A stretch of DNA of 64,000 nucleotides from Rhodobacter xanthinilyticus. Lineage in GTDB: Bacteria; Pseudomonadota; Alphaproteobacteria; Rhodobacterales; Rhodobacteraceae. The position numbers and the translations under genes were made by a program. The stretch lies in contig NZ_CP017781.1 in the NCBI RefSeq assembly GCF_001856665.1, positions 2,389,501 to 2,453,500 on the forward strand, in the 5' to 3' direction. Shown piece by piece: positions 1-64,000 of this stretch (position 1 is its first letter; each line of letters begins with the position of its first letter). Below the pieces are notes generated by a model. It ran no database searches and had not been told where the DNA came from. It was given only the letters and a program-made list of their open reading frames with translations.

Positions 1-492
1 CCCGCCCTTCACCGCGCTCAGATGCTTGCGCACCAGATTGATCTCCGAAATCCGCGCGCCCGAGGCCAGAAGCGCCCCCGTCAGCGCCTGTTTCTCCGCC
101 AAACCCAGCCCCGGCGCCGGCGCACAGAGAAGCGCCGAGCCCCCGCCCGAGATCAGCGCCAGCACGAAATCCTCCGCGCCAAGCCCCCGCAAGAGCCCGA
201 GCATCCGCTCCGTCGCCGCCACCCCCGCCGCATCGGGGATCGGATGGCCCGCCTCGACGATCTCGATCCCCCGGCACGGCCGCGCATAGCCATAGCGCGT
301 GATCACCAGCCCCTCGCAAGGCCCCCAAGCCGCCTCGACGGCCTCGGCCATCCGCGCCGAAGCCTTGCCCGCGCCGACCACCACGACCCGGCCCCCCGGC
401 CGCGGCCCCAAAACCCGCGGCAAGACCCGCATCGGATCGGCCGCCGCCACCGCCGCGCCAAACATCGCCCGCAACAGGCCCTCTGCGTCCAT
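1..492 (-). CDS. Glycerate 2-kinase / hydroxypyruvate reductase-type protein (TtuD/GckA, MOFRL family), N-terminal part
   Basis: Reading the minus strand from the ATG at 492 gives 164 open codons that run off the left edge, so only the N-terminal part is present. The family phosphorylates D-glycerate to 2-phosphoglycerate in glyoxylate and serine-cycle metabolism, in the cytoplasm. Visible family features are the glycine-rich nucleotide motif VVVVGAGKAS (about residues 36-45), the HPIPDAAG segment and the ISGGGSALL loop (about residues 114-122). The family normally has about 420 residues. The next gene upstream is on the same strand but is separated by a hairpin, so it is probably transcribed separately. 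The family call is good; the exact substrate is inferred. Confidence 0.8.
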   Translation of the reverse strand, partial: MDAEGLLRAMFGAAVAAADPMRVLPRVLGPRPGGRVVVVGAGKASARMAEAVEAAWGPCEGLVITRYGYARPCRGIEIVEAGHPIPDAAGVAATERMLGLLRGLGAEDFVLALISGGGSALLCAPAPGLGLAEKQALTGALLASGARISEINLVRKHLSAVKGG

Positions 493-510
493 CTTGCCCC
501 CCATGCAAAC

Positions 511-530
511 GGGGGCCCCGAAAGGCCCCC
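511..530 (-). terminator. Hairpin after the 5'-nucleotidase gene
   Basis: GGGGGCC (511-517) and GGCCCCC (524-530) form a 7-bp stem around CCGAAA. It lies 20 bases past the stop of the 5'-nucleotidase gene. The T run expected of an intrinsic terminator is weak (GTTTGC follows on the minus strand), so this could be a terminator or only a 3' stabilising hairpin. Confidence 0.5.
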
Positions 531-549
531 GCAACCCGTTGAAAAGGCG

Positions 550-2130
550 TCACTTCACCGTGATGCGACCATCGAGAACCGGGCTATAGGGCCCGACCTT
601 GGCCAGATACTCCGCCGTGACATCGGCGAGATCGGGCCCGAAATCATAGGCCTTCATCCCCTCGGCATCGAACATCTTGAACCCGTCGCCACCGGTGCGG
701 ACATAGTTGTTCGTGACCACGCCATAGACCGCCTCGGGGTCGATCGGCGCCCAATCCTCGCCCGAGCGCACCATCACCTCCGAGATCCGCGCGCCCACCG
801 CGGCCGCCGGGTCGACGGTGTATTTCAGCCCCGCAACCTGCGCAAACCGCCCCGCGCCCTCCTCCATCTGGCTCGCGCCGTTTTCCAGCGCCGCAACGAT
901 GGTCGAGCCCTTGGCCTCAAAGGTCGAGAGCGTGTTCTGGAACGGCAGAACCGTGAGCACCTCGCCCATCGTCACCGGCCCCGCATCGATCGAGGCGCGC
1001 ACGCCGCCGCCGTTCTGGATCGCGATCGTCACGCCCTGATCCTTGACCCGGTCGAGCATCGCCTCGGCGATCAGATTGCCCATCGCGCATTCCTTCAGCC
1101 GGCAGTTCTCCCGCGCGCCGTCGATCTCGGCCGCGGCCTCCGCCACCACCTTCTCGCGCATCTCCTGCAACGGCTTGGCCAGCTCCGCCACCCGCGCCGC
1201 GACCGCCGCATCGGGCGTCACCGAGGCATCGAGCAAGATCGTGTCGCCCTTGGCCTCCTTCAGCACGCCCGCGTCGTCAAAGGTCAAAACCAGATGGCCG
1301 AGATATTTCGAATAGGCATAGGCCGACACCACCGGCACCGCGCCGACCATCGTCGGATAGGCCTCCGCCCCCTCCTCGGTGTTGGAAAAGAGCGTGTGCG
1401 AATGCCCGCCCACGACCGCATCGACCCCGGGCACCGCCGCGAGCGCCTTGTCCTTCACGAAGCCCGTATGCGTGAGCGCGATGATCTTCGTCACCCCCTC
1501 GGCCTCGAGCGCCGCCGCCTCCGCCGCAAGGCTGTCGGCCTCGGCCTGGAAGATCACATTCGGCCCGGGCGAGGAGGTCTCGACCGTATCGGTCGCGAGC
1601 GCCGAGATCACCCCGATCTTCTCGCCCCCCACCTCGAGCACCGCATGTTTGGCGACCTTGCCCTTCAGCTCGGCCGAGTTCGACAGATCGAGGTTGCCCG
1701 AAATGACAGGGAACTTGACCTTTTCGATGAAGGCGGCCAGCGCCGCCGGGCCGTCATCGAACTCATGGTTGCCGACAGCCATGGCATCATAGCCGATATC
1801 GGTCATGAACTCTGCCGTATCGGCGCCCTTGTAGGTCGTGTAAAACAGCGAGCCCTGGAACTGGTCGCCCGCATCGAGCACGATCACATGGCCGCCCTCG
1901 GCCGTGATCTGATCGCGCAGCTCGGCCACTTTCGCCGCCACCCGCGCGATGCCGCCAAAACATTTGCCCTCGGCCTCATCCTCGGCGCCACAGGTCGAAT
2001 CGTATTTGTTGATCGGCTCGATCCGGCTGTGCAGATCGTTGGTGTGCAGGATATGCAGCGTGTAATCGGCCGATGCCGCCCCGGCCGAAAGCGCCAAAAC
2101 GGCCGCCGAAGCGAGAAAACGAGCAATCAT
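550..2130 (-). CDS. Periplasmic 5'-nucleotidase / metallophosphoesterase (UshA family)
   Basis: The 526-residue protein starts at ATG 2130, behind a clear GGAGG and directly before a Sec signal peptide that ends near ASA (about residues 18-20). An upstream in-frame extension exists but would bury the signal. The metallophosphatase half shows LHTNDLHSRI, VLDAGDQFQGS, AVGNHEFDDG and GGHSHT, the dinuclear metal ligands of the family. The C-terminal half has the nucleotide-binding features IQNGGGVR and the late VTNNYVRTGGDG motif. The protein should hydrolyse extracellular 5'-nucleotides or UDP-sugars so that the nucleoside and phosphate can be salvaged. It is transcribed alone, with a hairpin after the stop. 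The family is certain; the substrate range is not. Confidence 0.9.
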   Translation of the reverse strand: MIARFLASAAVLALSAGAASADYTLHILHTNDLHSRIEPINKYDSTCGAEDEAEGKCFGGIARVAAKVAELRDQITAEGGHVIVLDAGDQFQGSLFYTTYKGADTAEFMTDIGYDAMAVGNHEFDDGPAALAAFIEKVKFPVISGNLDLSNSAELKGKVAKHAVLEVGGEKIGVISALATDTVETSSPGPNVIFQAEADSLAAEAAALEAEGVTKIIALTHTGFVKDKALAAVPGVDAVVGGHSHTLFSNTEEGAEAYPTMVGAVPVVSAYAYSKYLGHLVLTFDDAGVLKEAKGDTILLDASVTPDAAVAARVAELAKPLQEMREKVVAEAAAEIDGARENCRLKECAMGNLIAEAMLDRVKDQGVTIAIQNGGGVRASIDAGPVTMGEVLTVLPFQNTLSTFEAKGSTIVAALENGASQMEEGAGRFAQVAGLKYTVDPAAAVGARISEVMVRSGEDWAPIDPEAVYGVVTNNYVRTGGDGFKMFDAEGMKAYDFGPDLADVTAEYLAKVGPYSPVLDGRITVK

Positions 2131-2247
2131 GTAACCCTCCGGAAATTGAGATGGGCCCAGCTTGCGGGCAAGGCGCGCCGCTGTCAAAGCCCCTCTGCGC
2201 CGATCGGCGGGATTGACCAATCCCCGGGCAAAAGGCATGTGAGAGCG

Positions 2248-2586
2248 ATGCTGATCTATAAAATCCTCCGCCGCCCCGAATGGGATGCCCTCCGCGCCGT
2301 CGGTTTCACCCTCGGCGCCCCCGTCGATCTGGCCGATGGCTTCATCCATTTCTCGACCGCCGCCCAGGCGCCCGAGACCGCCGCGAAACATTTCGCGGGC
2401 GTGGCCGATCTGGTTCTGGCCGCGGTCGAGGCCGAGGCGCTCGGCCCCGAGCTGAAATGGGAGGTCTCGCGCGGCGGCGCCCTCTTCCCGCATCTCTACC
2501 GCCCGCTCACGCTCACCGAGGTCGTGCAGGTCCATGATCTGCCGCTCGGGCCCGCGGGCCATATCTTCCCGGAGGCCCTGCAATGA
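2248..2586 (+). CDS. DUF952 domain protein
   Basis: This is a 112-residue cytoplasmic protein of the DUF952 family, whose biochemical role is unknown. Characteristic segments are the N-terminal [20 protein letters not shown] (about residues 32-40) and the [19 protein letters not shown] stretch near residues 70-90. The ATG at 2248 was chosen because it gives the normal family length and follows a short GAGAG. The stop overlaps the pyrD start in an ATGA arrangement, so the two genes are translationally coupled. This pairing with pyrD is common in related bacteria as far as I recall. No function is proposed. Confidence 0.85.
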
Positions 2587-3641
2587 CCCCGTTCGAACGC
2601 GCAGGCCTTGCGCTGATGCACCGCTTCGACCCGGAAACCGCCCATGGGCTCTCGATCCGCGCGCTGCGGGCGGGGCTCGCGCCGCTGCCCGGCCCGGTCA
2701 GCTCGGCGCGGCTCGCGACCGAGCTCGCGGGGCTGGCGCTGCCCAACCCGGTCGGGCTTGCCGCGGGCTTTGACAAGAACGCCGAGGCGCTCGCGCAGCT
2801 GATGCGCGCGGGCTTTGGCTTTCTCGAGGTTGGCGCCGCGACGCCGCGCGCCCAGCCCGGCAACCCCAAGCCCCGGCTTTGGCGCCTGACCGAGGATCGC
2901 GCCGCGATCAACCGGTTTGGCTTCAACAATCAGGGCATGGCCCCGATCACCGCCCGCCTCGCCGCGCGCCCGGCGGGGATCCCGGTCGGGCTCAACCTCG
3001 GCGCCAACAAGGATAGCGCCGACCGCGCCGCCGATTTCGCGACCGTGCTGCGCCACGCGGGCCCGCATCTCGATTTCGCGACCGTGAACGTCAGCTCCCC
3101 CAATACCGAAAAGCTGCGCGATCTGCAGGGCAAGGAGGCGCTCGCCGCGCTCCTCGCCGGGGTGATGGCCGCGCGCGCCGAGCTCGCCCGCCCGATCCCG
3201 GTGTTCCTCAAGATCGCCCCCGATCTGAGCCCCGCCGAGATCGAGGAGATCGCCGAGGTTGCGCTCGGCTCGGGCCTCGACGGGATCATCGCGACGAACA
3301 CCACGCTCTCGCGCGAAGGTTTGAAAAGTGCAAATGCGGGCCAACAGGGCGGGCTTTCGGGCGCGCCATTGTTCGAAAAGTCCACGCGCGTGCTCGCACA
3401 ACTCTCGCGTCTGACGGCCGGGAAACTGCCGCTGATCGGGGTCGGCGGCATCGCCACCGCCGAGCAGGCCTATGAAAAGATCCGCGCCGGCGCCTCGGCC
3501 GTGCAGATCTATACCGCGATGGTCTATGGCGGGCTCTCGCTCGCCGCCGAGATCGCGCGCGGGCTCGACGCGCTTTTGGTCCGCGATGGCTTCGGCTCGG
3601 TCGCGCAGGCGGTGGGCACAGGGCGCGACAAATGGCTCTGA
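2583..3641 (+). CDS. pyrD: Dihydroorotate dehydrogenase (quinone), class 2
   Basis: The 352-residue enzyme oxidises dihydroorotate to orotate at the inner membrane and passes electrons from FMN to the quinone pool, the fourth step of pyrimidine synthesis. Class 2 features are the N-terminal amphipathic extension, NRFGFNNQG (about residues 110-118), VNVSSPNT with the class 2 catalytic serine (about residues 168-175), [10 protein letters not shown], and the phosphate-binding GVGGI (about residue 285). Its length matches the family. It overlaps DUF952 by 4 bases and the next gene by 10 bases, so the three genes form one operon. High confidence. Confidence 0.95.
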
Positions 3642-3970
3642 CGATCTGGCACAATCCGCGCTGCTCGAAATCGCGCCAAACGCTCGCGCTCTTGCAAGAG
3701 CATGGCGCGGCGCCCGAGGTGCGGCTTTACCTCGAAACCCCACCCAGCCGGGCCGAGCTCGCGGCGGCACTCGCGCGTCTTAACGCGCCCGCCGAGGCGC
3801 TGGTGCGCTGGAAAGAGGCCGCCGAGGCGGGCCTTGCGCGCGACGCGAGCGAGGACGAGATCCTCGACGCGCTGGCCGCCAGGCCGCGGCTGATCGAGCG
3901 CCCGCTCGTGCTCAGCGAGACCGCCGCGCGGCTCGGCCGCCCGCCCGAGGCCGTGCTCGCGCTGCTCTGA
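3632..3970 (+). CDS. ArsC-family (glutaredoxin-linked arsenate reductase-like) protein
   Basis: A 112-residue thioredoxin-fold protein with the ArsC signature HNPRCSKSR at residues 7-15, where Cys11 is the expected catalytic cysteine. It also has [12 protein letters not shown], which carries the family's late arginine. ArsC enzymes reduce arsenate to arsenite with glutathione and glutaredoxin, but many short chromosomal members (YfgD/ArsC-like) have no proven arsenic role. No arsR, arsB or acr3 gene is nearby, so resistance is not implied. The gene overlaps the end of pyrD by 10 bases and ends one base before the convergent exonuclease gene. Confidence 0.85.
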
Positions 3971-6064
3971 TCAGCCGTTCAGATCCTTGATCAGCCGCCC
4001 GTGCTTGCGCACCTCGGCCACCACATCGCCAAAGGTCGCCAGCCCGCGCGCCTTCAAGGCCGGCATCAGCTTGAGAAACGCATCCGCCGTCGCCACCGTA
4101 TCGCCGATCGCGGTGTGGCGCGCCTCCTCGGGGATGGTGATGCCGAGCCGATGGGTCAGCGCGTCGAGGCTATGGGTTTCGGATTGGCCGAAGACCACCG
4201 CCGAGAGCAGCACCGTGTCGAGGATCGGGTTGTCGAAATTGAGCCCGATGGCGAGTTCCTTGCGCCGCAGGAACTCCATATCGAAGGGCGCGTTATGCGC
4301 GACCAGCACCGCGCCTTCCACGAATTTGTGGAACCGCCGACCGACATCCACAATATCCGGGGCGTCCTCGACCATCGCATCGGAGATCCCGTGGATCTCG
4401 GTCGAGGCCGGCGGGATCCGCCGCCCGGGGTTGACGAGCGTGTCGAAGACCTCGCTCTCGACGCGCCGGCCGTTCACGATCCGCACCGCGGCGATCTGCA
4501 CGATCTCGTCGCCCTCCGAGGGCAAAAGCCCCGTCGTTTCGGTATCGAAGACGACATAGGTGAGCCGCTCGAGCGGGGTTGCGGCGAATTCCGCCTCGCG
4601 CGATTGGCCGAGCAGGTCGAAATCATAGACCACCTTGCGCGGCACCGGTTTCGGGCGCTTGACCGAGCGGCGCGCCTCGCGCAGCGGGATGCACAGCCGC
4701 GCGCGCCCCTCGCCAAGCCGCTCGGGCCAGATTTCGCTGGCATGGCTGACCAGCACGCTGCGCCCGGTGACACCGGCAAGCCCGGTCTCGAGCGGCGCAT
4801 CGAGCCAGCGCTCGAGCGCGCCGATCGCGACCGGCGCGCCGGTCCATTCGAGCGCGATCATCGCCCCCGCGCCATCCTCGGAAATCTCGAGACGCAGGTC
4901 GCTCCGACCCTCGAGCCGCGCCGCGAGGCCGGCCAAAAGCGCAACCATTTCAAAGCCTTCGCAGCGAAGCATCAAGGGCGCGGCGACCGCGAGCAGCGCC
5001 CCCCCCTCGGCCTCGACCCGCGCGCGCACCGCCTCGCCGAGATCGGAGGCCCGGATCATCGCGAGCGGCCACCAATCGGCGCGGTTCTGCTCGTGGCGCT
5101 CGAAGAGCGTGTGGATCGCCTGCGCGAGATGGGCGGCCTCGCTGCGCGCGGCCTCGCGCACCCGATCGCGCGCGGCGCCCGTCGGGCCGTCATCGGCGGT
5201 CAGCACCCCAGTGAGCGATTGCAGCGCCGCCGCAGGCCGGCGGATCCGGTCGAAAAGCTCATCCATCAGCTGCTCGCGGCTCGCATGCGCGCGCATGTCG
5301 CCCGAGACATCGCGCAAGGTCAGCACATAGCCCGGCCGCGCGGTCAGATGATGATCCTCGCCCTCCGACAAAAGCCGCATCCGCGCGGCAAGCACCTTGC
5401 CGTCGGCGGTGGTGGCGCAGAGCAGATCCGAGGCCGCATCCGGGTCGTCGGTCTCGATCAGCCGCGCATAGGCGTGGGAAATCGGCGGCTGGTGGAGGTA
5501 ATCGAACACCCGCCGATCAAGCCCGGGCGCATGGGCGCCGCCGAGAAGATCAACCGCCTGGCCGTTGTAGAAAACGAGCTGATGATCGGCCGTGCACAGC
5601 AGCACGCCGACCGGCACATCCGACAGGAGCGCCTCGAGCCGCTCCTTCTCGCGCGCAAGGCGGGTGGTTTCGCGCTGCACCGCCTCGGTGAGCGCCGAGC
5701 GGGTCTCGGCCAGATGCTGCGTCACCGCCGCCGCCGCCGGGGCGAGATCGCCCAAGTAGCGCCCGGCGGTCTGGTCGAGCTCGGCCACCACCTCGGCATG
5801 GGTGCGCGCGCGCATCCCCCCGGCGAGCCGCTCGATCGGCTTGGCGACGTTTTCGTCGAAGAGGAACCAGACCGCGACGACGAGGCCGAAGATCACGAAG
5901 CCCGCCACCGTGCCGCCGATCAGGAAACCGTCGAGCAGATCGGGCTCGCCGAGCTTGGTGTAACCATAGACGAGCCCCGCCACGAGCGCGGCGACATTGC
6001 CAAGCGCGAGCGCGGCGAAGAACAGGAAGATACGCAGCCGCAGGCTCAGACCGGCGAGGCTCAT
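3971..6064 (-). CDS. Membrane sensor-like protein fused to a DEDDh 3'-5' exonuclease (DnaQ-like)
   Basis: This 697-residue protein joins modules that rarely go together. There are two N-terminal membrane helices (about residues 8-28 and 44-68), then a HAMP/coiled-coil stretch and a PAS-like domain (about residues 150-250). Next comes a histidine-kinase-like region whose phosphoacceptor helix reads FDRIRRPAAAL without the usual His. A C-terminal DnaQ-type exonuclease (about residues 500-690) has Exo I FDTETTG, Exo II AHNAPFDMEFL and Exo III HTAIGDTVATAD, so the DEDDh active site looks intact. It overlaps the receiver gene upstream by 4 bases. The neighbours (symporter, CBS regulator, acs) suggest acetate-related signalling, but no such role is shown here. 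Confidence 0.85.
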   Translation of the reverse strand: MSLAGLSLRLRIFLFFAALALGNVAALVAGLVYGYTKLGEPDLLDGFLIGGTVAGFVIFGLVVAVWFLFDENVAKPIERLAGGMRARTHAEVVAELDQTAGRYLGDLAPAAAAVTQHLAETRSALTEAVQRETTRLAREKERLEALLSDVPVGVLLCTADHQLVFYNGQAVDLLGGAHAPGLDRRVFDYLHQPPISHAYARLIETDDPDAASDLLCATTADGKVLAARMRLLSEGEDHHLTARPGYVLTLRDVSGDMRAHASREQLMDELFDRIRRPAAALQSLTGVLTADDGPTGAARDRVREAARSEAAHLAQAIHTLFERHEQNRADWWPLAMIRASDLGEAVRARVEAEGGALLAVAAPLMLRCEGFEMVALLAGLAARLEGRSDLRLEISEDGAGAMIALEWTGAPVAIGALERWLDAPLETGLAGVTGRSVLVSHASEIWPERLGEGRARLCIPLREARRSVKRPKPVPRKVVYDFDLLGQSREAEFAATPLERLTYVVFDTETTGLLPSEGDEIVQIAAVRIVNGRRVESEVFDTLVNPGRRIPPASTEIHGISDAMVEDAPDIVDVGRRFHKFVEGAVLVAHNAPFDMEFLRRKELAIGLNFDNPILDTVLLSAVVFGQSETHSLDALTHRLGITIPEEARHTAIGDTVATADAFLKLMPALKARGLATFGDVVAEVRKHGRLIKDLNG

Positions 6065-6459
6065 GGCGTCGCCCCCGCTTCGAGCAATCTGTGAACTTCT
6101 TCCCGCAACTCCTTGAGCTCAAAGGGTTTCGCGATAAAGCCATCGGCCCCGAGCGCGAGCCCCTTGCGCCGCTCCATCGCCGAGCCGCGCGCGGTCATCA
6201 GCAAGATCTTCACCCCCGCGAGCCCGCGGTCGGCGCGCACCTCCTGGCAGATCTCATAGCCCGAGACCTCCGGCAGCATGACGTCGAGCAACACCAGATC
6301 GGGCCGCGTGTCGCGGATCCGCTCGAGCGCCCCCGCGCCCGAGGCGATCCGGTCGTGCTCATAGCCCTCGCGGCTCATCAGGTAGTCGAGTGCGATCGCG
6401 ATATTGTCCTCATCCTCCACAATGAGAACCCGCGGCTTGCTCCCCCCAGCCATACTCAT
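6061..6459 (-). CDS. Stand-alone response-regulator receiver
   Basis: A 132-residue single receiver domain with no output domain. It has the acidic pair in VLIVEDEDN (about residues 11-19), the phosphoacceptor Asp in LVLLDVMLPE, the switch Thr in LLMTARG, and Lys in KPFELKEL. It sits between a small membrane protein gene and the exonuclease fusion, overlapping both by 4 bases, so it is co-translated with them. In the acetate-switch loci of other proteobacteria a receiver protein controls acs, but those carry a DNA-binding domain and this one does not. It probably acts by protein contact, perhaps on the sensor-like exonuclease. Confidence 0.9.
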   Translation of the reverse strand: MSMAGGSKPRVLIVEDEDNIAIALDYLMSREGYEHDRIASGAGALERIRDTRPDLVLLDVMLPEVSGYEICQEVRADRGLAGVKILLMTARGSAMERRKGLALGADGFIAKPFELKELREEVHRLLEAGATP

Positions 6460-6983
6460 CCTCCCATACAGGCGGCCTTCAACCCCGCATCATCGGCCTC
6501 GAGCGGCACCCAGGCGCCGGCCGTCAGCGCGCCATCGGGCCCGATCGTGGCGCCGTCGAGCAGATCCGCCCGCGCGCCCTTGGTGCAATCCCACGCCACC
6601 GGCACGGTCTGCACCGGCGCCCAGCGTTGCAGCAAGATCAGCTTGCCCGAAACGATCCCCGGCGCGACCTGCACCAGCTCGCGCCGGTCGAGCGCGATCG
6701 CGCGGGTGGTGATCGGCACGAGATAGGTCCAGGGCCGCCAGCCCATGCTCTGCTCGACCGAGCGCAGCACCACGACCTCGGCCGGAAGCCCCGCCCGCAG
6801 CCGCGAGAACCACGCATATTCGCCCCAGATCGTCACGCCCAGCATCGCAAGCCCCGCCGCCGCCGGCATCACCCAGCGCGGAAACACCACGCCAAGCGCC
6901 TTTTTCGCCGCATGGCGCGCGGCAAACACGATGATCAGCGCGAACAGGCCCGCTGCGAACATCGTGATGAAATCATTGGTCAT
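6456..6983 (-). CDS. Small membrane-anchored protein of unknown function
   Basis: The protein has 175 residues with two predicted membrane helices near the N-terminus (about residues 6-22 and 36-55). A soluble, probably periplasmic, domain of about 115 residues follows, containing two cysteines (VAWDCTKGA and the C-terminal CMGG). I do not recognise the family. It lies between the CBS/DUF294 regulator gene (9-base gap) and the receiver (4-base overlap), so it belongs to the acetate-locus operon. The conserved position suggests a partner of the sensor-like exonuclease; this is inference. Confidence 0.7.
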   Translation of the reverse strand: MTNDFITMFAAGLFALIIVFAARHAAKKALGVVFPRWVMPAAAGLAMLGVTIWGEYAWFSRLRAGLPAEVVVLRSVEQSMGWRPWTYLVPITTRAIALDRRELVQVAPGIVSGKLILLQRWAPVQTVPVAWDCTKGARADLLDGATIGPDGALTAGAWVPLEADDAGLKAACMGG

Positions 6984-6992
6984 TTTCTATCC

Positions 6993-8819
6993 TCAGCTCA
7001 CCACGCCCTTGCCGTGACCGATCGCCGATTGCATCGTGCGCACGACGACGAAGGCGTCGCGCAGATGGGAGCGCTCGAAATCCGACAGATCGGACGGGGC
7101 GAGATAATTGTCGGGTTTACGCCCGGATTTGATCAGATGCGACTGGTTTTCGAGCCGCATCGTGGCGATCAGATCATAGGCCTCGATCAGATCGCGCGCG
7201 CCCGAGGCGGAGATGATCCCGTGCTCCTCGGCGCCCAGAAGCCGCGCGCGGGTATTGGCGGCGCTGAGCTGGCCCTTGAGCGCATAGACGCGCGCCAGAT
7301 CCGCCACCGGCACGACGCCGTTGTGTTTCATGTCGATATGGTTGCGATGCTCGCCCGAGCGGATCGTGGCAAAGCCGCGCAAAAGCCCGAGCGGCGGGGT
7401 ATGTTTGAGCGAATTCGAGATCATATGCGCGGTGAAGATCGAATTGCGCGCCGCGAGATCGAGGGTTTCGGCCTGCAGATCCTGGAAGAGCCGCAGCCCC
7501 GTGCCGCCGATCGGGCGCAGGTCGAACATCACCGAGGCGAGCATCTGCGCCTCCGGGCTCGGGGTGTTGATCCAGCCCTGGAAATAGTCGCGCCAGACCC
7601 GCACGGGCTGGCACCAGCGCTCGGCGGTGGCCATCATGTCGCCCGGGCAATAGACATAGCCGCAATCGTTGAGCCCGTCGGAGACGATTTTCGCGAAAGC
7701 GCGGAAATAGGCCATGTCGTTTTCGGTGGCGCTGTCATCGAGGATCAGGCAGTTGTCCTGATCCGAGACGCCGGTCTGTTCCTGGCGGCCCTGGCTGCCG
7801 CAGGCGAGCCACAGATAGGGCACCGGCGGCGCGCCAAGCTCGCGCTCGGCCATCACCAGGAGCCGGCGGGTGACCGCATCGGCGATATCGGTGATCAGCC
7901 GGGTGACGACCTCATGGCTCTGATGCCCGCCGACGAGCTGCACGAGAAGCTGCGGGATCCGCGCGGTGACGGCGGCCATTTCGGCGACGGTTTCCGAGGA
8001 GACCACATCGCGGATCAAGACCGCCGAGGAGACCGCCTGGAAGCGGGTCAGGTCGGTCTGGGTGATCATGCCGGCGAATTTGCCGCCCTCGGTGATCGGC
8101 AGATGGCCGATGCGCCGCTCGAGCATGATATGCAGGATATCGGAGCCGAGCGCGGTGGGCGGCAGCGAGACCGGGTCGGCGGTCATCACCTCGGCGACCG
8201 GGGTGGCCAGATCGCGCCCCTCGGCGAGCACCTTGTTGGACAGATCGCGCACCGTGACGATGCCGAGGAGCCGCTCCTCGGGGTCGACGATGCCGAGCGA
8301 GGAGACATGCGCATCGCGCATCAACTGCGCGGCCTCGAGCACCGAGGCGCCCGGCCCGCAGGAGAGCGGCTTGCGCGCGATCAGATCGGCGACCTTCTGG
8401 GTGGCGATATCGTTGGTCACGCGGTCGCCGCGGGTGCGGGTGAAGAAGCGCGAAAACGCCGGGAAGGTCTCGTTGAGATATTTGAACGTGGGCGCGGGCA
8501 GCACGAGGATGATCGAATCCTCGGTCGCCCTGGCCTGGGTCACGGCGATGCCGCCGCGCATCAAGCCGCGCTCGCCAAAGCTGTTGCGGGGCCCGAGAAG
8601 CGAGACCAGCCCGCCGTTGCCATCGGTGATCTCCACCGCGCCCTGCTTGATCAGGTAAAGCCCGCCGATCGGCGCGTCGAAGACATAGATCAGCGAATTC
8701 GACTTGAATTCCATGCGGCGGAAGGAACGGGCGACCGACGCCAGCTCGTCACGCGGCAGGGTATCATAGGGGTGGACGCTTTCGAGAAAGGCGGTGATGG
8801 CTTGAATATCGGCGTCCAT
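6993..8819 (-). CDS. Cyclic-nucleotide-binding / CBS / DUF294 nucleotidyltransferase-like regulator
   Basis: The 608-residue cytoplasmic protein has four parts in order: a cNMP-binding-type beta barrel (about residues 15-130, with GLYLIKQGAVEI and FGERGLM), two CBS repeats (about residues 155-280), a DUF294 nucleotidyltransferase-like domain with WLACGSQGRQEQ and DQDN (about residues 330-400), and the DUF294 C-terminal helical domain. ATG 8819 follows GGAGAG; the longer upstream reading frame is antisense to nothing useful and lacks homology. It lies 88 bases after the symporter gene. Proteins of this build are regularly found next to VC_2705-type symporters and are thought to tune the transporter or its signalling. 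Confidence 0.88.
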   Translation of the reverse strand: MDADIQAITAFLESVHPYDTLPRDELASVARSFRRMEFKSNSLIYVFDAPIGGLYLIKQGAVEITDGNGGLVSLLGPRNSFGERGLMRGGIAVTQARATEDSIILVLPAPTFKYLNETFPAFSRFFTRTRGDRVTNDIATQKVADLIARKPLSCGPGASVLEAAQLMRDAHVSSLGIVDPEERLLGIVTVRDLSNKVLAEGRDLATPVAEVMTADPVSLPPTALGSDILHIMLERRIGHLPITEGGKFAGMITQTDLTRFQAVSSAVLIRDVVSSETVAEMAAVTARIPQLLVQLVGGHQSHEVVTRLITDIADAVTRRLLVMAERELGAPPVPYLWLACGSQGRQEQTGVSDQDNCLILDDSATENDMAYFRAFAKIVSDGLNDCGYVYCPGDMMATAERWCQPVRVWRDYFQGWINTPSPEAQMLASVMFDLRPIGGTGLRLFQDLQAETLDLAARNSIFTAHMISNSLKHTPPLGLLRGFATIRSGEHRNHIDMKHNGVVPVADLARVYALKGQLSAANTRARLLGAEEHGIISASGARDLIEAYDLIATMRLENQSHLIKSGRKPDNYLAPSDLSDFERSHLRDAFVVVRTMQSAIGHGKGVVS

Positions 8820-8907
8820 GGAACTCTCCCCGGGAAGGGGGGCCGCCCTTGGGGGCGACCCGGATCTTGAAGGGGGCGGAGCCGGAGCCCCGCCCGCAGC
8901 CCGGGCC

Positions 8908-10782
8908 TCAGTGGCCGGTCGCCGCGCCCGCACCTTTGGGGATACGGATCGATTCGACCAGTTCCTGCACCTCGGCCGGGGTCTCTTCCGTCGCGTTCGA
9001 GACGAGATAGGCCACCACGAAGTTGAGGATCGCACCGATCGAGCCGATCGCGGTCGACTTGATGCCGAAGAGCATCGGGGCAGCATCCGAGTAGGACGCG
9101 GTCGAGGCCACGAAGAACCAGCCCTTGTGCAGGAAGATGTAGACCACGGTGAACACCAGACCCACAACCATCCCCGCGATCGCGCCCTTCGAGTTGATGC
9201 GCTTCGTGAAGATGCCCATCATCAGCGCCGGGAAGATCGTCGCCGCCGCCACACCGAAGGCCAGAGCCACGGTTTGCGCCGCGAAGCCGGGCGGGTTCAG
9301 GCCGAGCCAGGTCGCCACGGCGATCGCAACCGCCATCGAGACACGGGCCGCCAGGAGCTCGCCTTTTTCCGAGATGTTCGGGTTGAGCTGGCCCTTGATC
9401 AGGTCGTGCGAGACCGCCGAGGAGATCGCCATCAGGAGGCCCGCAGCCGTCGAGAGCGCGGCGGCGAGACCGCCGGCGGCGACGAGCGCGATAACCCAAG
9501 CGGGGAGCTGCGCGATTTCCGGGTTGGCGAGCACCATGATGTCGTTGTTCACGGTCAGCTCGTTGCCCTTCCAGCCGGCGGCTTGCGGGTTCTTCTCGGC
9601 GAGTTTGGCCGCACCGGCCGCCGCCGCTTCGTTGAAGGCGGCGGTGAGTTCGGCGATCTTCGCCTCATCCGCGCCGGCTTTCTTGGCATCGGCGATCGCG
9701 GCAGCCTGTTTGGCGGCGCCATCGTTGTAGTACTGGATCAGGCCGTCGCCATTCAGGTCGGTGACCTTCAAGAGCCCGGTTTTCACCCAGTTGTCGACCC
9801 AGTTCGGGGTCTCGGAGATCGCGAGCGGCGCGTTTTGCGGGCCGTTCGGGTAGAAGGTGTTGATCAGGTTCATCCGCGCCATCGCCGCAACCGCCGGGGC
9901 GGTGAGGTAAAGCAGCGCGATGAACACCAGCGCCCAGCCCGCCGAGGAGCGCGCATCGGCGACCTTCGGCACGGTGAAGAAGCGCACGATCACGTGCGGC
10001 AGACCCGCGGTACCGATCATCAGCGACATCGTGAACAGGAACATGTTCAGCGTGGTGTCCGATTGCGCGGTGTAGGACTTGAAGCCGAGGTCGGCGACGA
10101 GGCCTTCGAGGGTGGTCAAGAGCGGCGTGCCGGTGGCCTTGGCATCGGCGAAGAGGCCGAGCGGGGGGATCGGGTTGCCGGTCAGGTTGAGCGAGATGAA
10201 GATCGCCGGGATCGTGTAGGCGATGATCAGCACGACATATTGCGCCACCTGGGTATAGGTGATGCCTTTCATGCCGCCGAGCACGGCATAGGCGAACACC
10301 ACCGCAGCGCCGATATAGAGGCCGGTCGCGTTCGACACTTCGAGGAAGCGCGAGAAGGCGACGCCCACGCCCGACATCTGGCCGATCACGTAGGTGATCG
10401 AGATGATCAGCAGGCAGATCACGGCGATGACGCGCGCGGTGCCCGAGTAGAAGCGGTCGCCGATGAATTCCGGCACGGTGAACTTGCCGAACTTGCGCAG
10501 ATAGGGCGCGAGCAGCATGGCGAGCAGCACGTAGCCGCCGGTCCACCCCATCAGATAGGCCGAGGTGTCATAGCCGCCGAAGGCGATGATGCCGGCCATC
10601 GAGATGAACGAGGCCGCCGACATCCAGTCCGCGCCGGTGGCCATGCCGTTGGCGATCGGGTGCACGCCGCCGCCGGCGGCATAGAATTCCGCGGTCGAGC
10701 CGGCACGGGCCCAGATCGCGATACCGAAGTAGAGCGCGAAGGTCGCACCCACCACGATAAGGTTGAGGGTAAACTGATCCAT
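8908..10782 (-). CDS. Sodium:solute symporter, acetate/monocarboxylate type (VC_2705 subfamily), large subunit
   Basis: A 624-residue polytopic membrane protein of the SSS family (about 13 helices). It carries early GADWMSAASFISMAG, the family's sodium and substrate region, and GGMKGITYTQVAQY. A soluble insertion of about 85 residues between helices (about residues 325-415) is rich in Ala and Lys and is typical of this subfamily. It is preceded at 15 bases by the DUF4212 small subunit. The best-known relative is ActP, which imports acetate and glycolate; acs lies just upstream in the same orientation, which supports acetate. The subfamily call is strong and the substrate is inferred. Confidence 0.9.
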   Translation of the reverse strand: MDQFTLNLIVVGATFALYFGIAIWARAGSTAEFYAAGGGVHPIANGMATGADWMSAASFISMAGIIAFGGYDTSAYLMGWTGGYVLLAMLLAPYLRKFGKFTVPEFIGDRFYSGTARVIAVICLLIISITYVIGQMSGVGVAFSRFLEVSNATGLYIGAAVVFAYAVLGGMKGITYTQVAQYVVLIIAYTIPAIFISLNLTGNPIPPLGLFADAKATGTPLLTTLEGLVADLGFKSYTAQSDTTLNMFLFTMSLMIGTAGLPHVIVRFFTVPKVADARSSAGWALVFIALLYLTAPAVAAMARMNLINTFYPNGPQNAPLAISETPNWVDNWVKTGLLKVTDLNGDGLIQYYNDGAAKQAAAIADAKKAGADEAKIAELTAAFNEAAAAGAAKLAEKNPQAAGWKGNELTVNNDIMVLANPEIAQLPAWVIALVAAGGLAAALSTAAGLLMAISSAVSHDLIKGQLNPNISEKGELLAARVSMAVAIAVATWLGLNPPGFAAQTVALAFGVAAATIFPALMMGIFTKRINSKGAIAGMVVGLVFTVVYIFLHKGWFFVASTASYSDAAPMLFGIKSTAIGSIGAILNFVVAYLVSNATEETPAEVQELVESIRIPKGAGAATGH

Positions 10783-10797
10783 TGTCCCGATGCTCCC

Positions 10798-11055
10798 TTA
10801 CTCTTCCACGCCGTGTTCTTTGTCGAGTTTGTTCATCCGCGCCGCATAGGCGAAGATGATCACGAGAAAGACGAGGATCGAGCCTTGCTGGGCGAACCAG
10901 AAGCCCAGATCAGTGCCGCCGATGCCGATACCCGACAGCATCGGGCGCAGCAGAATGCCAAAGCCGAAGGAACAGACGAACCAGATCACCAGAAAGACCT
11001 GGATGGTCCGGATATTCGCTTTCCAGTAGGCGTTGGACGAAGATTTGTCCGCCAT
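10798..11055 (-). CDS. DUF4212 protein, small subunit of the sodium/solute symporter
   Basis: An 85-residue protein with two membrane helices (about residues 17-40 and 49-68) joined by a short loop, and a charged C-terminus. It matches the DUF4212 family that always accompanies VC_2705-type symporters. ATG 11055 has GGAGTAACGC before it; a longer frame upstream runs into adk and is not needed. It is followed at 15 bases by the symporter, so the two are one transcription unit and probably one complex in the inner membrane. Confidence 0.9.
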   Translation of the reverse strand: MADKSSSNAYWKANIRTIQVFLVIWFVCSFGFGILLRPMLSGIGIGGTDLGFWFAQQGSILVFLVIIFAYAARMNKLDKEHGVEE

Positions 11056-11085
11056 GAGCGTTACTCCCTGTTTTATACCTCCGAA

Positions 11086-11107
11086 CGGGCCCCCTCCCCG
11101 GGGCCCG
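11086..11107 (-). terminator. Hairpin between adk and the DUF4212 gene
   Basis: CGGGCCCC (11086-11093) and GGGGCCCG (11100-11107) form a perfect 8-bp stem 14 bases after the adk stop. On the minus strand the A/T-rich GGTATAAAACAGGG follows rather than a T run. It may end or attenuate transcription from acs-adk before the symporter genes. Confidence 0.5.
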
Positions 11108-11120
11108 CCCCTCCCATGTT

Positions 11121-11813
11121 TCAAGCCGAAACGCGTTCCACGATCGACCCGAGACCCGTGGCGACCGTGTCGATGGAAGCCATCGCATCGATCGTCTCGA
11201 GCACGCCAAGAGCCCCGTAATGGGCGATCAGCGGCGCCGTCTGCGCGTGATAGGCTTCGAGCCGGGCACGCGCCGTTTCGGCATTGTCGTCGGCACGGCG
11301 CTTGAACTCCGTGCCGCCGCATTTGTCACAAACCCCCGCGGTTTCGGGGTGTTTGAAATCGTCATGATAGCCCTCGCCGCAGCCCGCGCAGGTATAGCGC
11401 CCCGCAACGCGCGCGATCATCGCCTCGTCGTCGACCTCGAGCGAGATCGCGGCGGTGACGCGCTGGCCGCCATAGGCCAGGAGCTTGTCGAGCGCCTCGG
11501 CCTGCGCCGCGGTGCGGGGAAAGCCGTCGAGGATCACGCCCGCCTTGACATCGGGCTGGCCGAGCCGCTCGCGCAAGATGCCGAGCACGATCTCGTCCGA
11601 GACGAGCCCGCCCGCTTCCATCACCGCTTTCGCCGCGAGCCCCGAGGGCGTGCCCGCGGCCACCGCCGCGCGCAGCATGTCGCCCGTCGAGAGCTGCACG
11701 AGCCCGAACCGCTCCTCGAGCATCCGCGCCTGGGTGCCCTTGCCCGCCCCCGGAGGGCCGAGCAGGATCAGCACCGCAGGCTTGGTCTCGACCGTGTTGA
11801 GCGCCCCCGTCAT
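11121..11813 (-). CDS. adk: Adenylate kinase with zinc-type lid
   Basis: The 230-residue enzyme interconverts AMP + ATP and 2 ADP. It shows the P-loop GPPGAGKGT (about residues 19-27), STGDMLR, DGFPRT (about residues 96-101), the lid arginines in RVAGRYTC and RRADDN, and a Cys4 zinc lid (CAGC...CDKC, about residues 138-161). It is slightly longer than usual at both ends. The gene begins 4 bases after acs on the same strand. This pairing fits chemistry: acetyl-CoA synthetase makes AMP, which Adk returns to the ADP/ATP pool. A second adk elsewhere in the genome (in the ribosomal protein operon) is likely but not visible here. Confidence 0.95.
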   Translation of the reverse strand: MTGALNTVETKPAVLILLGPPGAGKGTQARMLEERFGLVQLSTGDMLRAAVAAGTPSGLAAKAVMEAGGLVSDEIVLGILRERLGQPDVKAGVILDGFPRTAAQAEALDKLLAYGGQRVTAAISLEVDDEAMIARVAGRYTCAGCGEGYHDDFKHPETAGVCDKCGGTEFKRRADDNAETARARLEAYHAQTAPLIAHYGALGVLETIDAMASIDTVATGLGSIVERVSA

Positions 11814-11817
11814 CGGC

Positions 11818-13791
11818 TCAGCCCTTGTTGCCGCGGTTGGCGATCAGATCGTCGACGACCGAAGGATCGGCCAGCGTCGAGGTATCGCCCAGCGCGCCGA
11901 AGTCGTTCTCGGCGATCTTGCGCAGGATGCGGCGCATGATCTTGCCCGAACGGGTCTTCGGCAGGCCCGGGGCCCATTGGATGATATCGGGCTTCGCGAT
12001 CGGGCCGATCTCGGTGCGCACCCACTTCTCGAGCTCCTTGCGCAGCGCGTCGGTCGGTTCGACATCGTTCATCAGCGTGACATAGGCATAGATGCCCTGG
12101 CCCTTGAGCTCATGCGGATAGCCCACCACGGCGGCCTCGGCCACGGCCTGGTGCGCCACCAGCGCGCTCTCGACTTCCGCGGTGCCCATCCGGTGGCCCG
12201 AGACGTTGATCACGTCATCGACGCGGCCGGTGATCCAGTAATAGCCGTCCTTGTCGCGCCGGCAGCCGTCGCCGGTGAAGTAATAGCCGCGATACTGGGC
12301 GAAATAGGCTTCCTGGAAGCGGTCATGGTCGCCCCAGAGGGTGCGCATCTGGCCCGGCCAGCTGTCGGAGATGCACAGCACCCCTTCCGCCTCGGTCTCG
12401 CCGATCCGCACCGCGGTCTGCGGGTCGAGAACCACCGGCTTCACCCCGAAGAACGGGTTGGTGGCCGAGCCCGGCTTGGTGGGCGTGGCGCCCGGCAGCG
12501 GCGTGAGCATGTGGCCGCCGGTTTCGGTCTGCCAGAAGGTGTCGACGATCGGGCATTTGCCCTTGCCGACATATTTGTCATACCACACCCAGGCTTCCGG
12601 GTTAATCGGCTCGCCGACCGAGCCGAGCACCTTGATCGAGCTCAGGTCGTATTTCTCGACCCATTCCGGCCCCTGCCCCATCAGCGAGCGGATCGCGGTC
12701 GGCGCGGTGTAGAACTGGTTGACCTTGTGCTTTTCACACACCGCCCAGAACCGGCCCGCATCCGGGTAGGTCGGCACGCCTTCGAACATCACCGTCGTCG
12801 CGCCATTGGCGAGCGGGCCATAGACGATATAGCTGTGGCCGGTGACCCAACCCACGTCGGCGGTGCACCAGAACACATCGCCGTCATGGTAATCGAAGGT
12901 GTATTGGTGGGTCATCGAGGCATAGACGAGATAGCCGCCGGTCGAATGCACGACCCCCTTCGGCTTGCCGGTCGAGCCCGAGGTGTAGAGGATGAAGAGC
13001 GGGTCTTCGGCGTTCATCGGGCGCGGCGGGCACTCGGGCGAGACGTGATCCATCAGGTAGAGCAGGTCGACATCGCGGCCCTGCACCCAAGAGATCTGAT
13101 CGCCGGTGCGCTTGACCACGAGGCAGCGCACCTTGTCCGAGCAGTGCAGCAGCGCCGCATCGGTATTGGCCTTGAGCGGGGTGCGCTTGCCGCCGCGCGG
13201 GGCGGTGTCGGCGGTGATCACGAGCTTGGCGCCCGAGTCGTTGATCCGGTTGGCCAGCGCGTCGGGCGAGAAGCCCGCGAAGACGATCGAATGGATCGCG
13301 CCGATGCGCGCGCAGGCGAGCATCGCATAGGCCGCTTCCGGGATCATCGGCAGGTAGATGACGACGCGGTCGCCGCGCATGATGCCCTGGCTGAGCAGGA
13401 CGTTGGCCATGCGGTTCACCTTCTCGGAGAGCTCCTTGTAGGTGATGTGCTGGGCGGGCTCTTCCGGATCATCGGGTTCGAAGATGATCGCGGTTTGCAG
13501 CGCGCGGTCCTTCAGGTGGCGGTCGATGCAGTTCACCGAGGCGTTCAGAACGCCGTCCTCGAACCATTTGATCGAGACCTTGCCGAAGGTGAAATCGGTG
13601 TTCTTGACCTTGGTATAGGGGGTCATCCAATCGAGACGCTTGCCCTCGCGGCCCCAGAACGCATCCGGGTTCTCGATCGATTCGCGATACATCTCGAGAT
13701 ATTTCTGCGTATTCGCATGGGCGTTTTCGAAGCCCGCCGGAATGTCGCGCATCTCCGGCGCAACGAGGGTCTGTTCCTGAACAGCCGTCAT
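11818..13791 (-). CDS. acs: Acetyl-CoA synthetase (AMP-forming)
   Basis: A 657-residue enzyme that activates acetate to acetyl-CoA through acetyl-AMP. Visible motifs are [11 protein letters not shown] (about residues 268-278), the [14 protein letters not shown] and [10 protein letters not shown] segments, [21 protein letters not shown] around residues 500-520 (split by the hinge Asp), and the C-terminal lysine motif [11 protein letters not shown], where acetylation normally controls the enzyme. The length is typical. It starts the minus-strand acs-adk-(DUF4212-symporter-regulator) array. The 420-base upstream region is A/T-rich and holds a palindrome, so its main promoter is there. Confidence 0.97.
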
Positions 13792-14211
13792 GATGTCCTC
13801 CCTAGAAAACCTTGCGGCAATCGCCGCCTTCAGCTCCCGCCTTTCGGCAAAAGCGCTCTACCCCGCCTCAGTGTAAACCGAACATTGCCTTTCATGTAAC
13901 CCCCTACGTGCATTGAATTTTTCTGTAAATTATTTCACAGGTGACGGGATAAGGTTGTAAATGTGACGAATTTGTTCCGAATTTTGACAAGTTCTTTCAA
14001 GCGCTTGCCTGTTCACGGACCCGTGTTTCGTGACGCAACGTTGTTGCGCATGACAGGCCGGTCAAGAAACTTTCCGCATTGCAGCATTTTCCGAATCATG
14101 CTGAACACGCCGGCTTCGCCCGGGCTTGATTCGCCCCGCCCCCGCCCCTAGGTCTGGGGGTAGGCCCGGTCAAACCGGCGTCCGAAACGCAAGATCCGCC
14201 GGGAGGGCAAG
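13792..14211. promoter_or_regulatory. Divergent control region of acs and the flavin-oxidase-like gene, with a CGCAAC palindrome
   Basis: This 420-base gap has no convincing gene. From about 13880 to 14100 it is clearly more A/T-rich than its surroundings. It contains repeated TTTACA/TGTAAA segments on the acs side (around 13932-13965) and the perfect inverted repeat CGCAAC-GTT-GTTGCG at 14034-14048. The latter looks like a dimeric repressor or activator site. The start of the plus-strand gene at 14212 has GGGAGGG 5 bases upstream. No regulator can be named from the bases. Confidence 0.5.
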
Positions 14212-14691
14212 ATGACGACCGATCCGATCCGCGAGACCGATGACGAGGCGCGCGCGCTTGCCCGCCGGCTGATCGAGGAGGCGCGCTTTGGCGCGCTGGC
14301 CGTGCTCGACCCGCAAACCGGCTTCCCCGCGGTGAGCCGCGTGGCGGTGGGCCCGGGCCCCGAGGGCGGGCTCTTCACGCTGATCTCGGGGCTCTCGGCG
14401 CATAGCCGCGCGCTCGGGCAAGATCCGCGCGCGGGGCTCTTGCTCGGCGAGCCCGGCAAGGGCGACCCGCTCGCCCATCCGCGGCTGAGCCTGCAGCTGC
14501 GCGCCCATCCCCTGCCCGATACCGACCCGCGCCGCGCCGCGCTGCGCGCACGCTGGCTCGCCGATCACCCCAAGGCGCAGATCTATATCGACCTGCCCGA
14601 TTTCTTCTTCGTGGAATTCGAGATCCTCGCGGGCGCGCTCAACGGCGGCTTTGCCCGCGCCTATCGGCTCACCGCCGATGATCTGACATGA
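14212..14691 (+). CDS. Pyridoxamine 5'-phosphate oxidase-like (HugZ-type) flavin/heme protein
   Basis: The 159-residue split-barrel protein has the family layout: an N-terminal helix ARALARRLIEEARFGALAVLD, PAVSRVAVG, LISGLSAHSRAL, then LLLGEPGKGDPLAHPRLSLQ and a C-terminal IYIDLPDFFFVEFEI that lines the FMN pocket. The GKGDPLAHPR pattern is shared with the heme-utilisation HugZ group, but those proteins are usually longer with a C-terminal DUF2470 domain, which is missing here. It is a lone gene ending at a strong hairpin. An FMN or heme role is inferred from family only. Confidence 0.8.
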   Translation: MTTDPIRETDDEARALARRLIEEARFGALAVLDPQTGFPAVSRVAVGPGPEGGLFTLISGLSAHSRALGQDPRAGLLLGEPGKGDPLAHPRLSLQLRAHPLPDTDPRRAALRARWLADHPKAQIYIDLPDFFFVEFEILAGALNGGFARAYRLTADDLT

Positions 14692-14694
14692 AAA

Positions 14695-14714
14695 CGGGCG
14701 CCCGAAGGCGCCCG
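14695..14714. terminator. Bidirectional hairpin between convergent genes
   Basis: CGGGCGCC (14695-14702), loop CGAA, GGCGCCCG (14707-14714): a perfect 8-bp stem with a stable tetraloop, directly after the stop of the plus-strand gene (AAAA precedes it) and 38 bases from the end of the convergent beta-helix gene. Confidence 0.65.
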
Positions 14715-14751
14715 CTCTGGCCCCGCTGGGCCGATGCCACCGCTGGCCCGA

Positions 14752-17040
14752 TCAGTTCGGGTTATCGCAGCGGATGCGCATGTGAACCCGCCCCTTGGCC
14801 GCCTCGGCCCAGTTGACGGTGACGTTTTGCTGGCTCGTGCCCTGTTCGACCTCGATATAGGGCATCGTGCTCACCCGCGCGTTCGAGGCATTGGTGATCT
14901 TGCCCTCGGCCACCAGGCTCTCGACATTGCGCGCATAGCCGCCAAACGGCAGATAGGGCCCCGGCTGCACCGTCCAGGTCGTCTGCGCGGTCGCCTGATC
15001 GACCTGCACGAACACCGGGTTGCAGACGAACTGCGTCACCCCGTTGAAGGCATTGCCCTCGATCAGGATATTGCGGAACCGCGTGCGGTCGAGATCGGCG
15101 AAGGTCGTGTCGACCTTCTCGAACCGGTCGAGCGTGCCGTTGATCGCGCGGAACACGTTGCAGGAGATGTTGAGCCCCTGGATGAAATGCCCGTCGCCAT
15201 AGGGTTTGAGCGAGAACCAGGTGAACCAGTTGGCCGCATTCATCGCCACGAAGGTGTTGCCGGTGACGGTCAGCCCGCCGAACGAGAACTCCGAATTGTA
15301 ATCGGGCGTCGCATCGTGCTCGTTGGTCCATTCGATGACCGAGTTGTCGATGTAATTGCCCGTCACCGCCGATTGCACGTTGGTCTGGGTGAAGACCAGC
15401 CCCGCCACGCGCACGCCGGGTTCCTCCTCGTCGCCCTGGAACCAGTGGTTGCCGACGATCAGATGCCCGGTGCCATGCAGCACCATGGTGGTGCCAAAGC
15501 GCACGAACCGGCTGTCGCGGATCTTGGCGTCATTGGCGTTGACGTTGAAGGCGATCGAGACGCGGTCCTGCGCCGGCACCTGGCTCTCGTTCGACAGGAA
15601 CTGGCAGCGGTCGATCAGGATATCCTGACAGCCGGTGCCGATCGAGCTGATCCCGCGATCCTTCGGCGCGTTGATATAGCTGTCGCGCACGCAGAACATC
15701 TGCCCCGACGGCGCCAGCAAGATCGCGCTCGCCTCGCCGTTGCACAGGATCTCGACATCGTCGATGTTGAACCGGTCGAGCTTGGCAAGCCCCGAGAAAT
15801 CCAGCACATATTTGTAGCGCGTGAAGGTGAGAACCCGCGTGCCCGAGCCGCCATAGAGCGGCATCGAGAGCGTCAGCGTCCCCGCGCCGACATTGACCGC
15901 GCGCACATAGACCTCGCGCCCGACCCCGGTCCCCGAGACCCGCGCGCCGACCGGGATATTGGCGATATTGACGACGCCGGTCAGCGTGGTGTCATTCGCG
16001 GTCGAATAGGTCGCCTGCGAGGTCACCGTGACGGTATCCCAGGCGGTGCCGTCGATCACGTTGAACTGGCCGTTGCGCAAGACCCGGCGGTTCGAGAACG
16101 AGGTGATATCGGGCGCGATCGCCTTGATATCGACCGGCCGGGTGATCTCGACGCGCCGCCCCTTGAGGTCGAGCGTGTTGTGGTCGGTATAGGCGAAAAG
16201 CGCCTGCAGAGCCTTCTCGAGCCCCAGCTGCTCGTCGCCGAACGCCTCCGCATAGGTCGGGAAATCATAGCTCGACATCAGCGAGAGCCGCGCCGCGGTA
16301 GGCATCACCAGCGTGCCGGTGAACCGGATCGGCGCGTCGATCGACAGCGTCGAGCCGATGTAATAGCTTCCCTCGGGCACATGGATGCCCCGACCCGCCG
16401 CCGCCGCATCCGCCGCCGCAAAGGCCGCCCGGTCGTCGGTGACGCCGTCCCCCTTGGCGCCGAAATCGCGCACATCGACCCAATCCATCATCTCGCGCAG
16501 GAAGGCCTCGGTCACATCGTCGATCTGGAGATCGTCGATGCGCACCACGCCGCCGTTCTGCCCGGTCAGATCGAGCCCGAAATGGCCGTAGATCGGGGTC
16601 GTGCCCCAGACCATGTTGACGCCGCCGCGGTTGCCGGTGCCGATGATCGCGCTGACGGTGATCACCTCGCCATAGCTGTCGAGCGCGGTCGAGGTGCCGA
16701 CCTCGACCAGCCCCGCCACATGCCCCGAGGCCGACATCGCATAGCCCGCGACGCGCACCGCCGGCAGGTTGCCACTCACCGCCTTGATCCGCGCGCTCAC
16801 CCGCAGGTAAACCCCCGGCAGGATCGGCGTCTGGCCCATGTAGCGCAGCTTTTGCGTGGCCGCCGTCTTGGTCAGCTCGAGACACGATCCGAAATCCTGA
16901 TCGGCCGCGACGATCGCGGCATTGGCCGCGCCGTCATAGGTCGCCGAACCTGCCGTGCCGTCCTCGCTCGACCAGACGTCGAGCCCCAGTTCGAAGGCGG
17001 GCGGGGTCAGCACCAGCCCATCGGTAATCGCAATGTTCAT
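14752..17040 (-). CDS. Pectate-lyase-3 / right-handed beta-helix spike-like protein
   Basis: The protein has 762 residues from ATG 17040 (preceded by AGAGGATTC); an upstream in-frame extension is Arg/Gly-rich and unlikely. An N-terminal carbohydrate-binding-like jelly-roll (about residues 1-180) precedes VRDFGAKGDGVTDD (about residues 190-203), the hallmark of the pectate lyase 3 / phage tailspike beta-helix. A long parallel beta-helix follows, with repeated Asn-rich turns up to about residue 650. There is no signal peptide. It is flanked by unrelated housekeeping genes. Candidate roles are a capsule-binding spike (for example of a gene transfer agent or phage remnant) or a polysaccharide-modifying enzyme; the sequence alone does not decide. 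Confidence 0.75.
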   Translation of the reverse strand: MNIAITDGLVLTPPAFELGLDVWSSEDGTAGSATYDGAANAAIVAADQDFGSCLELTKTAATQKLRYMGQTPILPGVYLRVSARIKAVSGNLPAVRVAGYAMSASGHVAGLVEVGTSTALDSYGEVITVSAIIGTGNRGGVNMVWGTTPIYGHFGLDLTGQNGGVVRIDDLQIDDVTEAFLREMMDWVDVRDFGAKGDGVTDDRAAFAAADAAAAGRGIHVPEGSYYIGSTLSIDAPIRFTGTLVMPTAARLSLMSSYDFPTYAEAFGDEQLGLEKALQALFAYTDHNTLDLKGRRVEITRPVDIKAIAPDITSFSNRRVLRNGQFNVIDGTAWDTVTVTSQATYSTANDTTLTGVVNIANIPVGARVSGTGVGREVYVRAVNVGAGTLTLSMPLYGGSGTRVLTFTRYKYVLDFSGLAKLDRFNIDDVEILCNGEASAILLAPSGQMFCVRDSYINAPKDRGISSIGTGCQDILIDRCQFLSNESQVPAQDRVSIAFNVNANDAKIRDSRFVRFGTTMVLHGTGHLIVGNHWFQGDEEEPGVRVAGLVFTQTNVQSAVTGNYIDNSVIEWTNEHDATPDYNSEFSFGGLTVTGNTFVAMNAANWFTWFSLKPYGDGHFIQGLNISCNVFRAINGTLDRFEKVDTTFADLDRTRFRNILIEGNAFNGVTQFVCNPVFVQVDQATAQTTWTVQPGPYLPFGGYARNVESLVAEGKITNASNARVSTMPYIEVEQGTSQQNVTVNWAEAAKGRVHMRIRCDNPN

Positions 17041-17327
17041 CCGAGAATCCTCTTTGTTCCGGCCCGCCCGGGAGAACGCGCGCGCGCCCCCTGCGCGGGC
17101 CAGCCGCCCGCGCGGCCCGCGGGGAAACGCGCCGTCGCTCATCTCGGGAATGCACCGGCGCGTCTTGCCCCGGCTTCGACAGAACTAGCCGGAAAGGTTA
17201 AAGGATTGCTGAGATGACCGTGCGCTGCCCAAGCCTTGGGCGCCACGATGCCGCACCGCAGCGAAACGTCACCAAACCGCAGCAAAGGCTTGCTAGGCGG
17301 GGCGCAGAGGATCACGCTGGAGCCACC

Positions 17328-18230
17328 ATGTCCTATTCGCTCGCCCCCGAGGATGACACCGCGACCGACACCCTGCGCCGCATCGCGCGCGCGGAGCTCG
17401 GCGCGCTGCACGCCGCCGCCGAGGCCGGCGCCGCAGGCGCGCCCGATCCGCAGGCCGCGGCGCTCCTCGTCCATGACCTGCGCAAGGGCATCAAGCGGAT
17501 GCGCGGCCTGCTGCGTCTCGTGCGCCCGGGCTTTGCCCCCTTCGCCGAGGAAAACGCGGCCCTCGGCGCCGCCGCGCTCGGCATCTCGGCGCTGCGCGAT
17601 GCCGAGGTGCAACGTCAGGTGCTGATCGAACTGGGCGCCGACGAGAGCGACCCCGAAGGCGCCGCCACCGCGCGCCGCGTGCTCGCCGCCCTGCCCGACC
17701 ACCACGCCGCCGTCGCCCCCGCCGCGCTCACCGCCTTTGCCGAAGCCACCGCCGAGATCCGCAAACGCGCGCGCCACTGGTCGCTTGCGCACAAGGGCTG
17801 GTCCGCCTTCGCCCCGGGCCTCGCGACGAGCTACGCCCAGTGCCAGGCGCGCATGTTCGCCGCCCGCGCCGCCGGCACCGACGAAGCCTGCCACGCCTGG
17901 CGCTCGCGCGCGAAACATCACTGGTATCATGCCCGCCTGCTGGCGCCGATCTGGCCCGAGATGCTCGCCCCCCGGATCGAGGCGACCGACCGGCTGGGCG
18001 AGACCTTGGGCGATCACCATGATCTCGCCATGCTCGCCGAGGCGCTCGAGGCCGGCCTCGGCGCCGCGGCCGAGGTCGATCTCGCCCCCCTCACCCGGCT
18101 CCTGCGCGCCCGTCAGGCCCGCGAGGAGACCGAAGCCTTCCGCCTCGGCGCGCGCCTCTTCGCCGAGGAACCCGAGGCGCTCACCCGCCGCTGGGGGCAT
18201 TGGTTCCGCCTCTGGCGCGCCGCGCGCTAA
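17328..18230 (+). CDS. CHAD domain protein
   Basis: A 300-residue all-helical protein with the conserved-histidine CHAD signature: HDLRKGIKRMRGLLRLVR (about residues 50-67), ALRDAEVQ, and the second half WRSRAKHHWYHARLLAPIW (about residues 187-205) with LGDHHDLAML. CHAD proteins bind inorganic polyphosphate, and some sit on polyphosphate granules. No CYTH/triphosphatase partner gene is adjacent. ATG 17328 follows CTGGAG at a good distance; a longer frame from 17214 lacks a ribosome binding site and overlaps low-complexity sequence. A strong terminator follows the stop. Confidence 0.88.
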   Translation: MSYSLAPEDDTATDTLRRIARAELGALHAAAEAGAAGAPDPQAAALLVHDLRKGIKRMRGLLRLVRPGFAPFAEENAALGAAALGISALRDAEVQRQVLIELGADESDPEGAATARRVLAALPDHHAAVAPAALTAFAEATAEIRKRARHWSLAHKGWSAFAPGLATSYAQCQARMFAARAAGTDEACHAWRSRAKHHWYHARLLAPIWPEMLAPRIEATDRLGETLGDHHDLAMLAEALEAGLGAAAEVDLAPLTRLLRARQAREETEAFRLGARLFAEEPEALTRRWGHWFRLWRAAR

Positions 18231-18234
18231 ACGA

Positions 18235-18259
18235 AAAGGCCGCCCCGGGGGCGGCCTTT
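18235..18259. terminator. Bidirectional terminator between the CHAD gene and lysS
   Basis: AAAGGCCGCC (18235-18244) pairs with GGCGGCCTTT (18250-18259). A-rich sequence on one side and TTT on the other make it work in both directions between the convergent genes. Confidence 0.75.
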
Positions 18260-18263
18260 CGGG

Positions 18264-19865
18264 TTACTTTGCAAGCTCGCCCGCAAGCGCCCGCTTCATC
18301 AGCGCAATCGTCTCCGGCACCCCGAAAAGCGCGATGAACCCGCCAAACCGCGGCCCCTGGCTTTGCCCCAGAAGCACCTCGTAAAGCGCCTGGAACCATT
18401 CGCGCAGGTTCTCGAACCCATGCTCCTTGCCGACCGCAAAGACGATCGATTGCAGCTCCTCCGAAGGGTCGGCAAAGACCTCGTGCAGATCCTGCGCCGG
18501 CAGCGCCTCGAGCCGCCCGACCAGATCCTCGATCGCCGCCCGCTCCGCATCCGAAGGCAGCCGGAAGGTCAGCTCCGGGCGCACGAAATCGTGGAAATAG
18601 CGCACCGCAAACCCCGCAGCCTGATCGAGATCGGGGTGCGTCTCGGGCGCGGCCTCGGGCGCATAGCGCTTGATGAAGCCCCACAGCCCCGCCTTGTCGA
18701 CCGCCCCGGCCACCGAGGCGAGATTGAGCAACATCGCAAACGGCACCACCATCTTGCTCTCCGGCGGGTTGCCGCCATGGATATGCCAGACCGGGTTGTT
18801 CACCTGCTGATCGATGTCCTGCGTCGGATAGGCGCGCAGCTGCTGGTGATATTCATCCACCATCTTCGGGATCACATCCCACCACAGCCGCTTCGCCGTC
18901 TTCGGCTTCAAATACATGAAATAGCTCAGCGATTCCGTCGAGGCATAGGTCAGCCACTCGTCGATCGAAAGCCCGTTGCCTTTCGATTTCGAGATCTTCT
19001 CGCCGCTCGCATCGAGGAACAGCTCATAGGTGAAATGCTCGGGCGCGCGCCCGCCCAGCACCCGGCAGATCCCGTCATAGATCGGCGTATTGGTGCTGTG
19101 GTCCTTGCCATACATCTCGAAATCGACATCGAGCGCCGCCCAGCGCGCGCCGAAATCGGGCTTCCACTGCAACTTGACGTTGCCCCCGGTGATCGGCAGC
19201 GTCCACTCCCGCCCGTCCTCGTCGTCGAAGGTCACCGTGCCCGCCTTCGCATCGACCGCCTTCATCGGCACATAGAGCACCCGCCCGGTCTCCGGGTGGA
19301 TCGGCAGGAAACACGAATAGGTCTGCTGACGCTCCTCGCGGAGCGATTTCAGCATGATCGCCATGATCTCATCATATTTCTCGGCCGCCTTGAGCAAGAT
19401 CGCGTCGAACTTGCCCGCCTTGTAATAGTCCGTCGCCGAGGCGAACTCATATTCGAACCCGAAGGTGTCGAGGAACCGGCGCAGCATCGCATTGTTATGA
19501 TGCCCGAAGCTCTCGAACTCCTCGAACGGGTCGGGCACCGAGGTCAGCGGCTTCTGGATATTGGCCTTCAGAAGCTCCTGGTTCGGCACATTCTCCGGCA
19601 CCTTCCGCATCCCGTCCATATCGTCCGAGAAACACAAAAGTTTCGTCGGGATATCCGAGATCACCTCGAAGGCGCGGCGGATCATCGTCGTGCGCGCGAC
19701 CTCGCCAAAGGTGCCGATATGGGGCAGCCCCGACGGCCCGTAGCCCGTCTCGAAGAGCACATAGCCCTTCTCCGGGGCCTTCTTCTCGTAACGCTTGAGC
19801 ACCCGGCGCGCTTCTTCAAAGGGCCAGGCTTTGGATTTCATCGCAGCGTCACGAAGGCTCGTCAT
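18264..19865 (-). CDS. lysS: Lysyl-tRNA synthetase, class I
   Basis: The 533-residue enzyme charges tRNA-Lys. It is the class I (archaeal-type) form found in many alphaproteobacteria, not the usual class II enzyme. HIGH is seen as GLPHIGT (about residues 41-47) and KMSKS as KISKSKG (about residue 290), with an alpha-helical C-terminal anticodon domain. ATG 19865 was chosen because GGAGAGGT lies 5 bases before it; the 15 extra N-terminal residues of the longest frame are not in the family. It is transcribed alone toward a bidirectional terminator. Confidence 0.95.
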
Positions 19866-19973
19866 CTCATACCTCTCCGGGCGCGCCCGTCGCACCCTTT
19901 CGCGCCCCACCTATTGAACGGGGGGCCAATCGTCAATAATTTGCACCGCGTAACCCTTGAAAGGATGCGTTCC

Positions 19974-20396
19974 GTGCCCGACACCCTGCCCTCGCTCTCC
20001 CCGCAAGATGCGCTGATCGCCGTGATGGTGGCGGTCTCGGCCTCGGACGAAACGATCCGCACCTCCGAACTCGTCGCGATCGAGCGGATGGTGAACCACA
20101 TGCCGGTCTTCGCCGCCTATGATATCGACCGGATCCGCACCATCGCGCAGACCGTCTACGCGCTCTTCGAGGAGGAAGAGGGCCTCGAGGCGCTCTTTGG
20201 CCTCGTGCGCGAGGCGCTGCCCGAGAAGCTCCACGAGACCGCCTATGCGCTCGCCTGCGATGTCGCGGCGGCTGACGGCGTGCTGCACCAGCCCGAGCTG
20301 CGCATGCTCGAGGAGATCCGCGGCGAGCTCGCCATCGACCGCCTCCATGCCGTCGCGATCGAATGGGGCGCGCGGGTGCGCCACCTCACCCTCTGA
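19974..20396 (+). CDS. TerB-like (DUF533-type) tellurite-resistance family protein
   Basis: About 140 residues, all helical, with the TerB pattern ALIAVMVAVSASDETIRTSELVAIERM (first repeat with acidic DE/E residues) and ALACDVAAADGVLHQPELRMLEEI (second). The two acidic loops may bind metal. GTG 19974 is preferred because AAAGGA sits 8 bases upstream; ATG 19965, three codons earlier, has no spacing to that site. No other ter gene is nearby, so tellurite resistance is not implied; single TerB proteins are common in this group and their role is unknown. Confidence 0.8.
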   Translation: MPDTLPSLSPQDALIAVMVAVSASDETIRTSELVAIERMVNHMPVFAAYDIDRIRTIAQTVYALFEEEEGLEALFGLVREALPEKLHETAYALACDVAAADGVLHQPELRMLEEIRGELAIDRLHAVAIEWGARVRHLTL

Positions 20397-20524
20397 GCGC
20401 CTGAATAACTGCGAGAATTTTATCCTTTGAGTTTCGCGCCGGCGCCGTTTTGGCCGCCGGCGTTAACGTTTCAGTGGGACACCCCTGCTAACCCTTTCGG
20501 GAAACGTCAGCGGGAGGTCCGTCC

Positions 20525-21457
20525 ATGCTTGTGCCCGTGTCTGGTCTGTTCAAACCCTTCTCCGGCCTCGTCCTCGCGGTCGGTCTCGCGGCCGCGGCGC
20601 TGGCCCCGGCGCCGGCTTTCGCGGTCGATGCCGCCCCCGCCGCCCTGCCGCGCCAGCTCAACCTCGCCGGCCGTCAGCGCCTGATCTCGCAACGCCTCAC
20701 CGCCGCGGTCTGCTTCCTCAGCCTCGGCGTCGATACCGATGAACAACATCTGATCCTCCTCGAATCGACCGAGATCTACGCCAACACCTTGAAATTGCTG
20801 CGCGACGGCCACCCGGTCTTCGGCCTGCCCCCGGCCTCCGACCCGTCCCTGATCCTCGCCCTCGATCAGGCCCGCGTGGTCTGGAACGCCGTCGAACCCC
20901 TCGCCCGCCAGGCCCTCGACGGCAACACCGATCCCGCCATCCTCGAAAACCTCTCCTATCTGGAGCCCTCGCTGCTCTCCGCCTCGCAAGCCGTCGTCAC
21001 CGCCCTCACCGACCAGCTCGGCGATGATGTCAGCGAGGATGCCGATCTCGCCCGCGCCCTCGACATGGCCGGCCGCCAACGCATGCTCTCACAAGCCGTC
21101 GTCAAGGAGGCCTGCCTGATCTCGCGCGCCAATGTCTCGGAATTCGCCGTGCCGCCCCATGTCCGCGCGCTGAACAACCGCCTCGACCTCTTCGAGTTGG
21201 AAACCACCTTCCTGCGGGTCGGCGATGAAGAGCTCCAGATCGCCCCGCCGCCCAATCTGGCCACCGAAGAGGCGATCGACCGCGTGCTCACCGCCTGGCA
21301 AGACATGCGCGCGCTCCTCGATCCGGCGATCGAGGGCGAGAGCATGGGGATCGCCGAGCTCGACGACCTCGCCGTCGCCTATGGCGAGCTCCTGCCGCAA
21401 ATCGAGGATGTGGTGGCCGAATATGTCGCGGCCCGCGCCCGCCCGCCTCAGCCGTAA
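20525..21457 (+). CDS. Periplasmic protein with two PilJ-type (type IV pili chemotaxis transducer N-terminal) repeats
   Basis: The 310-residue protein has a signal peptide or anchor (about residues 8-35, ending near AFA). Two copies of the PilJ sensor helix pair follow: LNLAGRQRLISQRLTAA (about residues 44-60) and DMAGRQRMLSQAVVKEA (about residues 180-196). The same motif occurs in NarX/PilJ input domains, where it senses ligands such as nitrate. There is no methyl-accepting or kinase part, so this is a sensor domain alone, perhaps a binding protein for another system. The start has GGGAGG 9 bases upstream. Its last 10 bases overlap the convergent PBP4 gene. Confidence 0.82.
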   Translation: MLVPVSGLFKPFSGLVLAVGLAAAALAPAPAFAVDAAPAALPRQLNLAGRQRLISQRLTAAVCFLSLGVDTDEQHLILLESTEIYANTLKLLRDGHPVFGLPPASDPSLILALDQARVVWNAVEPLARQALDGNTDPAILENLSYLEPSLLSASQAVVTALTDQLGDDVSEDADLARALDMAGRQRMLSQAVVKEACLISRANVSEFAVPPHVRALNNRLDLFELETTFLRVGDEELQIAPPPNLATEEAIDRVLTAWQDMRALLDPAIEGESMGIAELDDLAVAYGELLPQIEDVVAEYVAARARPPQP

Positions 21458-22875
21458 AGCGCGGCCCAGCGCTCGATCAACCGGCTTTGCAAGATCTTCG
21501 AGCGCCGCACCCAGTCGCGCCCGCCCGCGGGCTGCTCGACCTGCGCCGCCGCGCGCCGCCGCGCGAGATCCCCGGTGAAGATCGCAAACACGAGTTCGGT
21601 TCCATCTGGCGCCGTCATATAGCCCGCAAGGCTCGAGACGAAATTCAGCGTCCCCGTCTTCGCATCGACCCGAAGGCTCTGATTTTGCAAGATCTTTCCA
21701 TCGTCATCGCGGAGCTTGAAACCTTTCATCAGGCCCCGCAACCCGACCCGCGGGCCAAGCGCCGCCAGCGCATGAACCATCTCGCTGGCCGAGATCCGCG
21801 TCTCCGCCCCGAGGCCGGAATGGTCGACAAACCGCGCCCCGCCGCCGCCCAGCCGCTGCGTCAACCACCCGCTCATCGACGCCCCCGAGCGCCCGAGCGC
21901 CGCCGGCGCACCGCGCGCCACACTCGTCGTCATCCCGACCGCCTCGGCGGTGACATTGGTCGAATATTTCAGCATGTCGACGAGGATCCGCCCGAGCGGA
22001 TCGGAGCCGCGCTCGACCAGGATCTCGCCGCGCGGCAAGCTGCTCACCGGCTGCGGCGCCGGCAGATCGAGCCCCTGCGCCCGCGCCAGCGTCTGAAACA
22101 CATCGCCTGCATAAAGCTCCGGGTGGCGCACCGGCAACCACCGGCTCCCACCGCGCCCCAAAGCCCCGGCCGCCACCGTCCAATGCTCCTTGCCGCCCTG
22201 CTCCGAATAGGTGAACAGCGGGCTTTGCCGCTGCGCGAGCGCCACATCGGTGCTGTAGGCCCGCGGCTGGAACCGCTCGCCCCGCGCATCCATCCCGAGC
22301 TGATAGCCGCTCCCCGCGCGCCGCCACTCGAAATACACCCGGTTGAAATTCAGGATCAGCCCGGACACCGAGGGGTTGTAGCTCACATAAACCGGCTGAT
22401 CGCCCGCGATCTGCGCCGCGTAAGGCAAGGCCCCGCCCCAGACGAGCAGCCGCCCGCGCACCGCGCGCACCCCCTTAGCGACCAGCCGCGCCGCGAGATC
22501 GCCCAGATCATCGGTCGAGAGCGTCGGATCGCCCCCGCCGGCCAGAACAAGATCCCCCTCGAGCGTGCCGCCGCGCACCGGCCCGGTCGCAATGACCCGC
22601 GTGCGGAACCGATACTCCGGCCCCAGCGTCTCGAGCGCATAAAGCGACGTGATCGCCTTCGCCGTGGAGGCCGGCGGCATCCCGAGGTTCGGGTTGCGCG
22701 ATTCAAGCACGAGCCCGCTCTTCAGATCGGCCACGAGATAGCTCACCTCGCCCGAAAGCCCCGCCTGCGCGACGAGATCCTCCGCCCCGCCCGCCGCCCA
22801 GCCGGCCCCCCCGCCAACCGCCGTCAGCGCCGCCGCCGACGCCGCGGTCAGGAAATGTCTTCGATCAATAGCCAC
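21448..22875 (-). CDS. dacB: D-alanyl-D-alanine carboxypeptidase/endopeptidase (PBP4 family)
   Basis: A 475-residue periplasmic class C penicillin-binding protein that trims and cleaves peptidoglycan cross-links. Its N-terminus, DRRHFLTAAS with a hydrophobic core, looks like a Tat signal. The three active-site motifs are STAK (Ser70-Lys73), YSTN (SxN, about residues 310-313) and KTG (about residue 410). The large insertion between SxxK and SxN is typical of PBP4. It is followed at 63 bases downstream on the same strand by nothing essential: nadD lies upstream of it in genome order but is transcribed separately or as a loose operon (nadD starts at 23547). Confidence 0.92.
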   Translation of the reverse strand: MAIDRRHFLTAASAAALTAVGGGAGWAAGGAEDLVAQAGLSGEVSYLVADLKSGLVLESRNPNLGMPPASTAKAITSLYALETLGPEYRFRTRVIATGPVRGGTLEGDLVLAGGGDPTLSTDDLGDLAARLVAKGVRAVRGRLLVWGGALPYAAQIAGDQPVYVSYNPSVSGLILNFNRVYFEWRRAGSGYQLGMDARGERFQPRAYSTDVALAQRQSPLFTYSEQGGKEHWTVAAGALGRGGSRWLPVRHPELYAGDVFQTLARAQGLDLPAPQPVSSLPRGEILVERGSDPLGRILVDMLKYSTNVTAEAVGMTTSVARGAPAALGRSGASMSGWLTQRLGGGGARFVDHSGLGAETRISASEMVHALAALGPRVGLRGLMKGFKLRDDDGKILQNQSLRVDAKTGTLNFVSSLAGYMTAPDGTELVFAIFTGDLARRRAAAQVEQPAGGRDWVRRSKILQSRLIERWAALYG

Positions 22876-22938
22876 GATTCGCCTCCGAACGCGATGATCC
22901 GTAGGCTAGGGCCGCCCCGCCCCGGCTTCAAGCCGCCC

Positions 22939-23547
22939 TCAGCCGCGCGGCTGCCAACCGCCCCGCGCCCGGATCGAGGAGGAGGAGAGCGGCGACATCG
23001 GCGCATCGAGGAAACACCAGGCCGGCGGTGCCGCCCCGGCGAGCGCCCGCGCCGCCGCCTGCGGCACCCGCGCCCCCGCAAAGATCCGCGCCGCCCGCGC
23101 GCCCTTGCCCGCCAGCCGCGAGCCCGGCCGCGCGATCACCCCCACCGGCACCATCGCCAGGATCGCCCGCCAGTCGTCCCAACGGTCAAACTGCACAAGA
23201 TTGTCCGACCCCATCAGCCAGACAAACCGCACCCCCCGGTAAAGCGGCAAGAGCCGGCGCAGCGTCGCCGCCGTGTAGCGCGTGCCGAGCCGCACCTCGA
23301 GATCGGTGATCACCACCCGCGGATCCGCCATCACCCGCCGCGCCTCGGCCATCCGCGCCGACATCGGCGCCGGGCCATGCTCTTTCAACGGGTTGCCCGG
23401 ACTGACCATCCACCAGACCTGATCCAGCCCGAACCGGCGCAGCGCCTCGCGGGTGATATGCGCATGCCCCTCATGGGCCGGGTCGAAAGACCCGCCGAGC
23501 AGTCCGATCCGCTGGCCGCGCGTCGCTATGGGAAAGCCCTGTCGCAT
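22939..23547 (-). CDS. nadD: Nicotinate-nucleotide adenylyltransferase
   Basis: A 202-residue cytoplasmic enzyme that adenylates nicotinate mononucleotide in NAD synthesis. It shows [14 protein letters not shown] (about residues 13-26, with the nucleotidyltransferase H-x-G-H-like site), [17 protein letters not shown] (about residues 110-126), and the late SSSSIR motif as [11 protein letters not shown] (about residues 184-194). The length matches the family. In many relatives rsfS follows nadD; here the PBP4 gene lies 63 bases downstream on the same strand instead. Confidence 0.94.
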
Positions 23548-23618
23548 CGCCCTGCCTTACCCGATCGGCCGCGCGCAGAGAAAGCAAAATGTGACATCTG
23601 CACGACGACGGCGCCGCC

Positions 23619-24671
23619 TCAGCCCGCCTGCGACACCTCCGCATCGGGGCGCAGATCGCGCACCAACATGCACCGCCCCCGCCCGTTGCGCTTCGATTCA
23701 TAAAGCGCCGCATCCGCATCGGCGAGCATCGCCTCCGCATCATGGCTCTCATAATCGCTCGACACCGCGATCCCGATCGAGCCCGAGATCCGGCACACCG
23801 CCCCCTCCACCGCGATCGGCGCCTCGAGCCGCGCAATGATCCGCGCGCCGAGCGCCTTCAGCCGCTCGGACTGCAACGCCCCGCGCAACAGCAACACGAA
23901 CTCGTCGCCGCCCACCCGCGCCACGACATCGCCGCCGCGGGTCTCCTCGCGCAGGATCTGCGCCGCGCAGCCGAGCACATGATCCCCCGCCGCATGGCCG
24001 AGCGTGTCATTGACCGCCTTGAAATGATCGAGATCGAGATGCGCGAGCGCAAATGCCCCGCCGCCATGCGCCAGCCCCGCGATCGCCTTGTCGAGCGCCA
24101 GATCGAAGGCGCGCCGGTTCGCCAACCCGGTCAGCGGGTCGGTCAGCGCCTGCGACATCGCCGAGCGCCGCGCCTCCTCGAGCCGCCCGGTGAGCGCCTT
24201 CAACTCGCCCAGCACCGCCGCTTTCGCCTCGCGCAGGTAAAGCAGTTCGATCGCAAGGTCGGAAGGCGCGAAATCCGCCTCCGTCAGCCCGAAGATCCGC
24301 ACCGCATCCGCGATATGGATCCCGAAGGTCAGGTTCAAGAGCACGCCCTCGCGCCCGTTCGGCCCGATCTCCACCGCGCGCCCGCGCAAGCTGATATCGG
24401 GATGGCGCAGCAAGGACAGATGCAGCCGCCGACCCTGCGTCGCGCCCACCTCCCCCGCGCCAACCTCGCGCCGCGACCAGGCGCGACCGAGCTTGAAATG
24501 CGTCTCGAACCGCGTGCCGATCACATCTTCCCCGATCACCTTCGCCATCGTCGGCCCGAGACAGCGGATCCCGCCGTGCCGGTCGAGCCAGAGGAACATC
24601 GGCATCAATTGCCCCATCACCTCGGGCGGCAGCTCCAGCCGCCCCGATTCGAGCGCTCCATGCATGCTCAT
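23619..24671 (-). CDS. HNOBA-domain diguanylate cyclase (GGDEF)
   Basis: The 350-residue cytoplasmic protein has an N-terminal H-NOX-associated (HNOBA) PAS-like domain (about residues 12-150, with LMPMFLWLDRHGGI). A signalling coiled-coil (about residues 150-185) and a GGDEF domain follow, with the intact motif GGDEF near residue 253 and an RGGD inhibitory site the canonical distance before it. It should make cyclic di-GMP, with product inhibition. It overlaps the H-NOX-like gene by 4 bases (ATGA), the usual sensor-effector arrangement in which the H-NOX protein controls the cyclase. The upstream partner here lacks heme ligands, so what signal it carries is open. Confidence 0.9.
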   Translation of the reverse strand: MSMHGALESGRLELPPEVMGQLMPMFLWLDRHGGIRCLGPTMAKVIGEDVIGTRFETHFKLGRAWSRREVGAGEVGATQGRRLHLSLLRHPDISLRGRAVEIGPNGREGVLLNLTFGIHIADAVRIFGLTEADFAPSDLAIELLYLREAKAAVLGELKALTGRLEEARRSAMSQALTDPLTGLANRRAFDLALDKAIAGLAHGGGAFALAHLDLDHFKAVNDTLGHAAGDHVLGCAAQILREETRGGDVVARVGGDEFVLLLRGALQSERLKALGARIIARLEAPIAVEGAVCRISGSIGIAVSSDYESHDAEAMLADADAALYESKRNGRGRCMLVRDLRPDAEVSQAG

Positions 24672-25252
24672 GTGGCCCCCAGAGGTTGGGCGAGATCAAA
24701 CCCGCGCCCTTCGTTGAACGCGGCCTCGAGCAAGGTCACGCTGACCCGCTCATAACTCTCGCCGCCACCATCTTGCTCGATCAGCACGAGCGCGCCGTAA
24801 TCATCGGCCATCGCCCGCAAGAGCCCGGTCATCACCGCCCCCCAGCCCGGCATCGGCCCGAAGACAAAGAGCCGGAACTGCCCCCCGCCCTCGACCTCGA
24901 GCGCCAGCTCCGGCAGGTCGAGATCGGGCAGCGCCATCAGCGAGCGCCCCTGCAACTCATCGAGAGAAAACAGAAATTCCCAGTAATCCCCGCCGCCGAA
25001 CCGCAGCAGCCGGCGCAATTCCTCGATCGAGGCGAGATAGGCCCCGATATCCTCGAGCAACACCCCCCGCGGCCGGTCGAGCGCGCGCGTGGCCGCCCCC
25101 AGCAGCTCCTCGGTGAGCGCATCGTCATAATGAAGCATGGCCTCGAACCCCTCGGGATCGACGCCGATCTGTTGTGAAACCCTTACCCAGAGCGCCTGAC
25201 CGTAATTGTCGCGCAGGAACGACTGGATAGACTTGTTGACCAACCCGTGCAT
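24668..25252 (-). CDS. H-NOX (heme NO-binding)-like protein lacking the heme ligand
   Basis: The 194-residue protein starts MHGLVNKSIQSFL and has VDPEGFEAML, as in H-NOX/HNOB proteins, and follows the family to about residue 180. The position of the proximal heme His (LxxLHxxV in the family) reads LDELQGRS, with Gln101. The only two His residues are His2 and His41. The YxSxR heme-propionate motif is also missing; the corresponding stretch reads FRLFVFGPMPGW. It probably cannot hold heme in the usual way. It is coupled by a 4-base overlap to the HNOBA-GGDEF cyclase, so it still looks like that protein's regulatory subunit. Confidence 0.85.
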   Translation of the reverse strand: MHGLVNKSIQSFLRDNYGQALWVRVSQQIGVDPEGFEAMLHYDDALTEELLGAATRALDRPRGVLLEDIGAYLASIEELRRLLRFGGGDYWEFLFSLDELQGRSLMALPDLDLPELALEVEGGGQFRLFVFGPMPGWGAVMTGLLRAMADDYGALVLIEQDGGGESYERVSVTLLEAAFNEGRGFDLAQPLGAT

Positions 25253-25313
25253 GTGCCCTCCATGGGGTCAACTTAGTCCACGCACGTTAATAAAACGCCA
25301 ATTACCGCCGGGG

Positions 25314-27041
25314 TCAGGGCAAGATTGTTGCCTTTGCCCCGCCCAGATCGAGCGCCATGATCCCCGAGGGCACCAAACCCGCCCCGGAGGCGATCACCGC
25401 ATCGATCTGCGCGCCCGCATCCTCCTCGAGCTCCGGCGCGCCGCCGAACACCGCCGTCTCGCCGGCCTCCCACAGGCCCGCGCGCTCGACGAACCCCGCC
25501 CGCCCGAGCCCCGGATAGGCGCGCACCCACAGCACCAGCGCCTGCGGCGCCGCGCCCGAGAACGGCGCCAGAACCAGCACACAGCCCGGGTTGCCCGCCG
25601 GCGTGCGGCGCGCACAGCCCGCCCCGATATCGTCGCTCCAGCGCGCCACCGCCTCGTAAAGCGCCTCGGGCACCTCCGCGCCGGCCGGCAAGACCCGCAG
25701 CTCCTCACGCAGCGCCCGCGCCTGATCGACCTGCGCCTCGGTCGGCGGCGTCAGGTCATAGCGGCTGCCCGCCCGGTCGAGCCGGGCAAGCTGCGCCGCC
25801 AGATCGGGCGATTGCGCGGCCTGCGCGCGCAGCGTCTCGAGCGCGGCCCGCCCCGGCGCGCCCCAGTCATGCGCGAACTCCCAAAGCGGCAGCCGCGTCG
25901 CCACCTCCCCCGCCGCAAACCGCGCCATCTGCGAATTCACCGCGATCCGCTCCGGGCTGATCACCGGCGTCAGCCACAGCCCCGCCAGCCCGATCATCGC
26001 CACCGCCATCACGATATTGGCCCGCCGGATCCGCGCCCGCCAGCCGCGCATCAGCACCACCGCGCCGAGATAAAACGCCCCATAGCCCAGCGTGATCGCC
26101 GCCGCCGCCGCCGCCGCAACCCGCGCCGGCGTCCAGCCATATTGGCCCACCCGCTCGAGGATCGCCCAGCCCGCGATCACCGCCAGAACCGGCACGACCA
26201 CCGCCAGCCCCCGCGCCGCCCAGCTCACCACCGGCCCATGCGCCGCCTCGACATCATCCTGATCGACCGCGATCGTGACCAGCGACACCGCCACCACCGC
26301 CATCGCCAGCAGCACCCCCGCCGCCGAGATCGAGCCGAAGAGCTGATCGAGCCCGCGCAGCGGCAGCATCAGCAAGAACACCCCCACCAGCCCGAGCGCC
26401 ACCGGCGTCAACAGCCGCAACAGCCGCAACAACAGGTAAGGCGAGACGAGATCGGAGAGCTCGGACACCACCGCGAGCCCAAGCCCCAGAACCGCCCCGT
26501 TGAACACCGCAACCACCAGATCCTCGGAGAACAGCGTCTCGACGAGATCCACCCCCACGAGCCGCAACATCCCGTCGCCAAGGAAGATCACCACCCAGAT
26601 CATGCCCAGAAACATCGTCGCCGCCGCATAGCGCACCAGCACCGTCCAGCTCTCGACAAACAGCACCCGGTAATCGCGCCAGCCCGCCGTCTCGCGCGCC
26701 AGGGCCGCGATCAGAAACGGCACCGGCATCGCCCCCAAGACCGTCAGCGCCACCGCCACATGCCCCGCCTCGAACATCTCCCGAACCGAGGAAAACCCGA
26801 GCGATTTCAAGAGCGAAAGCCCCGAGACCAAAACCCCGAGCCCGGCCGCCGCCACGAGCGCGCGCCAGATCCCGAGCTCGCGCAGCATCGAAAGCGCCGC
26901 AAAGAAGAAACACGCCGCGAGGACCGCCAGCCCCAGCACGAGCCGCTCGCCATCCACCCGATCCGAGATCTCCCACACGCCCCAGGCCGAGGCCCCGGCG
27001 GCCGCGCCCAAAGCCGTGAAATGCAGACGTTTGACGAACAT
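25314..27041 (-). CDS. DUF4153 polytopic membrane protein
   Basis: A 575-residue inner-membrane protein. About 11 hydrophobic helices fill residues 1-370, and a soluble, probably periplasmic or cytoplasmic, C-terminal part of about 190 residues includes DIGAGCARRTPAGNPGCVLVL. It matches the DUF4153 family in layout; the function of the family is unknown. ATG 27041 follows GGAGGGCGCG; the 12 extra residues of the longest frame have no site. The gene lies 61 bases downstream of the H-NOX-like gene's start on the same strand but is transcribed independently by position. Confidence 0.78.
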   Translation of the reverse strand: MFVKRLHFTALGAAAGASAWGVWEISDRVDGERLVLGLAVLAACFFFAALSMLRELGIWRALVAAAGLGVLVSGLSLLKSLGFSSVREMFEAGHVAVALTVLGAMPVPFLIAALARETAGWRDYRVLFVESWTVLVRYAAATMFLGMIWVVIFLGDGMLRLVGVDLVETLFSEDLVVAVFNGAVLGLGLAVVSELSDLVSPYLLLRLLRLLTPVALGLVGVFLLMLPLRGLDQLFGSISAAGVLLAMAVVAVSLVTIAVDQDDVEAAHGPVVSWAARGLAVVVPVLAVIAGWAILERVGQYGWTPARVAAAAAAAITLGYGAFYLGAVVLMRGWRARIRRANIVMAVAMIGLAGLWLTPVISPERIAVNSQMARFAAGEVATRLPLWEFAHDWGAPGRAALETLRAQAAQSPDLAAQLARLDRAGSRYDLTPPTEAQVDQARALREELRVLPAGAEVPEALYEAVARWSDDIGAGCARRTPAGNPGCVLVLAPFSGAAPQALVLWVRAYPGLGRAGFVERAGLWEAGETAVFGGAPELEEDAGAQIDAVIASGAGLVPSGIMALDLGGAKATILP

Positions 27042-27119
27042 CGCGCCCTCCTCCGTTTGCGCCACGCTACCGCGCACCCGCCCCGAAGGCCAGCCCCGCC
27101 ACCGCGCCGCGCGCCCGCC

Positions 27120-27821
27120 TCAGACCGCGCCGCCCCCGATCCAGCAGGCCAAGCCGCCGATATCGGGCAAGATCACATCGGCGAGATCCGCAAGATCCTC
27201 GGCCCGCGCCGGCCCGGTGAGAACCGCCACTGCCTTCATCCCCGCCGCCCGCGCCGCGCGCAGGTCATGGCGGCTGTCGCCCACCATCGCGACACATTCC
27301 GGCGCCACCCCGAGCCCCGCCGCAAAGGCCAGAAGCGGCCCGGGCTCGGGCTTGGCGCCATGGCCGCTGTCATAGCCGAAAATCCGCTCGAACAGCTCCT
27401 CGACCCCGGCCGCGCGCAAATGCGCCCGCGCCGAAGCCTCGGAATCATTCGTGCACAGCCCAAGGCGCAGCCCGCGGGCGCGCAACTCGCTCAGACATTC
27501 CCCCAAGGGCACCGCCTCGACCAGCGGCGCCTCCTGCGCGGCGCGGTCGAGATCGTCCACCAGCGCGTCGAAATCATGGCCGGGCAATTCGGCCGCCAGC
27601 AGCCGCACCACCTCCTCCGAGGTCCCCGCGATCACCGGCGAGCTCGGATCGAACCGCCCCTGCGCGAGATCGAAGCGGATCGCGCCCGCGAGCCGCCCCG
27701 CCAAGGCCGCATCGCCCCCCCCGAGCCGCGTCACCACCCGCTGCGCCCAACCGCCCCAGGTCGCCTCAAAATCGAACAGCGTCCCGTCCTTATCGAACAA
27801 AATCGCACAGATCTGCGACAT
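27120..27821 (-). CDS. HAD-superfamily hydrolase, phosphoglycolate phosphatase-like
   Basis: The 233-residue cytoplasmic phosphatase has motif I FDKDGTLFDF (about residues 8-17, with nucleophile Asp and acid/base Asp), motif II LCTNDS, motif III Lys in GAKPEPGPLL, and motif IV VGDSRHDL. The alpha-helical cap follows motif I, as in Gph. ATG 27821 has GGGGGAGGAG 6 bases before it. The substrate could be 2-phosphoglycolate or another small phosphate ester. It is followed (upstream in coordinates) by DUF4153 at 78 bases and preceded by the DUF3572 gene at 16 bases, so it is probably co-transcribed with DUF3572. Confidence 0.85.
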   Translation of the reverse strand: MSQICAILFDKDGTLFDFEATWGGWAQRVVTRLGGGDAALAGRLAGAIRFDLAQGRFDPSSPVIAGTSEEVVRLLAAELPGHDFDALVDDLDRAAQEAPLVEAVPLGECLSELRARGLRLGLCTNDSEASARAHLRAAGVEELFERIFGYDSGHGAKPEPGPLLAFAAGLGVAPECVAMVGDSRHDLRAARAAGMKAVAVLTGPARAEDLADLADVILPDIGGLACWIGGGAV

Positions 27822-27837
27822 ATTCGCTCCTCCCCCT

Positions 27838-28116
27838 TCAGGTCCAGTGCCGCTGATCCCCGCCGCCCAGCACCGCGCGCGCCTGCACGAGCTCCTCGGG
27901 CCGCGCCCCGATCGCCTCCGCACAGGCGATCACCCACGCGTCACTTTGTAGAATGAAATCAAGGACCGAGGTCGCAAACCCGGGCTCCGCCGCCAGGGCC
28001 CGCACGCTCCCCGCATCCGCCCCCGACGCCCCCAGAAACGCGTCGAAAAGCTCATCCTCGCTCGCCAACCATGCCAAGGCGCGAATTCCCGTGACATGGG
28101 CGGTTTCCTGCTGCAT
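27838..28116 (-). CDS. DUF3572 protein
   Basis: A 92-residue helical cytoplasmic protein with the DUF3572 pattern: ALAWLASEDELFDAFLGASG (about residues 13-32), FATSVLDFILQSDAWVIACAEAIG (about residues 47-70). The family is limited largely to alphaproteobacteria and has no known function. It sits 16 bases upstream of the HAD phosphatase gene and shares a divergent promoter region with the PleD-like gene, an arrangement that is common in relatives as far as I recall. Confidence 0.82.
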   Translation of the reverse strand: MQQETAHVTGIRALAWLASEDELFDAFLGASGADAGSVRALAAEPGFATSVLDFILQSDAWVIACAEAIGARPEELVQARAVLGGGDQRHWT

Positions 28117-28178
28117 TGTCCGGCCCCGTTAAGATTTGTGAAAGAGTTTGTTAACCTATCGTGTAGCATATTCTAGAC

Positions 28179-28197
28179 TAATCAGATGTGCTGATTA
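28179..28197. promoter_or_regulatory. Perfect inverted repeat before the PleD-like gene
   Basis: TAATCAG-ATGTG-CTGATTA: 7-bp arms with a 5-base spacer, in the A/T-rich divergent region and ending 18 bases before the PleD-like start. It overlaps where the 5' leader should be, so it could be an operator or a small RNA hairpin covering the ribosome binding site (GGGAG at 28200-28204). Confidence 0.5.
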
Positions 28198-28215
28198 CAG
28201 GGAGTGTCGGGGCCC

Positions 28216-29613
28216 ATGGCAGGAAAAATCCTGATCGTGGATGGTGTCGCAACGAATCGGATCGTCCTGAAAGTCAAACTTTCCGGCGCCCGTTACGAGA
28301 CGATTCAAGCGGCCTCCGGCGCGGAGGCACTCGCGCTCTTGCCGCGCGAGCGGCCCGACCTCATCTTGCTCGATGCCCAACTGCCCGATGTCGACGGGAT
28401 CGAGCTGTGCCGCACGCTGAAATCCTCCGCCGATACGGCCGCGACGCCGCTGATCCTGATCTCCGCCGTCGCCGATCCGCAAACCCGCCTCGCCGCGCTG
28501 CGCGCCGGGGCCGATGAATTCCTCGTCAAACCCTTTGACGAGCTGGTGCTCCTCGCCCGCCTGCGCAGCCTGCTGCGCAGCCGCGAAACCGATGAAGAGC
28601 TGCGCCTGCGCGAAAGCACCTGCCGCGAGCTCGGCTTTGCCGAACCGGCGCCGGCCTTCTCCGCCCCCGCCCGCATCGCGCTGATCTCGGCCGAACGCAA
28701 CGCGAGCCTTGGCTGGAAAAACGCGCTGATGCGCTTCCTGCCCGATTGTCGGCTCTCGGTCTGCGACCCGGAGGAGGCGCTCGCAGCCTCCGGCGACGTG
28801 CTGCCCCCCGATGGCTATATCATCGCCGCCGACCTCACCCGCCCGGGCGAAGGCCTGCGGCTGATGTCGGAGCTGCGCTCGCGCTCGGCCTCGCGCCATG
28901 CGGTGATCTGCGTCGCCGTCGCCGAGCCGCGCCGCGAAACCGCCGCCGTCGCGCTCGATCTGGGCGCCAATGACCTGCTGCCAGTCGATCTCGAAACCGC
29001 CGCCTCCGCCGAGGAGGCCGCGCTGCGCCTGCAGGCGCAACTGGCGCGCAAACGCACCCTCGACCGCCAGCGCGAGAGCGTCGCCGACGGGCTGCGCCTC
29101 GCGGTCACCGACCCGCTCACCGGCCTTTACAACCGCCGCTACGCCATGCCGCATCTGGCCCGCATGGCCGATCGCTCGCGCCTCACCGGGCGCAAATTCG
29201 CCGTCATGGTCCTCGATCTCGACCGTTTCAAATCGATCAATGACCGTTTCGGCCATGCCGCGGGCGATGCGGTGCTCGTCGAGGTCGCGCAGCGGCTGAG
29301 CTTCAACCTGCGCCAGGTCGATCTGATCGCGCGGATCGGCGGCGAGGAGTTTCTCGTCGCGATGCCCGAAACATCGCTCGAGGCCGCGCGCACCACCGCC
29401 GAGCGGCTCTGCCGGGTGATGGAATCGGAGCCCTTCACGCTGCCCGAGGGCGAGCTGCGCGTCACCGTCTCGATCGGCCTCGCGATCGGCGGCGGCCTCG
29501 CGGATGAAGATCCGGTCGATGCGCTGATTTCGGATGCCGACCATGCGCTGCTGACCTCGAAGGCCGATGGCCGCAATCAGGTCAATGTCTCCGCCCGCTC
29601 GACCGCCGCCTGA
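28216..29613 (+). CDS. PleD-family response regulator / diguanylate cyclase
   Basis: The 465-residue protein has two receiver domains (about residues 1-125 and 150-280) and a C-terminal GGDEF domain with GGEEF near residue 375, and RQVD at the inhibitory-site position. Phosphoacceptor Asp53 is present in LLDAQLPDVDG. The acidic pair that binds Mg2+ reads Asp9-Gly10 (ILIVDGVATNRI) instead of Asp-Asp. The second receiver lacks a clear phosphoacceptor, as in PleD, where it serves as a dimerisation adaptor. ATG 28216 is used; GTG 28204 has no room for a binding site. It makes cyclic di-GMP, probably for the motile-sessile or cell-cycle switch. Confidence 0.9.
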   Translation: MAGKILIVDGVATNRIVLKVKLSGARYETIQAASGAEALALLPRERPDLILLDAQLPDVDGIELCRTLKSSADTAATPLILISAVADPQTRLAALRAGADEFLVKPFDELVLLARLRSLLRSRETDEELRLRESTCRELGFAEPAPAFSAPARIALISAERNASLGWKNALMRFLPDCRLSVCDPEEALAASGDVLPPDGYIIAADLTRPGEGLRLMSELRSRSASRHAVICVAVAEPRRETAAVALDLGANDLLPVDLETAASAEEAALRLQAQLARKRTLDRQRESVADGLRLAVTDPLTGLYNRRYAMPHLARMADRSRLTGRKFAVMVLDLDRFKSINDRFGHAAGDAVLVEVAQRLSFNLRQVDLIARIGGEEFLVAMPETSLEAARTTAERLCRVMESEPFTLPEGELRVTVSIGLAIGGGLADEDPVDALISDADHALLTSKADGRNQVNVSARSTAA

Positions 29614-29647
29614 CCGCCCCGTTCGGGGGCCGCCGCGACGCGGCCGC

Positions 29648-30139
29648 TCACTTCTCCGGCGGCTTGCGCTCAAACCGCGCGAAGACCGTGCCCAACCGCT
29701 TGGCGAAGGCGTGCCGCTCCTGCGGGCTCATCGCGCGCAGCCGGTCCACCATCAGCCGCTCGCCGATCTCGATCCGCTCGAGCGTCCGCTCCCGATGCGC
29801 GCCGAGCGCCGCCTGCACCGCCGCCTCATCCCAGGGCTCGGCCTCAAGCGCCCGCGTCAGCGCCGCCAGATCCGCTTGAGCTTCGTCGCGCATCGCCTTG
29901 AAATTCAAGCCTTCCGCCTTTGCCGCCCGGCGCAGCGCGCCGCGGTCCTCGGAGGAAAACGCCTCGGTGAACGGGCCCAGCCCGATATCCCCCACCGGCG
30001 GGCGCGGCGGGTGCTGCTCATGCGCCACGAGGCCGCCGATCACCACCCCCGCCACCGCAAGGTTGAGCGTCAGCGAGGCGACAAACAACGCCCGCACCCA
30101 GCCCCGCATCGCCGCGCGTCCCGGCTGTTGTTCCGCCAT
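29648..30139 (-). CDS. Membrane-anchored periplasmic heavy-metal sensor-like protein (CnrX/ZraP-like)
   Basis: The 163-residue protein has an N-terminal membrane anchor (about residues 14-35) and a periplasmic helical-hairpin domain. The domain contains HEQHPP, LNFKAMRDEAQADLAAL and MSPQERHAFAKRL, as in the heavy-metal-resistance/CpxP-like family. It is the last gene of a set sigma - TM protein - this gene with tiny gaps (5 bases upstream), which mirrors the CnrH-CnrY-CnrX logic: the periplasmic sensor controls a membrane anti-sigma. The ligand is unknown. The start at 30139 leaves normal spacing; an alternative start is Met11. Confidence 0.78.
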   Translation of the reverse strand: MAEQQPGRAAMRGWVRALFVASLTLNLAVAGVVIGGLVAHEQHPPRPPVGDIGLGPFTEAFSSEDRGALRRAAKAEGLNFKAMRDEAQADLAALTRALEAEPWDEAAVQAALGAHRERTLERIEIGERLMVDRLRAMSPQERHAFAKRLGTVFARFERKPPEK

Positions 30140-30144
30140 CGCCC

Positions 30145-30525
30145 TCACTCCATCAACGCAAACAGATCGCCCTCGGGCAGCAAGCTGACCGCCGAGGCGC
30201 TGTCCGAGGCCCCGAGATAGACCGCGGTGAACCCGTCGATCCGCTCGCCCCCGATGAACCCGATCCAAAGCCCGGTCGCGGCCGCCGCCACCATGCCGCC
30301 AAGCGCCGGCCAGCCGCCCACGAGCGCCATCAGCCCCGCGAGCCTGCCGCCCCGCGCCGCGGGCCGGGCCGCCGCCGGCGCCGCCTGCCGCGCGGCCTGC
30401 ACCGCCTCGGCCTCGGCCATGACCCGCATCAGAAACGCCGCCGAAGGCTCCGGCGCAGTCTGCCGGGCGGCCGCGAAAACCCCCTCCAGCGCGTCGATCC
30501 CGTTCCCGTTGTGCATGTCAGTCAT
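30145..30525 (-). CDS. Single-pass membrane protein, anti-sigma-factor-like
   Basis: About 126 residues: a cytoplasmic Ala-rich part (residues 1-70) with PSAAFLMRVMAEAEAVQAAR, one membrane helix (about residues 78-100), and a short outer tail. There is no zinc HxxxCxxC anti-sigma motif. It overlaps the end of the ECF sigma gene by 8 bases and is followed at 5 bases by the CnrX-like gene. Position and topology match CnrY-type anti-sigma factors, which have little sequence conservation. Three start codons are close together (30531, 30525, 30516); 30525 is best spaced after GGGG. Confidence 0.65.
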   Translation of the reverse strand: MTDMHNGNGIDALEGVFAAARQTAPEPSAAFLMRVMAEAEAVQAARQAAPAAARPAARGGRLAGLMALVGGWPALGGMVAAAATGLWIGFIGGERIDGFTAVYLGASDSASAVSLLPEGDLFALME

Positions 30526-31102
30526 GACCATACCCCAATTCTTCCCGCCGCCCCGCCAACAGGGCCGCCAGAGCGCGTTTTCCGCGCGCTGTCAGACTTT
30601 CTACGGCCTCGACACCGATTTCCATCGCTGCCGCGATCTCCGGGTTCGACAAACCTTCCAGATGCCGCAAGACCACCGCCTGACGCTGCCGCGCGGGCAG
30701 CAGATCGAGCGCGCGCTGCAAGGCCTCCGCCCGGTCGTGCTCGATCATCCGCTCGACCGCCGAGGCCGCGCCATCCTCGATCTCGGGCGCCTCGTCGAGC
30801 CCGACCCCGCGCCGCCGCCGCAGCCGATCCGTCGCGAGATTGGTCACCACCCGGTAGAGCCAGGTCGACACCTTCGCCTCCCCCGCCCGCCACTCCGGCG
30901 CGATCCGCCACAGCCGCAGCAGCGCCTCCTGCGCCAGATCCTCCGCCTCGGCCCGGTCGCCAAGCATCCGCACCGCGATCCGAAACGCCAGCGGCGCAAA
31001 GCGCAAACTCAGCGCGCGCGCGGCCTCCGGGTCCCCATTGCCATAGAGGACCAGCAAAGCCTCGTCCGAGACATCGGAAAGCGCGTCGAATGCCATCGTC
31101 AT
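30518..31102 (-). CDS. ECF-type RNA polymerase sigma factor
   Basis: The 194-residue protein has sigma region 2 (about residues 28-95, RMLGDRAEAEDLAQEALLRLWR and WLYRVVTNLATDRLRRRR) and region 4 (about residues 125-180, LPARQRQAVVLRHLEGLSNPEIAAAM, with a helix-turn-helix). Regions 1.1 and 3 are absent, as in ECF sigmas. It is the first gene of a three-gene unit with an anti-sigma-like membrane protein and a periplasmic sensor-like protein. No self-promoter could be recognised in the 68 bases before it, which hold a GC-rich hairpin. Confidence 0.92.
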   Translation of the reverse strand: MTMAFDALSDVSDEALLVLYGNGDPEAARALSLRFAPLAFRIAVRMLGDRAEAEDLAQEALLRLWRIAPEWRAGEAKVSTWLYRVVTNLATDRLRRRRGVGLDEAPEIEDGAASAVERMIEHDRAEALQRALDLLPARQRQAVVLRHLEGLSNPEIAAAMEIGVEAVESLTARGKRALAALLAGRREELGYGHD

Positions 31103-31170
31103 ACCCGTGAAGACCTAGACCAGAACCGGCCCGGGCGCAATTCACGCCGGGCCGGCCGATCGGTGCGGGC

Positions 31171-31989
31171 TCAGTTCGCCTGCCGGTTCTGCATCCAGCC
31201 CTGCCAGCTGCCATCGGGCTGACCGATCGGCGCGCCCATGCCCTGGCCCATGCCCTGCATCATCCCTTGGCCCTGGCCCTGCATCATGCCCTGGCCCATG
31301 CCCTGGCCCTGCATCATGCCGTGGCCCTGCATCATCCCCTGCCCGTGGTGATCATGCCGCCCGCCGCGGTCGCCCTGCCCCTTCTGGGCCTGACGCATCG
31401 CCTTTTGCATCCGCGCCACCCCGGCCGCGCGCTCCTCGGCGCTGATCTTGCCATCCTTGTCGCGGTCAAAGCGCGCAAACAGCCCCTGCGGCAGCGGTTT
31501 CGCCTCGAGCTCGGCCGCCGAGAGCATCCCGTCGCCATCGAGATCCTGCGCCGCGATCTTCGCCGCCACCCGCGCCTCGATCCGCGCCTTGGCCCGCGCC
31601 AGATCCGCCGCCACGAGCTCCTCGGCGCTCAACTTGCCATCGCCATCGGCATCGAGCGCCGCCGCATCCGCGGCCCGCTTGGCCTTGATCTCATCCATCG
31701 TCACCGCGCCATCGCCATCGGTGTCGAACTGGGCGAAATCGAACACCCCCTTCGGCGCCATGCCCGGCGCGCCCCCAGCCATCGGCCCGGCGCCCATCGG
31801 CCCGGCGCCCATCTGACCCCCGGCCATCTGGCCCATCGGCCCGGCGCCCACCGGGCCCGTGCCATCTTGCTTTTGCGCCTGAACGGGGGGCTGCGGCGTC
31901 GCGGTCTGCGCCCCCACGGGCGCGGCCATCGCCAGCGCCGTCCCCGCCATCAGGGCGGCCATGATCGTCTTGCGGATCGTGCGGTTCAT
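31171..31989 (-). CDS. Secreted EF-hand protein with Met/Gln/Gly-rich tail
   Basis: The 272-residue exported protein has a Sec signal peptide (about residues 1-28, ending VGAQ), a Gly/Met-rich linker (MGAGPMGAGPM, about residues 50-75), and four EF-hand loops: DTDGDGAVTMDE, DADGDGKLSAEE, DLDGDGMLSAAE and DRDKDGKISAEE (about residues 89-200). The C-terminal tail (about residues 215-260) repeats QGMMQGQGMG-type units with a DHH. The EF-hands should bind Ca2+; the Met and His tail could bind Cu+ or other soft metals. It lies just upstream of the ECF sigma gene on the same strand, so it may be a target or sensor in that pathway. This is inference. Confidence 0.85.
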   Translation of the reverse strand: MNRTIRKTIMAALMAGTALAMAAPVGAQTATPQPPVQAQKQDGTGPVGAGPMGQMAGGQMGAGPMGAGPMAGGAPGMAPKGVFDFAQFDTDGDGAVTMDEIKAKRAADAAALDADGDGKLSAEELVAADLARAKARIEARVAAKIAAQDLDGDGMLSAAELEAKPLPQGLFARFDRDKDGKISAEERAAGVARMQKAMRQAQKGQGDRGGRHDHHGQGMMQGHGMMQGQGMGQGMMQGQGQGMMQGMGQGMGAPIGQPDGSWQGWMQNRQAN

Positions 31990-32165
31990 CTCGGTCTCCT
32001 CTCGAACTGCGGCGCCCGTCGCGCCCTGGATACTCACCAAACGCCCGCCCGCGCCCCTTCCGTCGCCCCTCACCAAGGCGTGACACCGATGTGATCGCCC
32101 GCGCGCGTGCAATTTCGCTTCCCTGCGCGCCGCATTCGGCCAATACTCGGCGCAGGGAGACTTTC

Positions 32166-32894
32166 ATGACCACCACCGCCGACCCCGCCGCCTCCGCCGG
32201 CGCCACTGCCGCCCCCGACAAATCCGCCCTGCGCCATGCCGCGACCGTGCTCGTGGTGCGCCGCGATGGGCCCGAGGGGCCGCGTGTGCTGATGGGGATG
32301 CGCGGCGCAGGCGCGGCCTTCATGCCCTCGAAATACGTCTTCCCCGGCGGTGCGCTCGATGCGGCCGATGCCGAAATCCCGCTCGCGACCGCGCTCAACC
32401 CGATCTGCGCGCGCCGCCTCGCGCAAGAGGCGCCCGCCGGCCTCGGCCCCGCGCTCGCCGCCGCCGCGGTGCGCGAATTGTGGGAGGAAACCGGCCAGAT
32501 CCTCGGCCAGCGCGCGCCTTGGCCCGCCCCGCCCGCCGATTGGGCGGGCTTTGCCGAGGCGGGCTTCCGCCCTGCGGCCGCGCCGCTGACCTTCGTCTTC
32601 CGCGCGATCACCCCGCCCGGCCGCCCGCGCCGGTTCGACGCGCGCTTCTTCCTGATCGACGCCGTCGATCTGGCCTCCGACCCGGAGGATTTCACCCGCG
32701 CCTGCGATGAGCTCTCGCATCTGCATTGGGTGCCGATGGCGCAGGCCCGCGCGCTCAACCTGCCGTTCATCACCGAGGTGGTGCTGGCCGAGGTGCAGGC
32801 GCTTCTCGCCTCGCCCGAGCCGATCGCGCCGCCGCAAAGCGTGCCGTTTTTCGACAATTCCGGCCCGCGCTCGGTGTTTCGCCGCCTCGCCTAG
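32166..32894 (+). CDS. Nudix hydrolase (NUDT19/NUDT7-like)
   Basis: The 242-residue protein has the Nudix core RELWEETGQI (about residues 101-110). The glycine-rich start of the Nudix box (FPGGALDAAD, about residues 57-66) is separated from it by an insertion, as in CoA- or acyl-CoA-type Nudix enzymes related to NUDT19. RFDARFFLID (about residues 155-165) is also typical. It probably cleaves a nucleoside diphosphate-linked substrate, possibly a CoA derivative. ATG 32166 has GGGAG 5 bases upstream. The stop overlaps the convergent EamA gene by 4 bases. Confidence 0.85.
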   Translation: MTTTADPAASAGATAAPDKSALRHAATVLVVRRDGPEGPRVLMGMRGAGAAFMPSKYVFPGGALDAADAEIPLATALNPICARRLAQEAPAGLGPALAAAAVRELWEETGQILGQRAPWPAPPADWAGFAEAGFRPAAAPLTFVFRAITPPGRPRRFDARFFLIDAVDLASDPEDFTRACDELSHLHWVPMAQARALNLPFITEVVLAEVQALLASPEPIAPPQSVPFFDNSGPRSVFRRLA

Positions 32895-33796
32895 CCGCCG
32901 CCCGCCTGCGCGGCGACAATCAGCAGAAGCGCCCCCACGACGAGCGCCATCCCCGCGCCCTCGCGCGCCGAGAGCCGCTCGCGCAGCCAAAAGACCGAGG
33001 CGAGCAGCGTGAACACCATCTCGACCTGGCCCAGCGCGCGCACATAGGCCGCGTTCATCAGCGCAAACGCCGTGAACCAGCCTGCCGAGCCCGCGACCCC
33101 GGTCACCCCCACCCAGACCGTGCGCCGCCACGAGCCCAGCACCCGGCCGAGCTCACCCGGCTCGCGCAGCCGCAAATAAAGCGCCATTCCAAGGCTTTGC
33201 GCGAGCGTGACACAGGCCAGCGTGACAAAGGCCCGCGCCAGAAACGGCGCTGGCTCAAGCGCGAGCGTGGCGCCCCGGTAGCAGATCGAGGAGAGCCCGA
33301 AGAGCCCGCCCGCCGCCACGCCGTAAACCATCGCGCGGGCCGAAAACCCCTCGGGCGGGCGCGACAGAAGCAACACGCCCAGAAGCCCGACGCCGATCCC
33401 CGCCCAACCGAGCGCGCTCACCCGCTCGCCCAGCAACACCGCCGAGAGGATCGCGACCTGCACGGCTTCGGTCTTGGTGAAGGCCACCCCCACCGCGAAA
33501 TTGCGCAACGAAAAGAGCCGCACGGTGAGAAAGGTCGCCACCACCTGCGCCGCGCCGCCAAGCAGAACGAAGCCGAAGAACCCCGCCCCCGGCACCGCCA
33601 CCCGCGCCCCGGCGGCCAAAAGCCCCGCCGCGATCAGGCTCGCGATCGGCGCCCCGAAGAGAAAGCGCGAAAACGTCGCCCCCCCGGCCGAGAGCCCGCC
33701 GCCCCGGCCCGCGCCGGCAAGCTGGCGTTGCAACAGAAACCGCAGCGTCTGCGCCGCGGCCGCGGCCAGCGTCACCCAGACCCAGAGCAGGCTCAC
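32891..33796 (-). CDS. EamA/DMT-family membrane transporter
   Basis: A 301-residue protein with ten predicted membrane helices in two repeats of five. The second begins near residue 155 with GVAAGGLFGLSSICYRGATL, and the first contains FTKTEAVQVAILSAVLLGERVSALGWAGIGVGLLGVLLL, the family pattern. It overlaps the upstream lipocalin-like gene by 4 bases (ATGA), so they are co-translated. The substrate is not predictable; the family exports amino acids and other metabolites. Confidence 0.85.
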   Translation of the reverse strand: MSLLWVWVTLAAAAAQTLRFLLQRQLAGAGRGGGLSAGGATFSRFLFGAPIASLIAAGLLAAGARVAVPGAGFFGFVLLGGAAQVVATFLTVRLFSLRNFAVGVAFTKTEAVQVAILSAVLLGERVSALGWAGIGVGLLGVLLLSRPPEGFSARAMVYGVAAGGLFGLSSICYRGATLALEPAPFLARAFVTLACVTLAQSLGMALYLRLREPGELGRVLGSWRRTVWVGVTGVAGSAGWFTAFALMNAAYVRALGQVEMVFTLLASVFWLRERLSAREGAGMALVVGALLLIVAAQAGGG

Positions 33797-34302
33797 CGCC
33801 CGATCCGCGCCACGTCATAGCCGTTGAAGCCCAGAACCTCGCGCGCCGCCGCGCCAAGATCGGCCCGCATCGGCAGTTCCCGCGTGAGCACCATGCCAAA
33901 GCCGCCCCCCGGCGTGCCCAGCACCGCCACGCGGTAATCCTGATCCATCCACAGCACCCAGACCGGCGCCTTGGCAAAGCCCGCATCGGGCGTGAAGCGC
34001 GCGCCGGGCCCGGTCATCACCGCCCGCCCGGAGAGCCGCGCAGGCTTCGCCCCCGCGCCGCAATCGACGCCCGAAAGCTGATAGGCCCCGCGCCCGTCCC
34101 AGGCCCAGTCCTGCGCCGCCCCCGCACAGCCCGGCACCCCCGAGGCCGCCACGAACCACCGCCCGCCAAAGCGCGCCGGATCAAAGATCACCGCCGAGGA
34201 AATCATCCCCTTCGGGTCGCGCAGGCTCGGCGCCTCGGCGGGCTTGCCGCCAAAACACCCCGCCAGAGCGATCAGCCCCGCGCCCCAGATCAGTTTACGC
34301 AT
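33793..34302 (-). CDS. Lipocalin-like lipoprotein
   Basis: The 169-residue protein has a lipoprotein signal (LIALAGC, Cys16). A lipocalin-type barrel starts FDPARFGGRWFVAASG (the GxW signature, about residues 40-54) and continues with VLWMDQDYRVAVLGTPGGGFGMVLTRE, as in bacterial lipocalins such as Blc. It should bind a hydrophobic ligand at the outer membrane. It overlaps the EamA gene downstream by 4 bases and a second lipoprotein gene upstream by 13 bases. Confidence 0.85.
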   Translation of the reverse strand: MRKLIWGAGLIALAGCFGGKPAEAPSLRDPKGMISSAVIFDPARFGGRWFVAASGVPGCAGAAQDWAWDGRGAYQLSGVDCGAGAKPARLSGRAVMTGPGARFTPDAGFAKAPVWVLWMDQDYRVAVLGTPGGGFGMVLTRELPMRADLGAAAREVLGFNGYDVARIGR

Positions 34303-34646
34303 TCGCTCACCCTCAAACCGGCGGAGGTTACAATCTCATTGCAGCCCACCAGCGGCTGCACGGGCGAACAAGTCATTGATCGCGCGAGACATTTCCCCTC
34401 GCAATCGGCGCTCGTGCGGCAGGCCTCGCCGCCATCGCGGGTGCGATCGAGGCAAAACCGCGCCGCGCCCTCGGCCAGCCATTGCCCGCCGCGTGCGGTG
34501 CAGGCGGCCTGTTCGAGCTCCATTTTCGCCGCGCCCACCGGCGGCAGGGGCGCCTCGCGCGCCTCCCGGCAGCCCGCGAGCGCGAGCACAAAGAGCCCCC
34601 CGAGCGCGAGCCGGCGCGCGCCCTCAGAACGGCATCGGATGCGCAT
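34290..34646 (-). CDS. Small cysteine-rich lipoprotein, unknown function
   Basis: The 118-residue protein has a lipoprotein signal with lipobox LALAGC (Cys26). Its mature part has six cysteines in AACTARGGQW, RFCLDRTRDGGEACRTSADCEGKC, and later CSPVQPLVGCN, probably disulfide-bonded. Homologues with this Cys pattern are common as hypothetical proteins in Rhodobacteraceae to my recollection. It overlaps the lipocalin gene by 13 bases and the aldo/keto reductase by 23 bases, so it is part of one tightly packed operon. ATG 34646 was chosen for the signal peptide; the longer frame from 34703 would hide it. Confidence 0.75.
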   Translation of the reverse strand: MRIRCRSEGARRLALGGLFVLALAGCREAREAPLPPVGAAKMELEQAACTARGGQWLAEGAARFCLDRTRDGGEACRTSADCEGKCLARSMTCSPVQPLVGCNEIVTSAGLRVSECVN

Positions 34647-35670
34647 GATGCACCTTCTCGAGCGCCCGCAGCACCTCCGCCGAGAGCACCAGATCCGCGC
34701 CATCGAGCGATTTCTCGAGCTGCGCCACCGAGGTCGCGCCGATGATCGGGATGATCGGGAAGGGCCGCGTCAGCGTCCAGGCGATCGCCATCGACACCGG
34801 GTCGAGCCCCGCCTCGCGCGCCACGCCCACATAAAGATCGGCGATCTCGAAGGCGCGCGCGTTCGACCGCCCGCCCAGCTCGCGCACGATCGAACGGCGC
34901 GAGCCCGCGGGCGCCGCGCCGCCCGAATATTTGCCCGAGAGCATCCCCACCGCGAGCGGCGAATAGGCCAGACAGGTCACCCGCTCATGATGGCCAAGCT
35001 CCGCCAGATCGGTGTCGTAAAGCCGGCACATCAGCGAATATTCGTTCTGCAGCGAGACCGGCCGCGGCCCATGCCCGGCCTCGGCCAGCCGGATCCATTC
35101 CGCCATCCCCCAGGCGCTCTCGTTCGAGAGCCCGAAATGGCCGATCTTGCCCTCCGCCTTCAGCGCCGCGAGCGTCTCGAGACAGGCGACCATATCGGCC
35201 TCGATCTCGGCCTTGGCGGGCTGTTTGACCGGCGCAAAGCCCCAGTTCTGGCGGAAATGATAGCTGCCCCGGTTCGGCCAGTGGAACTGATAGATGTCGA
35301 TATGATCGGTCTGGAGCCGCCGCAAACTGCCCTCGATCGCGGTGCGGATATTGGCCGGCGTGATCGGCGCGCCCGCGCGCACCGCCTGCAGCCCGATCCC
35401 CGAGACCTTCGTCGCGAGCACCACATCGCCCCGCCGCCCGGTCTTCGCAAACCAGCTCCCGATGATCTCCTCGGTGCGCCCCGAGGTCTCCGCGCTCACC
35501 GGGTTGACCGGATACATCTCGGCCGTGTCGATGAAATCGACGCCGCGCTCGAGCGCGCGCTCGATCTGCGCATGGCCCTCGGCCTCGGTATTTTGCGTGC
35601 CCCAGGTCATCGAGCCAAGGCACAGCTCCGAGACCATCAGCCCCGTCGCGCCAATCTCGCGCTTGTTCAT
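34624..35670 (-). CDS. Aldo/keto reductase
   Basis: The 348-residue cytoplasmic NADPH-dependent oxidoreductase of the AKR superfamily (Tas/YghZ-like) has an (alpha/beta)8 barrel. It shows GVDFIDTAEMYPV with catalytic Asp and Tyr (about residues 45-57), KVSGIG with catalytic Lys (about residue 88), HIDIYQFHWP with catalytic His (about residues 120-130), and the C-terminal cofactor segment IPIIGATSVAQLEKSL. ATG 35670 follows GGAGAGTGAC; the alternative ATG four codons upstream overlaps that site. It heads an operon with the cysteine-rich lipoprotein, lipocalin and EamA genes. Confidence 0.92.
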   Translation of the reverse strand: MNKREIGATGLMVSELCLGSMTWGTQNTEAEGHAQIERALERGVDFIDTAEMYPVNPVSAETSGRTEEIIGSWFAKTGRRGDVVLATKVSGIGLQAVRAGAPITPANIRTAIEGSLRRLQTDHIDIYQFHWPNRGSYHFRQNWGFAPVKQPAKAEIEADMVACLETLAALKAEGKIGHFGLSNESAWGMAEWIRLAEAGHGPRPVSLQNEYSLMCRLYDTDLAELGHHERVTCLAYSPLAVGMLSGKYSGGAAPAGSRRSIVRELGGRSNARAFEIADLYVGVAREAGLDPVSMAIAWTLTRPFPIIPIIGATSVAQLEKSLDGADLVLSAEVLRALEKVHHAHPMPF

Positions 35671-35736
35671 GTCACTCTCCATCGTGAGCCCCGGCTCCGG
35701 CGTGACCCTGCCACGCCCGCGCGCCGGGGAAAAGGG

Positions 35737-36177
35737 TCAGCCGACGAGCCCGATCAGATCGCCATAGCCCTCGGCCTCCATCGCCTCGAGCGGCACGAAC
35801 CGCAGCGCCGCCGAGTTGATGCAATAGCGCAAGCCCCCCGCCTCGGGCGGGCCGTCCTCGAAGACATGGCCCAGATGGCTGTCGGTCTGGCTCGAGCGCA
35901 CCTCGATCCGCTCCATACCGAGGCTCGTATCGGGCAGCTCGGCCACCGCCGTGGCCCGGATCGGGCGGGTGAACGACGGCCAGCCGCAGCCCGATTCATA
36001 TTTGTCCGACGAGGCAAAGAGCGGCTCGCCCGAGACCACATCGACATAGATCCCGCGCCGTTTCTCGCCCAGATATTCGCCCGTCCAAGGCCGCTCGGTG
36101 CCGCTTTCCTGCGTCACGCGATATTGCTCGGGGGTCAGGCGCGCCAGCGCCTCGTCGGTCTTGCGGTAGCTCGTCAT
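35737..36177 (-). CDS. msrB: Peptide-methionine (R)-S-oxide reductase
   Basis: The 146-residue enzyme repairs the R form of methionine sulfoxide. It has the signature GWPSFTRP (about residues 66-73), [13 protein letters not shown] (about residues 96-108) and the catalytic Cys in [12 protein letters not shown] (about residue 119). The N-terminal CxxC zinc motif is replaced by VVSGEPLF, so this is the non-zinc form. ATG 36177 has GGAGGG 8 bases before it. It is separated from the aldo/keto reductase by 66 bases. Confidence 0.94.
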
Positions 36178-36258
36178 CAGGGCCCTCCTTCGGCTCCCCG
36201 CAGACATAGCGCATCGCCCGGCCAAGAAAAGCCCCGCCCGCGCGCGCAGCCCCGCCCC

Positions 36259-36960
36259 TCAGCCCTTCGCCCAGGCCGCGGCCGGATCCTCCTCGGCATA
36301 ATCGCGCAACACCGCGATCTCCTCGATCTCGGCGAGGTTCTGCTTCACCGTCACGCCATAGTCGCGCAGCTTGGCAAAGGCCCGGCTCAGGCTCTCGGGC
36401 TTCATCCCGAGCCGCCCCGCGATCAGAACCTTGTCATAGGGCAGCGTCACCTCGCACCGCCCCTCGCCGCAGGGCGCCAGCTCGAGCAGGAACTCCGCCA
36501 CCCGCTGCGCGCCGGTCTGCGCCTTGAGCTGTTCGATCTGCGCGACAAGCCGATGCAAATGCGCAAAAGTCGCCGCCAGAAGCGCCAGCGACAGCCCCGG
36601 CTCCTCGCGGATCAGCCGCAAGATCGCCTCGGTATCGACCCGCACCAGCCGGCAATCGGTCGCGCATTCGGCCGAGACCGGGTAGGTGTCATGGGTGAAG
36701 GCGACCGCCTCGCCGAAACTGTGGCCGCGGGTGAAGACCCCCACCACCGCCTCGGCGCCGCTCGGCGCGATCCGGTAGAGCTTCACCCAGCCCTCGACGA
36801 CGATATAGACCGAGCTCGCGCGCTCCCCTTGCAGGAAAATCGTCGCGCCGCGCTCCATCTCGCGCTCGCGCGCGGTGGCGAGGATCTTGTCCTGCGCCGC
36901 CCGCGGCACCGAGGCCAGAAGCAGCGATTTGCGGGTGATATTTTCGGAATCGAAGTTCAT
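36259..36960 (-). CDS. Crp/Fnr-family regulator, Dnr/Nnr-like
   Basis: The 233-residue protein has an N-terminal cyclic-nucleotide-type sensor barrel (about residues 15-130, with FLQGERASSVYIVVEGWVKLYRIAPSGAE), a dimer helix, and a C-terminal winged helix with GRLGMKPESLSRAFAKLRDYG (about residues 185-205). It lacks the N-terminal Cys cluster of oxygen-sensing FNR and resembles Dnr/Nnr nitric-oxide sensors, which use heme. Its promoter contains a TTGAG-N4-GTCAA site and it faces ubiE-menA; the same site type precedes nosZ. It is the probable activator of the nos region. ATG 36960 gives the family length. Confidence 0.85.
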   Translation of the reverse strand: MNFDSENITRKSLLLASVPRAAQDKILATAREREMERGATIFLQGERASSVYIVVEGWVKLYRIAPSGAEAVVGVFTRGHSFGEAVAFTHDTYPVSAECATDCRLVRVDTEAILRLIREEPGLSLALLAATFAHLHRLVAQIEQLKAQTGAQRVAEFLLELAPCGEGRCEVTLPYDKVLIAGRLGMKPESLSRAFAKLRDYGVTVKQNLAEIEEIAVLRDYAEEDPAAAWAKG

Positions 36961-37042
36961 GCGCGGCCCTTTGCTGCCGTTTTGTCGCATGTTTGACCCC
37001 AAGGTTAAAGCCGGAACCGCCCGCATGACGTCGCGAAGCGGG

Positions 37043-37056
37043 TTGAGAAAAGTCAA
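37043..37056. promoter_or_regulatory. FNR/Dnr-type box in the regulator/ubiE divergent promoter
   Basis: TTGAGAAAAGTCAA is TTGAG-N4-GTCAA, one mismatch from a perfect TTGAC-N4-GTCAA palindrome of the FNR/Dnr/Nnr type. It lies 83 bases before the regulator start (36960) and 67 bases before ubiE (37123), so it can serve both. Confidence 0.65.
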
Positions 37057-37122
37057 AGGCGCGGCGCGCAGGGCGCGCTAGACCGGGGGCGGAATTTGCC
37101 CGCTCAGGAGGGTCGTGAGGCC

Positions 37123-37929
37123 ATGCAACGTGCCAAGGCGCTTGAGGAAATGCGCACCAGTTTCGGCGCCGAGAAGACCACGCCCGAGGACCGCCGCGCG
37201 CGGGTCTCGGCGCTCTTCGACCGGATCGCGCCGCGCTATGATCTGATGAATGATCTGATGAGCTTCGGGCTGCATCGCTATTGGAAATCGGTGGCGGTGG
37301 CTTGGGCGGCGCGCGCGCTCGGGGGCCGCACGGGGCCCCATCTCGACCTCGCCGGCGGCACCGGCGATCTGGCGCTCGCGCTCGCCGCGCGCGCGCCCGG
37401 GCGCGAGATCCTGGTCGCCGACGCCTCCGAGGGGATGCTCGCCCAGGCGCGGCGGCGGGGCGGCGCGCGGCTTGGCTATCTGCACGCCCCCGCCGAGGAT
37501 CTGCCGCTCGAGACCGGCTCGGTCGCGGCGGTCACGCTCTCCTTCGGGCTGCGCAACATGACCGATCCGGGCGCCGGCCTGCGCGAGGTGGCGCGCGTGC
37601 TCGCGCCGGGTGGCGCGTTGATCTTGCTCGAGTTTTCGCGCCCGGCCGCGTGGTTCGCGCCGCTTTACGGGCTCCATGCGCGCTATGTGATCCCCGCGCT
37701 CGGCGCGCTGATCGCGGGCGACCGGGGCGCTTATCGCTACCTCGTCGAGTCGATCGCGCGCTTCCCCGCGCGCGAAGATATCGCCCGCGAACTCGCCGCT
37801 TCGGGGTTCCACCTCGAGGCCGAGCGTGCTTTCATGTTCGGCATCGCGCGGCTGCAATGCGCGCGCCGCCCCGAAACACCGCCCGCCCCCGCCGCCGCCC
37901 CCCTGCCCGCCAAGGAGACCGCCCGATGA
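37123..37929 (+). CDS. ubiE: UbiE/MenG-type quinone C-methyltransferase
   Basis: A 268-residue SAM-dependent methyltransferase that adds the ring methyl in ubiquinone and/or menaquinone synthesis. It shows the N-terminal RVSALFDRIAPRYDLMNDLMSFGLHRYWK (split here by family helices, about residues 26-54), the SAM motif DLAGGTGDLALAL (about residues 76-88), and SFGLRNMTDPGAGLREVARVL (about residues 139-159), all UbiE signatures. It overlaps menA by 4 bases (ATGA). In related bacteria the ubiquinone ubiE normally lies with ubiB near mutM, so this may be a second copy dedicated to the MenA product. Confidence 0.9.
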   Translation: MQRAKALEEMRTSFGAEKTTPEDRRARVSALFDRIAPRYDLMNDLMSFGLHRYWKSVAVAWAARALGGRTGPHLDLAGGTGDLALALAARAPGREILVADASEGMLAQARRRGGARLGYLHAPAEDLPLETGSVAAVTLSFGLRNMTDPGAGLREVARVLAPGGALILLEFSRPAAWFAPLYGLHARYVIPALGALIAGDRGAYRYLVESIARFPAREDIARELAASGFHLEAERAFMFGIARLQCARRPETPPAPAAAPLPAKETAR

Positions 37930-38843
37930 GTGCCCAGCCCGCCGCCCCCGCCGCCCAGGAGGCGCTGCGCGCCCGCCTCGGCGCCCTGCCGCGCCCGCTT
38001 CTGTGGGTGATCGCGGCGCGGCTGAAAACCGTCTCGCTGTCGCTCGCGCCGGTGCTCGCGGGCAGCTGGCTGGCCGCCCGCGCCGGGCTCTGGCGCCCCG
38101 ATGTCACCCTCGCCGCCGGCCTCTCCGCCGCCGCGATCCAGATCGGCACCAACCTGTGGAACGACGCCGCCGATGCCGCGCGCGGGGTTGACCGCGCCGA
38201 CCGGCTCGGGCCGCCGCGGCTCACCGCGCTCGGCCTGCTCGAGGGCGCGCAGGTGCGCCGCGCGGCGCTCGCGGCCTTTGGGCTGGCCACCCTCGCCGGG
38301 CTCTACCTCACCGCGCTCGGCGGCGCGCCGATCGTGGCGATCGGGCTGGCCTCGCTCCTGATGGGCTATCTCTATTCGATGGGGCCCTGGCCGATGTCGG
38401 GGCTGCCCTTCGGCGAGGCGCTGGTGATCCTGTTCTTCGGCCTCGTCGCGGTCTCGGGCACCGCCTGGCTGCAAGGCGTCGCGCCGCTCGCCCCCGAAAC
38501 GCTGCGCCTTGGCGCGATGATCGGGCTACCTGCGGCGGCGGTCTTGATCCTCAACAACCACCGCGACCGCGCCCAGGATGCCCGCGCCGGGCGGCGCACG
38601 CTTGCAATCGTGATCGGGCCCACGGCCTCGCGCGCGCTCTATTTCGGCTTTCTCGCAGGCGCCTTCGCGCTCGGGGCGGCGGCCGTGGGCCCGAGCCCCT
38701 GGCTCGCGCCGGCGGGCGGGCTCGCCCTCTGGCTCGGTCATGCGATGGCGCATTGGCCGATCTCGGCCGATCTCAACCGGCTCCTGGGCCAGACCGCGCT
38801 CTTCCAGCTCCTGCTGCTCCTGGGCGTCGCGCTCGGCGGGTGA
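37926..38843 (+). CDS. menA: MenA-family prenyltransferase (1,4-dihydroxy-2-naphthoate type)
   Basis: The 305-residue UbiA-superfamily integral membrane enzyme (about 8-9 helices) fits MenA better than UbiA. It carries the first Asp-rich site in IGTNLWNDAADAARGVD (about residues 76-92), followed by RLGPPRLTALG, typical of MenA; LVILFFGLVAVSGTAWLQG (about residues 160-178); and the second site LNNHRDRAQDARAGRRTLA (about residues 208-226). MenA joins a polyprenyl chain to dihydroxynaphthoate to give demethylmenaquinone, which UbiE then methylates. No other menaquinone gene is in the window. A terminator hairpin follows. Family is firm; the true aromatic substrate is inferred. Confidence 0.85.
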   Translation: MSAQPAAPAAQEALRARLGALPRPLLWVIAARLKTVSLSLAPVLAGSWLAARAGLWRPDVTLAAGLSAAAIQIGTNLWNDAADAARGVDRADRLGPPRLTALGLLEGAQVRRAALAAFGLATLAGLYLTALGGAPIVAIGLASLLMGYLYSMGPWPMSGLPFGEALVILFFGLVAVSGTAWLQGVAPLAPETLRLGAMIGLPAAAVLILNNHRDRAQDARAGRRTLAIVIGPTASRALYFGFLAGAFALGAAAVGPSPWLAPAGGLALWLGHAMAHWPISADLNRLLGQTALFQLLLLLGVALGG

Positions 38844-38849
38844 AAGAAA

Positions 38850-38875
38850 ACGGCCGCCGGTCTCCCGACGGCCGT
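38850..38875. terminator. Hairpin between convergent menA and pcuAC genes
   Basis: ACGGCCG (38850-38856) pairs with CGGCCGT (38869-38875), extended inside by CGG/CCG after one mismatch. AAAA before it and TAT after it suggest bidirectional action. Confidence 0.6.
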
Positions 38876-38895
38876 ATCTGCCCCCGCGCGGGCGC

Positions 38896-39351
38896 TCAGT
38901 TCATCGCGCCCGGGCCCTTGACCGGCAGGTTCACCTCGACCTTGCCCGCGTTCTGGAATTCGAGCGTCACCGGCACCAGATCGCCCATCGCGAGCTTCGC
39001 CGTCAGCCCGATGCACATCAGATGCAGACCACCGGGCTGCAACACCGCATTACCCCCCGCCGGCACCTCGATCGAGGGCACCTGACGCATCTTCATGATC
39101 CCGTCCTCGTTGAGATGGGTATGCAGCTCGGGCCGCTCGCAGGCGGGCGTCGAGAAGGCGAGAAGCACATCCGCCGGGCCGGTCGAATGGATCGTCACGA
39201 ACCCCGCCCCGTTGCCCCCGGCCATCGGCGCCGCGCGGAAGAACCCGCCCGAGATCTCGAGCCCGGGCGCGCTGGCCTCCTGCGCCTGAGTCGCCGCAGC
39301 GCCAAGGACAACCATCGCCGCCGCCGCAGAAATAAGAGAACGTTGTTTCAT
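38896..39351 (-). CDS. Periplasmic copper chaperone PCuAC
   Basis: The 151-residue protein has a Sec signal peptide (about residues 1-24) and a cupredoxin-like PCuAC domain. The Cu(I) motif H-x10-M-x21-H-x-M is exact: His77, Met88, His110, Met112. PCuAC delivers copper to CuA centres, usually with SCO. It is divergent from nosZ across a 201-base region holding a Dnr-type box, and a SCO gene lies at the far end of the nos cluster, so it probably supplies copper to the CuA site of NosZ. It may also serve cytochrome oxidase. Confidence 0.92.
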   Translation of the reverse strand: MKQRSLISAAAAMVVLGAAATQAQEASAPGLEISGGFFRAAPMAGGNGAGFVTIHSTGPADVLLAFSTPACERPELHTHLNEDGIMKMRQVPSIEVPAGGNAVLQPGGLHLMCIGLTAKLAMGDLVPVTLEFQNAGKVEVNLPVKGPGAMN

Positions 39352-39430
39352 GCCAAACCCTTCTGATGGAACGAAAACCCTCTTCCCGGAAGGTTCCGTC
39401 GCAAGTTGCCGCCAAAGGGACATCCAAGCC

Positions 39431-39444
39431 TTAACAAATGTCAA
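39431..39444. promoter_or_regulatory. FNR/Dnr-type box in the pcuAC/nosZ divergent promoter
   Basis: TTAACAAATGTCAA is TTAAC-N4-GTCAA, one mismatch from the TTGAC-N4-GTCAA palindrome. It is 108 bases before the nosZ start and 79 bases before the PCuAC start. A Dnr/FNR site at this location is expected for a NO- or low-oxygen-activated nos operon. Confidence 0.65.
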
Positions 39445-39552
39445 GGCGTCCGCCTCACGCCCGTGTGAAGAGGGGCACGGCGCAGCTCACGAGCCGTCTG
39501 CGTCATCGGGAAACGCATTCATGCAAGAACGGCTCGAAAGTGAGGGCAAACA

Positions 39553-41838
39553 ATGGTCAAGACCATTCACAAACGCCTGCTTGCCACGACGGGAATCGTG
39601 GCGATGTCGATGGCGATGGGCGCTTCTGCGGAAACGCTCGATGAGGTGATGGCGCGCCGCGGGCTGACCCAGCAAGATCTGGTCGCCGCCGCCAAAACCT
39701 ATACCCCGACCGGCGGGCGCGATGAATTCATCGCCTTCTCGTCGGGCGGCCAGTCGGGCCAGATCATGGTCTATGGCATCCCCTCGATGCGGATCCTGAA
39801 ATATATCTCGGTCTTCACCCCCGAGCCCTGGCAGGGCTTCGGCTTCGACGAGGAATCGAAGAAGATCCTCGAAGAGGGCAAGGTCGATGGCCGCACCCTG
39901 CAATGGGGCGACACCCACCACCCGGCGATCACCGAGACCAACGGCGATCTCGACGGCGAATATCTGTTCATCAACGACAAATCCGCGCCGCGCGTCGGCG
40001 TGATCTCGCTGCATGACTTCGAAACCCAGCAGATCGTGGTGAACCCGATCCTGCAATCCGAACACGGCGGCACCTTCGTGACCCCGAACTCGGAATATGT
40101 GATCGAAGCCGCGCAATATCCGGGCGTTCTGGGCCGCGGCTATGCGCCGCTGAGCCAGTTCAACGAGAAGTTCCGCGGCGCGGTCACCTATTGGAAATTC
40201 GACCGCGAGGCCGGCCGGATCGATCCGTCGAAGTCCTTCTCGATCGAGCTGCCGCCCTATAGCCAGGACTTGTCGGACGCCGGCAAACTGGTCTCGGACG
40301 GCTGGTCCTTCACCAACTCCTTCTGCGCCGAACGCTATGTCGGCGGCATCGAATCGGGCCGTCCGCCGTTTGAAGCGGGCTGCTCGCAAAACGACACCGA
40401 CTATCTGCATGTGATCAACTGGAAGAAGGCCGAAGAGGTCTACAAGGCCGGCAAGGTCACCATGATCAATGACCATCCGGTGATCTCGATGCAGACCGCG
40501 ATCGACGAAGGCCTCGTCTATCTGATCGCCGAGCCGAAATCGCCCCACGGCGTCGATGTCTCGCCCGACGGCAAATATATCGTCGTGGGCGGCAAGCTCG
40601 ACACCCAGGCCTCGGTCTATTCCTTCGAGAAGATCATGAAGGCGGTCGAGGACAAGAATTTCGTCGGCACCGACCCCTACGGGATCCCGGTGATCGCGAT
40701 GCAAGATGCGCTGCACAAACAGGTCGCGCTCGGCCTCGGGCCGCTGCACAACCAGTTCGACAGCAAACCCTGCGTGGTCTACACCTCGCTCTATGTCGAC
40801 AGCCAGATCGCGAAATGGGACTATTGCGAAGGCAAGGTCCTCGACAAGCTCTCGATCCACTATAACGTCGGCCACCTCGTCGCGATGGAGGGCGAAAGCG
40901 TCCACCCGGCTGGCAAGTATCTGGTTTCGCTCAACAAGCTCGCCATCGACCGGTTCAACCCGGTGGGCCCGCTGCACCCGCAAAACCACCAGCTGATCGA
41001 CATTTCCGGCGACAAGATGGAGCTTCTCTACGACATGCCGGTGCCGCTGGGCGAGCCCCACTACGTCACCGCGATCTCGGCCGAGAAACTCAAGCCGCTC
41101 GTGCGCTACAAATACGGCACGAACTCGCGCACCGGCGAGAAACACGAAGGGGCGGTGCGTCCGGGCCAGGAACGCATCGAGCGTGACGGCACCAACGTCA
41201 AGGTCTACATGACCGCGATCCGCTCGCACTTCACCCCGGAAATCGTCGAGGTGAACGAGGGCGATACCGTCGAGTTCATCATCACCAACTCCGAACGGGC
41301 CGAAGACGAAACCCACGGCTTCTCGGTCTCGACCTACAACGTCAACCTCTCGCTCGAACCGGGCAAGACCGCGACCGCGAAGATCGTTGCCGACAAACCC
41401 GGCGTGTTCTCCTACTACTGCACCGAGTTCTGCTCGGCGCTGCACCTCGAGATGACCGGGTTCCTCGCCGTCAAGCCGAAGGGCTATGTCGAAGAGGCGG
41501 GCGCGGTGTCGGAAGGCCAGGCCTACACCAAGGACGACTACGACAAGCAAACCGCGAACAACGTCGCGACCCAGGAAGTCATCGACTCGGTGGTGGCCTA
41601 TATCACCGAACGCAACTTCAAGGACTTCCCGGAAGTCGTCTCGCTCGTCGAAGACGCCACCGACCAGCTGAACTTCGCCGCCGATGCCAAGGCCAAGGCC
41701 GAGGAAGCCGCGGCCAAGGAAGACTGGCAGGGCGCGACCCTCTGGGCCGGCCAGTGGTGGCAATATCAGGTCAAGGCGGCCGATATCGGCCTGCGTGCCA
41801 AGACCTTCCTCGATGAACATGGCGCTGTGAAACAATAA
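39553..41838 (+). CDS. nosZ: Nitrous-oxide reductase, clade II (Sec-exported)
   Basis: The 761-residue periplasmic multicopper enzyme reduces N2O to N2. Its leader (about residues 1-26) has no twin-arginine motif, so it is Sec-exported like clade II enzymes, unlike typical alphaproteobacterial clade I NosZ. CuZ ligands of the seven-bladed propeller begin with DTHHPAITE (about residues 118-126), with further His in SEHGG, NDHPV and PHGVDVSPDGKY. The CuA cupredoxin domain has CTEFCSALHLEM (Cys623, Cys627, His631, Met634). A helical tail of about 110 residues without any CxxCH follows. It is first in the nos operon, downstream of a Dnr box. Confidence 0.96.
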   Translation: MVKTIHKRLLATTGIVAMSMAMGASAETLDEVMARRGLTQQDLVAAAKTYTPTGGRDEFIAFSSGGQSGQIMVYGIPSMRILKYISVFTPEPWQGFGFDEESKKILEEGKVDGRTLQWGDTHHPAITETNGDLDGEYLFINDKSAPRVGVISLHDFETQQIVVNPILQSEHGGTFVTPNSEYVIEAAQYPGVLGRGYAPLSQFNEKFRGAVTYWKFDREAGRIDPSKSFSIELPPYSQDLSDAGKLVSDGWSFTNSFCAERYVGGIESGRPPFEAGCSQNDTDYLHVINWKKAEEVYKAGKVTMINDHPVISMQTAIDEGLVYLIAEPKSPHGVDVSPDGKYIVVGGKLDTQASVYSFEKIMKAVEDKNFVGTDPYGIPVIAMQDALHKQVALGLGPLHNQFDSKPCVVYTSLYVDSQIAKWDYCEGKVLDKLSIHYNVGHLVAMEGESVHPAGKYLVSLNKLAIDRFNPVGPLHPQNHQLIDISGDKMELLYDMPVPLGEPHYVTAISAEKLKPLVRYKYGTNSRTGEKHEGAVRPGQERIERDGTNVKVYMTAIRSHFTPEIVEVNEGDTVEFIITNSERAEDETHGFSVSTYNVNLSLEPGKTATAKIVADKPGVFSYYCTEFCSALHLEMTGFLAVKPKGYVEEAGAVSEGQAYTKDDYDKQTANNVATQEVIDSVVAYITERNFKDFPEVVSLVEDATDQLNFAADAKAKAEEAAAKEDWQGATLWAGQWWQYQVKAADIGLRAKTFLDEHGAVKQ

Positions 41839-41846
41839 CGCCAAAG

Positions 41847-41871
41847 GGCGCGGCGGGTTCTCCGCCGCGCC
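41847..41871 (+). terminator. Strong intra-operon hairpin after nosZ
   Basis: GGCGCGGCGG (41847-41856), loop GTTCT, CCGCCGCGCC (41862-41871): a perfect 10-bp stem 8 bases after the nosZ stop. No T run follows, so it more likely slows decay of nosZ mRNA or lets only part of the transcripts continue to the cytochrome genes. Confidence 0.6.
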
Positions 41872-41907
41872 TCTCCCCTGTCAGCTTCCGCTCCGAGGAT
41901 AGTGCCG

Positions 41908-42558
41908 ATGCGCCTGATCTTCCGCACCCTTCTCACCGCCGCCGCCCTCGCCGCCGCGCTGCCCGCGCTGGCCGATGGCACCGACGACGGCAAGAAGGTC
42001 TACATGACCAAATCCTGCATGGCCTGCCACGGCATGAAGGGCGCCAAGCCGGTGATGACCTATCCCGCGCTCGCCGGGCAGAACGAGAAATACCTGCTCA
42101 ACCAGCTCAAGGACATCAAGGCCGGCAAACGCGTCGGCACCATTGATGAAACCACCGGCCACCCCTTCGTGCAGGGCATGACCGACATCATGCATCTCGT
42201 CGATGAAAACGACCTCAAGAATGTCGCGAAATATCTCGCCGAGCAAAAACCCGGCGCGCCGAAGGCCCTCGACCCGGCCCCCGCGCCCGAGGAGATCGCC
42301 GCGGGCGAGGCCGCCTATAACAGCCTTGGCTGCAAATCCTGCCACGGCAAGGACGGGATGAAACCCTCGACCAAGACCTACCCCTTCCTCGCCGGTCAGA
42401 ATCGCGCTTATCTGATCCGCGCGATGACCGAAATCCGCGACAAGACCCGCGTCAACGGCCAGTCGAAACTGATGTTCGGCACGATCAAGAAAGCCTCCGA
42501 CGCAGAGATCGCCGCGATGGCGAGCTGGCTGTCGCAAATCGACCGCTCCGCCGAGTAA
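41908..42558 (+). CDS. Periplasmic diheme cytochrome c (first nos-operon cytochrome)
   Basis: The 216-residue protein has a Sec signal (about residues 1-22) and two class I cytochrome c domains, with CMACHG (about residues 37-42) and CKSCHG (about residues 144-149) and distal Met in GMTD and LMFG regions. The double-domain form resembles cytochrome c4. It lies directly after nosZ; clade II clusters usually carry cytochrome genes (nosC1/nosC2) at this point that bring electrons from the NosG/NosH quinol dehydrogenase to NosZ. ATG 41908 follows GAGG; GTG 41902 is a weaker option. Confidence 0.9.
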   Translation: MRLIFRTLLTAAALAAALPALADGTDDGKKVYMTKSCMACHGMKGAKPVMTYPALAGQNEKYLLNQLKDIKAGKRVGTIDETTGHPFVQGMTDIMHLVDENDLKNVAKYLAEQKPGAPKALDPAPAPEEIAAGEAAYNSLGCKSCHGKDGMKPSTKTYPFLAGQNRAYLIRAMTEIRDKTRVNGQSKLMFGTIKKASDAEIAAMASWLSQIDRSAE

Positions 42559-42574
42559 CGAAAGGATATCCCAG

Positions 42575-43291
42575 ATGAAAACCCGCATTTCCCTGATCTC
42601 GGCCGCCGCGCTGCTCGCGCTCGCGCTGCCCGCCCTGGCCGAGGGCACCGTCGACACCTCCTCCTGGAACCAGGGCGGCGGCGAACAGGATGAGGCGCTC
42701 CACCTCACCCCCAACCATGAAAACGGCATCGAGGTCTATGAGGTCTGCTCGGCCTGCCACCAGCTCAACGGCTGGGGCCTCGAGGACGGCACCTTCCCGC
42801 AGATCGCCGGCCAGCACAAGGACGTGATCATCAAGCAGCTCGCCGATATCCGCGCGCTCAACCGCGACAACCCGACGATGTATCCCTTCGCGCTCCCCTC
42901 CGAGATCGGCGGCGCGCAATCGATCGCCGATGTGGCGGAATATATCTCGAAACTGCCGATGAACCCCAACAACGGCAAGGGCCCGGGCACCAATCTCGCG
43001 CTCGGCGAACAGCTCTACAAGGATAACTGCGTGCGCTGCCACGGCGCCGAGGGCGAGGGCGATGACGCGAAATTCTACCCCCGCATCCAGGGCCAGCATT
43101 TCAACTACCTGATGCGCCAGTATGAATGGATCAAGACCGGCAAGCGGCGCAACGCCAACCCCGACATGGTCCAGCAGATCCAGGGCTTCACCGACGCCGA
43201 TACCGAGGCCGTGCTCGATTACGTCTCGCGGCTCAAACCGCCGGCGGAGCTGGTGGCCGCGCCCGATTGGGTCAACCCCGATTTCGAATGA
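42575..43291 (+). CDS. Periplasmic diheme cytochrome c (second nos-operon cytochrome)
   Basis: The 238-residue protein has a Sec signal (about residues 1-21) and two heme sites, CSACHQ (about residues 58-63) and CVRCHG (about residues 151-156). It is preceded by an unusual 30-residue N-terminal stretch rich in Ser, Trp, Gly and Gln. It starts 16 bases after the first cytochrome gene with GAAAGGA as its site. Together they give four hemes between quinol dehydrogenase and NosZ. A 13-bp hairpin follows the stop. Confidence 0.9.
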   Translation: MKTRISLISAAALLALALPALAEGTVDTSSWNQGGGEQDEALHLTPNHENGIEVYEVCSACHQLNGWGLEDGTFPQIAGQHKDVIIKQLADIRALNRDNPTMYPFALPSEIGGAQSIADVAEYISKLPMNPNNGKGPGTNLALGEQLYKDNCVRCHGAEGEGDDAKFYPRIQGQHFNYLMRQYEWIKTGKRRNANPDMVQQIQGFTDADTEAVLDYVSRLKPPAELVAAPDWVNPDFE

Positions 43292-43297
43292 CCGCGC

Positions 43298-43327
43298 GGG
43301 CGCCGGGGGGCTTTCCCCCCGGCGCCC
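43298..43327 (+). terminator. Very strong intra-operon hairpin after the second cytochrome
   Basis: GGGCGCCGGGGGG (43298-43310), loop CTTT, CCCCCCGGCGCCC (43315-43327): a perfect 13-bp stem 6 bases after the stop. No T run follows. It may terminate partly, or stabilise the upstream mRNA, splitting the nos transcript into segments. Confidence 0.65.
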
Positions 43328-43361
43328 CGCCTGACCGACATAGCCTGACAGGATCTCACCC

Positions 43362-44546
43362 ATGGACAAGGCCCCCCTCGACAAACGCGGCCTCCTCTAC
43401 CGCGTGCTCACGCTCCTCTCCGTCTGCCTGATCGCCGCGTCCTTCTTCAGCCCCGGCTGGTGGGTGTCGCTGACCGCGCCGAACTACCCCGAAGCGACCT
43501 TCCCGCAGGGGATCCGCATCCTCTTCCACATGGATTCGGTGCGCAACGGCTGCGATATCCGCGCCAGCCAGGAAGTCGAGGAGAACGAGGCCCTCGATTG
43601 CGTCCATGAGATGGACACCATCAACCATTACGTCGGCATGTATCCGATCGCCTCGGGCGGGCCGGTGGAAAAAGCCTTCTCGCCCTTCCTCTTCGCGATG
43701 CTCGGCGTGATGGCGCTGGCCTTCGCCGCCCCCGGCCGCGCGGCGCGCATCGGCGTCTCGGTCGCGGGCTATGGCGCGATCGCGGTCTGGATGAGCCTCG
43801 CGCTTTATGGCGAAAACGGCGTCGGGCTGACCACCTCGGGCTATCTCAAGGGCCTCGTCGTCTCGCTCGGCCAAGATAGCGGCGACAAGGTCGAGGCCGA
43901 TCAGAACCTCTCGCCGATCGTCAAGATGCTCAAGCAATCGCTCGCCGAAAGCGCCGACAAGGAGCAAAAGACCACCGCCGTCGCCGGCGACCGCGCCAGC
44001 CTGATCGCCAACCTCAAGGCCAATTACGAGATCGACGAACAGAAGAAACCGATGCATGAACAAGTGGCCTGGAATGGCTCGATCATGCAGGTGTTCCAGT
44101 GGCATTACGCCAAATCGCTCGCACGCTGGTTCAACGAACCCGCCCGCAACGACCCGCTCGTCGCGACGATGAGCTCGGTGGCGCAGATCCTTTACGTCGT
44201 GGTGCTGGCCTTCATGGCGCTGATGATCTTCGCGGCGTTTTCGGCGCGCTCCGTGTTCTACTGGCTCTTGGTTCTGGTGCCGATGGCGCTGCCGGTGGGG
44301 TTCATCGCCGAATATGCCGGCTGGCTGTGGTGGTATGGGCATTCGCTCAACGAAATGGGCGCCTTCACGCTCAAACCCTTCATGCCCACCGTCTTTGGCG
44401 ACGGCAAGGTGGCGCAGTTCACCACCCATTCCTACCCCGCGCAGGGCTTCTTCCTGATGCTCGGCTCCTCGGCGCTCCTCGTGCTAGCCGCGCTGATCCG
44501 GCTCAAACAGCTGCGGCTGGCGGGCGACCGCGCCGCGCGGATGTGA
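43362..44546 (+). CDS. nosB: NosB-like polytopic membrane protein
   Basis: A 394-residue inner-membrane protein with about six to seven helices: residues 14-36, 105-125, 130-150, then four between about 265 and 390. A periplasmic loop of about 65 residues sits after the first helix, with two Cys in NGCDIRASQEVEENEALDC, and a second large charged loop spans about residues 165-260. NosB is the membrane protein found only in clade II nos clusters, next to nosZ; its role is unknown. It stands here between the cytochromes and nosD. I recognise it by size, topology and place rather than by a catalytic motif. Confidence 0.82.
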   Translation: MDKAPLDKRGLLYRVLTLLSVCLIAASFFSPGWWVSLTAPNYPEATFPQGIRILFHMDSVRNGCDIRASQEVEENEALDCVHEMDTINHYVGMYPIASGGPVEKAFSPFLFAMLGVMALAFAAPGRAARIGVSVAGYGAIAVWMSLALYGENGVGLTTSGYLKGLVVSLGQDSGDKVEADQNLSPIVKMLKQSLAESADKEQKTTAVAGDRASLIANLKANYEIDEQKKPMHEQVAWNGSIMQVFQWHYAKSLARWFNEPARNDPLVATMSSVAQILYVVVLAFMALMIFAAFSARSVFYWLLVLVPMALPVGFIAEYAGWLWWYGHSLNEMGAFTLKPFMPTVFGDGKVAQFTTHSYPAQGFFLMLGSSALLVLAALIRLKQLRLAGDRAARM

Positions 44547-44560
44547 CCTCGGAGGCTTCG

Positions 44561-45844
44561 ATGCGTATTGCCTTGCTCATCGCCTGTCTTGCCCTCGCCG
44601 CCCCCGCGGCGCTGGCCGAGACCTTGCAAGAGCGCATCGACGCCGCCCCCGATGGCGCCGAGATCACCCTGACCCCGGGCGAGGTCTACATGGGCCCGGT
44701 CGTCGTGCGCCACCCGGTGGTGATCGACGGCCAGGGCTCGGCGGTGATCGACGGCGGCGGCAAGGGCACGGTGCTGACGCTCGAAACCGATGGCGCGACG
44801 GTGAAGAACGTGACCCTGCGCAACTCCGGCCGGCTCCATAACGAGGTCAACGCCGGCCTGCGCATCAAGGGCGCGTTCAACGTGGTGCGCGACACCCGTA
44901 TCGAGAACTCCCTCTTCGGCATCGACCTGACCCAGGCCAACAACAACGTCCTGCGCCGCAACTATATCTCGTCGAAACACGTCCCCCTCGAGATCCGCGG
45001 CGATTCCGTGCGGATCTGGTATTCCAACGACAACCTCTTCGAGCAGAACCACGTCGAGAACGCCCGCGATTTCGTGGTCTGGTACAGCTCCGGCAACATC
45101 ATCCGCGATAACCGCATCCAGCACGGCCGCTATGGCATCCACTTCATGTATGCCCATGAAAACCTTGTCGAAAACAACGAGATCTCGGATTGCGTGGTGG
45201 GCATCTTCCTGATGTATGCCAATGACATCACCGTGCGCGGCAACCAGATCCTGCGGTCCTGGGGCGCGGCGGGCATGGGGGTGGGCTTCAAGGAGACCTC
45301 CGGCGCCGTCGTCGAGGACAACAAGATCCTCGGCAATGCGGTCGGCATCTATCTCGACCCCTCGCCCTGGGATCCCGACAGCCCCAACGCCTTCCACCGC
45401 AACCAGATCGCCTATAACGGCATCGGCGTGCAGTTCCATACCGAATGGACCGGCAACGATTTCCGCGACAACAACTTCATCTCGAATTTCACCCAAATCT
45501 CGGTGCGCGGCCGCGGCACGGCGCTGAAAGAGGGCTGGAACGGCAATTACTGGGAAGATTACGCGGGCTTCGACCGCGATGGCGATGGCATCGGCGACGC
45601 GCCCTACGAGATCTACAATTACGCCGATGTGCTCTGGATGGACCTGCCGCCCGCGGCCTTCTTCCGCGGCGGGCTGGCGCTTGCGGCGCTCGATTTCGTC
45701 GAACGTCTGGCGCCCTTCACCGAGCCGCAACTTCTGGTGCGCGAGGCCCGCCCGATGGCCCGGCCCCTCGACCATGCCGCCGCGCGCGCCGAAACCGCGC
45801 CGCGCGAGAACCCGAAATCTGCCTTGGAGATGTTGACGCAATGA
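44561..45844 (+). CDS. nosD: Periplasmic copper-site maturation protein NosD
   Basis: The 427-residue protein has a Sec signal (about residues 1-19) and a right-handed beta-helix built of CASH/NosD repeats. Typical Asn-rich turns are ANNNVLRRNYIS, NDNLFEQNHVEN, GNIIRDNRIQHGRYGIHFMYAHENLVENNEISD and GIFLMYANDITVRGN. It works with NosF and NosY to build the CuZ sulfide cluster of NosZ. Its stop overlaps nosG by 4 bases. The start, 15 bases after nosB, has CGGAGG 6 bases upstream. Confidence 0.95.
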   Translation: MRIALLIACLALAAPAALAETLQERIDAAPDGAEITLTPGEVYMGPVVVRHPVVIDGQGSAVIDGGGKGTVLTLETDGATVKNVTLRNSGRLHNEVNAGLRIKGAFNVVRDTRIENSLFGIDLTQANNNVLRRNYISSKHVPLEIRGDSVRIWYSNDNLFEQNHVENARDFVVWYSSGNIIRDNRIQHGRYGIHFMYAHENLVENNEISDCVVGIFLMYANDITVRGNQILRSWGAAGMGVGFKETSGAVVEDNKILGNAVGIYLDPSPWDPDSPNAFHRNQIAYNGIGVQFHTEWTGNDFRDNNFISNFTQISVRGRGTALKEGWNGNYWEDYAGFDRDGDGIGDAPYEIYNYADVLWMDLPPAAFFRGGLALAALDFVERLAPFTEPQLLVREARPMARPLDHAAARAETAPRENPKSALEMLTQ

Positions 45845-46656
45845 GCGACCCCTCCGCCCCTGAAACGGCCCCTGCCGCCCCTGCGGCCAAACCGCAAAAA
45901 CGCCTCACCCGCCGCGAGTTGGAGCGCCGCCGGCTGCTCCTGCGCTCGCTCGGCGCGACGGTGGCCGCGCTCGGCGCAGGCCTCGTCGGCTGGTATCCGA
46001 CCGGGCGCGACCTCTTCGACCGGCTGCGCCCGCCCGGCGCGCTCGATGAGCGCGACTTCCTCGCCGCCTGCATCAAATGCGGCCAATGCGTCCAGGTTTG
46101 CCCGGTCGAGGCGATCAAGCTCGGCGATGGCGAAGAGGGCTACGGCCTCGGCGTGCCCTATATCGATGCGCGCGCGCAGGCGTGCGATTTCTCCTGCGAC
46201 GCGGTGCAATGCGTGCTCGCCTGCCCGACCGGCGCGCTCTCGCATCTGATCGCGACGAAGGAGGAGGTGACGATGGGCGTGGCGCGTCTGGCGCGCCCCG
46301 AAAGCTGCCTGGCGATGCGCGGCGAGGGCTTCCGCGGCCTCGCGCGCGGCTATGATTTCACCGGCAAGCTGCGCTATGAAGAGATCGACCGCTGGGATCC
46401 GCTGCCCGTGGCCGAACACCCCTATGATCTTGAAATCTGTGACCTTTGTGTCCGCGAATGCCCGATCGAGGGCGCCATCGCGCTCGCGCCCCTTTCCGCC
46501 GACCCGGCCGACAAGCGCCGCATGCCGGTCGTCGCGAAAAGCTGCGTCGGCTGCGGCACCTGCGAGATGATCTGCCCCGCCGAACCCGCCGCGATCATCA
46601 TCGACACCGAGATGGGCCTCGCCCTCGAGGCGCAGAAGAAGGAGGCCCTGGCATGA
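45841..46656 (+). CDS. nosG: NosG: periplasmic/membrane-facing ferredoxin-type subunit (NapG-like)
   Basis: The 271-residue protein has a twin-arginine-like anchor (RRRLLLRSLGA, about residues 29-39). Four [4Fe-4S] sites follow: CIKCGQCVQVCP, CDFSCDAVQCVLACP, CDLCVRECP and CVGCGTCEMICP (between about residues 79 and 250). In clade II nos systems NosG and NosH are thought to oxidise quinol (menaquinol in Wolinella) and pass electrons to periplasmic cytochromes. It overlaps nosD and nosH by 4 bases each, so the three are co-translated. Confidence 0.93.
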   Translation: MSDPSAPETAPAAPAAKPQKRLTRRELERRRLLLRSLGATVAALGAGLVGWYPTGRDLFDRLRPPGALDERDFLAACIKCGQCVQVCPVEAIKLGDGEEGYGLGVPYIDARAQACDFSCDAVQCVLACPTGALSHLIATKEEVTMGVARLARPESCLAMRGEGFRGLARGYDFTGKLRYEEIDRWDPLPVAEHPYDLEICDLCVRECPIEGAIALAPLSADPADKRRMPVVAKSCVGCGTCEMICPAEPAAIIIDTEMGLALEAQKKEALA

Positions 46657-47630
46657 GCTGGTTCCTGCACAAACTCGCGATGATGTTCGGCGCCGAGCCG
46701 CGCAAGCCCACCGCCGCCGAGGAGACCGAGGCCGCGCGCGAGATGAAGCGCTTCAAGAAGACCCCGGCCGAGGTGATCAAACGCAAGGAAATCATCGCCG
46801 AGGAAGCCAATCTGATCTCCGGCCGCCACAAATGGCGCAACCTGCGCTGGGCCTCGATCCTCGGCATCAACGCGCTTTTCATCCTGTCCTTCCAGTTCGA
46901 TGTGCAGCTCGTCGAGGGCGCGCTGACCGCCTCGCGGTTTCTGGGCTTCCACATGGCCGACCCGAACGCCGCGCTGCAGGTGATGCTCGCCTTCAAGGAG
47001 GTGATGCTCAACCTCGTGATCGGCACGGTGACGGTGGTGTTCCTGTGGTGGCTGGTCGGCGGGCGGGCGTTTTGCTCCTGGGCCTGCCCCTATCACCTCT
47101 TGGCCGAATGGGCCGAGGCGATCCACCTCTTCCTCGCCCGGCGCGGCTGGGTCAAGGATCACCCGTTCCACCGCGGCATGCGCCTCGTGCTCTGGGTGGC
47201 GTTCATGGCGCTGGCCTTCCTGACCGGCTACACCGTCTTTGAATATATCAACCCCGTCGGCATCGTCTCGCGCGCGCTGATCTATGGGCCCACCTTCGCG
47301 GTGATCTGGGTGATTTTCCTCCTCGGCGTCGAGATCTTCTTCTCGCGGCGCTTCTGGTGCCGCTATGTCTGCCCGATCGGGCTGACCTATGGCATCACCG
47401 GCGCCATCGCGCCCGTGCAGATCAAATACGACCTCTCGAAATGCGTCCATGAGGGCGAATGCCGCGCGGTCTGCCTCGTGCCGCATGTTCTCGAGATCAC
47501 CAAGATGGGCTATGCTCAGGACACCACCGAATTCATCGGCCCCGATTGCACGCGCTGCGGTCTGTGCGTCGATGCCTGCCCGCAAGAAGCGCTGAGCTTC
47601 ACCCTGCGCGGGCTCGACAAGATCCTCTGA
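46653..47630 (+). CDS. nosH: NosH: membrane quinol dehydrogenase-type iron-sulfur protein (NapH-like)
   Basis: A 325-residue polytopic protein with four to five membrane helices (from about residue 68 to 245) and the two CxxxCP motifs of the NapH family, FCSWACP (about residues 140-146) and WCRYVCP (about residues 232-238). C-terminal ferredoxin sites are a loosely spaced CVHEGECRAVC and a standard CTRCGLCVDACP (about residues 292-303). It anchors NosG and should be the quinol entry point of the N2O electron path. The start is in a 4-base overlap with nosG. Confidence 0.93.
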   Translation: MSWFLHKLAMMFGAEPRKPTAAEETEAAREMKRFKKTPAEVIKRKEIIAEEANLISGRHKWRNLRWASILGINALFILSFQFDVQLVEGALTASRFLGFHMADPNAALQVMLAFKEVMLNLVIGTVTVVFLWWLVGGRAFCSWACPYHLLAEWAEAIHLFLARRGWVKDHPFHRGMRLVLWVAFMALAFLTGYTVFEYINPVGIVSRALIYGPTFAVIWVIFLLGVEIFFSRRFWCRYVCPIGLTYGITGAIAPVQIKYDLSKCVHEGECRAVCLVPHVLEITKMGYAQDTTEFIGPDCTRCGLCVDACPQEALSFTLRGLDKIL

Positions 47631-47639
47631 GGGCAAGCC

Positions 47640-48503
47640 ATGATCTCCATCGACCGCCTCTCCAAACGTTTCGACCGCCGCGCGGTGCTCGACGAGCTCA
47701 CCCTCTCGATCGAGCGCGGCGACCGCATCGCGCTGATCGGCCAGAACGGCGCCGGCAAGACCACGCTCTTTCGCTGCCTGCTCGGCCATTACGGCCATCA
47801 GGGCACGATCGCCTTCGATGGCGTCGCGGGCCGGCGGCGCGAGACCGCGGCGCTCTCGCGGGTGGCCTTCGTGCCGCAACTGCCGCCGCCCCTGCGGATG
47901 CCGGTGGGCGAGCTTCTCAGCTTCGCCGAAAAGGGCGCGGGCGCCGATCCGCGCGCGATGCGCGAGATCGCCGGGCGGCTCGGGATCGACCTCGACGAGG
48001 TCCGCGCGCGGCCGTTCTTCCGGCTCTCGGGCGGGCAGAAACAGAAGATCCTCGTCACCGTGGCGCTCGGCCGCGCGGCCGATCTGATGATCTTCGACGA
48101 GCCCGCCGCCAACCTCGATCCGGCCGCGCGGGCGGTGTTCATCGACCTGCTGGCCGAGCGGCGCGAGGCCTCGATGCTGATCGCGAGCCACCGGCTCGAA
48201 GAGGTGGCGGGCCTCGTCAACCGGGTGATCGAGCTCGACCGCGGGCGCGTGGTGCTCGATGAGGCGGTGCTCGACCGGCTGCGCGCGGGCGCGACGCATC
48301 GCGCCGTGATCACCCTCGACGCGCCCCACGAGCCGCTCGCGCGCGCGCTCACCGGCTGGGGCTTTGCCGCCGCGCCCTCGGGGCTGCGCTTTGCCGGCCC
48401 GGTGCCCGCCGCCGAGACCTTCCGCTTCCTCGGGCTCGTCGCCCGCTATGGCAGCCTGATCGAGAGCCTCAGCCTCGAGCAGGACACCCCGGAGGAGATC
48501 TGA
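47640..48503 (+). CDS. nosF: NosF ABC-transporter ATPase
   Basis: The 287-residue cytoplasmic ATPase has Walker A GQNGAGKTT (about residues 36-44), signature LSGGQKQK (about residues 127-134), Walker B LMIFDEPAANLD (about residues 147-158) and the switch His in IASHRLEE. It energises the NosDFY machine that matures the CuZ centre. It lies 9 bases after nosH with GAGGG as its site, and 1 base before nosL. Confidence 0.95.
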   Translation: MISIDRLSKRFDRRAVLDELTLSIERGDRIALIGQNGAGKTTLFRCLLGHYGHQGTIAFDGVAGRRRETAALSRVAFVPQLPPPLRMPVGELLSFAEKGAGADPRAMREIAGRLGIDLDEVRARPFFRLSGGQKQKILVTVALGRAADLMIFDEPAANLDPAARAVFIDLLAERREASMLIASHRLEEVAGLVNRVIELDRGRVVLDEAVLDRLRAGATHRAVITLDAPHEPLARALTGWGFAAAPSGLRFAGPVPAAETFRFLGLVARYGSLIESLSLEQDTPEEI

Positions 48504-48504
48504 C

Positions 48505-49017
48505 ATGTGCCACCACTGCCCCCCCCTCTCCCGCGCCCGCGGCCCGAGCCGCCGCGCGATGCTTGCGCTGCTCGTCGGCGCGCCGCTTCTGGCCGCCTGC
48601 AAGCCGCAAACCGAGGGCCCCGAGCCGATCCGCTGGGGCCGCGAGACCTGCGAGATCTGCGGGATGATCATCTCCGAGCCGCAATATGCCGCCGAGATCC
48701 GGGGCGGCCCGGACGCCAAGCTGGTCAAATTCGACGATATCGGCGATGCGGTCCACTGGCTCGAGGGCAAGGAGTGGAAGGACGACCCCGGGATCGAATT
48801 CTGGGTGATGGATTACGACAGCGGCTTTGCCGGCGATCAATGGCTCGATGCGCGAAAGGCCCACTTCCGCTCGGGCGTCGTCAGCCCGATGGATTACGGC
48901 TTTGCGGCGGTGAAATTGCCCGCCTCCGATACCGTCGATTTCGCCGCGATGCACAAGGCGGTCTTGGCGCGCGGCTTGACCTCGCGGTGCCACCCGGACG
49001 AGATAGGGAAAGGCTGA
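48505..49017 (+). CDS. nosL: NosL copper-binding lipoprotein
   Basis: The 170-residue protein has an N-terminal CHHC cluster (residues 2-5), a membrane segment and lipobox LLAAC (Cys32). The NosL domain follows, with CEICGM (Cys49, Cys52, Met54), ISEPQYAAEIRG, and KFDDIGDAVHW. NosL binds Cu(I) and delivers it to NosD for CuZ assembly at the membrane. The CHHC before the membrane segment is unusual and could itself bind a metal in the cytoplasm. It is 4 bases upstream of nosY. Confidence 0.94.
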   Translation: MCHHCPPLSRARGPSRRAMLALLVGAPLLAACKPQTEGPEPIRWGRETCEICGMIISEPQYAAEIRGGPDAKLVKFDDIGDAVHWLEGKEWKDDPGIEFWVMDYDSGFAGDQWLDARKAHFRSGVVSPMDYGFAAVKLPASDTVDFAAMHKAVLARGLTSRCHPDEIGKG

Positions 49018-49021
49018 CAGG

Positions 49022-49951
49022 ATGAACGCGATGACCTCTGCCCAGATCGACACCGCCGCCGAAGCGGCCGCGGCCACGCCCGCGCGCGCCGCGGTGCACC
49101 CCGCCCGCCCCGAGGCGCCGCCGCGCACCGGGCTCGGGCTCGCGATGCGGCTCGAGCTCTCCGAGAGCCTGCGCTCGCGCTGGTTCCATTTCTATTCCGT
49201 CGTGGTGATCGGGCTGATGGCGCTTTTGATCACCACCGGCATCTCCGAGAGCCGGGTGCTCGGCTTCACCGGCCTGTCGCGGCTTCTGGTGACCTATATC
49301 CAGCTCGCCATGGCGATCTTGCCGCTCTTCATCGTGGTCACCACCGCGCGCTCGATGGTGGGCGATCGCGAGGCGGGCAATCTCGAATACATGCTCGCCT
49401 TCCCGGTCTCGCTGCGGGTCTGGTATTGGGGGCGGTTTCTGGCGCGGCTGGTGCTGACGCTCGCGCCCGTCGCGCTCGCGCTCGGCCTTGCGGCGGGCTA
49501 TGGGCTCGCGCGTGGCCATGAGGTGCCCTGGGCGCCGATCGCGCTCTATTCGGGGCTGATCGCGGCGCTGGCGAGCTGTTTTCTCGGCATCGGCTTCTTG
49601 ATCTCGGCGCTCTCGCGCTCGACCGAGGTGGCGCTCGGCGCCTCGCTGCTGGTCTGGCTCACGCTCGTCGCGCTGCTCGATCTGCTGCTCCTGTCGATCC
49701 TGATCCAGAACCAGATCGTGCCCGAGGTGGTGATCGGCATTGCGCTTGCGAACCCGTTGCAGGCCTTCCGCACCGCCTCGATGATCCTCTTCGACCCGCA
49801 GCTGATCCTGCTCGGCCCGGCGTCTTATGTGATCCTCGACCATTTCGGCGTGGGCGGCTATGTCGCCTGGGCGCTGGCCTATCCGGCCGGGCTCGGCCTC
49901 GTCTTCGCGGCGCTCGGCTATTGGCGCTTCTCGCGCTCGGATCTGGTCTGA
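49022..49951 (+). CDS. nosY: NosY ABC-transporter permease
   Basis: The 309-residue membrane protein has about six helices after a 45-residue cytoplasmic Ala-rich N-terminus. Helices begin at about residues 58, 92, 135, 160, 200 and 270. The motif TARSMVGDREAGNLEYMLAFPVS (split around the coupling helix, about residues 112-134) is typical of ABC-2 permeases of the NosY kind. It pairs with NosF. It is the last gene of the operon, with a strong hairpin 12 bases after the stop. Confidence 0.93.
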   Translation: MNAMTSAQIDTAAEAAAATPARAAVHPARPEAPPRTGLGLAMRLELSESLRSRWFHFYSVVVIGLMALLITTGISESRVLGFTGLSRLLVTYIQLAMAILPLFIVVTTARSMVGDREAGNLEYMLAFPVSLRVWYWGRFLARLVLTLAPVALALGLAAGYGLARGHEVPWAPIALYSGLIAALASCFLGIGFLISALSRSTEVALGASLLVWLTLVALLDLLLLSILIQNQIVPEVVIGIALANPLQAFRTASMILFDPQLILLGPASYVILDHFGVGGYVAWALAYPAGLGLVFAALGYWRFSRSDLV

Positions 49952-49962
49952 GACAAGAAGAA

Positions 49963-49980
49963 GGGGGCCCGTGGGCCCCC
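49963..49980 (+). terminator. Terminator-like hairpin at the end of the nos operon
   Basis: GGGGGCCC (49963-49970) and GGGCCCCC (49973-49980) with A-rich sequence before it. It lies between convergent nosY and the TlpA-like gene. Confidence 0.65.
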
Positions 49981-50007
49981 TCAAGTCCGTGGCGCGCCGC
50001 CCAGGGA

Positions 50008-50559
50008 TCAGCCGCGCGCCAATGCCGCGAGCCAGTCGAAACTCGCCGCGTCATCCCATCGCGCCTCGCCCGCAACCAGCGCCACCGCCGCGCCCCCGGC
50101 ATCGACCACGACCGAGCTCGGCAGGTTCTCGAGGCCAAAGACCGCGGCAAGGTTCTCCCCCTCGCCAAGCAGCACCGGCAGCCCCTCGATCCCTTCCTCG
50201 GCATAAAACCGCCGCACCCCGGCCGCGCCGCGCCAGTCGAAGCTGATCGGCAAGATCTCGAGCGCGAGCCCCTCGGCCGCCACCCGCCCCGCGAGCCGGG
50301 CGATCTCGGGCATCTCGCGCCGGCACGGCAGACACCAGGGCGCCCAGAGCGTGACGAGCAGAACCCGCCCGCGGTGCTCGGAGAGCGTGCCCGGCACCCC
50401 GTCACCGGTCTTGTAGGTGAGCTCGCCCGCCGGGCGCGGCGGCGCGAACGGCCGGGCCAGGGCCGCCGCCGAAGGCGCCGCCCCCGCCGCCCGCGCGCCC
50501 CCGAAGGCCGCGCAGGCAAACCCCGCCGCCAGCACCCCGCGCCGCGTCAGCGCGCTCAT
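50008..50559 (-). CDS. TlpA-like periplasmic thioredoxin
   Basis: The 183-residue exported protein has a Tat- or Sec-type leader TRRGVLAAGFACAAFG and a thioredoxin fold with active site WCLPC (Cys76, Cys79) and the cis-Pro in ENLPSSVVVD (about residue 145). TlpA proteins keep CuA-site or SCO cysteines reduced so they can take copper. It overlaps the upstream SCO gene by 4 bases, which points to joint action on SCO or the NosZ CuA centre. Confidence 0.9.
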   Translation of the reverse strand: MSALTRRGVLAAGFACAAFGGARAAGAAPSAAALARPFAPPRPAGELTYKTGDGVPGTLSEHRGRVLLVTLWAPWCLPCRREMPEIARLAGRVAAEGLALEILPISFDWRGAAGVRRFYAEEGIEGLPVLLGEGENLAAVFGLENLPSSVVVDAGGAAVALVAGEARWDDAASFDWLAALARG

Positions 50560-51170
50560 TGCTCGGGCACCGCCGCGATCTGGACCTTCAGATCCGCGGC
50601 CATCTCGGCGCCCGTCGTGCCATGCGGATAGCGCTTGATCAGCTGCCCGTCGGGCCCCACCAGCGCCACCGAGGCCGTATGGTCGATCGAATAGCGCTCG
50701 GGCTGCGCCGGATCGGGCACGATCCGCTCATAGCGCGCATTGAAGGCCGCGACCATGTGGTCGGTATAGGCCTTCGGGCCGCGCAGCGGGATGATCCGGC
50801 TATCGAAAACGGCGGTATACTCTTGCAGGAGCTTGGCCGTGTCATGATCGGGGTCGACGGTGACAAAAAGCGGCGCGACGCGCGCGGCCTGCGCCTCATC
50901 GAGCCCCGCCAGCGCATCGGCGATCACCGAAAGCGTCGTCGGGCAGACATCGGGGCAGCCGGTATAGCCGAAGTAGATCAAGACGAACTTGCCCAGAAAA
51001 TCCTCATCCGTCAAAGCGTTACCCCAGGCATCCTCCATCAGGTAACGCCGCGGCACAGGCGCCTCCGTGGCCGCCTCGGGGCCGGGTTCGAGATCGGCAT
51101 GTTGGGCAAAGAGCGGCCCGGCCACGACAAGCGCAGCCCCGGCGGCGAGAAAAAAGCGACGGTCGAGCAT
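50556..51170 (-). CDS. SCO1/SenC-family copper chaperone
   Basis: The 204-residue exported protein has a Tat-type leader DRRFFLAAG, the copper site CPDVC (Cys72, Cys76) in GYTGCPDVCPTTL, and the conserved His in YSIDHTASV (about residue 173). SCO proteins load the CuA site of oxidases and, in some denitrifiers, of NosZ. A FNR-like box lies 55 bases upstream. With the TlpA-like gene it forms a two-gene operon convergent with nosY; with PCuAC at the other end it brackets the nos operon. Confidence 0.93.
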   Translation of the reverse strand: MLDRRFFLAAGAALVVAGPLFAQHADLEPGPEAATEAPVPRRYLMEDAWGNALTDEDFLGKFVLIYFGYTGCPDVCPTTLSVIADALAGLDEAQAARVAPLFVTVDPDHDTAKLLQEYTAVFDSRIIPLRGPKAYTDHMVAAFNARYERIVPDPAQPERYSIDHTASVALVGPDGQLIKRYPHGTTGAEMAADLKVQIAAVPEQ

Positions 51171-51224
51171 CGGCGGATCCTTCCGGTTTTGCGCCGAACC
51201 TACGGCCCCGCCCGCGCCCCGGCC

Positions 51225-51238
51225 TTGACTTTGATCAG
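51225..51238. promoter_or_regulatory. FNR-like box upstream of the SCO gene
   Basis: TTGACTTTGATCAG is TTGAC-N4-ATCAG, 8 of 10 positions of TTGAT-N4-ATCAA. It is 55 bases upstream of SCO (minus) and 50 bases before the BASS transporter start (plus). Confidence 0.5.
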
Positions 51239-51287
51239 GGCGCGCCACGCGCAAAGCCGGCATCGAGGGAAAAAAGAGGAGGCCCGG

Positions 51288-52154
51288 ATGGCGGCACTCA
51301 TGGCGGCGTTCCTGCCGGTGGCGATGATGGTTCTGATGCTCGCGCTCGGGCTGCGGCTGGCGCCCGGGGCGCTGGTGGCGGCGGTGCGCACGCCGCGGGC
51401 GCTCGGCGCGGGGCTCGCGCTGCAAATGCTGGCGCTGCCGGTGCTCGCGTTTTGCCTCGCGCGCGGCTTCGGGCTCTCGGCGCCGCTCAGCGCGGGGCTG
51501 ATGCTCGTCGCGGCGAGCCCCGGGGGGGTGAGCTCGAACTACATCACCCATCTGGCGCGCGGCTCGGTGGCGCTCTCGGTGACGATGACGCTTGTCACCT
51601 CGCTCCTCGCGCCGCTCTCGCTGCCGCTGGTGCTCGCGCTCTCGGGGGTTGCCGCGCCGCACAGCGCGGCGCTGTGGCGCATTTCGCTCGGCATGAGCGC
51701 GGTGGCGCTGGCGCCGCTCGCGCTCGGCATGGCGGTGGGCCGGTTCGCGCCCGCCCTCGCGGCGCGCGCGAGCCGCCTGCTCGACCCGCTCGCGCGCGGG
51801 CTCTTCGCGCTGATGGTGGGGGCGACCTTCGTGCAGAACTGGGGCGCGATGCGGGCGGGCTTTGCCGGCGCGGGGCCGGCGGTGATCGCGCTGGCGGTGC
51901 TGGCGCCGGCGATGGCGCTCGGCGCGGCGCGCGCGCTCAGGCTCGGCGCGGCGGCCGGGCGCACCATCGCCATCGAGATCTCGCTGCAAAATGTCGCGAT
52001 CACGATCTTCGTCGCGGGCAAGCTCCTCGGCGCGCCCGAGCTCGCGATCCCCGGGCTGATCTATGCGGTGATGATGAATATCGTCGCGCTCGGCTTCATC
52101 CTGAGCGCCCCGGCCCCCGAACCCGCGCCCGAGCCCGACCCCGCCCCGCGCTGA
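51288..52154 (+). CDS. Bile-acid:sodium symporter (BASS) family transporter
   Basis: A 288-residue protein with nine to ten helices and the family motifs MLVAASPGGVSSNYITHLARG (about residues 69-89, split by the crossover) and IEISLQNVAITIFVAG (about residues 227-242). Bacterial members import small organic anions; the substrate here is not predictable. ATG 51288 has AGAGGAGG 6 bases upstream. It ends 92 bases before cydD, so it may be transcribed with it, though no functional link is obvious. The C-terminus is a Pro/Glu repeat. Confidence 0.85.
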   Translation: MAALMAAFLPVAMMVLMLALGLRLAPGALVAAVRTPRALGAGLALQMLALPVLAFCLARGFGLSAPLSAGLMLVAASPGGVSSNYITHLARGSVALSVTMTLVTSLLAPLSLPLVLALSGVAAPHSAALWRISLGMSAVALAPLALGMAVGRFAPALAARASRLLDPLARGLFALMVGATFVQNWGAMRAGFAGAGPAVIALAVLAPAMALGAARALRLGAAAGRTIAIEISLQNVAITIFVAGKLLGAPELAIPGLIYAVMMNIVALGFILSAPAPEPAPEPDPAPR

Positions 52155-52246
52155 TCCGCGCGCCCAAATGTCGCAGTGCGGCCGCGCGCGGTTGCCATGC
52201 GCGGCCGAGGGGCTAAATCGCGCAGGGATCTGCCCCGGAAAGCCCG

Positions 52247-53917
52247 ATGCCCCGCACCGCCCGCCCGCTTGACCGCCTCGCCGCCCCCGTCGCCCCCCGG
52301 CTGGGGCGCGCGGCGGGGCTGTCGGTCCTTGCGGCGCTCGTCTGGCCGTTTCAGGCCGCGCTGATCGCCCTCGCGCTGGGCGGGCTCGTCGCCCCGCAGG
52401 GCGCGCGGCTCGCGCCGCTGACCGCGGCGCTCGGCTTTCTCGCGCTCGCGGCCCTGCGCGCAGGCCTCGAGGCGCTCGCGCAGCGCCGCGCCGAAGAGGC
52501 CGCGCTCGATCTCGTCGAGACCACGCGCGCGGGGTTGCTGCGCGCCGCCGCCCGCCAACAGCCCGGCGCCGAGGCGCTCAGCCCCGCCTCCCTCGCCGCG
52601 CTCGCGGGCGAAAAGGCGGCGCTGCTTGCGCCCTGGGCCGCGCGCTTCCGCCCGGCAATGGCGCGCGCGCGCTGGGTTCCTGCGCTCTACCTCGCGCTCG
52701 CGCTCAGCCAAAGCTGGGTCGTGGCGCTGATCTTCGCGATCGCCGGGCCGCTGATCCCGCTGTTCATGGCGCTGGTCGGCATGGCCGCCGAGGATGCCGC
52801 GCGCCGCCAGATGGGCGAGATCGGCTCGCTCTCGAGCCTCGCCGTCGACCGGATCGCCGCGATCACCGATCTGCGCCTACTTGGCGCCACGGCGCGCGCA
52901 CGCACCGATCTCGCCCAGGCCGCCGAAACCCTGCGCACGCGCACCATGGCGGTGCTGCGCGTGGCCTTCCTGTCCTCGACCGTGCTCGAACTTTTCGCCG
53001 CCCTCGGGGTGGCGCTGGTCGCGGTCTATGTCGGCTTCGCGCTGCTCGGCGAGATCCGCTTTGGCGCCTGGGGCGGGCCGCTCTCGGCGCCGGCGGGGAT
53101 CTTCCTGCTCCTGATCGCGCCGGAATTTTTCCAACCCCTGCGGGATCTTGCGAGCGCCTGGCATGATCGCGCCGCGGCGATCGCGGTGGCCGATGAGCTG
53201 AGCGGCGCGCAAACCGCCCTCGCCGCCGCGCGCCCGATCCTCGGCCAGGGCGCGCCCGCCGCCGCGTTCGCCCCCGCGCCGCTCGCCTGGACGGGCCTGC
53301 GCGCCGCCCCCGCGCCCGGCGCCGCGGCGCTGAGCTTCCCCGATGGCGCGGTCGCGCCCGGCGAGGCGGTGGCGCTCACCGGGCCCTCGGGGGCGGGCAA
53401 ATCGACGCTGCTGGCGGTGCTCGCGGGGCTGATCGAGGCGCAGGCGGGCACGGTCCGCTGGGGCGCGACCCCGCTCACCGATGCCAGCGCCGATGGCTTG
53501 CGCGCGGGGCTCGCCTTCGTCCCGCAAGCCCCGCGCTTCCCCGATGCCCCGCTCGGCGCGGCGATCGCGCTCGGCCGCCCGGGCGATCTCGCGGCCGCGC
53601 TCGCGGCGGCGCAGGCGAGCGAGATCGTCGCGGCGCTGCCCGGCGGGCTCGCGGCGCGGCTGGGCGAGCTCGGCGGCGGCGTCTCGGGCGGCGAGGCGCG
53701 CCGCTTCGCGCTCGCCCGCGCCCATCTCGCCCAGCCCGCGCTCGTGCTCGCCGATGAACCCACCGCCGATCTCGACCCCGAGACCGCCCGCGCGGTGACC
53801 GAGAGCCTGCTGGCGCTGCGCGCGCGCGGCGCGGGGCTCCTGATCGCGACCCATGACCCGGCGCTGATCGCCCGGCTCGACCGCGAAATCGCGCTGACGC
53901 CGGAGGGCCGGCCATGA
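52247..53917 (+). CDS. cydD: CydD: heterodimeric ABC exporter subunit for cytochrome bd assembly
   Basis: The 556-residue protein has an N-terminal six-helix exporter domain (about residues 20-310) and a C-terminal ATPase with Walker A GPSGAGKST (about residues 382-390), a variant signature VSGGE and Walker B LVLADEPTADLD. CydDC exports reductant (glutathione, cysteine) or heme-related compounds and is needed for cytochrome bd. It overlaps cydC by 4 bases. The leaderless-looking N-terminus (MPRTARPLDRLA) is short. The signature change from LSGGQ to VSGGE suggests one ATP site is weaker, as is usual in such heterodimers. Confidence 0.92.
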   Translation: MPRTARPLDRLAAPVAPRLGRAAGLSVLAALVWPFQAALIALALGGLVAPQGARLAPLTAALGFLALAALRAGLEALAQRRAEEAALDLVETTRAGLLRAAARQQPGAEALSPASLAALAGEKAALLAPWAARFRPAMARARWVPALYLALALSQSWVVALIFAIAGPLIPLFMALVGMAAEDAARRQMGEIGSLSSLAVDRIAAITDLRLLGATARARTDLAQAAETLRTRTMAVLRVAFLSSTVLELFAALGVALVAVYVGFALLGEIRFGAWGGPLSAPAGIFLLLIAPEFFQPLRDLASAWHDRAAAIAVADELSGAQTALAAARPILGQGAPAAAFAPAPLAWTGLRAAPAPGAAALSFPDGAVAPGEAVALTGPSGAGKSTLLAVLAGLIEAQAGTVRWGATPLTDASADGLRAGLAFVPQAPRFPDAPLGAAIALGRPGDLAAALAAAQASEIVAALPGGLAARLGELGGGVSGGEARRFALARAHLAQPALVLADEPTADLDPETARAVTESLLALRARGAGLLIATHDPALIARLDREIALTPEGRP

Positions 53918-55599
53918 CGCTTTGGCGCCTCACCCGGAGGCTGCTCGCCGCCGATCCGCGCGCCTTCCGCCGCGGGCTCGCGCTCGCCACGCTGGTGCTC
54001 GTCATGGGCGCAGCGCTCCTCGGCCTCTCGGGGTGGTTCGTCACCGCATCGGCGGCGGCGGGGCTCGCGGGCGTCGGCATCGGCTTCGATTTCTTCCGCC
54101 CCTCGGCGGGGGTGCGCTTTCTCGCGCTCGGCCGGGCCGCGGCGCGCTATGGCGAGCGGCTCGTCACCCATGACGCCACGCTGCGCGCGCTCGCGGCGCT
54201 GCGGGTTGCGGTGCTCGGCGGTATCGCGGGCCTGCCCCATGAGGCGCAGGCGCGGCTGCGCTCGGGGCGCGCGCTCAACCGCCTCACCGCCGATGTCGAT
54301 GCGCTCGACGGGCTGATGCTGCGCCTCGTGCTGCCGGGGCTGGCGGCGGCGGCGACCCATCTGGGCGCGGCCGTGGCGCTGTGGCAGCTCACCGCGCCGG
54401 CCATCGCGCTCGCGGTTTCGGCAAGCTATGCCCTTGGCGGCGCTGTGCTTTTAACCCATGCCGCGCGGGCGGGCGCGCCGCCGGCCGAGGCCGCCGAGAC
54501 CGCCGCGCAGGCGCTGCGCGCGGGCGCGCTCGATCTCGGGCGCGCGCGCGTCGATCTTGCCGCCGCGGGCGCGCTCACCGCCGCGCTCGCCCGCGTTCTG
54601 GACGAGGCGCGCGCCGAGCATGACGCCCGCCGCACCGCCGCCCGCATCGAGCGGCAGGACGGCGCCCTGCTCGCTCTCACCACCGCCACCGCCACCGCGC
54701 TCGCCCTCGCGATCGGCGTCACGCTGGTCGAGGCGGGGAGCCTCAGCGCCCCCCGCGCCGCGATCGGCATCTTCGTCGCGCTCGCGCTTGGCGAGACGCT
54801 CGGCCAGTTGCGGCGCGGCATGGCCGATCTCGGGCGGATCCGCGGCGCGGGCGCGCGCGTGCTCGACCTCACCGGCCCCGAAGCGGGCGCCGCCCCCGGC
54901 GCCGCCCCCGCCCCCGCGCCCGCCGCGCCGCCCGCGACCGCCGCCGGGCCGGTTCTCCGCGCCGAAAGCCTCGCCTTCACCCGCCCGGGCGCGGCCCGCG
55001 CGCTCTTCGGCCCGCTCGATCTCGCCCTCGCGCGCGGCGAGACGGTGGCGCTCACCGGCCCCTCGGGGGTTGGCAAATCGACCCTTCTCGCCACGCTCGC
55101 GGGCCTCCTCACGCCGAGCGCGGGCCGCTTGACGCTCCTTGGCGCGCCGCTTGGCGCCTGGCCCGAGGCGGATCTGCGCGCCCGCCTCACCCTCGTGCCG
55201 CAGCGCCCGCAGCTGATCGGCGGCACGATCGCCGAGAACCTTGCGCTGGCGCTGCCCGAGGGGGCGGCGCTCGACCCGGGTCGCGCCCGCGCCCTCCTCG
55301 AAGCCTTTGATCTCTGGGCCGATCTCGCCCCCCGCGGCGGGCTTTCGGCGCGGCTCGGCGAAGGCGGCGCGGGGCTCTCGGGCGGCCAGATCAAGCGCCT
55401 CGCGCTCGCCCGCGCGGTGGTGCGCGCCCCGGAGGTTCTGCTCCTCGACGAGCCGACCGAGGGGCTCGACCTCGCCACCGCCGCCACCACCCTCACCGCG
55501 CTGCGCACCCTGTTGCCCGCGACGGCGATCCTCTTCGTCTCGCACCACCCCGAAGACCTCGCCCGCGCCGACCGCCGCCTCGCGCTGCCCGGGCGCTGA
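53914..55599 (+). CDS. cydC: CydC: heterodimeric ABC exporter subunit for cytochrome bd assembly
   Basis: The 561-residue partner of CydD has a six-helix membrane domain (about residues 15-310), then an Ala/Pro linker (about residues 325-345) and an ATPase with Walker A GPSGVGKST (about residues 382-390), signature LSGGQ and Walker B EVLLLDEPTEGLD. The segment GLSGWFVTASAAAGLAGVG (about residues 37-55) is characteristic of CydC. It ends 162 bases before cydA, and the gap contains a regulatory palindrome, so cydABX can also be transcribed alone. Confidence 0.93.
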   Translation: MTLWRLTRRLLAADPRAFRRGLALATLVLVMGAALLGLSGWFVTASAAAGLAGVGIGFDFFRPSAGVRFLALGRAAARYGERLVTHDATLRALAALRVAVLGGIAGLPHEAQARLRSGRALNRLTADVDALDGLMLRLVLPGLAAAATHLGAAVALWQLTAPAIALAVSASYALGGAVLLTHAARAGAPPAEAAETAAQALRAGALDLGRARVDLAAAGALTAALARVLDEARAEHDARRTAARIERQDGALLALTTATATALALAIGVTLVEAGSLSAPRAAIGIFVALALGETLGQLRRGMADLGRIRGAGARVLDLTGPEAGAAPGAAPAPAPAAPPATAAGPVLRAESLAFTRPGAARALFGPLDLALARGETVALTGPSGVGKSTLLATLAGLLTPSAGRLTLLGAPLGAWPEADLRARLTLVPQRPQLIGGTIAENLALALPEGAALDPGRARALLEAFDLWADLAPRGGLSARLGEGGAGLSGGQIKRLALARAVVRAPEVLLLDEPTEGLDLATAATTLTALRTLLPATAILFVSHHPEDLARADRRLALPGR

Positions 55600-55680
55600 G
55601 CGGGCACACATCGCCCCGAGCCGCCCGCTGCGACGAAAAGCGCATTTGATCCACGGCCCGGGAAGGCAGAAGACAGATCA

Positions 55681-55692
55681 AGATGCATCTTT
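55681..55692. promoter_or_regulatory. Perfect 12-bp palindrome before cydA, with a second half-site
   Basis: AAGATGCATCTT is a perfect palindrome. The related half-site AGATGCACCTT follows at 55711-55721 after an A/T-rich stretch (TAAAATATTTTAG, 55695-55707) that looks like a -10 region. The pattern resembles operators of Rrf2-family regulators such as NsrR. It suggests a repressor or activator bound over the cydABX promoter. Confidence 0.55.
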
Positions 55693-55761
55693 GTAAAATA
55701 TTTTAGACAGATGCACCTTTCCCCGCGGCCTCCCCGCGGTTTCGACAGAAAGGAAGGACGG

Positions 55762-57360
55762 ATGGATCTCGATATCGTGGAGCTGTCACGGCTGCAATTT
55801 GCCATGACCGCGCTTTATCACTTCCTCTTCGTGCCGCTGACGCTCGGGCTTTCGGTCCTGGTGGCGGTGATGGAGACGGTTTATGTGATGACCGGGCGGC
55901 CGATCTGGCGCCAGATCACCAAATTCTGGGCGACGCTCTTTGGCATCAACTTCGTGCTGGGCGTGGCCACGGGCATCACCATGGAATTCCAGTTCGGCAT
56001 GAACTGGAGCTATTACAGCCATTATGTCGGCGATATCTTCGGCGCGCCCTTGGCCATCGAGGGGCTGATGGCCTTCTTCATGGAGGCGACCTTCGTCGGG
56101 CTGATGTTCTTCGGCTGGGAGAAACTCTCCCGCGTCGGGCACCTGACGGTAACCTGGCTCGTCGCGATCGGCTCGAACTTCTCCGCGCTCTGGATCCTGA
56201 TCGCGAACGGCTGGATGCAAAACCCGGTCGGCGCCGAGTTCAACCCGGTGACGATGCGCATGGAGATGACCTCGTTCTTCGATGTGGTCTTCAACGAGGT
56301 CGCGCAGGCGAAATTCGTCCATACCGTCTCGGCGGGCTATGTCACCGCCTCGATCTTCGTGCTGGGCGTTTCGGCCTGGTATCTGCTCAAGGGGCGCCAT
56401 ACCGAGCTCGCCCGCCGCTCGATCGCGGTGGCGGCGTCCTTCGGGCTCGCCTCGGCCTTCTCGGTGGTGATCCTGGGCGACGAATCGGGCTATTCGGCCA
56501 CCCATAACCAGAAGATGAAGCTCGCCGCGATCGAGGCGATGTGGGAGACCCAGCCCGCGCCGGCGGAGTTCACGCTCTTCGGCCTGCCCTCGAACGAGGA
56601 TCGCGAGACGAAATATGCCGTCCATATCCCCTATGCGATGGGGCTGATCGGCACCCGCTCGCTGACCACCGAGATCCCCGGGATCAAGGATCTGGTCGCG
56701 CAGGCGAAGGTGCGGGTGGCCGACGGGATCGTCGCCTATGACGAGCTGATGAAGATCCGCGCGGCGAAGGGCACGGCCACGCCCGAAGAGCTCGAGGCCT
56801 TCAAGGCCCATGCGCCGAACCTCGGCTTTGCGTTCCTGCTCAAACGCTATGTCGATGACCCGCGGATGGCGACGCCCGAGATGATCGAGAAAGCCGCCTG
56901 GGATACGGTGCCGACCGTCTGGCCGCTCTTCTGGTCCTTCCGGATCATGGTCGCGCTCGGCTTCAGCTTCATCCTGGTGCTCGGCTATTTCTTCGTGGTG
57001 ACGAATTTCAAGGGCATGACCTACCCGCGTTGGGCGCTGCGCCTCGCGGTGGCGGTGATCCCCGCGCCCTGGATCGCGGCCGAGCTTGGCTGGTTCACCG
57101 CGGAATTCGGCCGCCAGCCCTGGACGGTCGACGGGATCTTGCCGACCGCGCTCTCGGTCTCGCATCTCTCCGTCGCCGATCTCCTGATCACGCTGGCGGG
57201 GTTTGTCGCCTTCTACACGGTGCTGTTCATCATCGAGATGGGGCTGATGGTGAAATATATCCGCAAGGGCCCGGTGCAGGATGTCGAGCTCACCGAAACC
57301 TGGCAGCGCCGCCACGAAGCGCGGCTGAGCGCCAAACCCACCCTCAACCCGGCGGAGTAA
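55762..57360 (+). CDS. cydA: Cytochrome bd ubiquinol oxidase subunit I
   Basis: The 532-residue integral membrane subunit reduces O2 with quinol at high affinity and carries hemes b558, b595 and d. The N-terminus MDLDIVELSRLQFAMT and ALYHFLFVPL place the heme b595/d ligand at His20. The region GVATGITMEFQFGMNWSYYSHYVGD and a full-length Q-loop with the TLFGLPSNEDRETKYAVHIPYAMG stretch (split by loops, about residues 270-295) match the E. coli-type long-loop enzyme rather than short-loop CIO forms. ATG 55762 follows GGAAGGA. It lies 4 bases before cydB. Confidence 0.96.
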   Translation: MDLDIVELSRLQFAMTALYHFLFVPLTLGLSVLVAVMETVYVMTGRPIWRQITKFWATLFGINFVLGVATGITMEFQFGMNWSYYSHYVGDIFGAPLAIEGLMAFFMEATFVGLMFFGWEKLSRVGHLTVTWLVAIGSNFSALWILIANGWMQNPVGAEFNPVTMRMEMTSFFDVVFNEVAQAKFVHTVSAGYVTASIFVLGVSAWYLLKGRHTELARRSIAVAASFGLASAFSVVILGDESGYSATHNQKMKLAAIEAMWETQPAPAEFTLFGLPSNEDRETKYAVHIPYAMGLIGTRSLTTEIPGIKDLVAQAKVRVADGIVAYDELMKIRAAKGTATPEELEAFKAHAPNLGFAFLLKRYVDDPRMATPEMIEKAAWDTVPTVWPLFWSFRIMVALGFSFILVLGYFFVVTNFKGMTYPRWALRLAVAVIPAPWIAAELGWFTAEFGRQPWTVDGILPTALSVSHLSVADLLITLAGFVAFYTVLFIIEMGLMVKYIRKGPVQDVELTETWQRRHEARLSAKPTLNPAE

Positions 57361-57364
57361 CATC

Positions 57365-58528
57365 ATGATCTTGCATGAGCTTATCAGCTTTGACCTGCTG
57401 CGCCTGATCTGGTGGGGGCTCCTCGGGGTGCTGCTCATCGGCTTTGCGCTGACCGACGGGTTCGACATGGGCGTGGGCGCGCTTTTGCCCTTCGTCGCCA
57501 AGGGCGATACCGAGCGGCGGGTGGTGATCAACACCGTCGGCCCGGTCTGGGAGGGCAACCAGGTGTGGTTCATCCTCGGCGGCGGCGCGATCTTCGCCGC
57601 CTGGCCGCCGCTCTATGCGGTCAGTTTCTCGGGCTTCTATCTGGCGATGTTTGCCGTGCTCGCGGCGCTGATCTTGCGGCCGGTGGGGTTCAAATACCGC
57701 TCGAAACGGCCCTCGCCGGCGTGGCGTTCGGGCTGGGATTGGGCGCTGTTCGTCGGCGGCGCGGTGCCGGCGCTGATCTTCGGCGTGGCGGTGGGCAATG
57801 TGCTGCAAGGCGTGCCCTTCGAGCTGACCGAGGATCTGATGCCGCTCTACCCCGGTGCGTTTTACGCGAAATTCCTCGGGCTTCTGAACCCGTTTGCGCT
57901 CCTCGCCGGTGTGGTGTCGCTCTCGATGCTGCTGATGCATGGCGCGGCCTGGCTCACGCTGAAGACCGAAGGCGCGGTGCAGATGCGCGCGCGCAAGATC
58001 GGCACCGTGGCGGGGGGGGTGGCGCTCCTGACCTATGCGCTCGCGGGGCTCTGGCTCGGCGCCGCGATCCCGGGCTATCACATCGTCTCGCCGGTGGTCG
58101 CGAACGGGCCCTCGAACCCGCTCCTGACCGAGGTCGTGCGCGAGGGCTCGTGGCTCTCGGCCTATGCCGCGCGGCCCTGGATCGCGGTCGCCCCGGCGCT
58201 GGGTTTCCTCGGCATCGCGCTGGCCACGCTCGGCCTGCGCGCCGGGCGCGAGGTCTCGACGCTGCTGTTCTCGAAACTCGGGATCTTCGGCGTCATCGCC
58301 TCGGTCGGGCTGACGATGTTCCCCTTCATCCTGCCCTCCTCGACCATGCCCTCGGCCTCGCTCACCGTCTGGGATGCCTCCTCCTCGCATCTGACGCTCT
58401 TCGTGATGCTGATCGTCACGGTGATCTTCATGCCGCTGATCCTCGCCTATACGGCCTGGGTCTACAAAGTGCTCTGGGGCAAGGTGACGGTGGCCGAAGT
58501 CACCGAGCACGGCGACACCCTCTACTGA
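57365..58528 (+). CDS. cydB: Cytochrome bd ubiquinol oxidase subunit II
   Basis: The 387-residue membrane subunit has nine helices and the conserved early acidic motif FALTDGFDMGVGALLPF (about residues 27-43), WEGNQVWFILGGGAIFAAWPPLY and the late SSLTVWDASSSHLTL region. It supports heme d in CydA. It starts 4 bases after cydA with AGTAACATC and is followed by cydX at 15 bases. Confidence 0.96.
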   Translation: MILHELISFDLLRLIWWGLLGVLLIGFALTDGFDMGVGALLPFVAKGDTERRVVINTVGPVWEGNQVWFILGGGAIFAAWPPLYAVSFSGFYLAMFAVLAALILRPVGFKYRSKRPSPAWRSGWDWALFVGGAVPALIFGVAVGNVLQGVPFELTEDLMPLYPGAFYAKFLGLLNPFALLAGVVSLSMLLMHGAAWLTLKTEGAVQMRARKIGTVAGGVALLTYALAGLWLGAAIPGYHIVSPVVANGPSNPLLTEVVREGSWLSAYAARPWIAVAPALGFLGIALATLGLRAGREVSTLLFSKLGIFGVIASVGLTMFPFILPSSTMPSASLTVWDASSSHLTLFVMLIVTVIFMPLILAYTAWVYKVLWGKVTVAEVTEHGDTLY

Positions 58529-58543
58529 GAAAGGATTGATATC

Positions 58544-58666
58544 ATGTGGTATTTTGCCTGGATCCTGGGGCTCCCGCTCGCCGCGCTGATCGCGGTGGTG
58601 AATGCGATGTGGCTCGAGATGCAAGAGGATCGCCGCCTCGCCGGCGATCACGACCCCGAGCCCTGA
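58544..58666 (+). CDS. cydX: CydX: small subunit of cytochrome bd oxidase
   Basis: A 40-residue single-helix membrane protein: MWYFAWILGLPLAALIA then VVNAMWLEMQ, with a charged C-terminus. The Trp-Tyr-Phe start, the LG-pair and the Glu after the helix are the CydX/YbgT pattern. CydX stabilises the hemes of cytochrome bd. It was read directly from the bases because it is shorter than usual gene-finding limits. AAAGGA lies 8 bases before the ATG. A T-tailed terminator follows at 58720. Confidence 0.92.
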   Translation: MWYFAWILGLPLAALIAVVNAMWLEMQEDRRLAGDHDPEP

Positions 58667-58719
58667 GGCCTGCCCGCCTCGCGCCTTCCGGGCCGCGCCG
58701 TCCCGCGTGGCCCGGTTCA

Positions 58720-58766
58720 GGGGCCGCCTCCGGTTTCCAGCCGCCGGGGGCGGCCCCGCCTTTTTG
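58720..58766 (+). terminator. Intrinsic terminator of the cyd operon
   Basis: GGGGCCGCC (58720-58728) pairs with GGCGGCCCC (58749-58757), with inner pairing CCGG/CCGG, followed by GCC and TTTTT (58761-58765). A classical Rho-independent terminator. Confidence 0.85.
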
Positions 58767-58796
58767 TGACCGCCCGAAAATAACAAAGTAAAAGAA

Positions 58797-58829
58797 TCAG
58801 GCTTTACAAACCTGAGTTATTAAGTCAGG
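58797..58829. promoter_or_regulatory. Three-half-site palindromic operator before hemP
   Basis: CCTGAGTTATTAAGTCAGG (58811-58829) is a near-perfect palindrome with only the three spacer positions free (CCTGA-n-TTA-n-TAA-n-TCAGG with symmetric arms). A further TCAGG half-site lies at 58797-58801, exactly 14 bases upstream in inverted orientation to the first arm. The region overlaps A/T-rich promoter sequence about 50 bases before the small gene and hemP. Its position before a hemin-uptake gene suggests iron control (a Fur-, RirA- or Rhodobacterales-specific iron regulator). Confidence 0.6.
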
Positions 58830-58878
58830 TTATCCGCATCGCCAGTCGCACCGACCAGCACCCGAAAGGAGACCGGAC

Positions 58879-59040
58879 ATGAACCGACCGCCGCTTCCCG
58901 GCCCCATCCCCGGGGCCGCAGACCTGATCCAGCGCCCCGCGCTCAGCCTGCGAGATATCGTCGAGGCGCTGTGCAGCTCGCTGCCGCCCGCAGGCGGCGG
59001 GCTTGAGATGATGCTGGACCGTATCGAGAGGATGCCATGA
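58879..59040 (+). CDS. Small protein of unknown function co-translated with HemP
   Basis: A 53-residue reading frame with a good site (GAAAGGAGACCGG, ATG 58879), Pro-rich at the start (NRPPLPGPIPG) and helical later (LSLRDIVEALCSS, MMLDRIERM). It overlaps the hemP start by 4 bases (ATGA). Coding is supported by the coupled start and by codon use; I do not recognise the family. It was read from the bases because of its length. Confidence 0.6.
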   Translation: MNRPPLPGPIPGAADLIQRPALSLRDIVEALCSSLPPAGGGLEMMLDRIERMP

Positions 59041-59201
59041 CGATCTTGCAAGATTTCACCGCGCCCACGCGCGTGGCCGCCCTGCCCGCCCATGACGCCG
59101 AAGAGCTCACCGGCGGCGGCAATCAGGCCAATATCGTGTTGCACGGACAGGTCTACACCCTGCGCATCACCCGCGCGGGCAAGCTGATCTTGACGAAGTG
59201 A
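59037..59201 (+). CDS. hemP: Hemin uptake protein HemP
   Basis: A 54-residue protein ending in the HemP signature: NIVLHGQVYTLRITRAGKLI followed by LTK (about residues 32-54). HemP genes sit in iron- and heme-uptake loci; in some bacteria the protein activates the heme receptor gene. Here no heme receptor or transporter follows, because the gene is at the border of an integrated element, and a perfect terminator stands 51 bases later. Iron control is expected from the palindrome upstream. It was read from the bases. Confidence 0.9.
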   Translation: MTILQDFTAPTRVAALPAHDAEELTGGGNQANIVLHGQVYTLRITRAGKLILTK

Positions 59202-59252
59202 GCGCGGCCGGCGGTCGTCAGCGTCCCTCCGAGGACCGCATCGCGCAAACCG

Positions 59253-59280
59253 AAAACGGGCCGGTGATCCGGCCCGTTTT
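59253..59280 (+). terminator. Strong terminator after hemP
   Basis: AAAACGGGCCGG (59253-59264), loop TGAT, CCGGCCCGTTTT (59269-59280): perfect 12-bp stem ending in TTTT, with outer CGCAAA/TTTGCG pairing around an internal loop. It works in both directions. Confidence 0.9.
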
Positions 59281-59607
59281 CATTTGCGATCAGCCGGCCG
59301 GAACCCGCTCGCGCGGCATACCGCACAGGCCAGAGCCGCGCCGGGTCGATCTGAAGGGGGGATTTCCTGGAGCGGGCGGCGCGCTGCACTTTCGGAAATC
59401 GAACTCCGGCCGAGCGCATTATTCTCCATTTCTCTCAAAAACTTACCAGACACCGCTCGCCCGGAAATTTGCGCCGTGTGTGCTCGGCGTGGTGAAGATG
59501 TGTGCCCAGACATAGTAGTTCTTTGCGACGATTCAACCGTGGCGCGGTATCTTGTCTAATCGGGTAATTGCTGGAATCTTTTCAGCGAACTAGCATTGAG
59601 GGGTTAC

Positions 59608-59967
59608 ATGACCGAGCAAAGACGGGAAGCTCTGCTGCCACTGGAACGCTGGAAAGCGGCGAAAGTCGAAGCCGAAAAGGCATCGCCCAGTCCAAAAACT
59701 TCAGCCGCAATAGCTGGCTTTGGCGGATTGTTCGGCGGGTTCACTGCTACCTATTTCTTTTTGGGAATGTCAGAGTTGGTTGGCCTCGCTGGACTCGACG
59801 CAGATAATCCGACCTTTGAGGGACCGGCGATACTTGCCGGTTTGGCGTGCGGTGTCGTCGGCTATCTCTACATTCGGTCTAAAGAGAAGGCTCATTACGC
59901 AGCATTCACCCGCGCACTTGAGGCTGAAGAAGGGCGATGGCGGCGAGAGCGAGAACGATCGGCGTAG
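59608..59967 (+). CDS. Two-helix membrane protein, unknown function
   Basis: A 119-residue protein with a charged N-terminus (TEQRREALLPLERWKAAK), two membrane helices (about residues 38-57 and 78-95) and a highly charged C-terminus (EEGRWRRERERS). ATG 59608 has GAGGGG 4 bases upstream. Base use is less GC-rich than that of the core genes. No family recognised. Confidence 0.6.
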   Translation: MTEQRREALLPLERWKAAKVEAEKASPSPKTSAAIAGFGGLFGGFTATYFFLGMSELVGLAGLDADNPTFEGPAILAGLACGVVGYLYIRSKEKAHYAAFTRALEAEEGRWRRERERSA

Positions 59968-60232
59968 TTCGCTGCAAAAATCTGAGACGCCGAACTCGAC
60001 AGTTGATGCCACGCGCTACCCCCCAGCCCCCCCCCGGCGCCCACTTAACTGCGCGCGGAGTGTGCCTCGCGCGCTTTTCAGGCTGACCTAACAGGCCCAC
60101 ACGAAGTGGCGCCTAGGGTATACCTCAGAGGCCACCACGGTTAGCGCCGTCAGGGATGGCCGTTGACTGTTGACTTGCATCTACGGCCACAATATCAAAA
60201 GCCATTACCCTTGAGGCCATAGGAGAATGAGC

Positions 60233-60874
60233 ATGGCAACGATCCTCTACGCGCGTGTTTCGACCGCGGAGCAAAACCTTTCCCACCAGAAGGCCCAAGC
60301 CGAAGCTGCGGGCTTTGTCATTGACGAGGTATTGGCGGACCACGGCGTATCCGGGGTGAGCACGACGCTAGCCGAACGACCGGAAGGTAAGCGTCTCTTT
60401 GATATGCTGCGCCGGGGTGACACCCTTGTGGTCCGCTGGGTGGATCGTCTCGGGCGCAACTATCAGGACGTGACCGACACCATTCGCCACTTCATGCGCA
60501 AGGGGGTCGTCATCCGCACCGTCATCAACGGGCTGACCTTTGACGGGGCCACCAAGGACCCCATGCAGGAGGCCGTGAGAGACGCGCTGATAGCCTTCAT
60601 GGCGGCCACCGCACAGGCACAGGCCGAGGCCACCAAAGAGGCCCAGAAGGCGGGCATAGCGGCCGCACGGGAGAATATCGCCGCATACCGGGGCAGGAAG
60701 CCAAGCTATGACCGGGATACCCTAGAGCGTGTCCTTGAGCGCCACCGTAGCGGCACAGGCACGCCCACCATCGCCAAGGAGCTCGGGCTATCCCGTGGGG
60801 CCGTGAGGCGGATCATACAGGACCCAGCGGCGGCACTGGCCGCGCTCGCCCGGTGGGCCGTGAGGGGAGCGTGA
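60233..60874 (+). CDS. Serine recombinase / resolvase-invertase family
   Basis: The 213-residue protein has catalytic Ser10 in ATILYARVSTAEQN, the arginines in RWVDRLGRN (about residues 66-74), the E-helix (KDPMQEAVRDALIAFMAATAQAQAE), and a C-terminal helix-turn-helix of the Hin/resolvase kind (GTPTIAKELGLSRGAVRRII, about residues 181-200). It performs site-specific strand exchange. ATG 60233 follows AGGAG with 7-base spacing. The stop overlaps a GTG of the next tiny frame. Its target site may be the repeats at 61015-61058; this is speculation. Confidence 0.92.
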   Translation: MATILYARVSTAEQNLSHQKAQAEAAGFVIDEVLADHGVSGVSTTLAERPEGKRLFDMLRRGDTLVVRWVDRLGRNYQDVTDTIRHFMRKGVVIRTVINGLTFDGATKDPMQEAVRDALIAFMAATAQAQAEATKEAQKAGIAAARENIAAYRGRKPSYDRDTLERVLERHRSGTGTPTIAKELGLSRGAVRRIIQDPAAALAALARWAVRGA

Positions 60875-60876
60875 AC

Positions 60877-60966
60877 ATGGTCGAGACGATCTTGAATGTG
60901 GCCTTCTGGGGGATCAACGGGGTGCTCGTGGTCGGGGCCCTCCTGACGCTCTGGTTCCACGATTGA
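60877..60966 (+). CDS. Possible 29-residue single-helix membrane peptide
   Basis: ATG 60877 (or GTG 60871, overlapping the recombinase stop) opens a frame reading VETILNVAFWGINGVLVVGA with LLTLWFHD after it, one membrane helix. It is too short to judge by codon use; the coupled start and clean hydrophobic helix make it plausible. Confidence 0.35.
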   Translation: MVETILNVAFWGINGVLVVGALLTLWFHD

Positions 60967-61014
60967 GCATGTGTTGCAGTTTGGCAACATGCGGCTCACT
61001 ATCTGTTTTTTTGT

Positions 61015-61058
61015 TTGGGCCCAGAGCCTGTGGATAACCGGCCCTCCTTGGGCCCAGA
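61015..61058. repeat. Two 11-bp direct repeats, each with a palindromic core
   Basis: TTGGGCCCAGA occurs at 61015-61025 and 61048-61058, start-to-start 33 bases. Each copy contains the palindrome TGGGCCCA. A separate inverted repeat (TGTTGC ... GCAACA, about 60971-60990) lies just upstream. All are in the gap after the serine recombinase. Confidence 0.5.
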
Positions 61059-61190
61059 AGATTGCTAACCCTCTGCCGGGGCTCATTTCGCGCGCAGACA
61101 ACTTATCTGGTGGTTGTAAAATTGCATCATTACAAAGACTTGCGGCGGCTCCCATAGTTGCTCCCGAACTGCACCAACGGAGATCACGCT

Positions 61191-61577
61191 ATGTCCGACA
61201 CCAAATCCGAAGAGCTCGTCCACCTATCCGAAGAACGCGCCCACCTTCGCGCCCAAGAGGAGCGCCTTCGGGAACTCATCCGAAAACGCGACAGTGAAGT
61301 TGCCCAGATCGACGAAAGACTCTCGGCCCTGCAAGAAAACTTGCTCGCGCTCCAGCGCGCTAAGAAAGTGCTGGCTGGGCTGCAAGAACTGGCGGAAGCA
61401 ACTGTGGCCGCGTTGAAGGCAGGGAACCCTGATCTGCCAGCCCTGCTTCACTCGTTTGAGGAAGCCGCAGAGGATGCCAAGCGGTTTATGCCCAGCGGCA
61501 GGGACATTGACGGGCTGATCCCTCTGGCGCGCGCGATGTTCCATGATGCGGCAAGAAGGAAAGAGGCCGAGACATGA
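61191..61577 (+). CDS. Coiled-coil protein, unknown function
   Basis: A 128-residue protein with a heptad-rich first two-thirds (residues 5-75, SEERAHLRAQEERLRELI and following), then a globular end with KRFMPSGRDIDGLIPLARAM. ATG 61191 follows CGGAGAT with 6-base spacing. It overlaps the next gene by 4 bases (ATGA). Typical small element-borne protein; no family recognised. Confidence 0.65.
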   Translation: MSDTKSEELVHLSEERAHLRAQEERLRELIRKRDSEVAQIDERLSALQENLLALQRAKKVLAGLQELAEATVAALKAGNPDLPALLHSFEEAAEDAKRFMPSGRDIDGLIPLARAMFHDAARRKEAET

Positions 61578-61819
61578 ACACCACGAGCCAAGCCTTCTCA
61601 ACCGCTGCAATCGCTCTTGCTGACCACCTTGACGATACCGCCCGAGCAAACCGCATCGGTCCCCAGAGGTTCTACGCCATGAACTCGCTCAGGACCGCAG
61701 CTGACGCCCTGTATTATGCCGCAGAGATGATCGCTGACGGGCGGAAGCTCGACGACCCCGAGGTGGCCCTGCATCGGCGCGTTGCCGAGCACCACATGGG
61801 GATCGTTAGCGCCTCGTGA
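61574..61819 (+). CDS. Small helical protein, unknown function
   Basis: An 81-residue, mostly helical protein (SQAFSTAAIALADHLDDTA, MNSLRTAADALYYAAEMIADG) starting in a 4-base overlap with the coiled-coil gene. A T-tailed hairpin follows about 105 bases later. No family recognised. Confidence 0.6.
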   Translation: MNTTSQAFSTAAIALADHLDDTARANRIGPQRFYAMNSLRTAADALYYAAEMIADGRKLDDPEVALHRRVAEHHMGIVSAS

Positions 61820-61924
61820 CGGGGCACTGCCGCACCTTCGGAGGAGCACGAAATCAAGTCTGTTTGCCCCGCAGCATAGGACCAAACAATCGGCCACCCC
61901 TAACCCATACAAACGCAATCAGCC

Positions 61925-61956
61925 AACCGCCCCGGCCAATCCGGTGGCGGTTTTTT
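61925..61956 (+). terminator. Intrinsic terminator before rnhA
   Basis: AACCGCC (61925-61931) pairs with GGCGGTT (61946-61952), inner CCGG/CCGG, followed by a run of Ts (61951-61956). It ends the two-gene unit at 61191-61819; a promoter for rnhA must lie downstream of or across it. Confidence 0.8.
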
Positions 61957-61979
61957 CGTGTTCATTGAAAGGACCTGAC

Positions 61980-62519
61980 ATGAACAACACGACCTGCACC
62001 TCTTCGGCTAAAACCCTGTGCGGTGCCCAGCCCTCCGAGGGCCAGACCCGTATTGAGATTTACACCGATGGCTCCTGCATCGGAAACCCCGGCCCCGGTG
62101 GCTACGGTATCTTGACGCTTCGGCTGAGCGCCGACGGACGCCTCGTCAAGCGGCGCGAGCGCAAGGGGCACGAGGTGGCGCCGACAACGAACATCCGTAT
62201 GGAGATGACCGCCGCCTGTGTAGCGCTCGAACAGCTCGGATCACCGACCACCGAACAAGTCACCATCTTCTGCGATGCAAACCTGATACCGAACGCCATG
62301 AACGGATGGCTGGAAAAGTGGAAGGCGAACGGCTGGAAGAAGAGCGACGGCAAGGCACCCGATAACCGCGACCTTTGGGAACGGCTCGAACAGGCTGCCG
62401 AGGGGCGCAACGTGGTGTTCGCGTGGGTTCGTGGCCATAACGGCACCGAACACAATGAGCGGGCCGACAAACTCGCCTATGCCGCCGCACGGAAGGCCGA
62501 AGAGATGAGCGCGCGATGA
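61980..62519 (+). CDS. rnhA: Ribonuclease HI
   Basis: The 179-residue enzyme cuts RNA in RNA-DNA hybrids. All catalytic acids are present: Asp30 (IYTDGSCIGNPGPGG), Glu75 (IRMEMTAAC), Asp99 (IFCDANLI) and Asp163 (HNERADKLA), with His153 in VRGHNG. A 20-residue N-terminal extension is unlike chromosomal rnhA. ATG 61980 follows AAAGGA. It overlaps the ParB-like gene by 4 bases. An extra RNase HI on an element may serve its replication or R-loop removal. Confidence 0.93.
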   Translation: MNNTTCTSSAKTLCGAQPSEGQTRIEIYTDGSCIGNPGPGGYGILTLRLSADGRLVKRRERKGHEVAPTTNIRMEMTAACVALEQLGSPTTEQVTIFCDANLIPNAMNGWLEKWKANGWKKSDGKAPDNRDLWERLEQAAEGRNVVFAWVRGHNGTEHNERADKLAYAAARKAEEMSAR

Positions 62520-63370
62520 CGGCAGTGCCCAACCCCGCGCAAGCGATCACCCAGAGAGTGGCTTCGGTCACTCTCAACCAGATCACGCGCAGCGGCGATT
62601 TCTGTTTCCGCGCCGGGGGCACCGATCCGGCCCACAAGGCAGATCTCGCGAGCACCCTCAGAAACACCGGGCGGGCGCTCGATCCGGTTCTTCTCTGGCA
62701 ACCGAACGCCGACAAGCCCGAAACGCTCGTCTTGCTGGACGGAGAGCACCGGGTCGCGGCCTATCAGGCGGCAAAATGGCTGGGTGAAATCCCTGCCTTG
62801 ATCCTTGTCGGGGTGGATCGCAGGGCGGCGCTCGGAGCCGCGTTGAAGGCGAACTCGAAGCGGACCTTGGGGCTGACCCAAGCGGAAAGGATGGACGCCG
62901 CATGGCGCTTCGTGCGCGAGCCGGTGACGCCTCGTTTCAAGGTCAGAGAGATCGCCTTTCTGGCTGACGTTTCGGAGCGGGCAGTCAAATACATGCGCTC
63001 ACGTTTTCGCACCATGCACGAGGAGAAGATCGAAATCACCGGCTCATGGGCGCGAGATCGAAAGACTATGGCAGAGAGCGATGACTGGGCAGGAGGACTG
63101 GACGAGGCCGAGCGCCGCGCTGAAATCGAGAGGCTGGCAGCCGATATTCGTGACCTCGTGGACCGGCGCAAGCATCCCGAACGGGCGATCCTGTGCGAAA
63201 GCGAAGCGGTCTATGAGGCTATTCAGGTCGCGCTGGGCGAGCAAGCCATGAAGGCGATGCTGGCCTACCTTCTCGGGGGCGACGACGACGAGGCCGACGA
63301 GTGGCTGGCGATGGCAGCGACAAGCTATGACGCCGAGGACTTAGACGACGACTCCGATGCAGCCTTCTGA
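62516..63370 (+). CDS. ParB/Srx-type nuclease-domain protein
   Basis: The 284-residue protein has an N-terminal ParB-like domain (about residues 15-105) with the CTPase/nuclease motif LLDGEHRVAAYQAAKW (about residues 73-88) and the following ANSKRTLGLTQAERMDAAWRF and helix-turn-helix region VREIAFLADVSERAVKYMRS (about residues 140-160). The C-terminus is very acidic (GGDDDEADEW, DAEDLDDDSD). It has no ParA partner here. Likely roles are DNA binding, regulation or partition of the element. A terminator follows the stop. Confidence 0.85.
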   Translation: MTAVPNPAQAITQRVASVTLNQITRSGDFCFRAGGTDPAHKADLASTLRNTGRALDPVLLWQPNADKPETLVLLDGEHRVAAYQAAKWLGEIPALILVGVDRRAALGAALKANSKRTLGLTQAERMDAAWRFVREPVTPRFKVREIAFLADVSERAVKYMRSRFRTMHEEKIEITGSWARDRKTMAESDDWAGGLDEAERRAEIERLAADIRDLVDRRKHPERAILCESEAVYEAIQVALGEQAMKAMLAYLLGGDDDEADEWLAMAATSYDAEDLDDDSDAAF

Positions 63371-63630
63371 GCCCCGAAGGGTGCATGTAGTAGGAGGGTG
63401 CATTTGCACCTTTTTGGCGCCGATCCGATAGCGCAAAGGCGGGGCGGCTTAGCACGCCCCCATCCACCTCCCGAAGCCCCAGATGGCCGCTTCGTGGCCT
63501 CGACACAAACACGCGAACGGGCGGCGTCACGGCCCTCTGAAATACCCGTCCGCGCACCCCCGGCGAGTAAATACAAGACCGCAGGGGCCACAACGATCAC
63601 GAGAACATTCAGCCAGATTTTGAAGTCCAT
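63325..63630 (-). CDS. Possible small membrane protein coupled to the integrase gene
   Basis: ATG 63630 overlaps the integrase stop (TGATG), with GGGGG before it. It opens a 101-codon frame that begins MDFKIWLN and has one good membrane helix (about residues 6-25), then low-complexity sequence. Its 3' end overlaps the ParB-like gene by 46 bases and crosses that gene's terminator. The start looks real; the tail does not look conserved. Confidence 0.35.
   Translation of the reverse strand: MDFKIWLNVLVIVVAPAVLYLLAGGARTGISEGRDAARSRVCVEATKRPSGASGGGWGRAKPPRLCAIGSAPKRCKCTLLLHAPFGAQKAASESSSKSSAS
63396..63415 (+). terminator. Intrinsic terminator after the ParB-like gene
   Basis: GGTGC (63397-63401), loop ATTT, GCACC (63406-63410) and TTTTT (63411-63415), 26 bases past the stop. 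Confidence 0.8.
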
Positions 63631-64000
63631 CAGTTCCCCCCGTCTTCGTCTATCTGCCGAATCTCGACGCCCAGCGCCTTCTTCATTGCCTTGGTGGTCA
63701 CCCGCAGCTTCCGCACCGCGCCCCCATAAACGGCATCCCCGACTCCCTCGACCGCATGACCGAGGATCAGGTTCTGGTCGAGCGACGACACCTCGGCCTC
63801 GACAAGCCGGTCCTTCATGTTGTGGCGTAGCGAGTGGATCACATGCTTTGGGTCTGTGGTCACAGCCCTGACGTGTTTCATGAGCGCAGCGGAAGCCGCG
63901 TCAGAGCCACGCTTCCGCCCATACAGGGAGAACAGCATGTCGCCGCTTCGCGACCTGCCAACGGCCTCCCGCGCAGCCCTCAGGGCATCCCCGACAAGGG
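63630..64000 (-). CDS. Tyrosine recombinase (phage-type integrase), C-terminal part
   Basis: The frame is open from the right edge of the window (reading begins LVGDALRAAREAVGRS) to the stop at 63630, about 122 codons. It contains the tyrosine recombinase catalytic end: HSLRHNMKDRL (His and Arg), LILGHAVEGVG (His) and the nucleophile Tyr in DAVYGG, then a basic tail. The catalytic domain's first Arg and the N-terminal DNA-binding part lie outside. It is the probable integrase of the element. Its 3' end is coupled to a small membrane-protein frame. Confidence 0.88.
   Translation of the reverse strand, partial: LVGDALRAAREAVGRSRSGDMLFSLYGRKRGSDAASAALMKHVRAVTTDPKHVIHSLRHNMKDRLVEAEVSSLDQNLILGHAVEGVGDAVYGGAVRKLRVTTKAMKKALGVEIRQIDEDGGN

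What the first reader, a model, noticed from the sequence alone, without database searches (positions are those of the whole stretch)
36259..51170. Clade II nitrous-oxide respiration region with its own quinone-modifying genes
A Sec-type nosZ, nosB and nosGH identify the atypical clade II system, in which quinol (menaquinol in Wolinella) feeds NosGH. Directly beside it, sharing a Dnr-type box with the regulator, is a coupled ubiE-menA pair. MenA makes demethylmenaquinone, and alphaproteobacteria such as Rhodobacteraceae are generally thought to use only ubiquinone. This suggests that N2O respiration here has, or had, its own low-potential quinone supply or a novel quinone. PCuAC and SCO/TlpA bracket the cluster for copper delivery.
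Basis: partly seen in the sequence, partly recalled or inferred. Interest (0 to 1): 0.85.

Follow-up and report, generated by a model that had tools for sequence, protein, structure and literature searches.

The report
N2O-respiration cluster with quinone-salvage genes
A bacterium of a group thought to use only ubiquinone carries, inside its genes for breathing laughing gas, two late vitamin K-making genes plus a matching transporter, suggesting that it may consume this greenhouse gas with a quinone built from a precursor scavenged from its neighbours.

Summary
The cluster is real: Sec-type (clade II) nosZ, two cytochromes c, nosB position, nosDGHFLY, a coupled ubiE-menA pair, PCuAC, TlpA, SCO and a Dnr-like regulator. 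MenA groups with MenA, not UbiA; its nearest solved structure is UBIAD1. The genome has no MenD above cut-off, no MqnA/MqnD, and a separate UbiA and UbiE, so the pair is extra and lacks a known precursor pathway. Among 295 family genomes, clade II nosZ occurs in 5 and menA in 7 (those 5 plus 2); the 7 best BASS scores are exactly those 7 genomes. In a tree, 26 BASS of 25 menA genomes form one group with none of 23 from menA-less genomes. The group is missing from both menD-positive genomes tested, but also from 4 of 29 menD-negative ones. All three divergent promoters, including sco|BASS, carry an FNR/Dnr-type box. Best reading: BASS imports a naphthoate (probably DHNA), MenA prenylates it, UbiE2 methylates it, and the menaquinol feeds NosGH. 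Transport substrate and quinone are inferred, not shown.

The parts
36259..37056 (-). Crp/Fnr (Dnr/FtrB-like) regulator, longest frame; likely start at 36960
   Evidence: Pfam cNMP_binding and HTH_Crp_2; start judged from sequence
37043..37056 (.). FNR/Dnr-type box TTGAGAAAAGTCAA, one mismatch, between regulator and ubiE
   Evidence: ubiE upstream box in 9 of 24 loci against 5.3% background
37123..37929 (+). second UbiE/MenG-type methyltransferase
   Evidence: TIGR01934 214 bits, over cut-off; genome has a separate UbiE at 282 bits
37926..38843 (+). MenA-type (DHNA) polyprenyltransferase, motif II NNHRDR
   Evidence: TIGR00751 122 bits, cut-off 102; tree; nearest solved structure UBIAD1
38896..39444 (-). 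PCuAC copper chaperone, longest frame; likely start about 39351
   Evidence: Pfam PF04314
39431..39444 (.). FNR/Dnr-type box TTAACAAATGTCAA, one mismatch, in the PCuAC|nosZ promoter
   Evidence: box upstream of nosZ in 18 of 19 loci
39553..41838 (+). nosZ, Sec-type clade II nitrous oxide reductase
   Evidence: TIGR04246 865 bits
41902..42558 (+). two-domain cytochrome c
   Evidence: Pfam Cytochrom_C
42575..43291 (+). cytochrome c
   Evidence: Pfam Cytochrom_C
43362..44546 (+). protein in nosB position
   Evidence: no Pfam or NCBIfam match; conserved in place in relatives
44561..45844 (+). nosD
   Evidence: TIGR04247 386 bits, over cut-off
45841..46656 (+). nosG, NapG-type ferredoxin
   Evidence: mauM_napG 132 bits, below cut-off 179
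46653..47630 (+). nosH, NapH-type membrane ferredoxin, predicted quinol dehydrogenase subunit
   Evidence: TIGR02163 240 bits, over cut-off
47640..48503 (+). nosF ABC ATPase
   Evidence: Pfam ABC_tran
48505..49017 (+). nosL
   Evidence: Pfam NosL 23.9 bits, cut-off 24
49022..49951 (+). nosY ABC-2 permease
   Evidence: Pfam ABC2_membrane_2
50008..50559 (-). TlpA-type thioredoxin
50556..51170 (-). SCO1/SenC copper chaperone
   Evidence: Pfam PF02630
51225..51238 (.). FNR/Dnr-type box TTGACTTTGATCAG, one mismatch, in the sco|BASS promoter
   Evidence: BASS upstream box in 5 of 12 loci
51288..52154 (+). BASS (SBF) Na+ symporter family transporter; proposed importer of the quinone head-group precursor
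   Evidence: Pfam SBF; linked to menA in 7 of 7 family loci; co-occurrence; ASBT_NM profile match E 6e-40

Best explanation
The cluster is a clade II N2O-respiration island that carries its own menaquinone-salvage module. The BASS transporter imports a soluble naphthoate released by other microbes, most likely 1,4-dihydroxy-2-naphthoate (DHNA), using the Na+ gradient. MenA joins it to the cell's polyprenyl chain to give demethylmenaquinone, and the second UbiE methylates this to menaquinone. The low-potential menaquinol is oxidised by NosGH, which passes electrons through the two cytochromes c to NosZ. A Dnr-type regulator switches on ubiE-menA, nosZ and BASS together under denitrifying conditions, while housekeeping UbiA and UbiE keep making ubiquinone. 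Shown: gene content, family assignments, missing MenD and MqnA/D, co-occurrence, linkage and shared boxes. Inferred: direction and substrate of transport, MenA substrate, the quinone made, its use by NosGH, and the working of the regulator.
For: MenA-type by family model over cut-off, tree, only PDB sequence hit UBIAD1 and best PDB fold UBIAD1. No MqnA/D and no MenD over cut-off (the best hit is an acetolactate synthase). Own UbiA and a second UbiE elsewhere. Clade II nosZ against menA in the same 295 genomes: 5 of 5 with, 2 of 290 without (Fisher 1e-9, relatedness not corrected). BASS: the 7 best scores (542-183 bits) are exactly the 7 menA genomes, next 125 bits. BASS tree: 26 rows from 25 menA genomes group together (96/90) with 0 of 23 menA-less rows inside. 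BASS of this group in 25 of 29 menD-negative and 0 of 2 menD-positive menA genomes. Residues aligned to the ASBT_NM Na+ sites are invariant in the 10 rows of A2 (site identity recalled). FNR/Dnr boxes in all three divergent promoters and before 4 of 5 nos-linked BASS genes of the family. Precedent: L. plantarum contains MK-6/7 after growth with DHNA (PMC10746273, passages), and importers of DHNA-like precursors were predicted but unknown (PMC4746308, passages).
Against: No quinone or transport was measured. Four menD-negative menA genomes lack a BASS of this group (G301, G302, G304, G316). MenA here has NNHRD in motif II where E. coli and the two menD-positive relatives have NNLRD, so the head group may not be DHNA. 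Two family genomes have menA-BASS without clade II nos (one of them near narGH), so the module is not strictly for N2O. BASS proteins also carry other acids (ASBT_NM is solved with pantoate). In L. plantarum a mutant of the DHNA prenyltransferase still used exogenous quinone for electron export (PMC10746273, passages), so salvage need not run through MenA. Ubiquinol use by NosGH cannot be excluded.
Confidence: 0.5

Rival explanations
1. The imported acid is not DHNA: MenA and UbiE build another naphtho- or benzoquinone from a different aromatic acid.
For: NNHRD in 27 of 30 aligned MenA rows against NNLRD in E. coli and the two menD-positive rows; the window MenA passes one of the MenA cut-offs and misses the stricter ones.
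Against: MenA-type, not UbiA-type, by model, tree and fold.
Confidence: 0.2
2. BASS carries something unrelated, such as pantoate or another acid, and DHNA enters by diffusion or another carrier.
For: The two NCBIfam models matched are generic BASS and PanS, both below cut-off; some menA genomes lack this BASS.
Against: In the family the close BASS occurs only with menA, and it sits beside menA where clade II nos is absent (L017, L018).
Confidence: 0.17
3. DHNA is made in the cell by an unrecognised pathway, and menA-ubiE complete it.
For: A second menaquinone pathway has been found before (the futalosine pathway; PMC4053972 and PMC4746308 passages name it). MenB, MenC, MenE and MenF were not searched here.
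Against: No MenD over cut-off or MqnA/D; no candidate genes in the cluster; the BASS link is left unexplained.
Confidence: 0.07
4. The pair is a hitch-hiker or relic with no role in N2O respiration, which runs on ubiquinol.
For: UbiA and a second UbiE are present; no physiology known.
Against: Intact frames, conserved motifs across many genera, shared boxes, repeated co-occurrence.
Confidence: 0.06

Closest known systems
Clade II (Sec-type) nos cluster, as in Wolinella (recalled)
   Same: Sec nosZ, nosB position, nosDGHFLY and cytochromes c
   Different: Sits in an alphaproteobacterium with added menA, second ubiE and BASS; Wolinella makes its own menaquinone (recalled)
menA/menG-only DHNA salvage in lactobacilli and other quinone auxotrophs (PMC10746273, PMC4746308; passages)
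   Same: Late genes present, early genes missing
   Different: In those passages no importer is known, and the L. plantarum use is extracellular electron transfer; here the genes sit in an N2O cluster with a linked transporter
menA near denitrification genes in Ca. Accumulibacter (PMC6446978, figure legend and passages)
   Same: menA listed among genes drawn around nir/nor/nos
   Different: menA occurs once, in that legend, and the word menaquinone does not occur in the text
ASBT_NM and other bacterial BASS symporters
   Same: Fold and aligned Na+-site residues
   Different: 22-28% identity to the bacterial ASBT structures; substrate unknown; own tree group

Membership tests
Clade II nitrous oxide reductase | Sec-type NosZ over the curated cut-off | tested here: met
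   865 bits against 625
Clade II nitrous oxide reductase | nosB, nosG and nosH in the cluster | tested here: met
   nosH over a curated cut-off, nosG NapG-type below cut-off; nosB by position and conservation only, no library model matched
MenA | Member of the MenA branch of the UbiA superfamily | tested here: met
   TIGR00751 over cut-off, other MenA models below theirs; 33 MenA-type rows apart from UbiA 100/100
MenA | Prenylates DHNA | not testable with these tools
   needs an assay; motif II His differs from E. coli
Complete menaquinone pathway | MenD, or MqnA/D, in the genome | tested here: not met
   MqnA/D (control genomes over cut-off: 4 of 14); MenD (control genomes over cut-off: 7 of 14)
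DHNA-salvage organism | menA and menG/ubiE present, MenD and MqnA/D absent | tested here: met
   MenB, MenC, MenE and MenF not searched
DHNA-salvage organism | Forms MK from supplied DHNA | not testable with these tools
   growth experiment needed
BASS Na+ symporter | SBF fold and conserved Na+-site residues | tested here: met
   Pfam SBF; profile to ASBT_NM; model pLDDT 89; subfamily model TIGR00841 below cut-off, 120 against 326
BASS Na+ symporter | Na+-coupled uptake of an organic acid | not testable with these tools
   transport assay needed

The most novel reading that the evidence does not exclude
The BASS group linked to menA is a dedicated importer of a quinone head-group, of a kind not yet assigned in the papers we could search. 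In these alphaproteobacteria N2O respiration is a community-fed trait, running on a second quinone built from an acid scavenged from neighbours; given the conserved His in motif II, that acid and the resulting quinone may even be new.
Probability: 0.4. Interest if true: 0.9.

Novelty: new variant of a known kind. Interest (0 to 1): 0.78.

Why it matters
N2O reducers are the biological sink for a strong greenhouse gas (recalled). If alphaproteobacterial members with clade II enzymes need a vitamin K precursor from other microbes, N2O removal would depend on community composition and could be raised or lost by one small nutrient. It would also give a gene candidate for the kind of importer that was predicted in 2016 (PMC4746308) and left unassigned there; our own paper searches showed none in the rows listed. 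It makes the question of which quinone NosGH uses directly testable with one supplement and a few deletions.

Tried and rejected
MenD-like hits in the own genome (56.8, 34.2 and 28.8 bits, cut-off 244): the best is an acetolactate synthase large subunit; the other two were not identified further. MenA as a mis-named UbiA: rejected, the genome has its own UbiA and the tree separates them. Class-level co-occurrence (385 genomes): only the own genome has clade II nosZ over cut-off, so the class sample cannot test the link; MenA over cut-off is also in G360 (nosZ 470 bits, below the clade II cut-off) and G486 (no nosZ match at 1e-100), so menA also occurs without clade II nosZ; BASS was not searched in those two. 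Promoter boxes before menA itself: 0 of 36 loci, as expected where it follows ubiE. Within the MenA-type rows the deep forks are open, so the order of MenA types is unresolved. PF02621 has one sub-cut-off match, in G301 (24.4 bits, cut-off 26). Paper searches for nosZ with menA, ubiE, DHNA or menaquinone (listed/found: 20/215, 2/2, 15/20, 1/1, 15/56, 4/4) and for DHNA uptake or transporters (20/775, 20/64, 10/46, 5/5) showed no report of this link in the rows listed; PMC12942990, which holds nosZ, menA and ubiE, was seen in the listing only. PMC12453579 was looked into by passages and does not bear on it. Subscription papers and most preprints are outside that library.
Full report
What is there. 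The window lies at G000:C1:2389501-2453500 of a 3.78 Mb genome, 99.99% complete. The stretch 36259-51170 holds a clade II nitrous oxide reductase cluster. NosZ matches the Sec-dependent model at 865 bits (cut-off 625), followed by two cytochromes c, a protein in the nosB position, nosD, nosG, nosH, nosF, nosL and nosY. PCuAC lies before nosZ; TlpA-type and SCO1 proteins close the far end. NosB is named by position only, since no library model matched it; nosG and nosL are below their cut-offs. On the left a Crp/Fnr regulator is read away from ubiE (37123-37929) and menA (37926-38843), which overlap by four bases.

Identity of MenA and UbiE. MenA passes the curated MenA model TIGR00751 (122 bits, cut-off 102) and falls below the stricter MenA models (best 201 against 264). 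In a tree of 35 rows the 33 MenA-type rows, with E. coli MenA among them, stand apart from E. coli and own UbiA (100/100); the deep forks inside are open. A profile of seven family members finds a single PDB relative at E 1e-3, UBIAD1 (E 3e-18), and the predicted structure (mean pLDDT 91) also fits UBIAD1 best. UBIAD1 is the animal menaquinone-4 synthase (recalled). The cluster UbiE passes the MenG/UbiE model (214 bits). The genome holds a separate UbiE (282 bits) and UbiA (284 bits), so the cluster copies are extra.

No known precursor pathway. PF02621 (MqnA/MqnD) has no match in the own genome. The best MenD match is 57 bits against a cut-off of 244 and is an acetolactate synthase. MenD passes the cut-off in 2 of 31 menA-bearing genomes (G317 Myxococcota and G318 Rhodocyclaceae), and PF02621 passes in 0 of 31, with one sub-cut-off match in G301. 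So 29 of the 31 could finish a menaquinone but, by these markers, not start one; several are draft or metagenome genomes of unstated completeness. MenB, MenC, MenE and MenF were not searched.

The missed gene. Directly after SCO, read away from it, lies 51288-52154, a bile-acid:Na+ symporter family (BASS) protein (Pfam SBF; ASBT_NM profile match E 6e-40; model pLDDT 89, best fits are bacterial ASBT structures). Positions that align with the recalled Na+-site residues of ASBT_NM are invariant in ten rows. All seven menA loci found in the family carry it: in five it closes the nos cluster, and in the two without linked clade II nos it sits right beside menA; one of these lies near narG and narH.

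Co-occurrence. The same 295 family genomes were searched three times. Clade II nosZ over cut-off: 5. MenA: 7, made up of those 5 plus G193 and G241. BASS: 91 genomes have some match at E 1e-15, but the seven best, 542 to 183 bits, are exactly the seven menA genomes, and the next is 125 bits. Fisher values are 1e-9 for nosZ-menA and 3e-14 for menA-BASS; they ignore relatedness and block transfer. A tree of 53 BASS rows puts 26 rows from 25 menA genomes together (96/90), with none of the 23 best rows from menA-less genomes inside. Outside it fall the BASS of G304 and G316 and second copies in G297 and G300. G301 and G302 have no match at 1e-20, and neither do the two menD-positive genomes. So this BASS group is in 25 of 29 menD-negative and 0 of 2 menD-positive menA genomes. 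That is the pattern expected of an importer needed only without synthesis, but with just two positives (Fisher 0.013 for any match at 1e-20). Judged by equal contig lengths and positions, menA and BASS share a contig, within about 20 kb, in 20 of 31 genomes; in the other 11 they are on different contigs, far apart, or BASS is missing.

Regulation. Up to two mismatches, TTGAYNNNNRTCAA occurs 60 times in the window against 28.9 expected from shuffles, so single weak matches mean little. One-mismatch sites number six, and three of them lie in the three divergent promoters: 37043 (regulator|ubiE-menA), 39431 (PCuAC|nosZ) and 51225 (sco|BASS). The first two overlap the first codons of the longest regulator and PCuAC frames, for which I take later starts. 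Across loci a box with at most one mismatch lies before nosZ in 18 of 19, ubiE in 9 of 24, BASS in 5 of 12 and menA in 0 of 36, against 5.3% of random 280-base stretches; some loci are copies of the same genome. Of the five nos-linked BASS genes of the family, four have a box: those of the window, L020, L022 and L023, not L021.

Spread. A capped scan of species genomes returned 31 menA relatives, among them Rhodobacteraceae, Hyphomicrobiales, Geminicoccaceae, Cohaesibacter, Lautropia, Rhodocyclaceae and Myxococcota; 17 of 31 loci also hold nosZ, though the scan was seeded with menA. In the class as a whole MenA passes its cut-off in 3 of 385 genomes, own included, which fits the view that alphaproteobacteria rarely use menaquinone.

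An odd residue. Motif II reads NNHRD in 27 of the 30 rows of A3 (window and 26 relatives, all from menD-negative genomes where tested) and in G360, but NNLRD in E. coli MenA and both menD-positive relatives, NNTRD in Lautropia and NNYRD in G486. UBIAD1 has NNTRD in the alignment. This may mark a different head group or a tuned site; it is the main reason to keep a new quinone open.

How it most likely works. Steps shown: gene content, missing MenD and MqnA/D, extra UbiE, BASS-menA pairing, common boxes. Steps inferred: BASS imports DHNA, MenA and UbiE2 turn it into menaquinone, and menaquinol drives NosGH to NosZ. Quinone exchange has precedent: L. plantarum contains MK-6 and MK-7 after growth with DHNA and its uptake route is unidentified, though a mutant of its DHNA prenyltransferase still used exogenous quinone (PMC10746273, passages); menaquinone or a soluble precursor was proposed to pass between partners in Chlorochromatium (PMC4053972, passages); and Ravcheev and Thiele predicted that menA/menG-only genomes should have unannotated importers (PMC4746308, passages). 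MK-7 was reported in Mesorhizobium bacteroids, another alphaproteobacterium (PMC3237581, passages). One paper lists menA among genes drawn around denitrification genes of Accumulibacter (PMC6446978, figure legend and passages).

Verdict. It is a new variant of a known kind (DHNA salvage) in an unexpected place, with an importer candidate.

Noticed in passing
window 52247-55599: A cydDC-like ABC exporter pair lies directly downstream of BASS (CydD model 405 bits, cut-off 435; CydC model 315 bits, cut-off 329).
   Followed up: partly
window 60227-60874 and 62516-63370: A serine recombinase-like and a ParB-like reading frame near the window end, judged by eye, suggest a mobile element; no NCBIfam match at 1e-20.
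   Followed up: partly
own genome, G000:C1: Three UbiA-fold proteins were found: UbiA, this MenA and one closest to a HAD-UbiA model; no heme O synthase (CtaB) among them, which would suggest no heme A oxidase.
   Followed up: no
   Followed up: partly
L032:9397-9897: A lone menA in a Rhodobacterales MAG sits next to an Rrf2-family regulator (over the superfamily cut-off; RirA- and NsrR-like below theirs).
   Followed up: partly
L040:5144-7023: A NapG/NapH-type pair (NapG model over cut-off; second gene by similarity to nosH) lies about 2 kb before ubiE-menA-nosZ.
   Followed up: no
L039/G305: G305 holds two BASS copies of the menA-linked group on different contigs.
   Followed up: no
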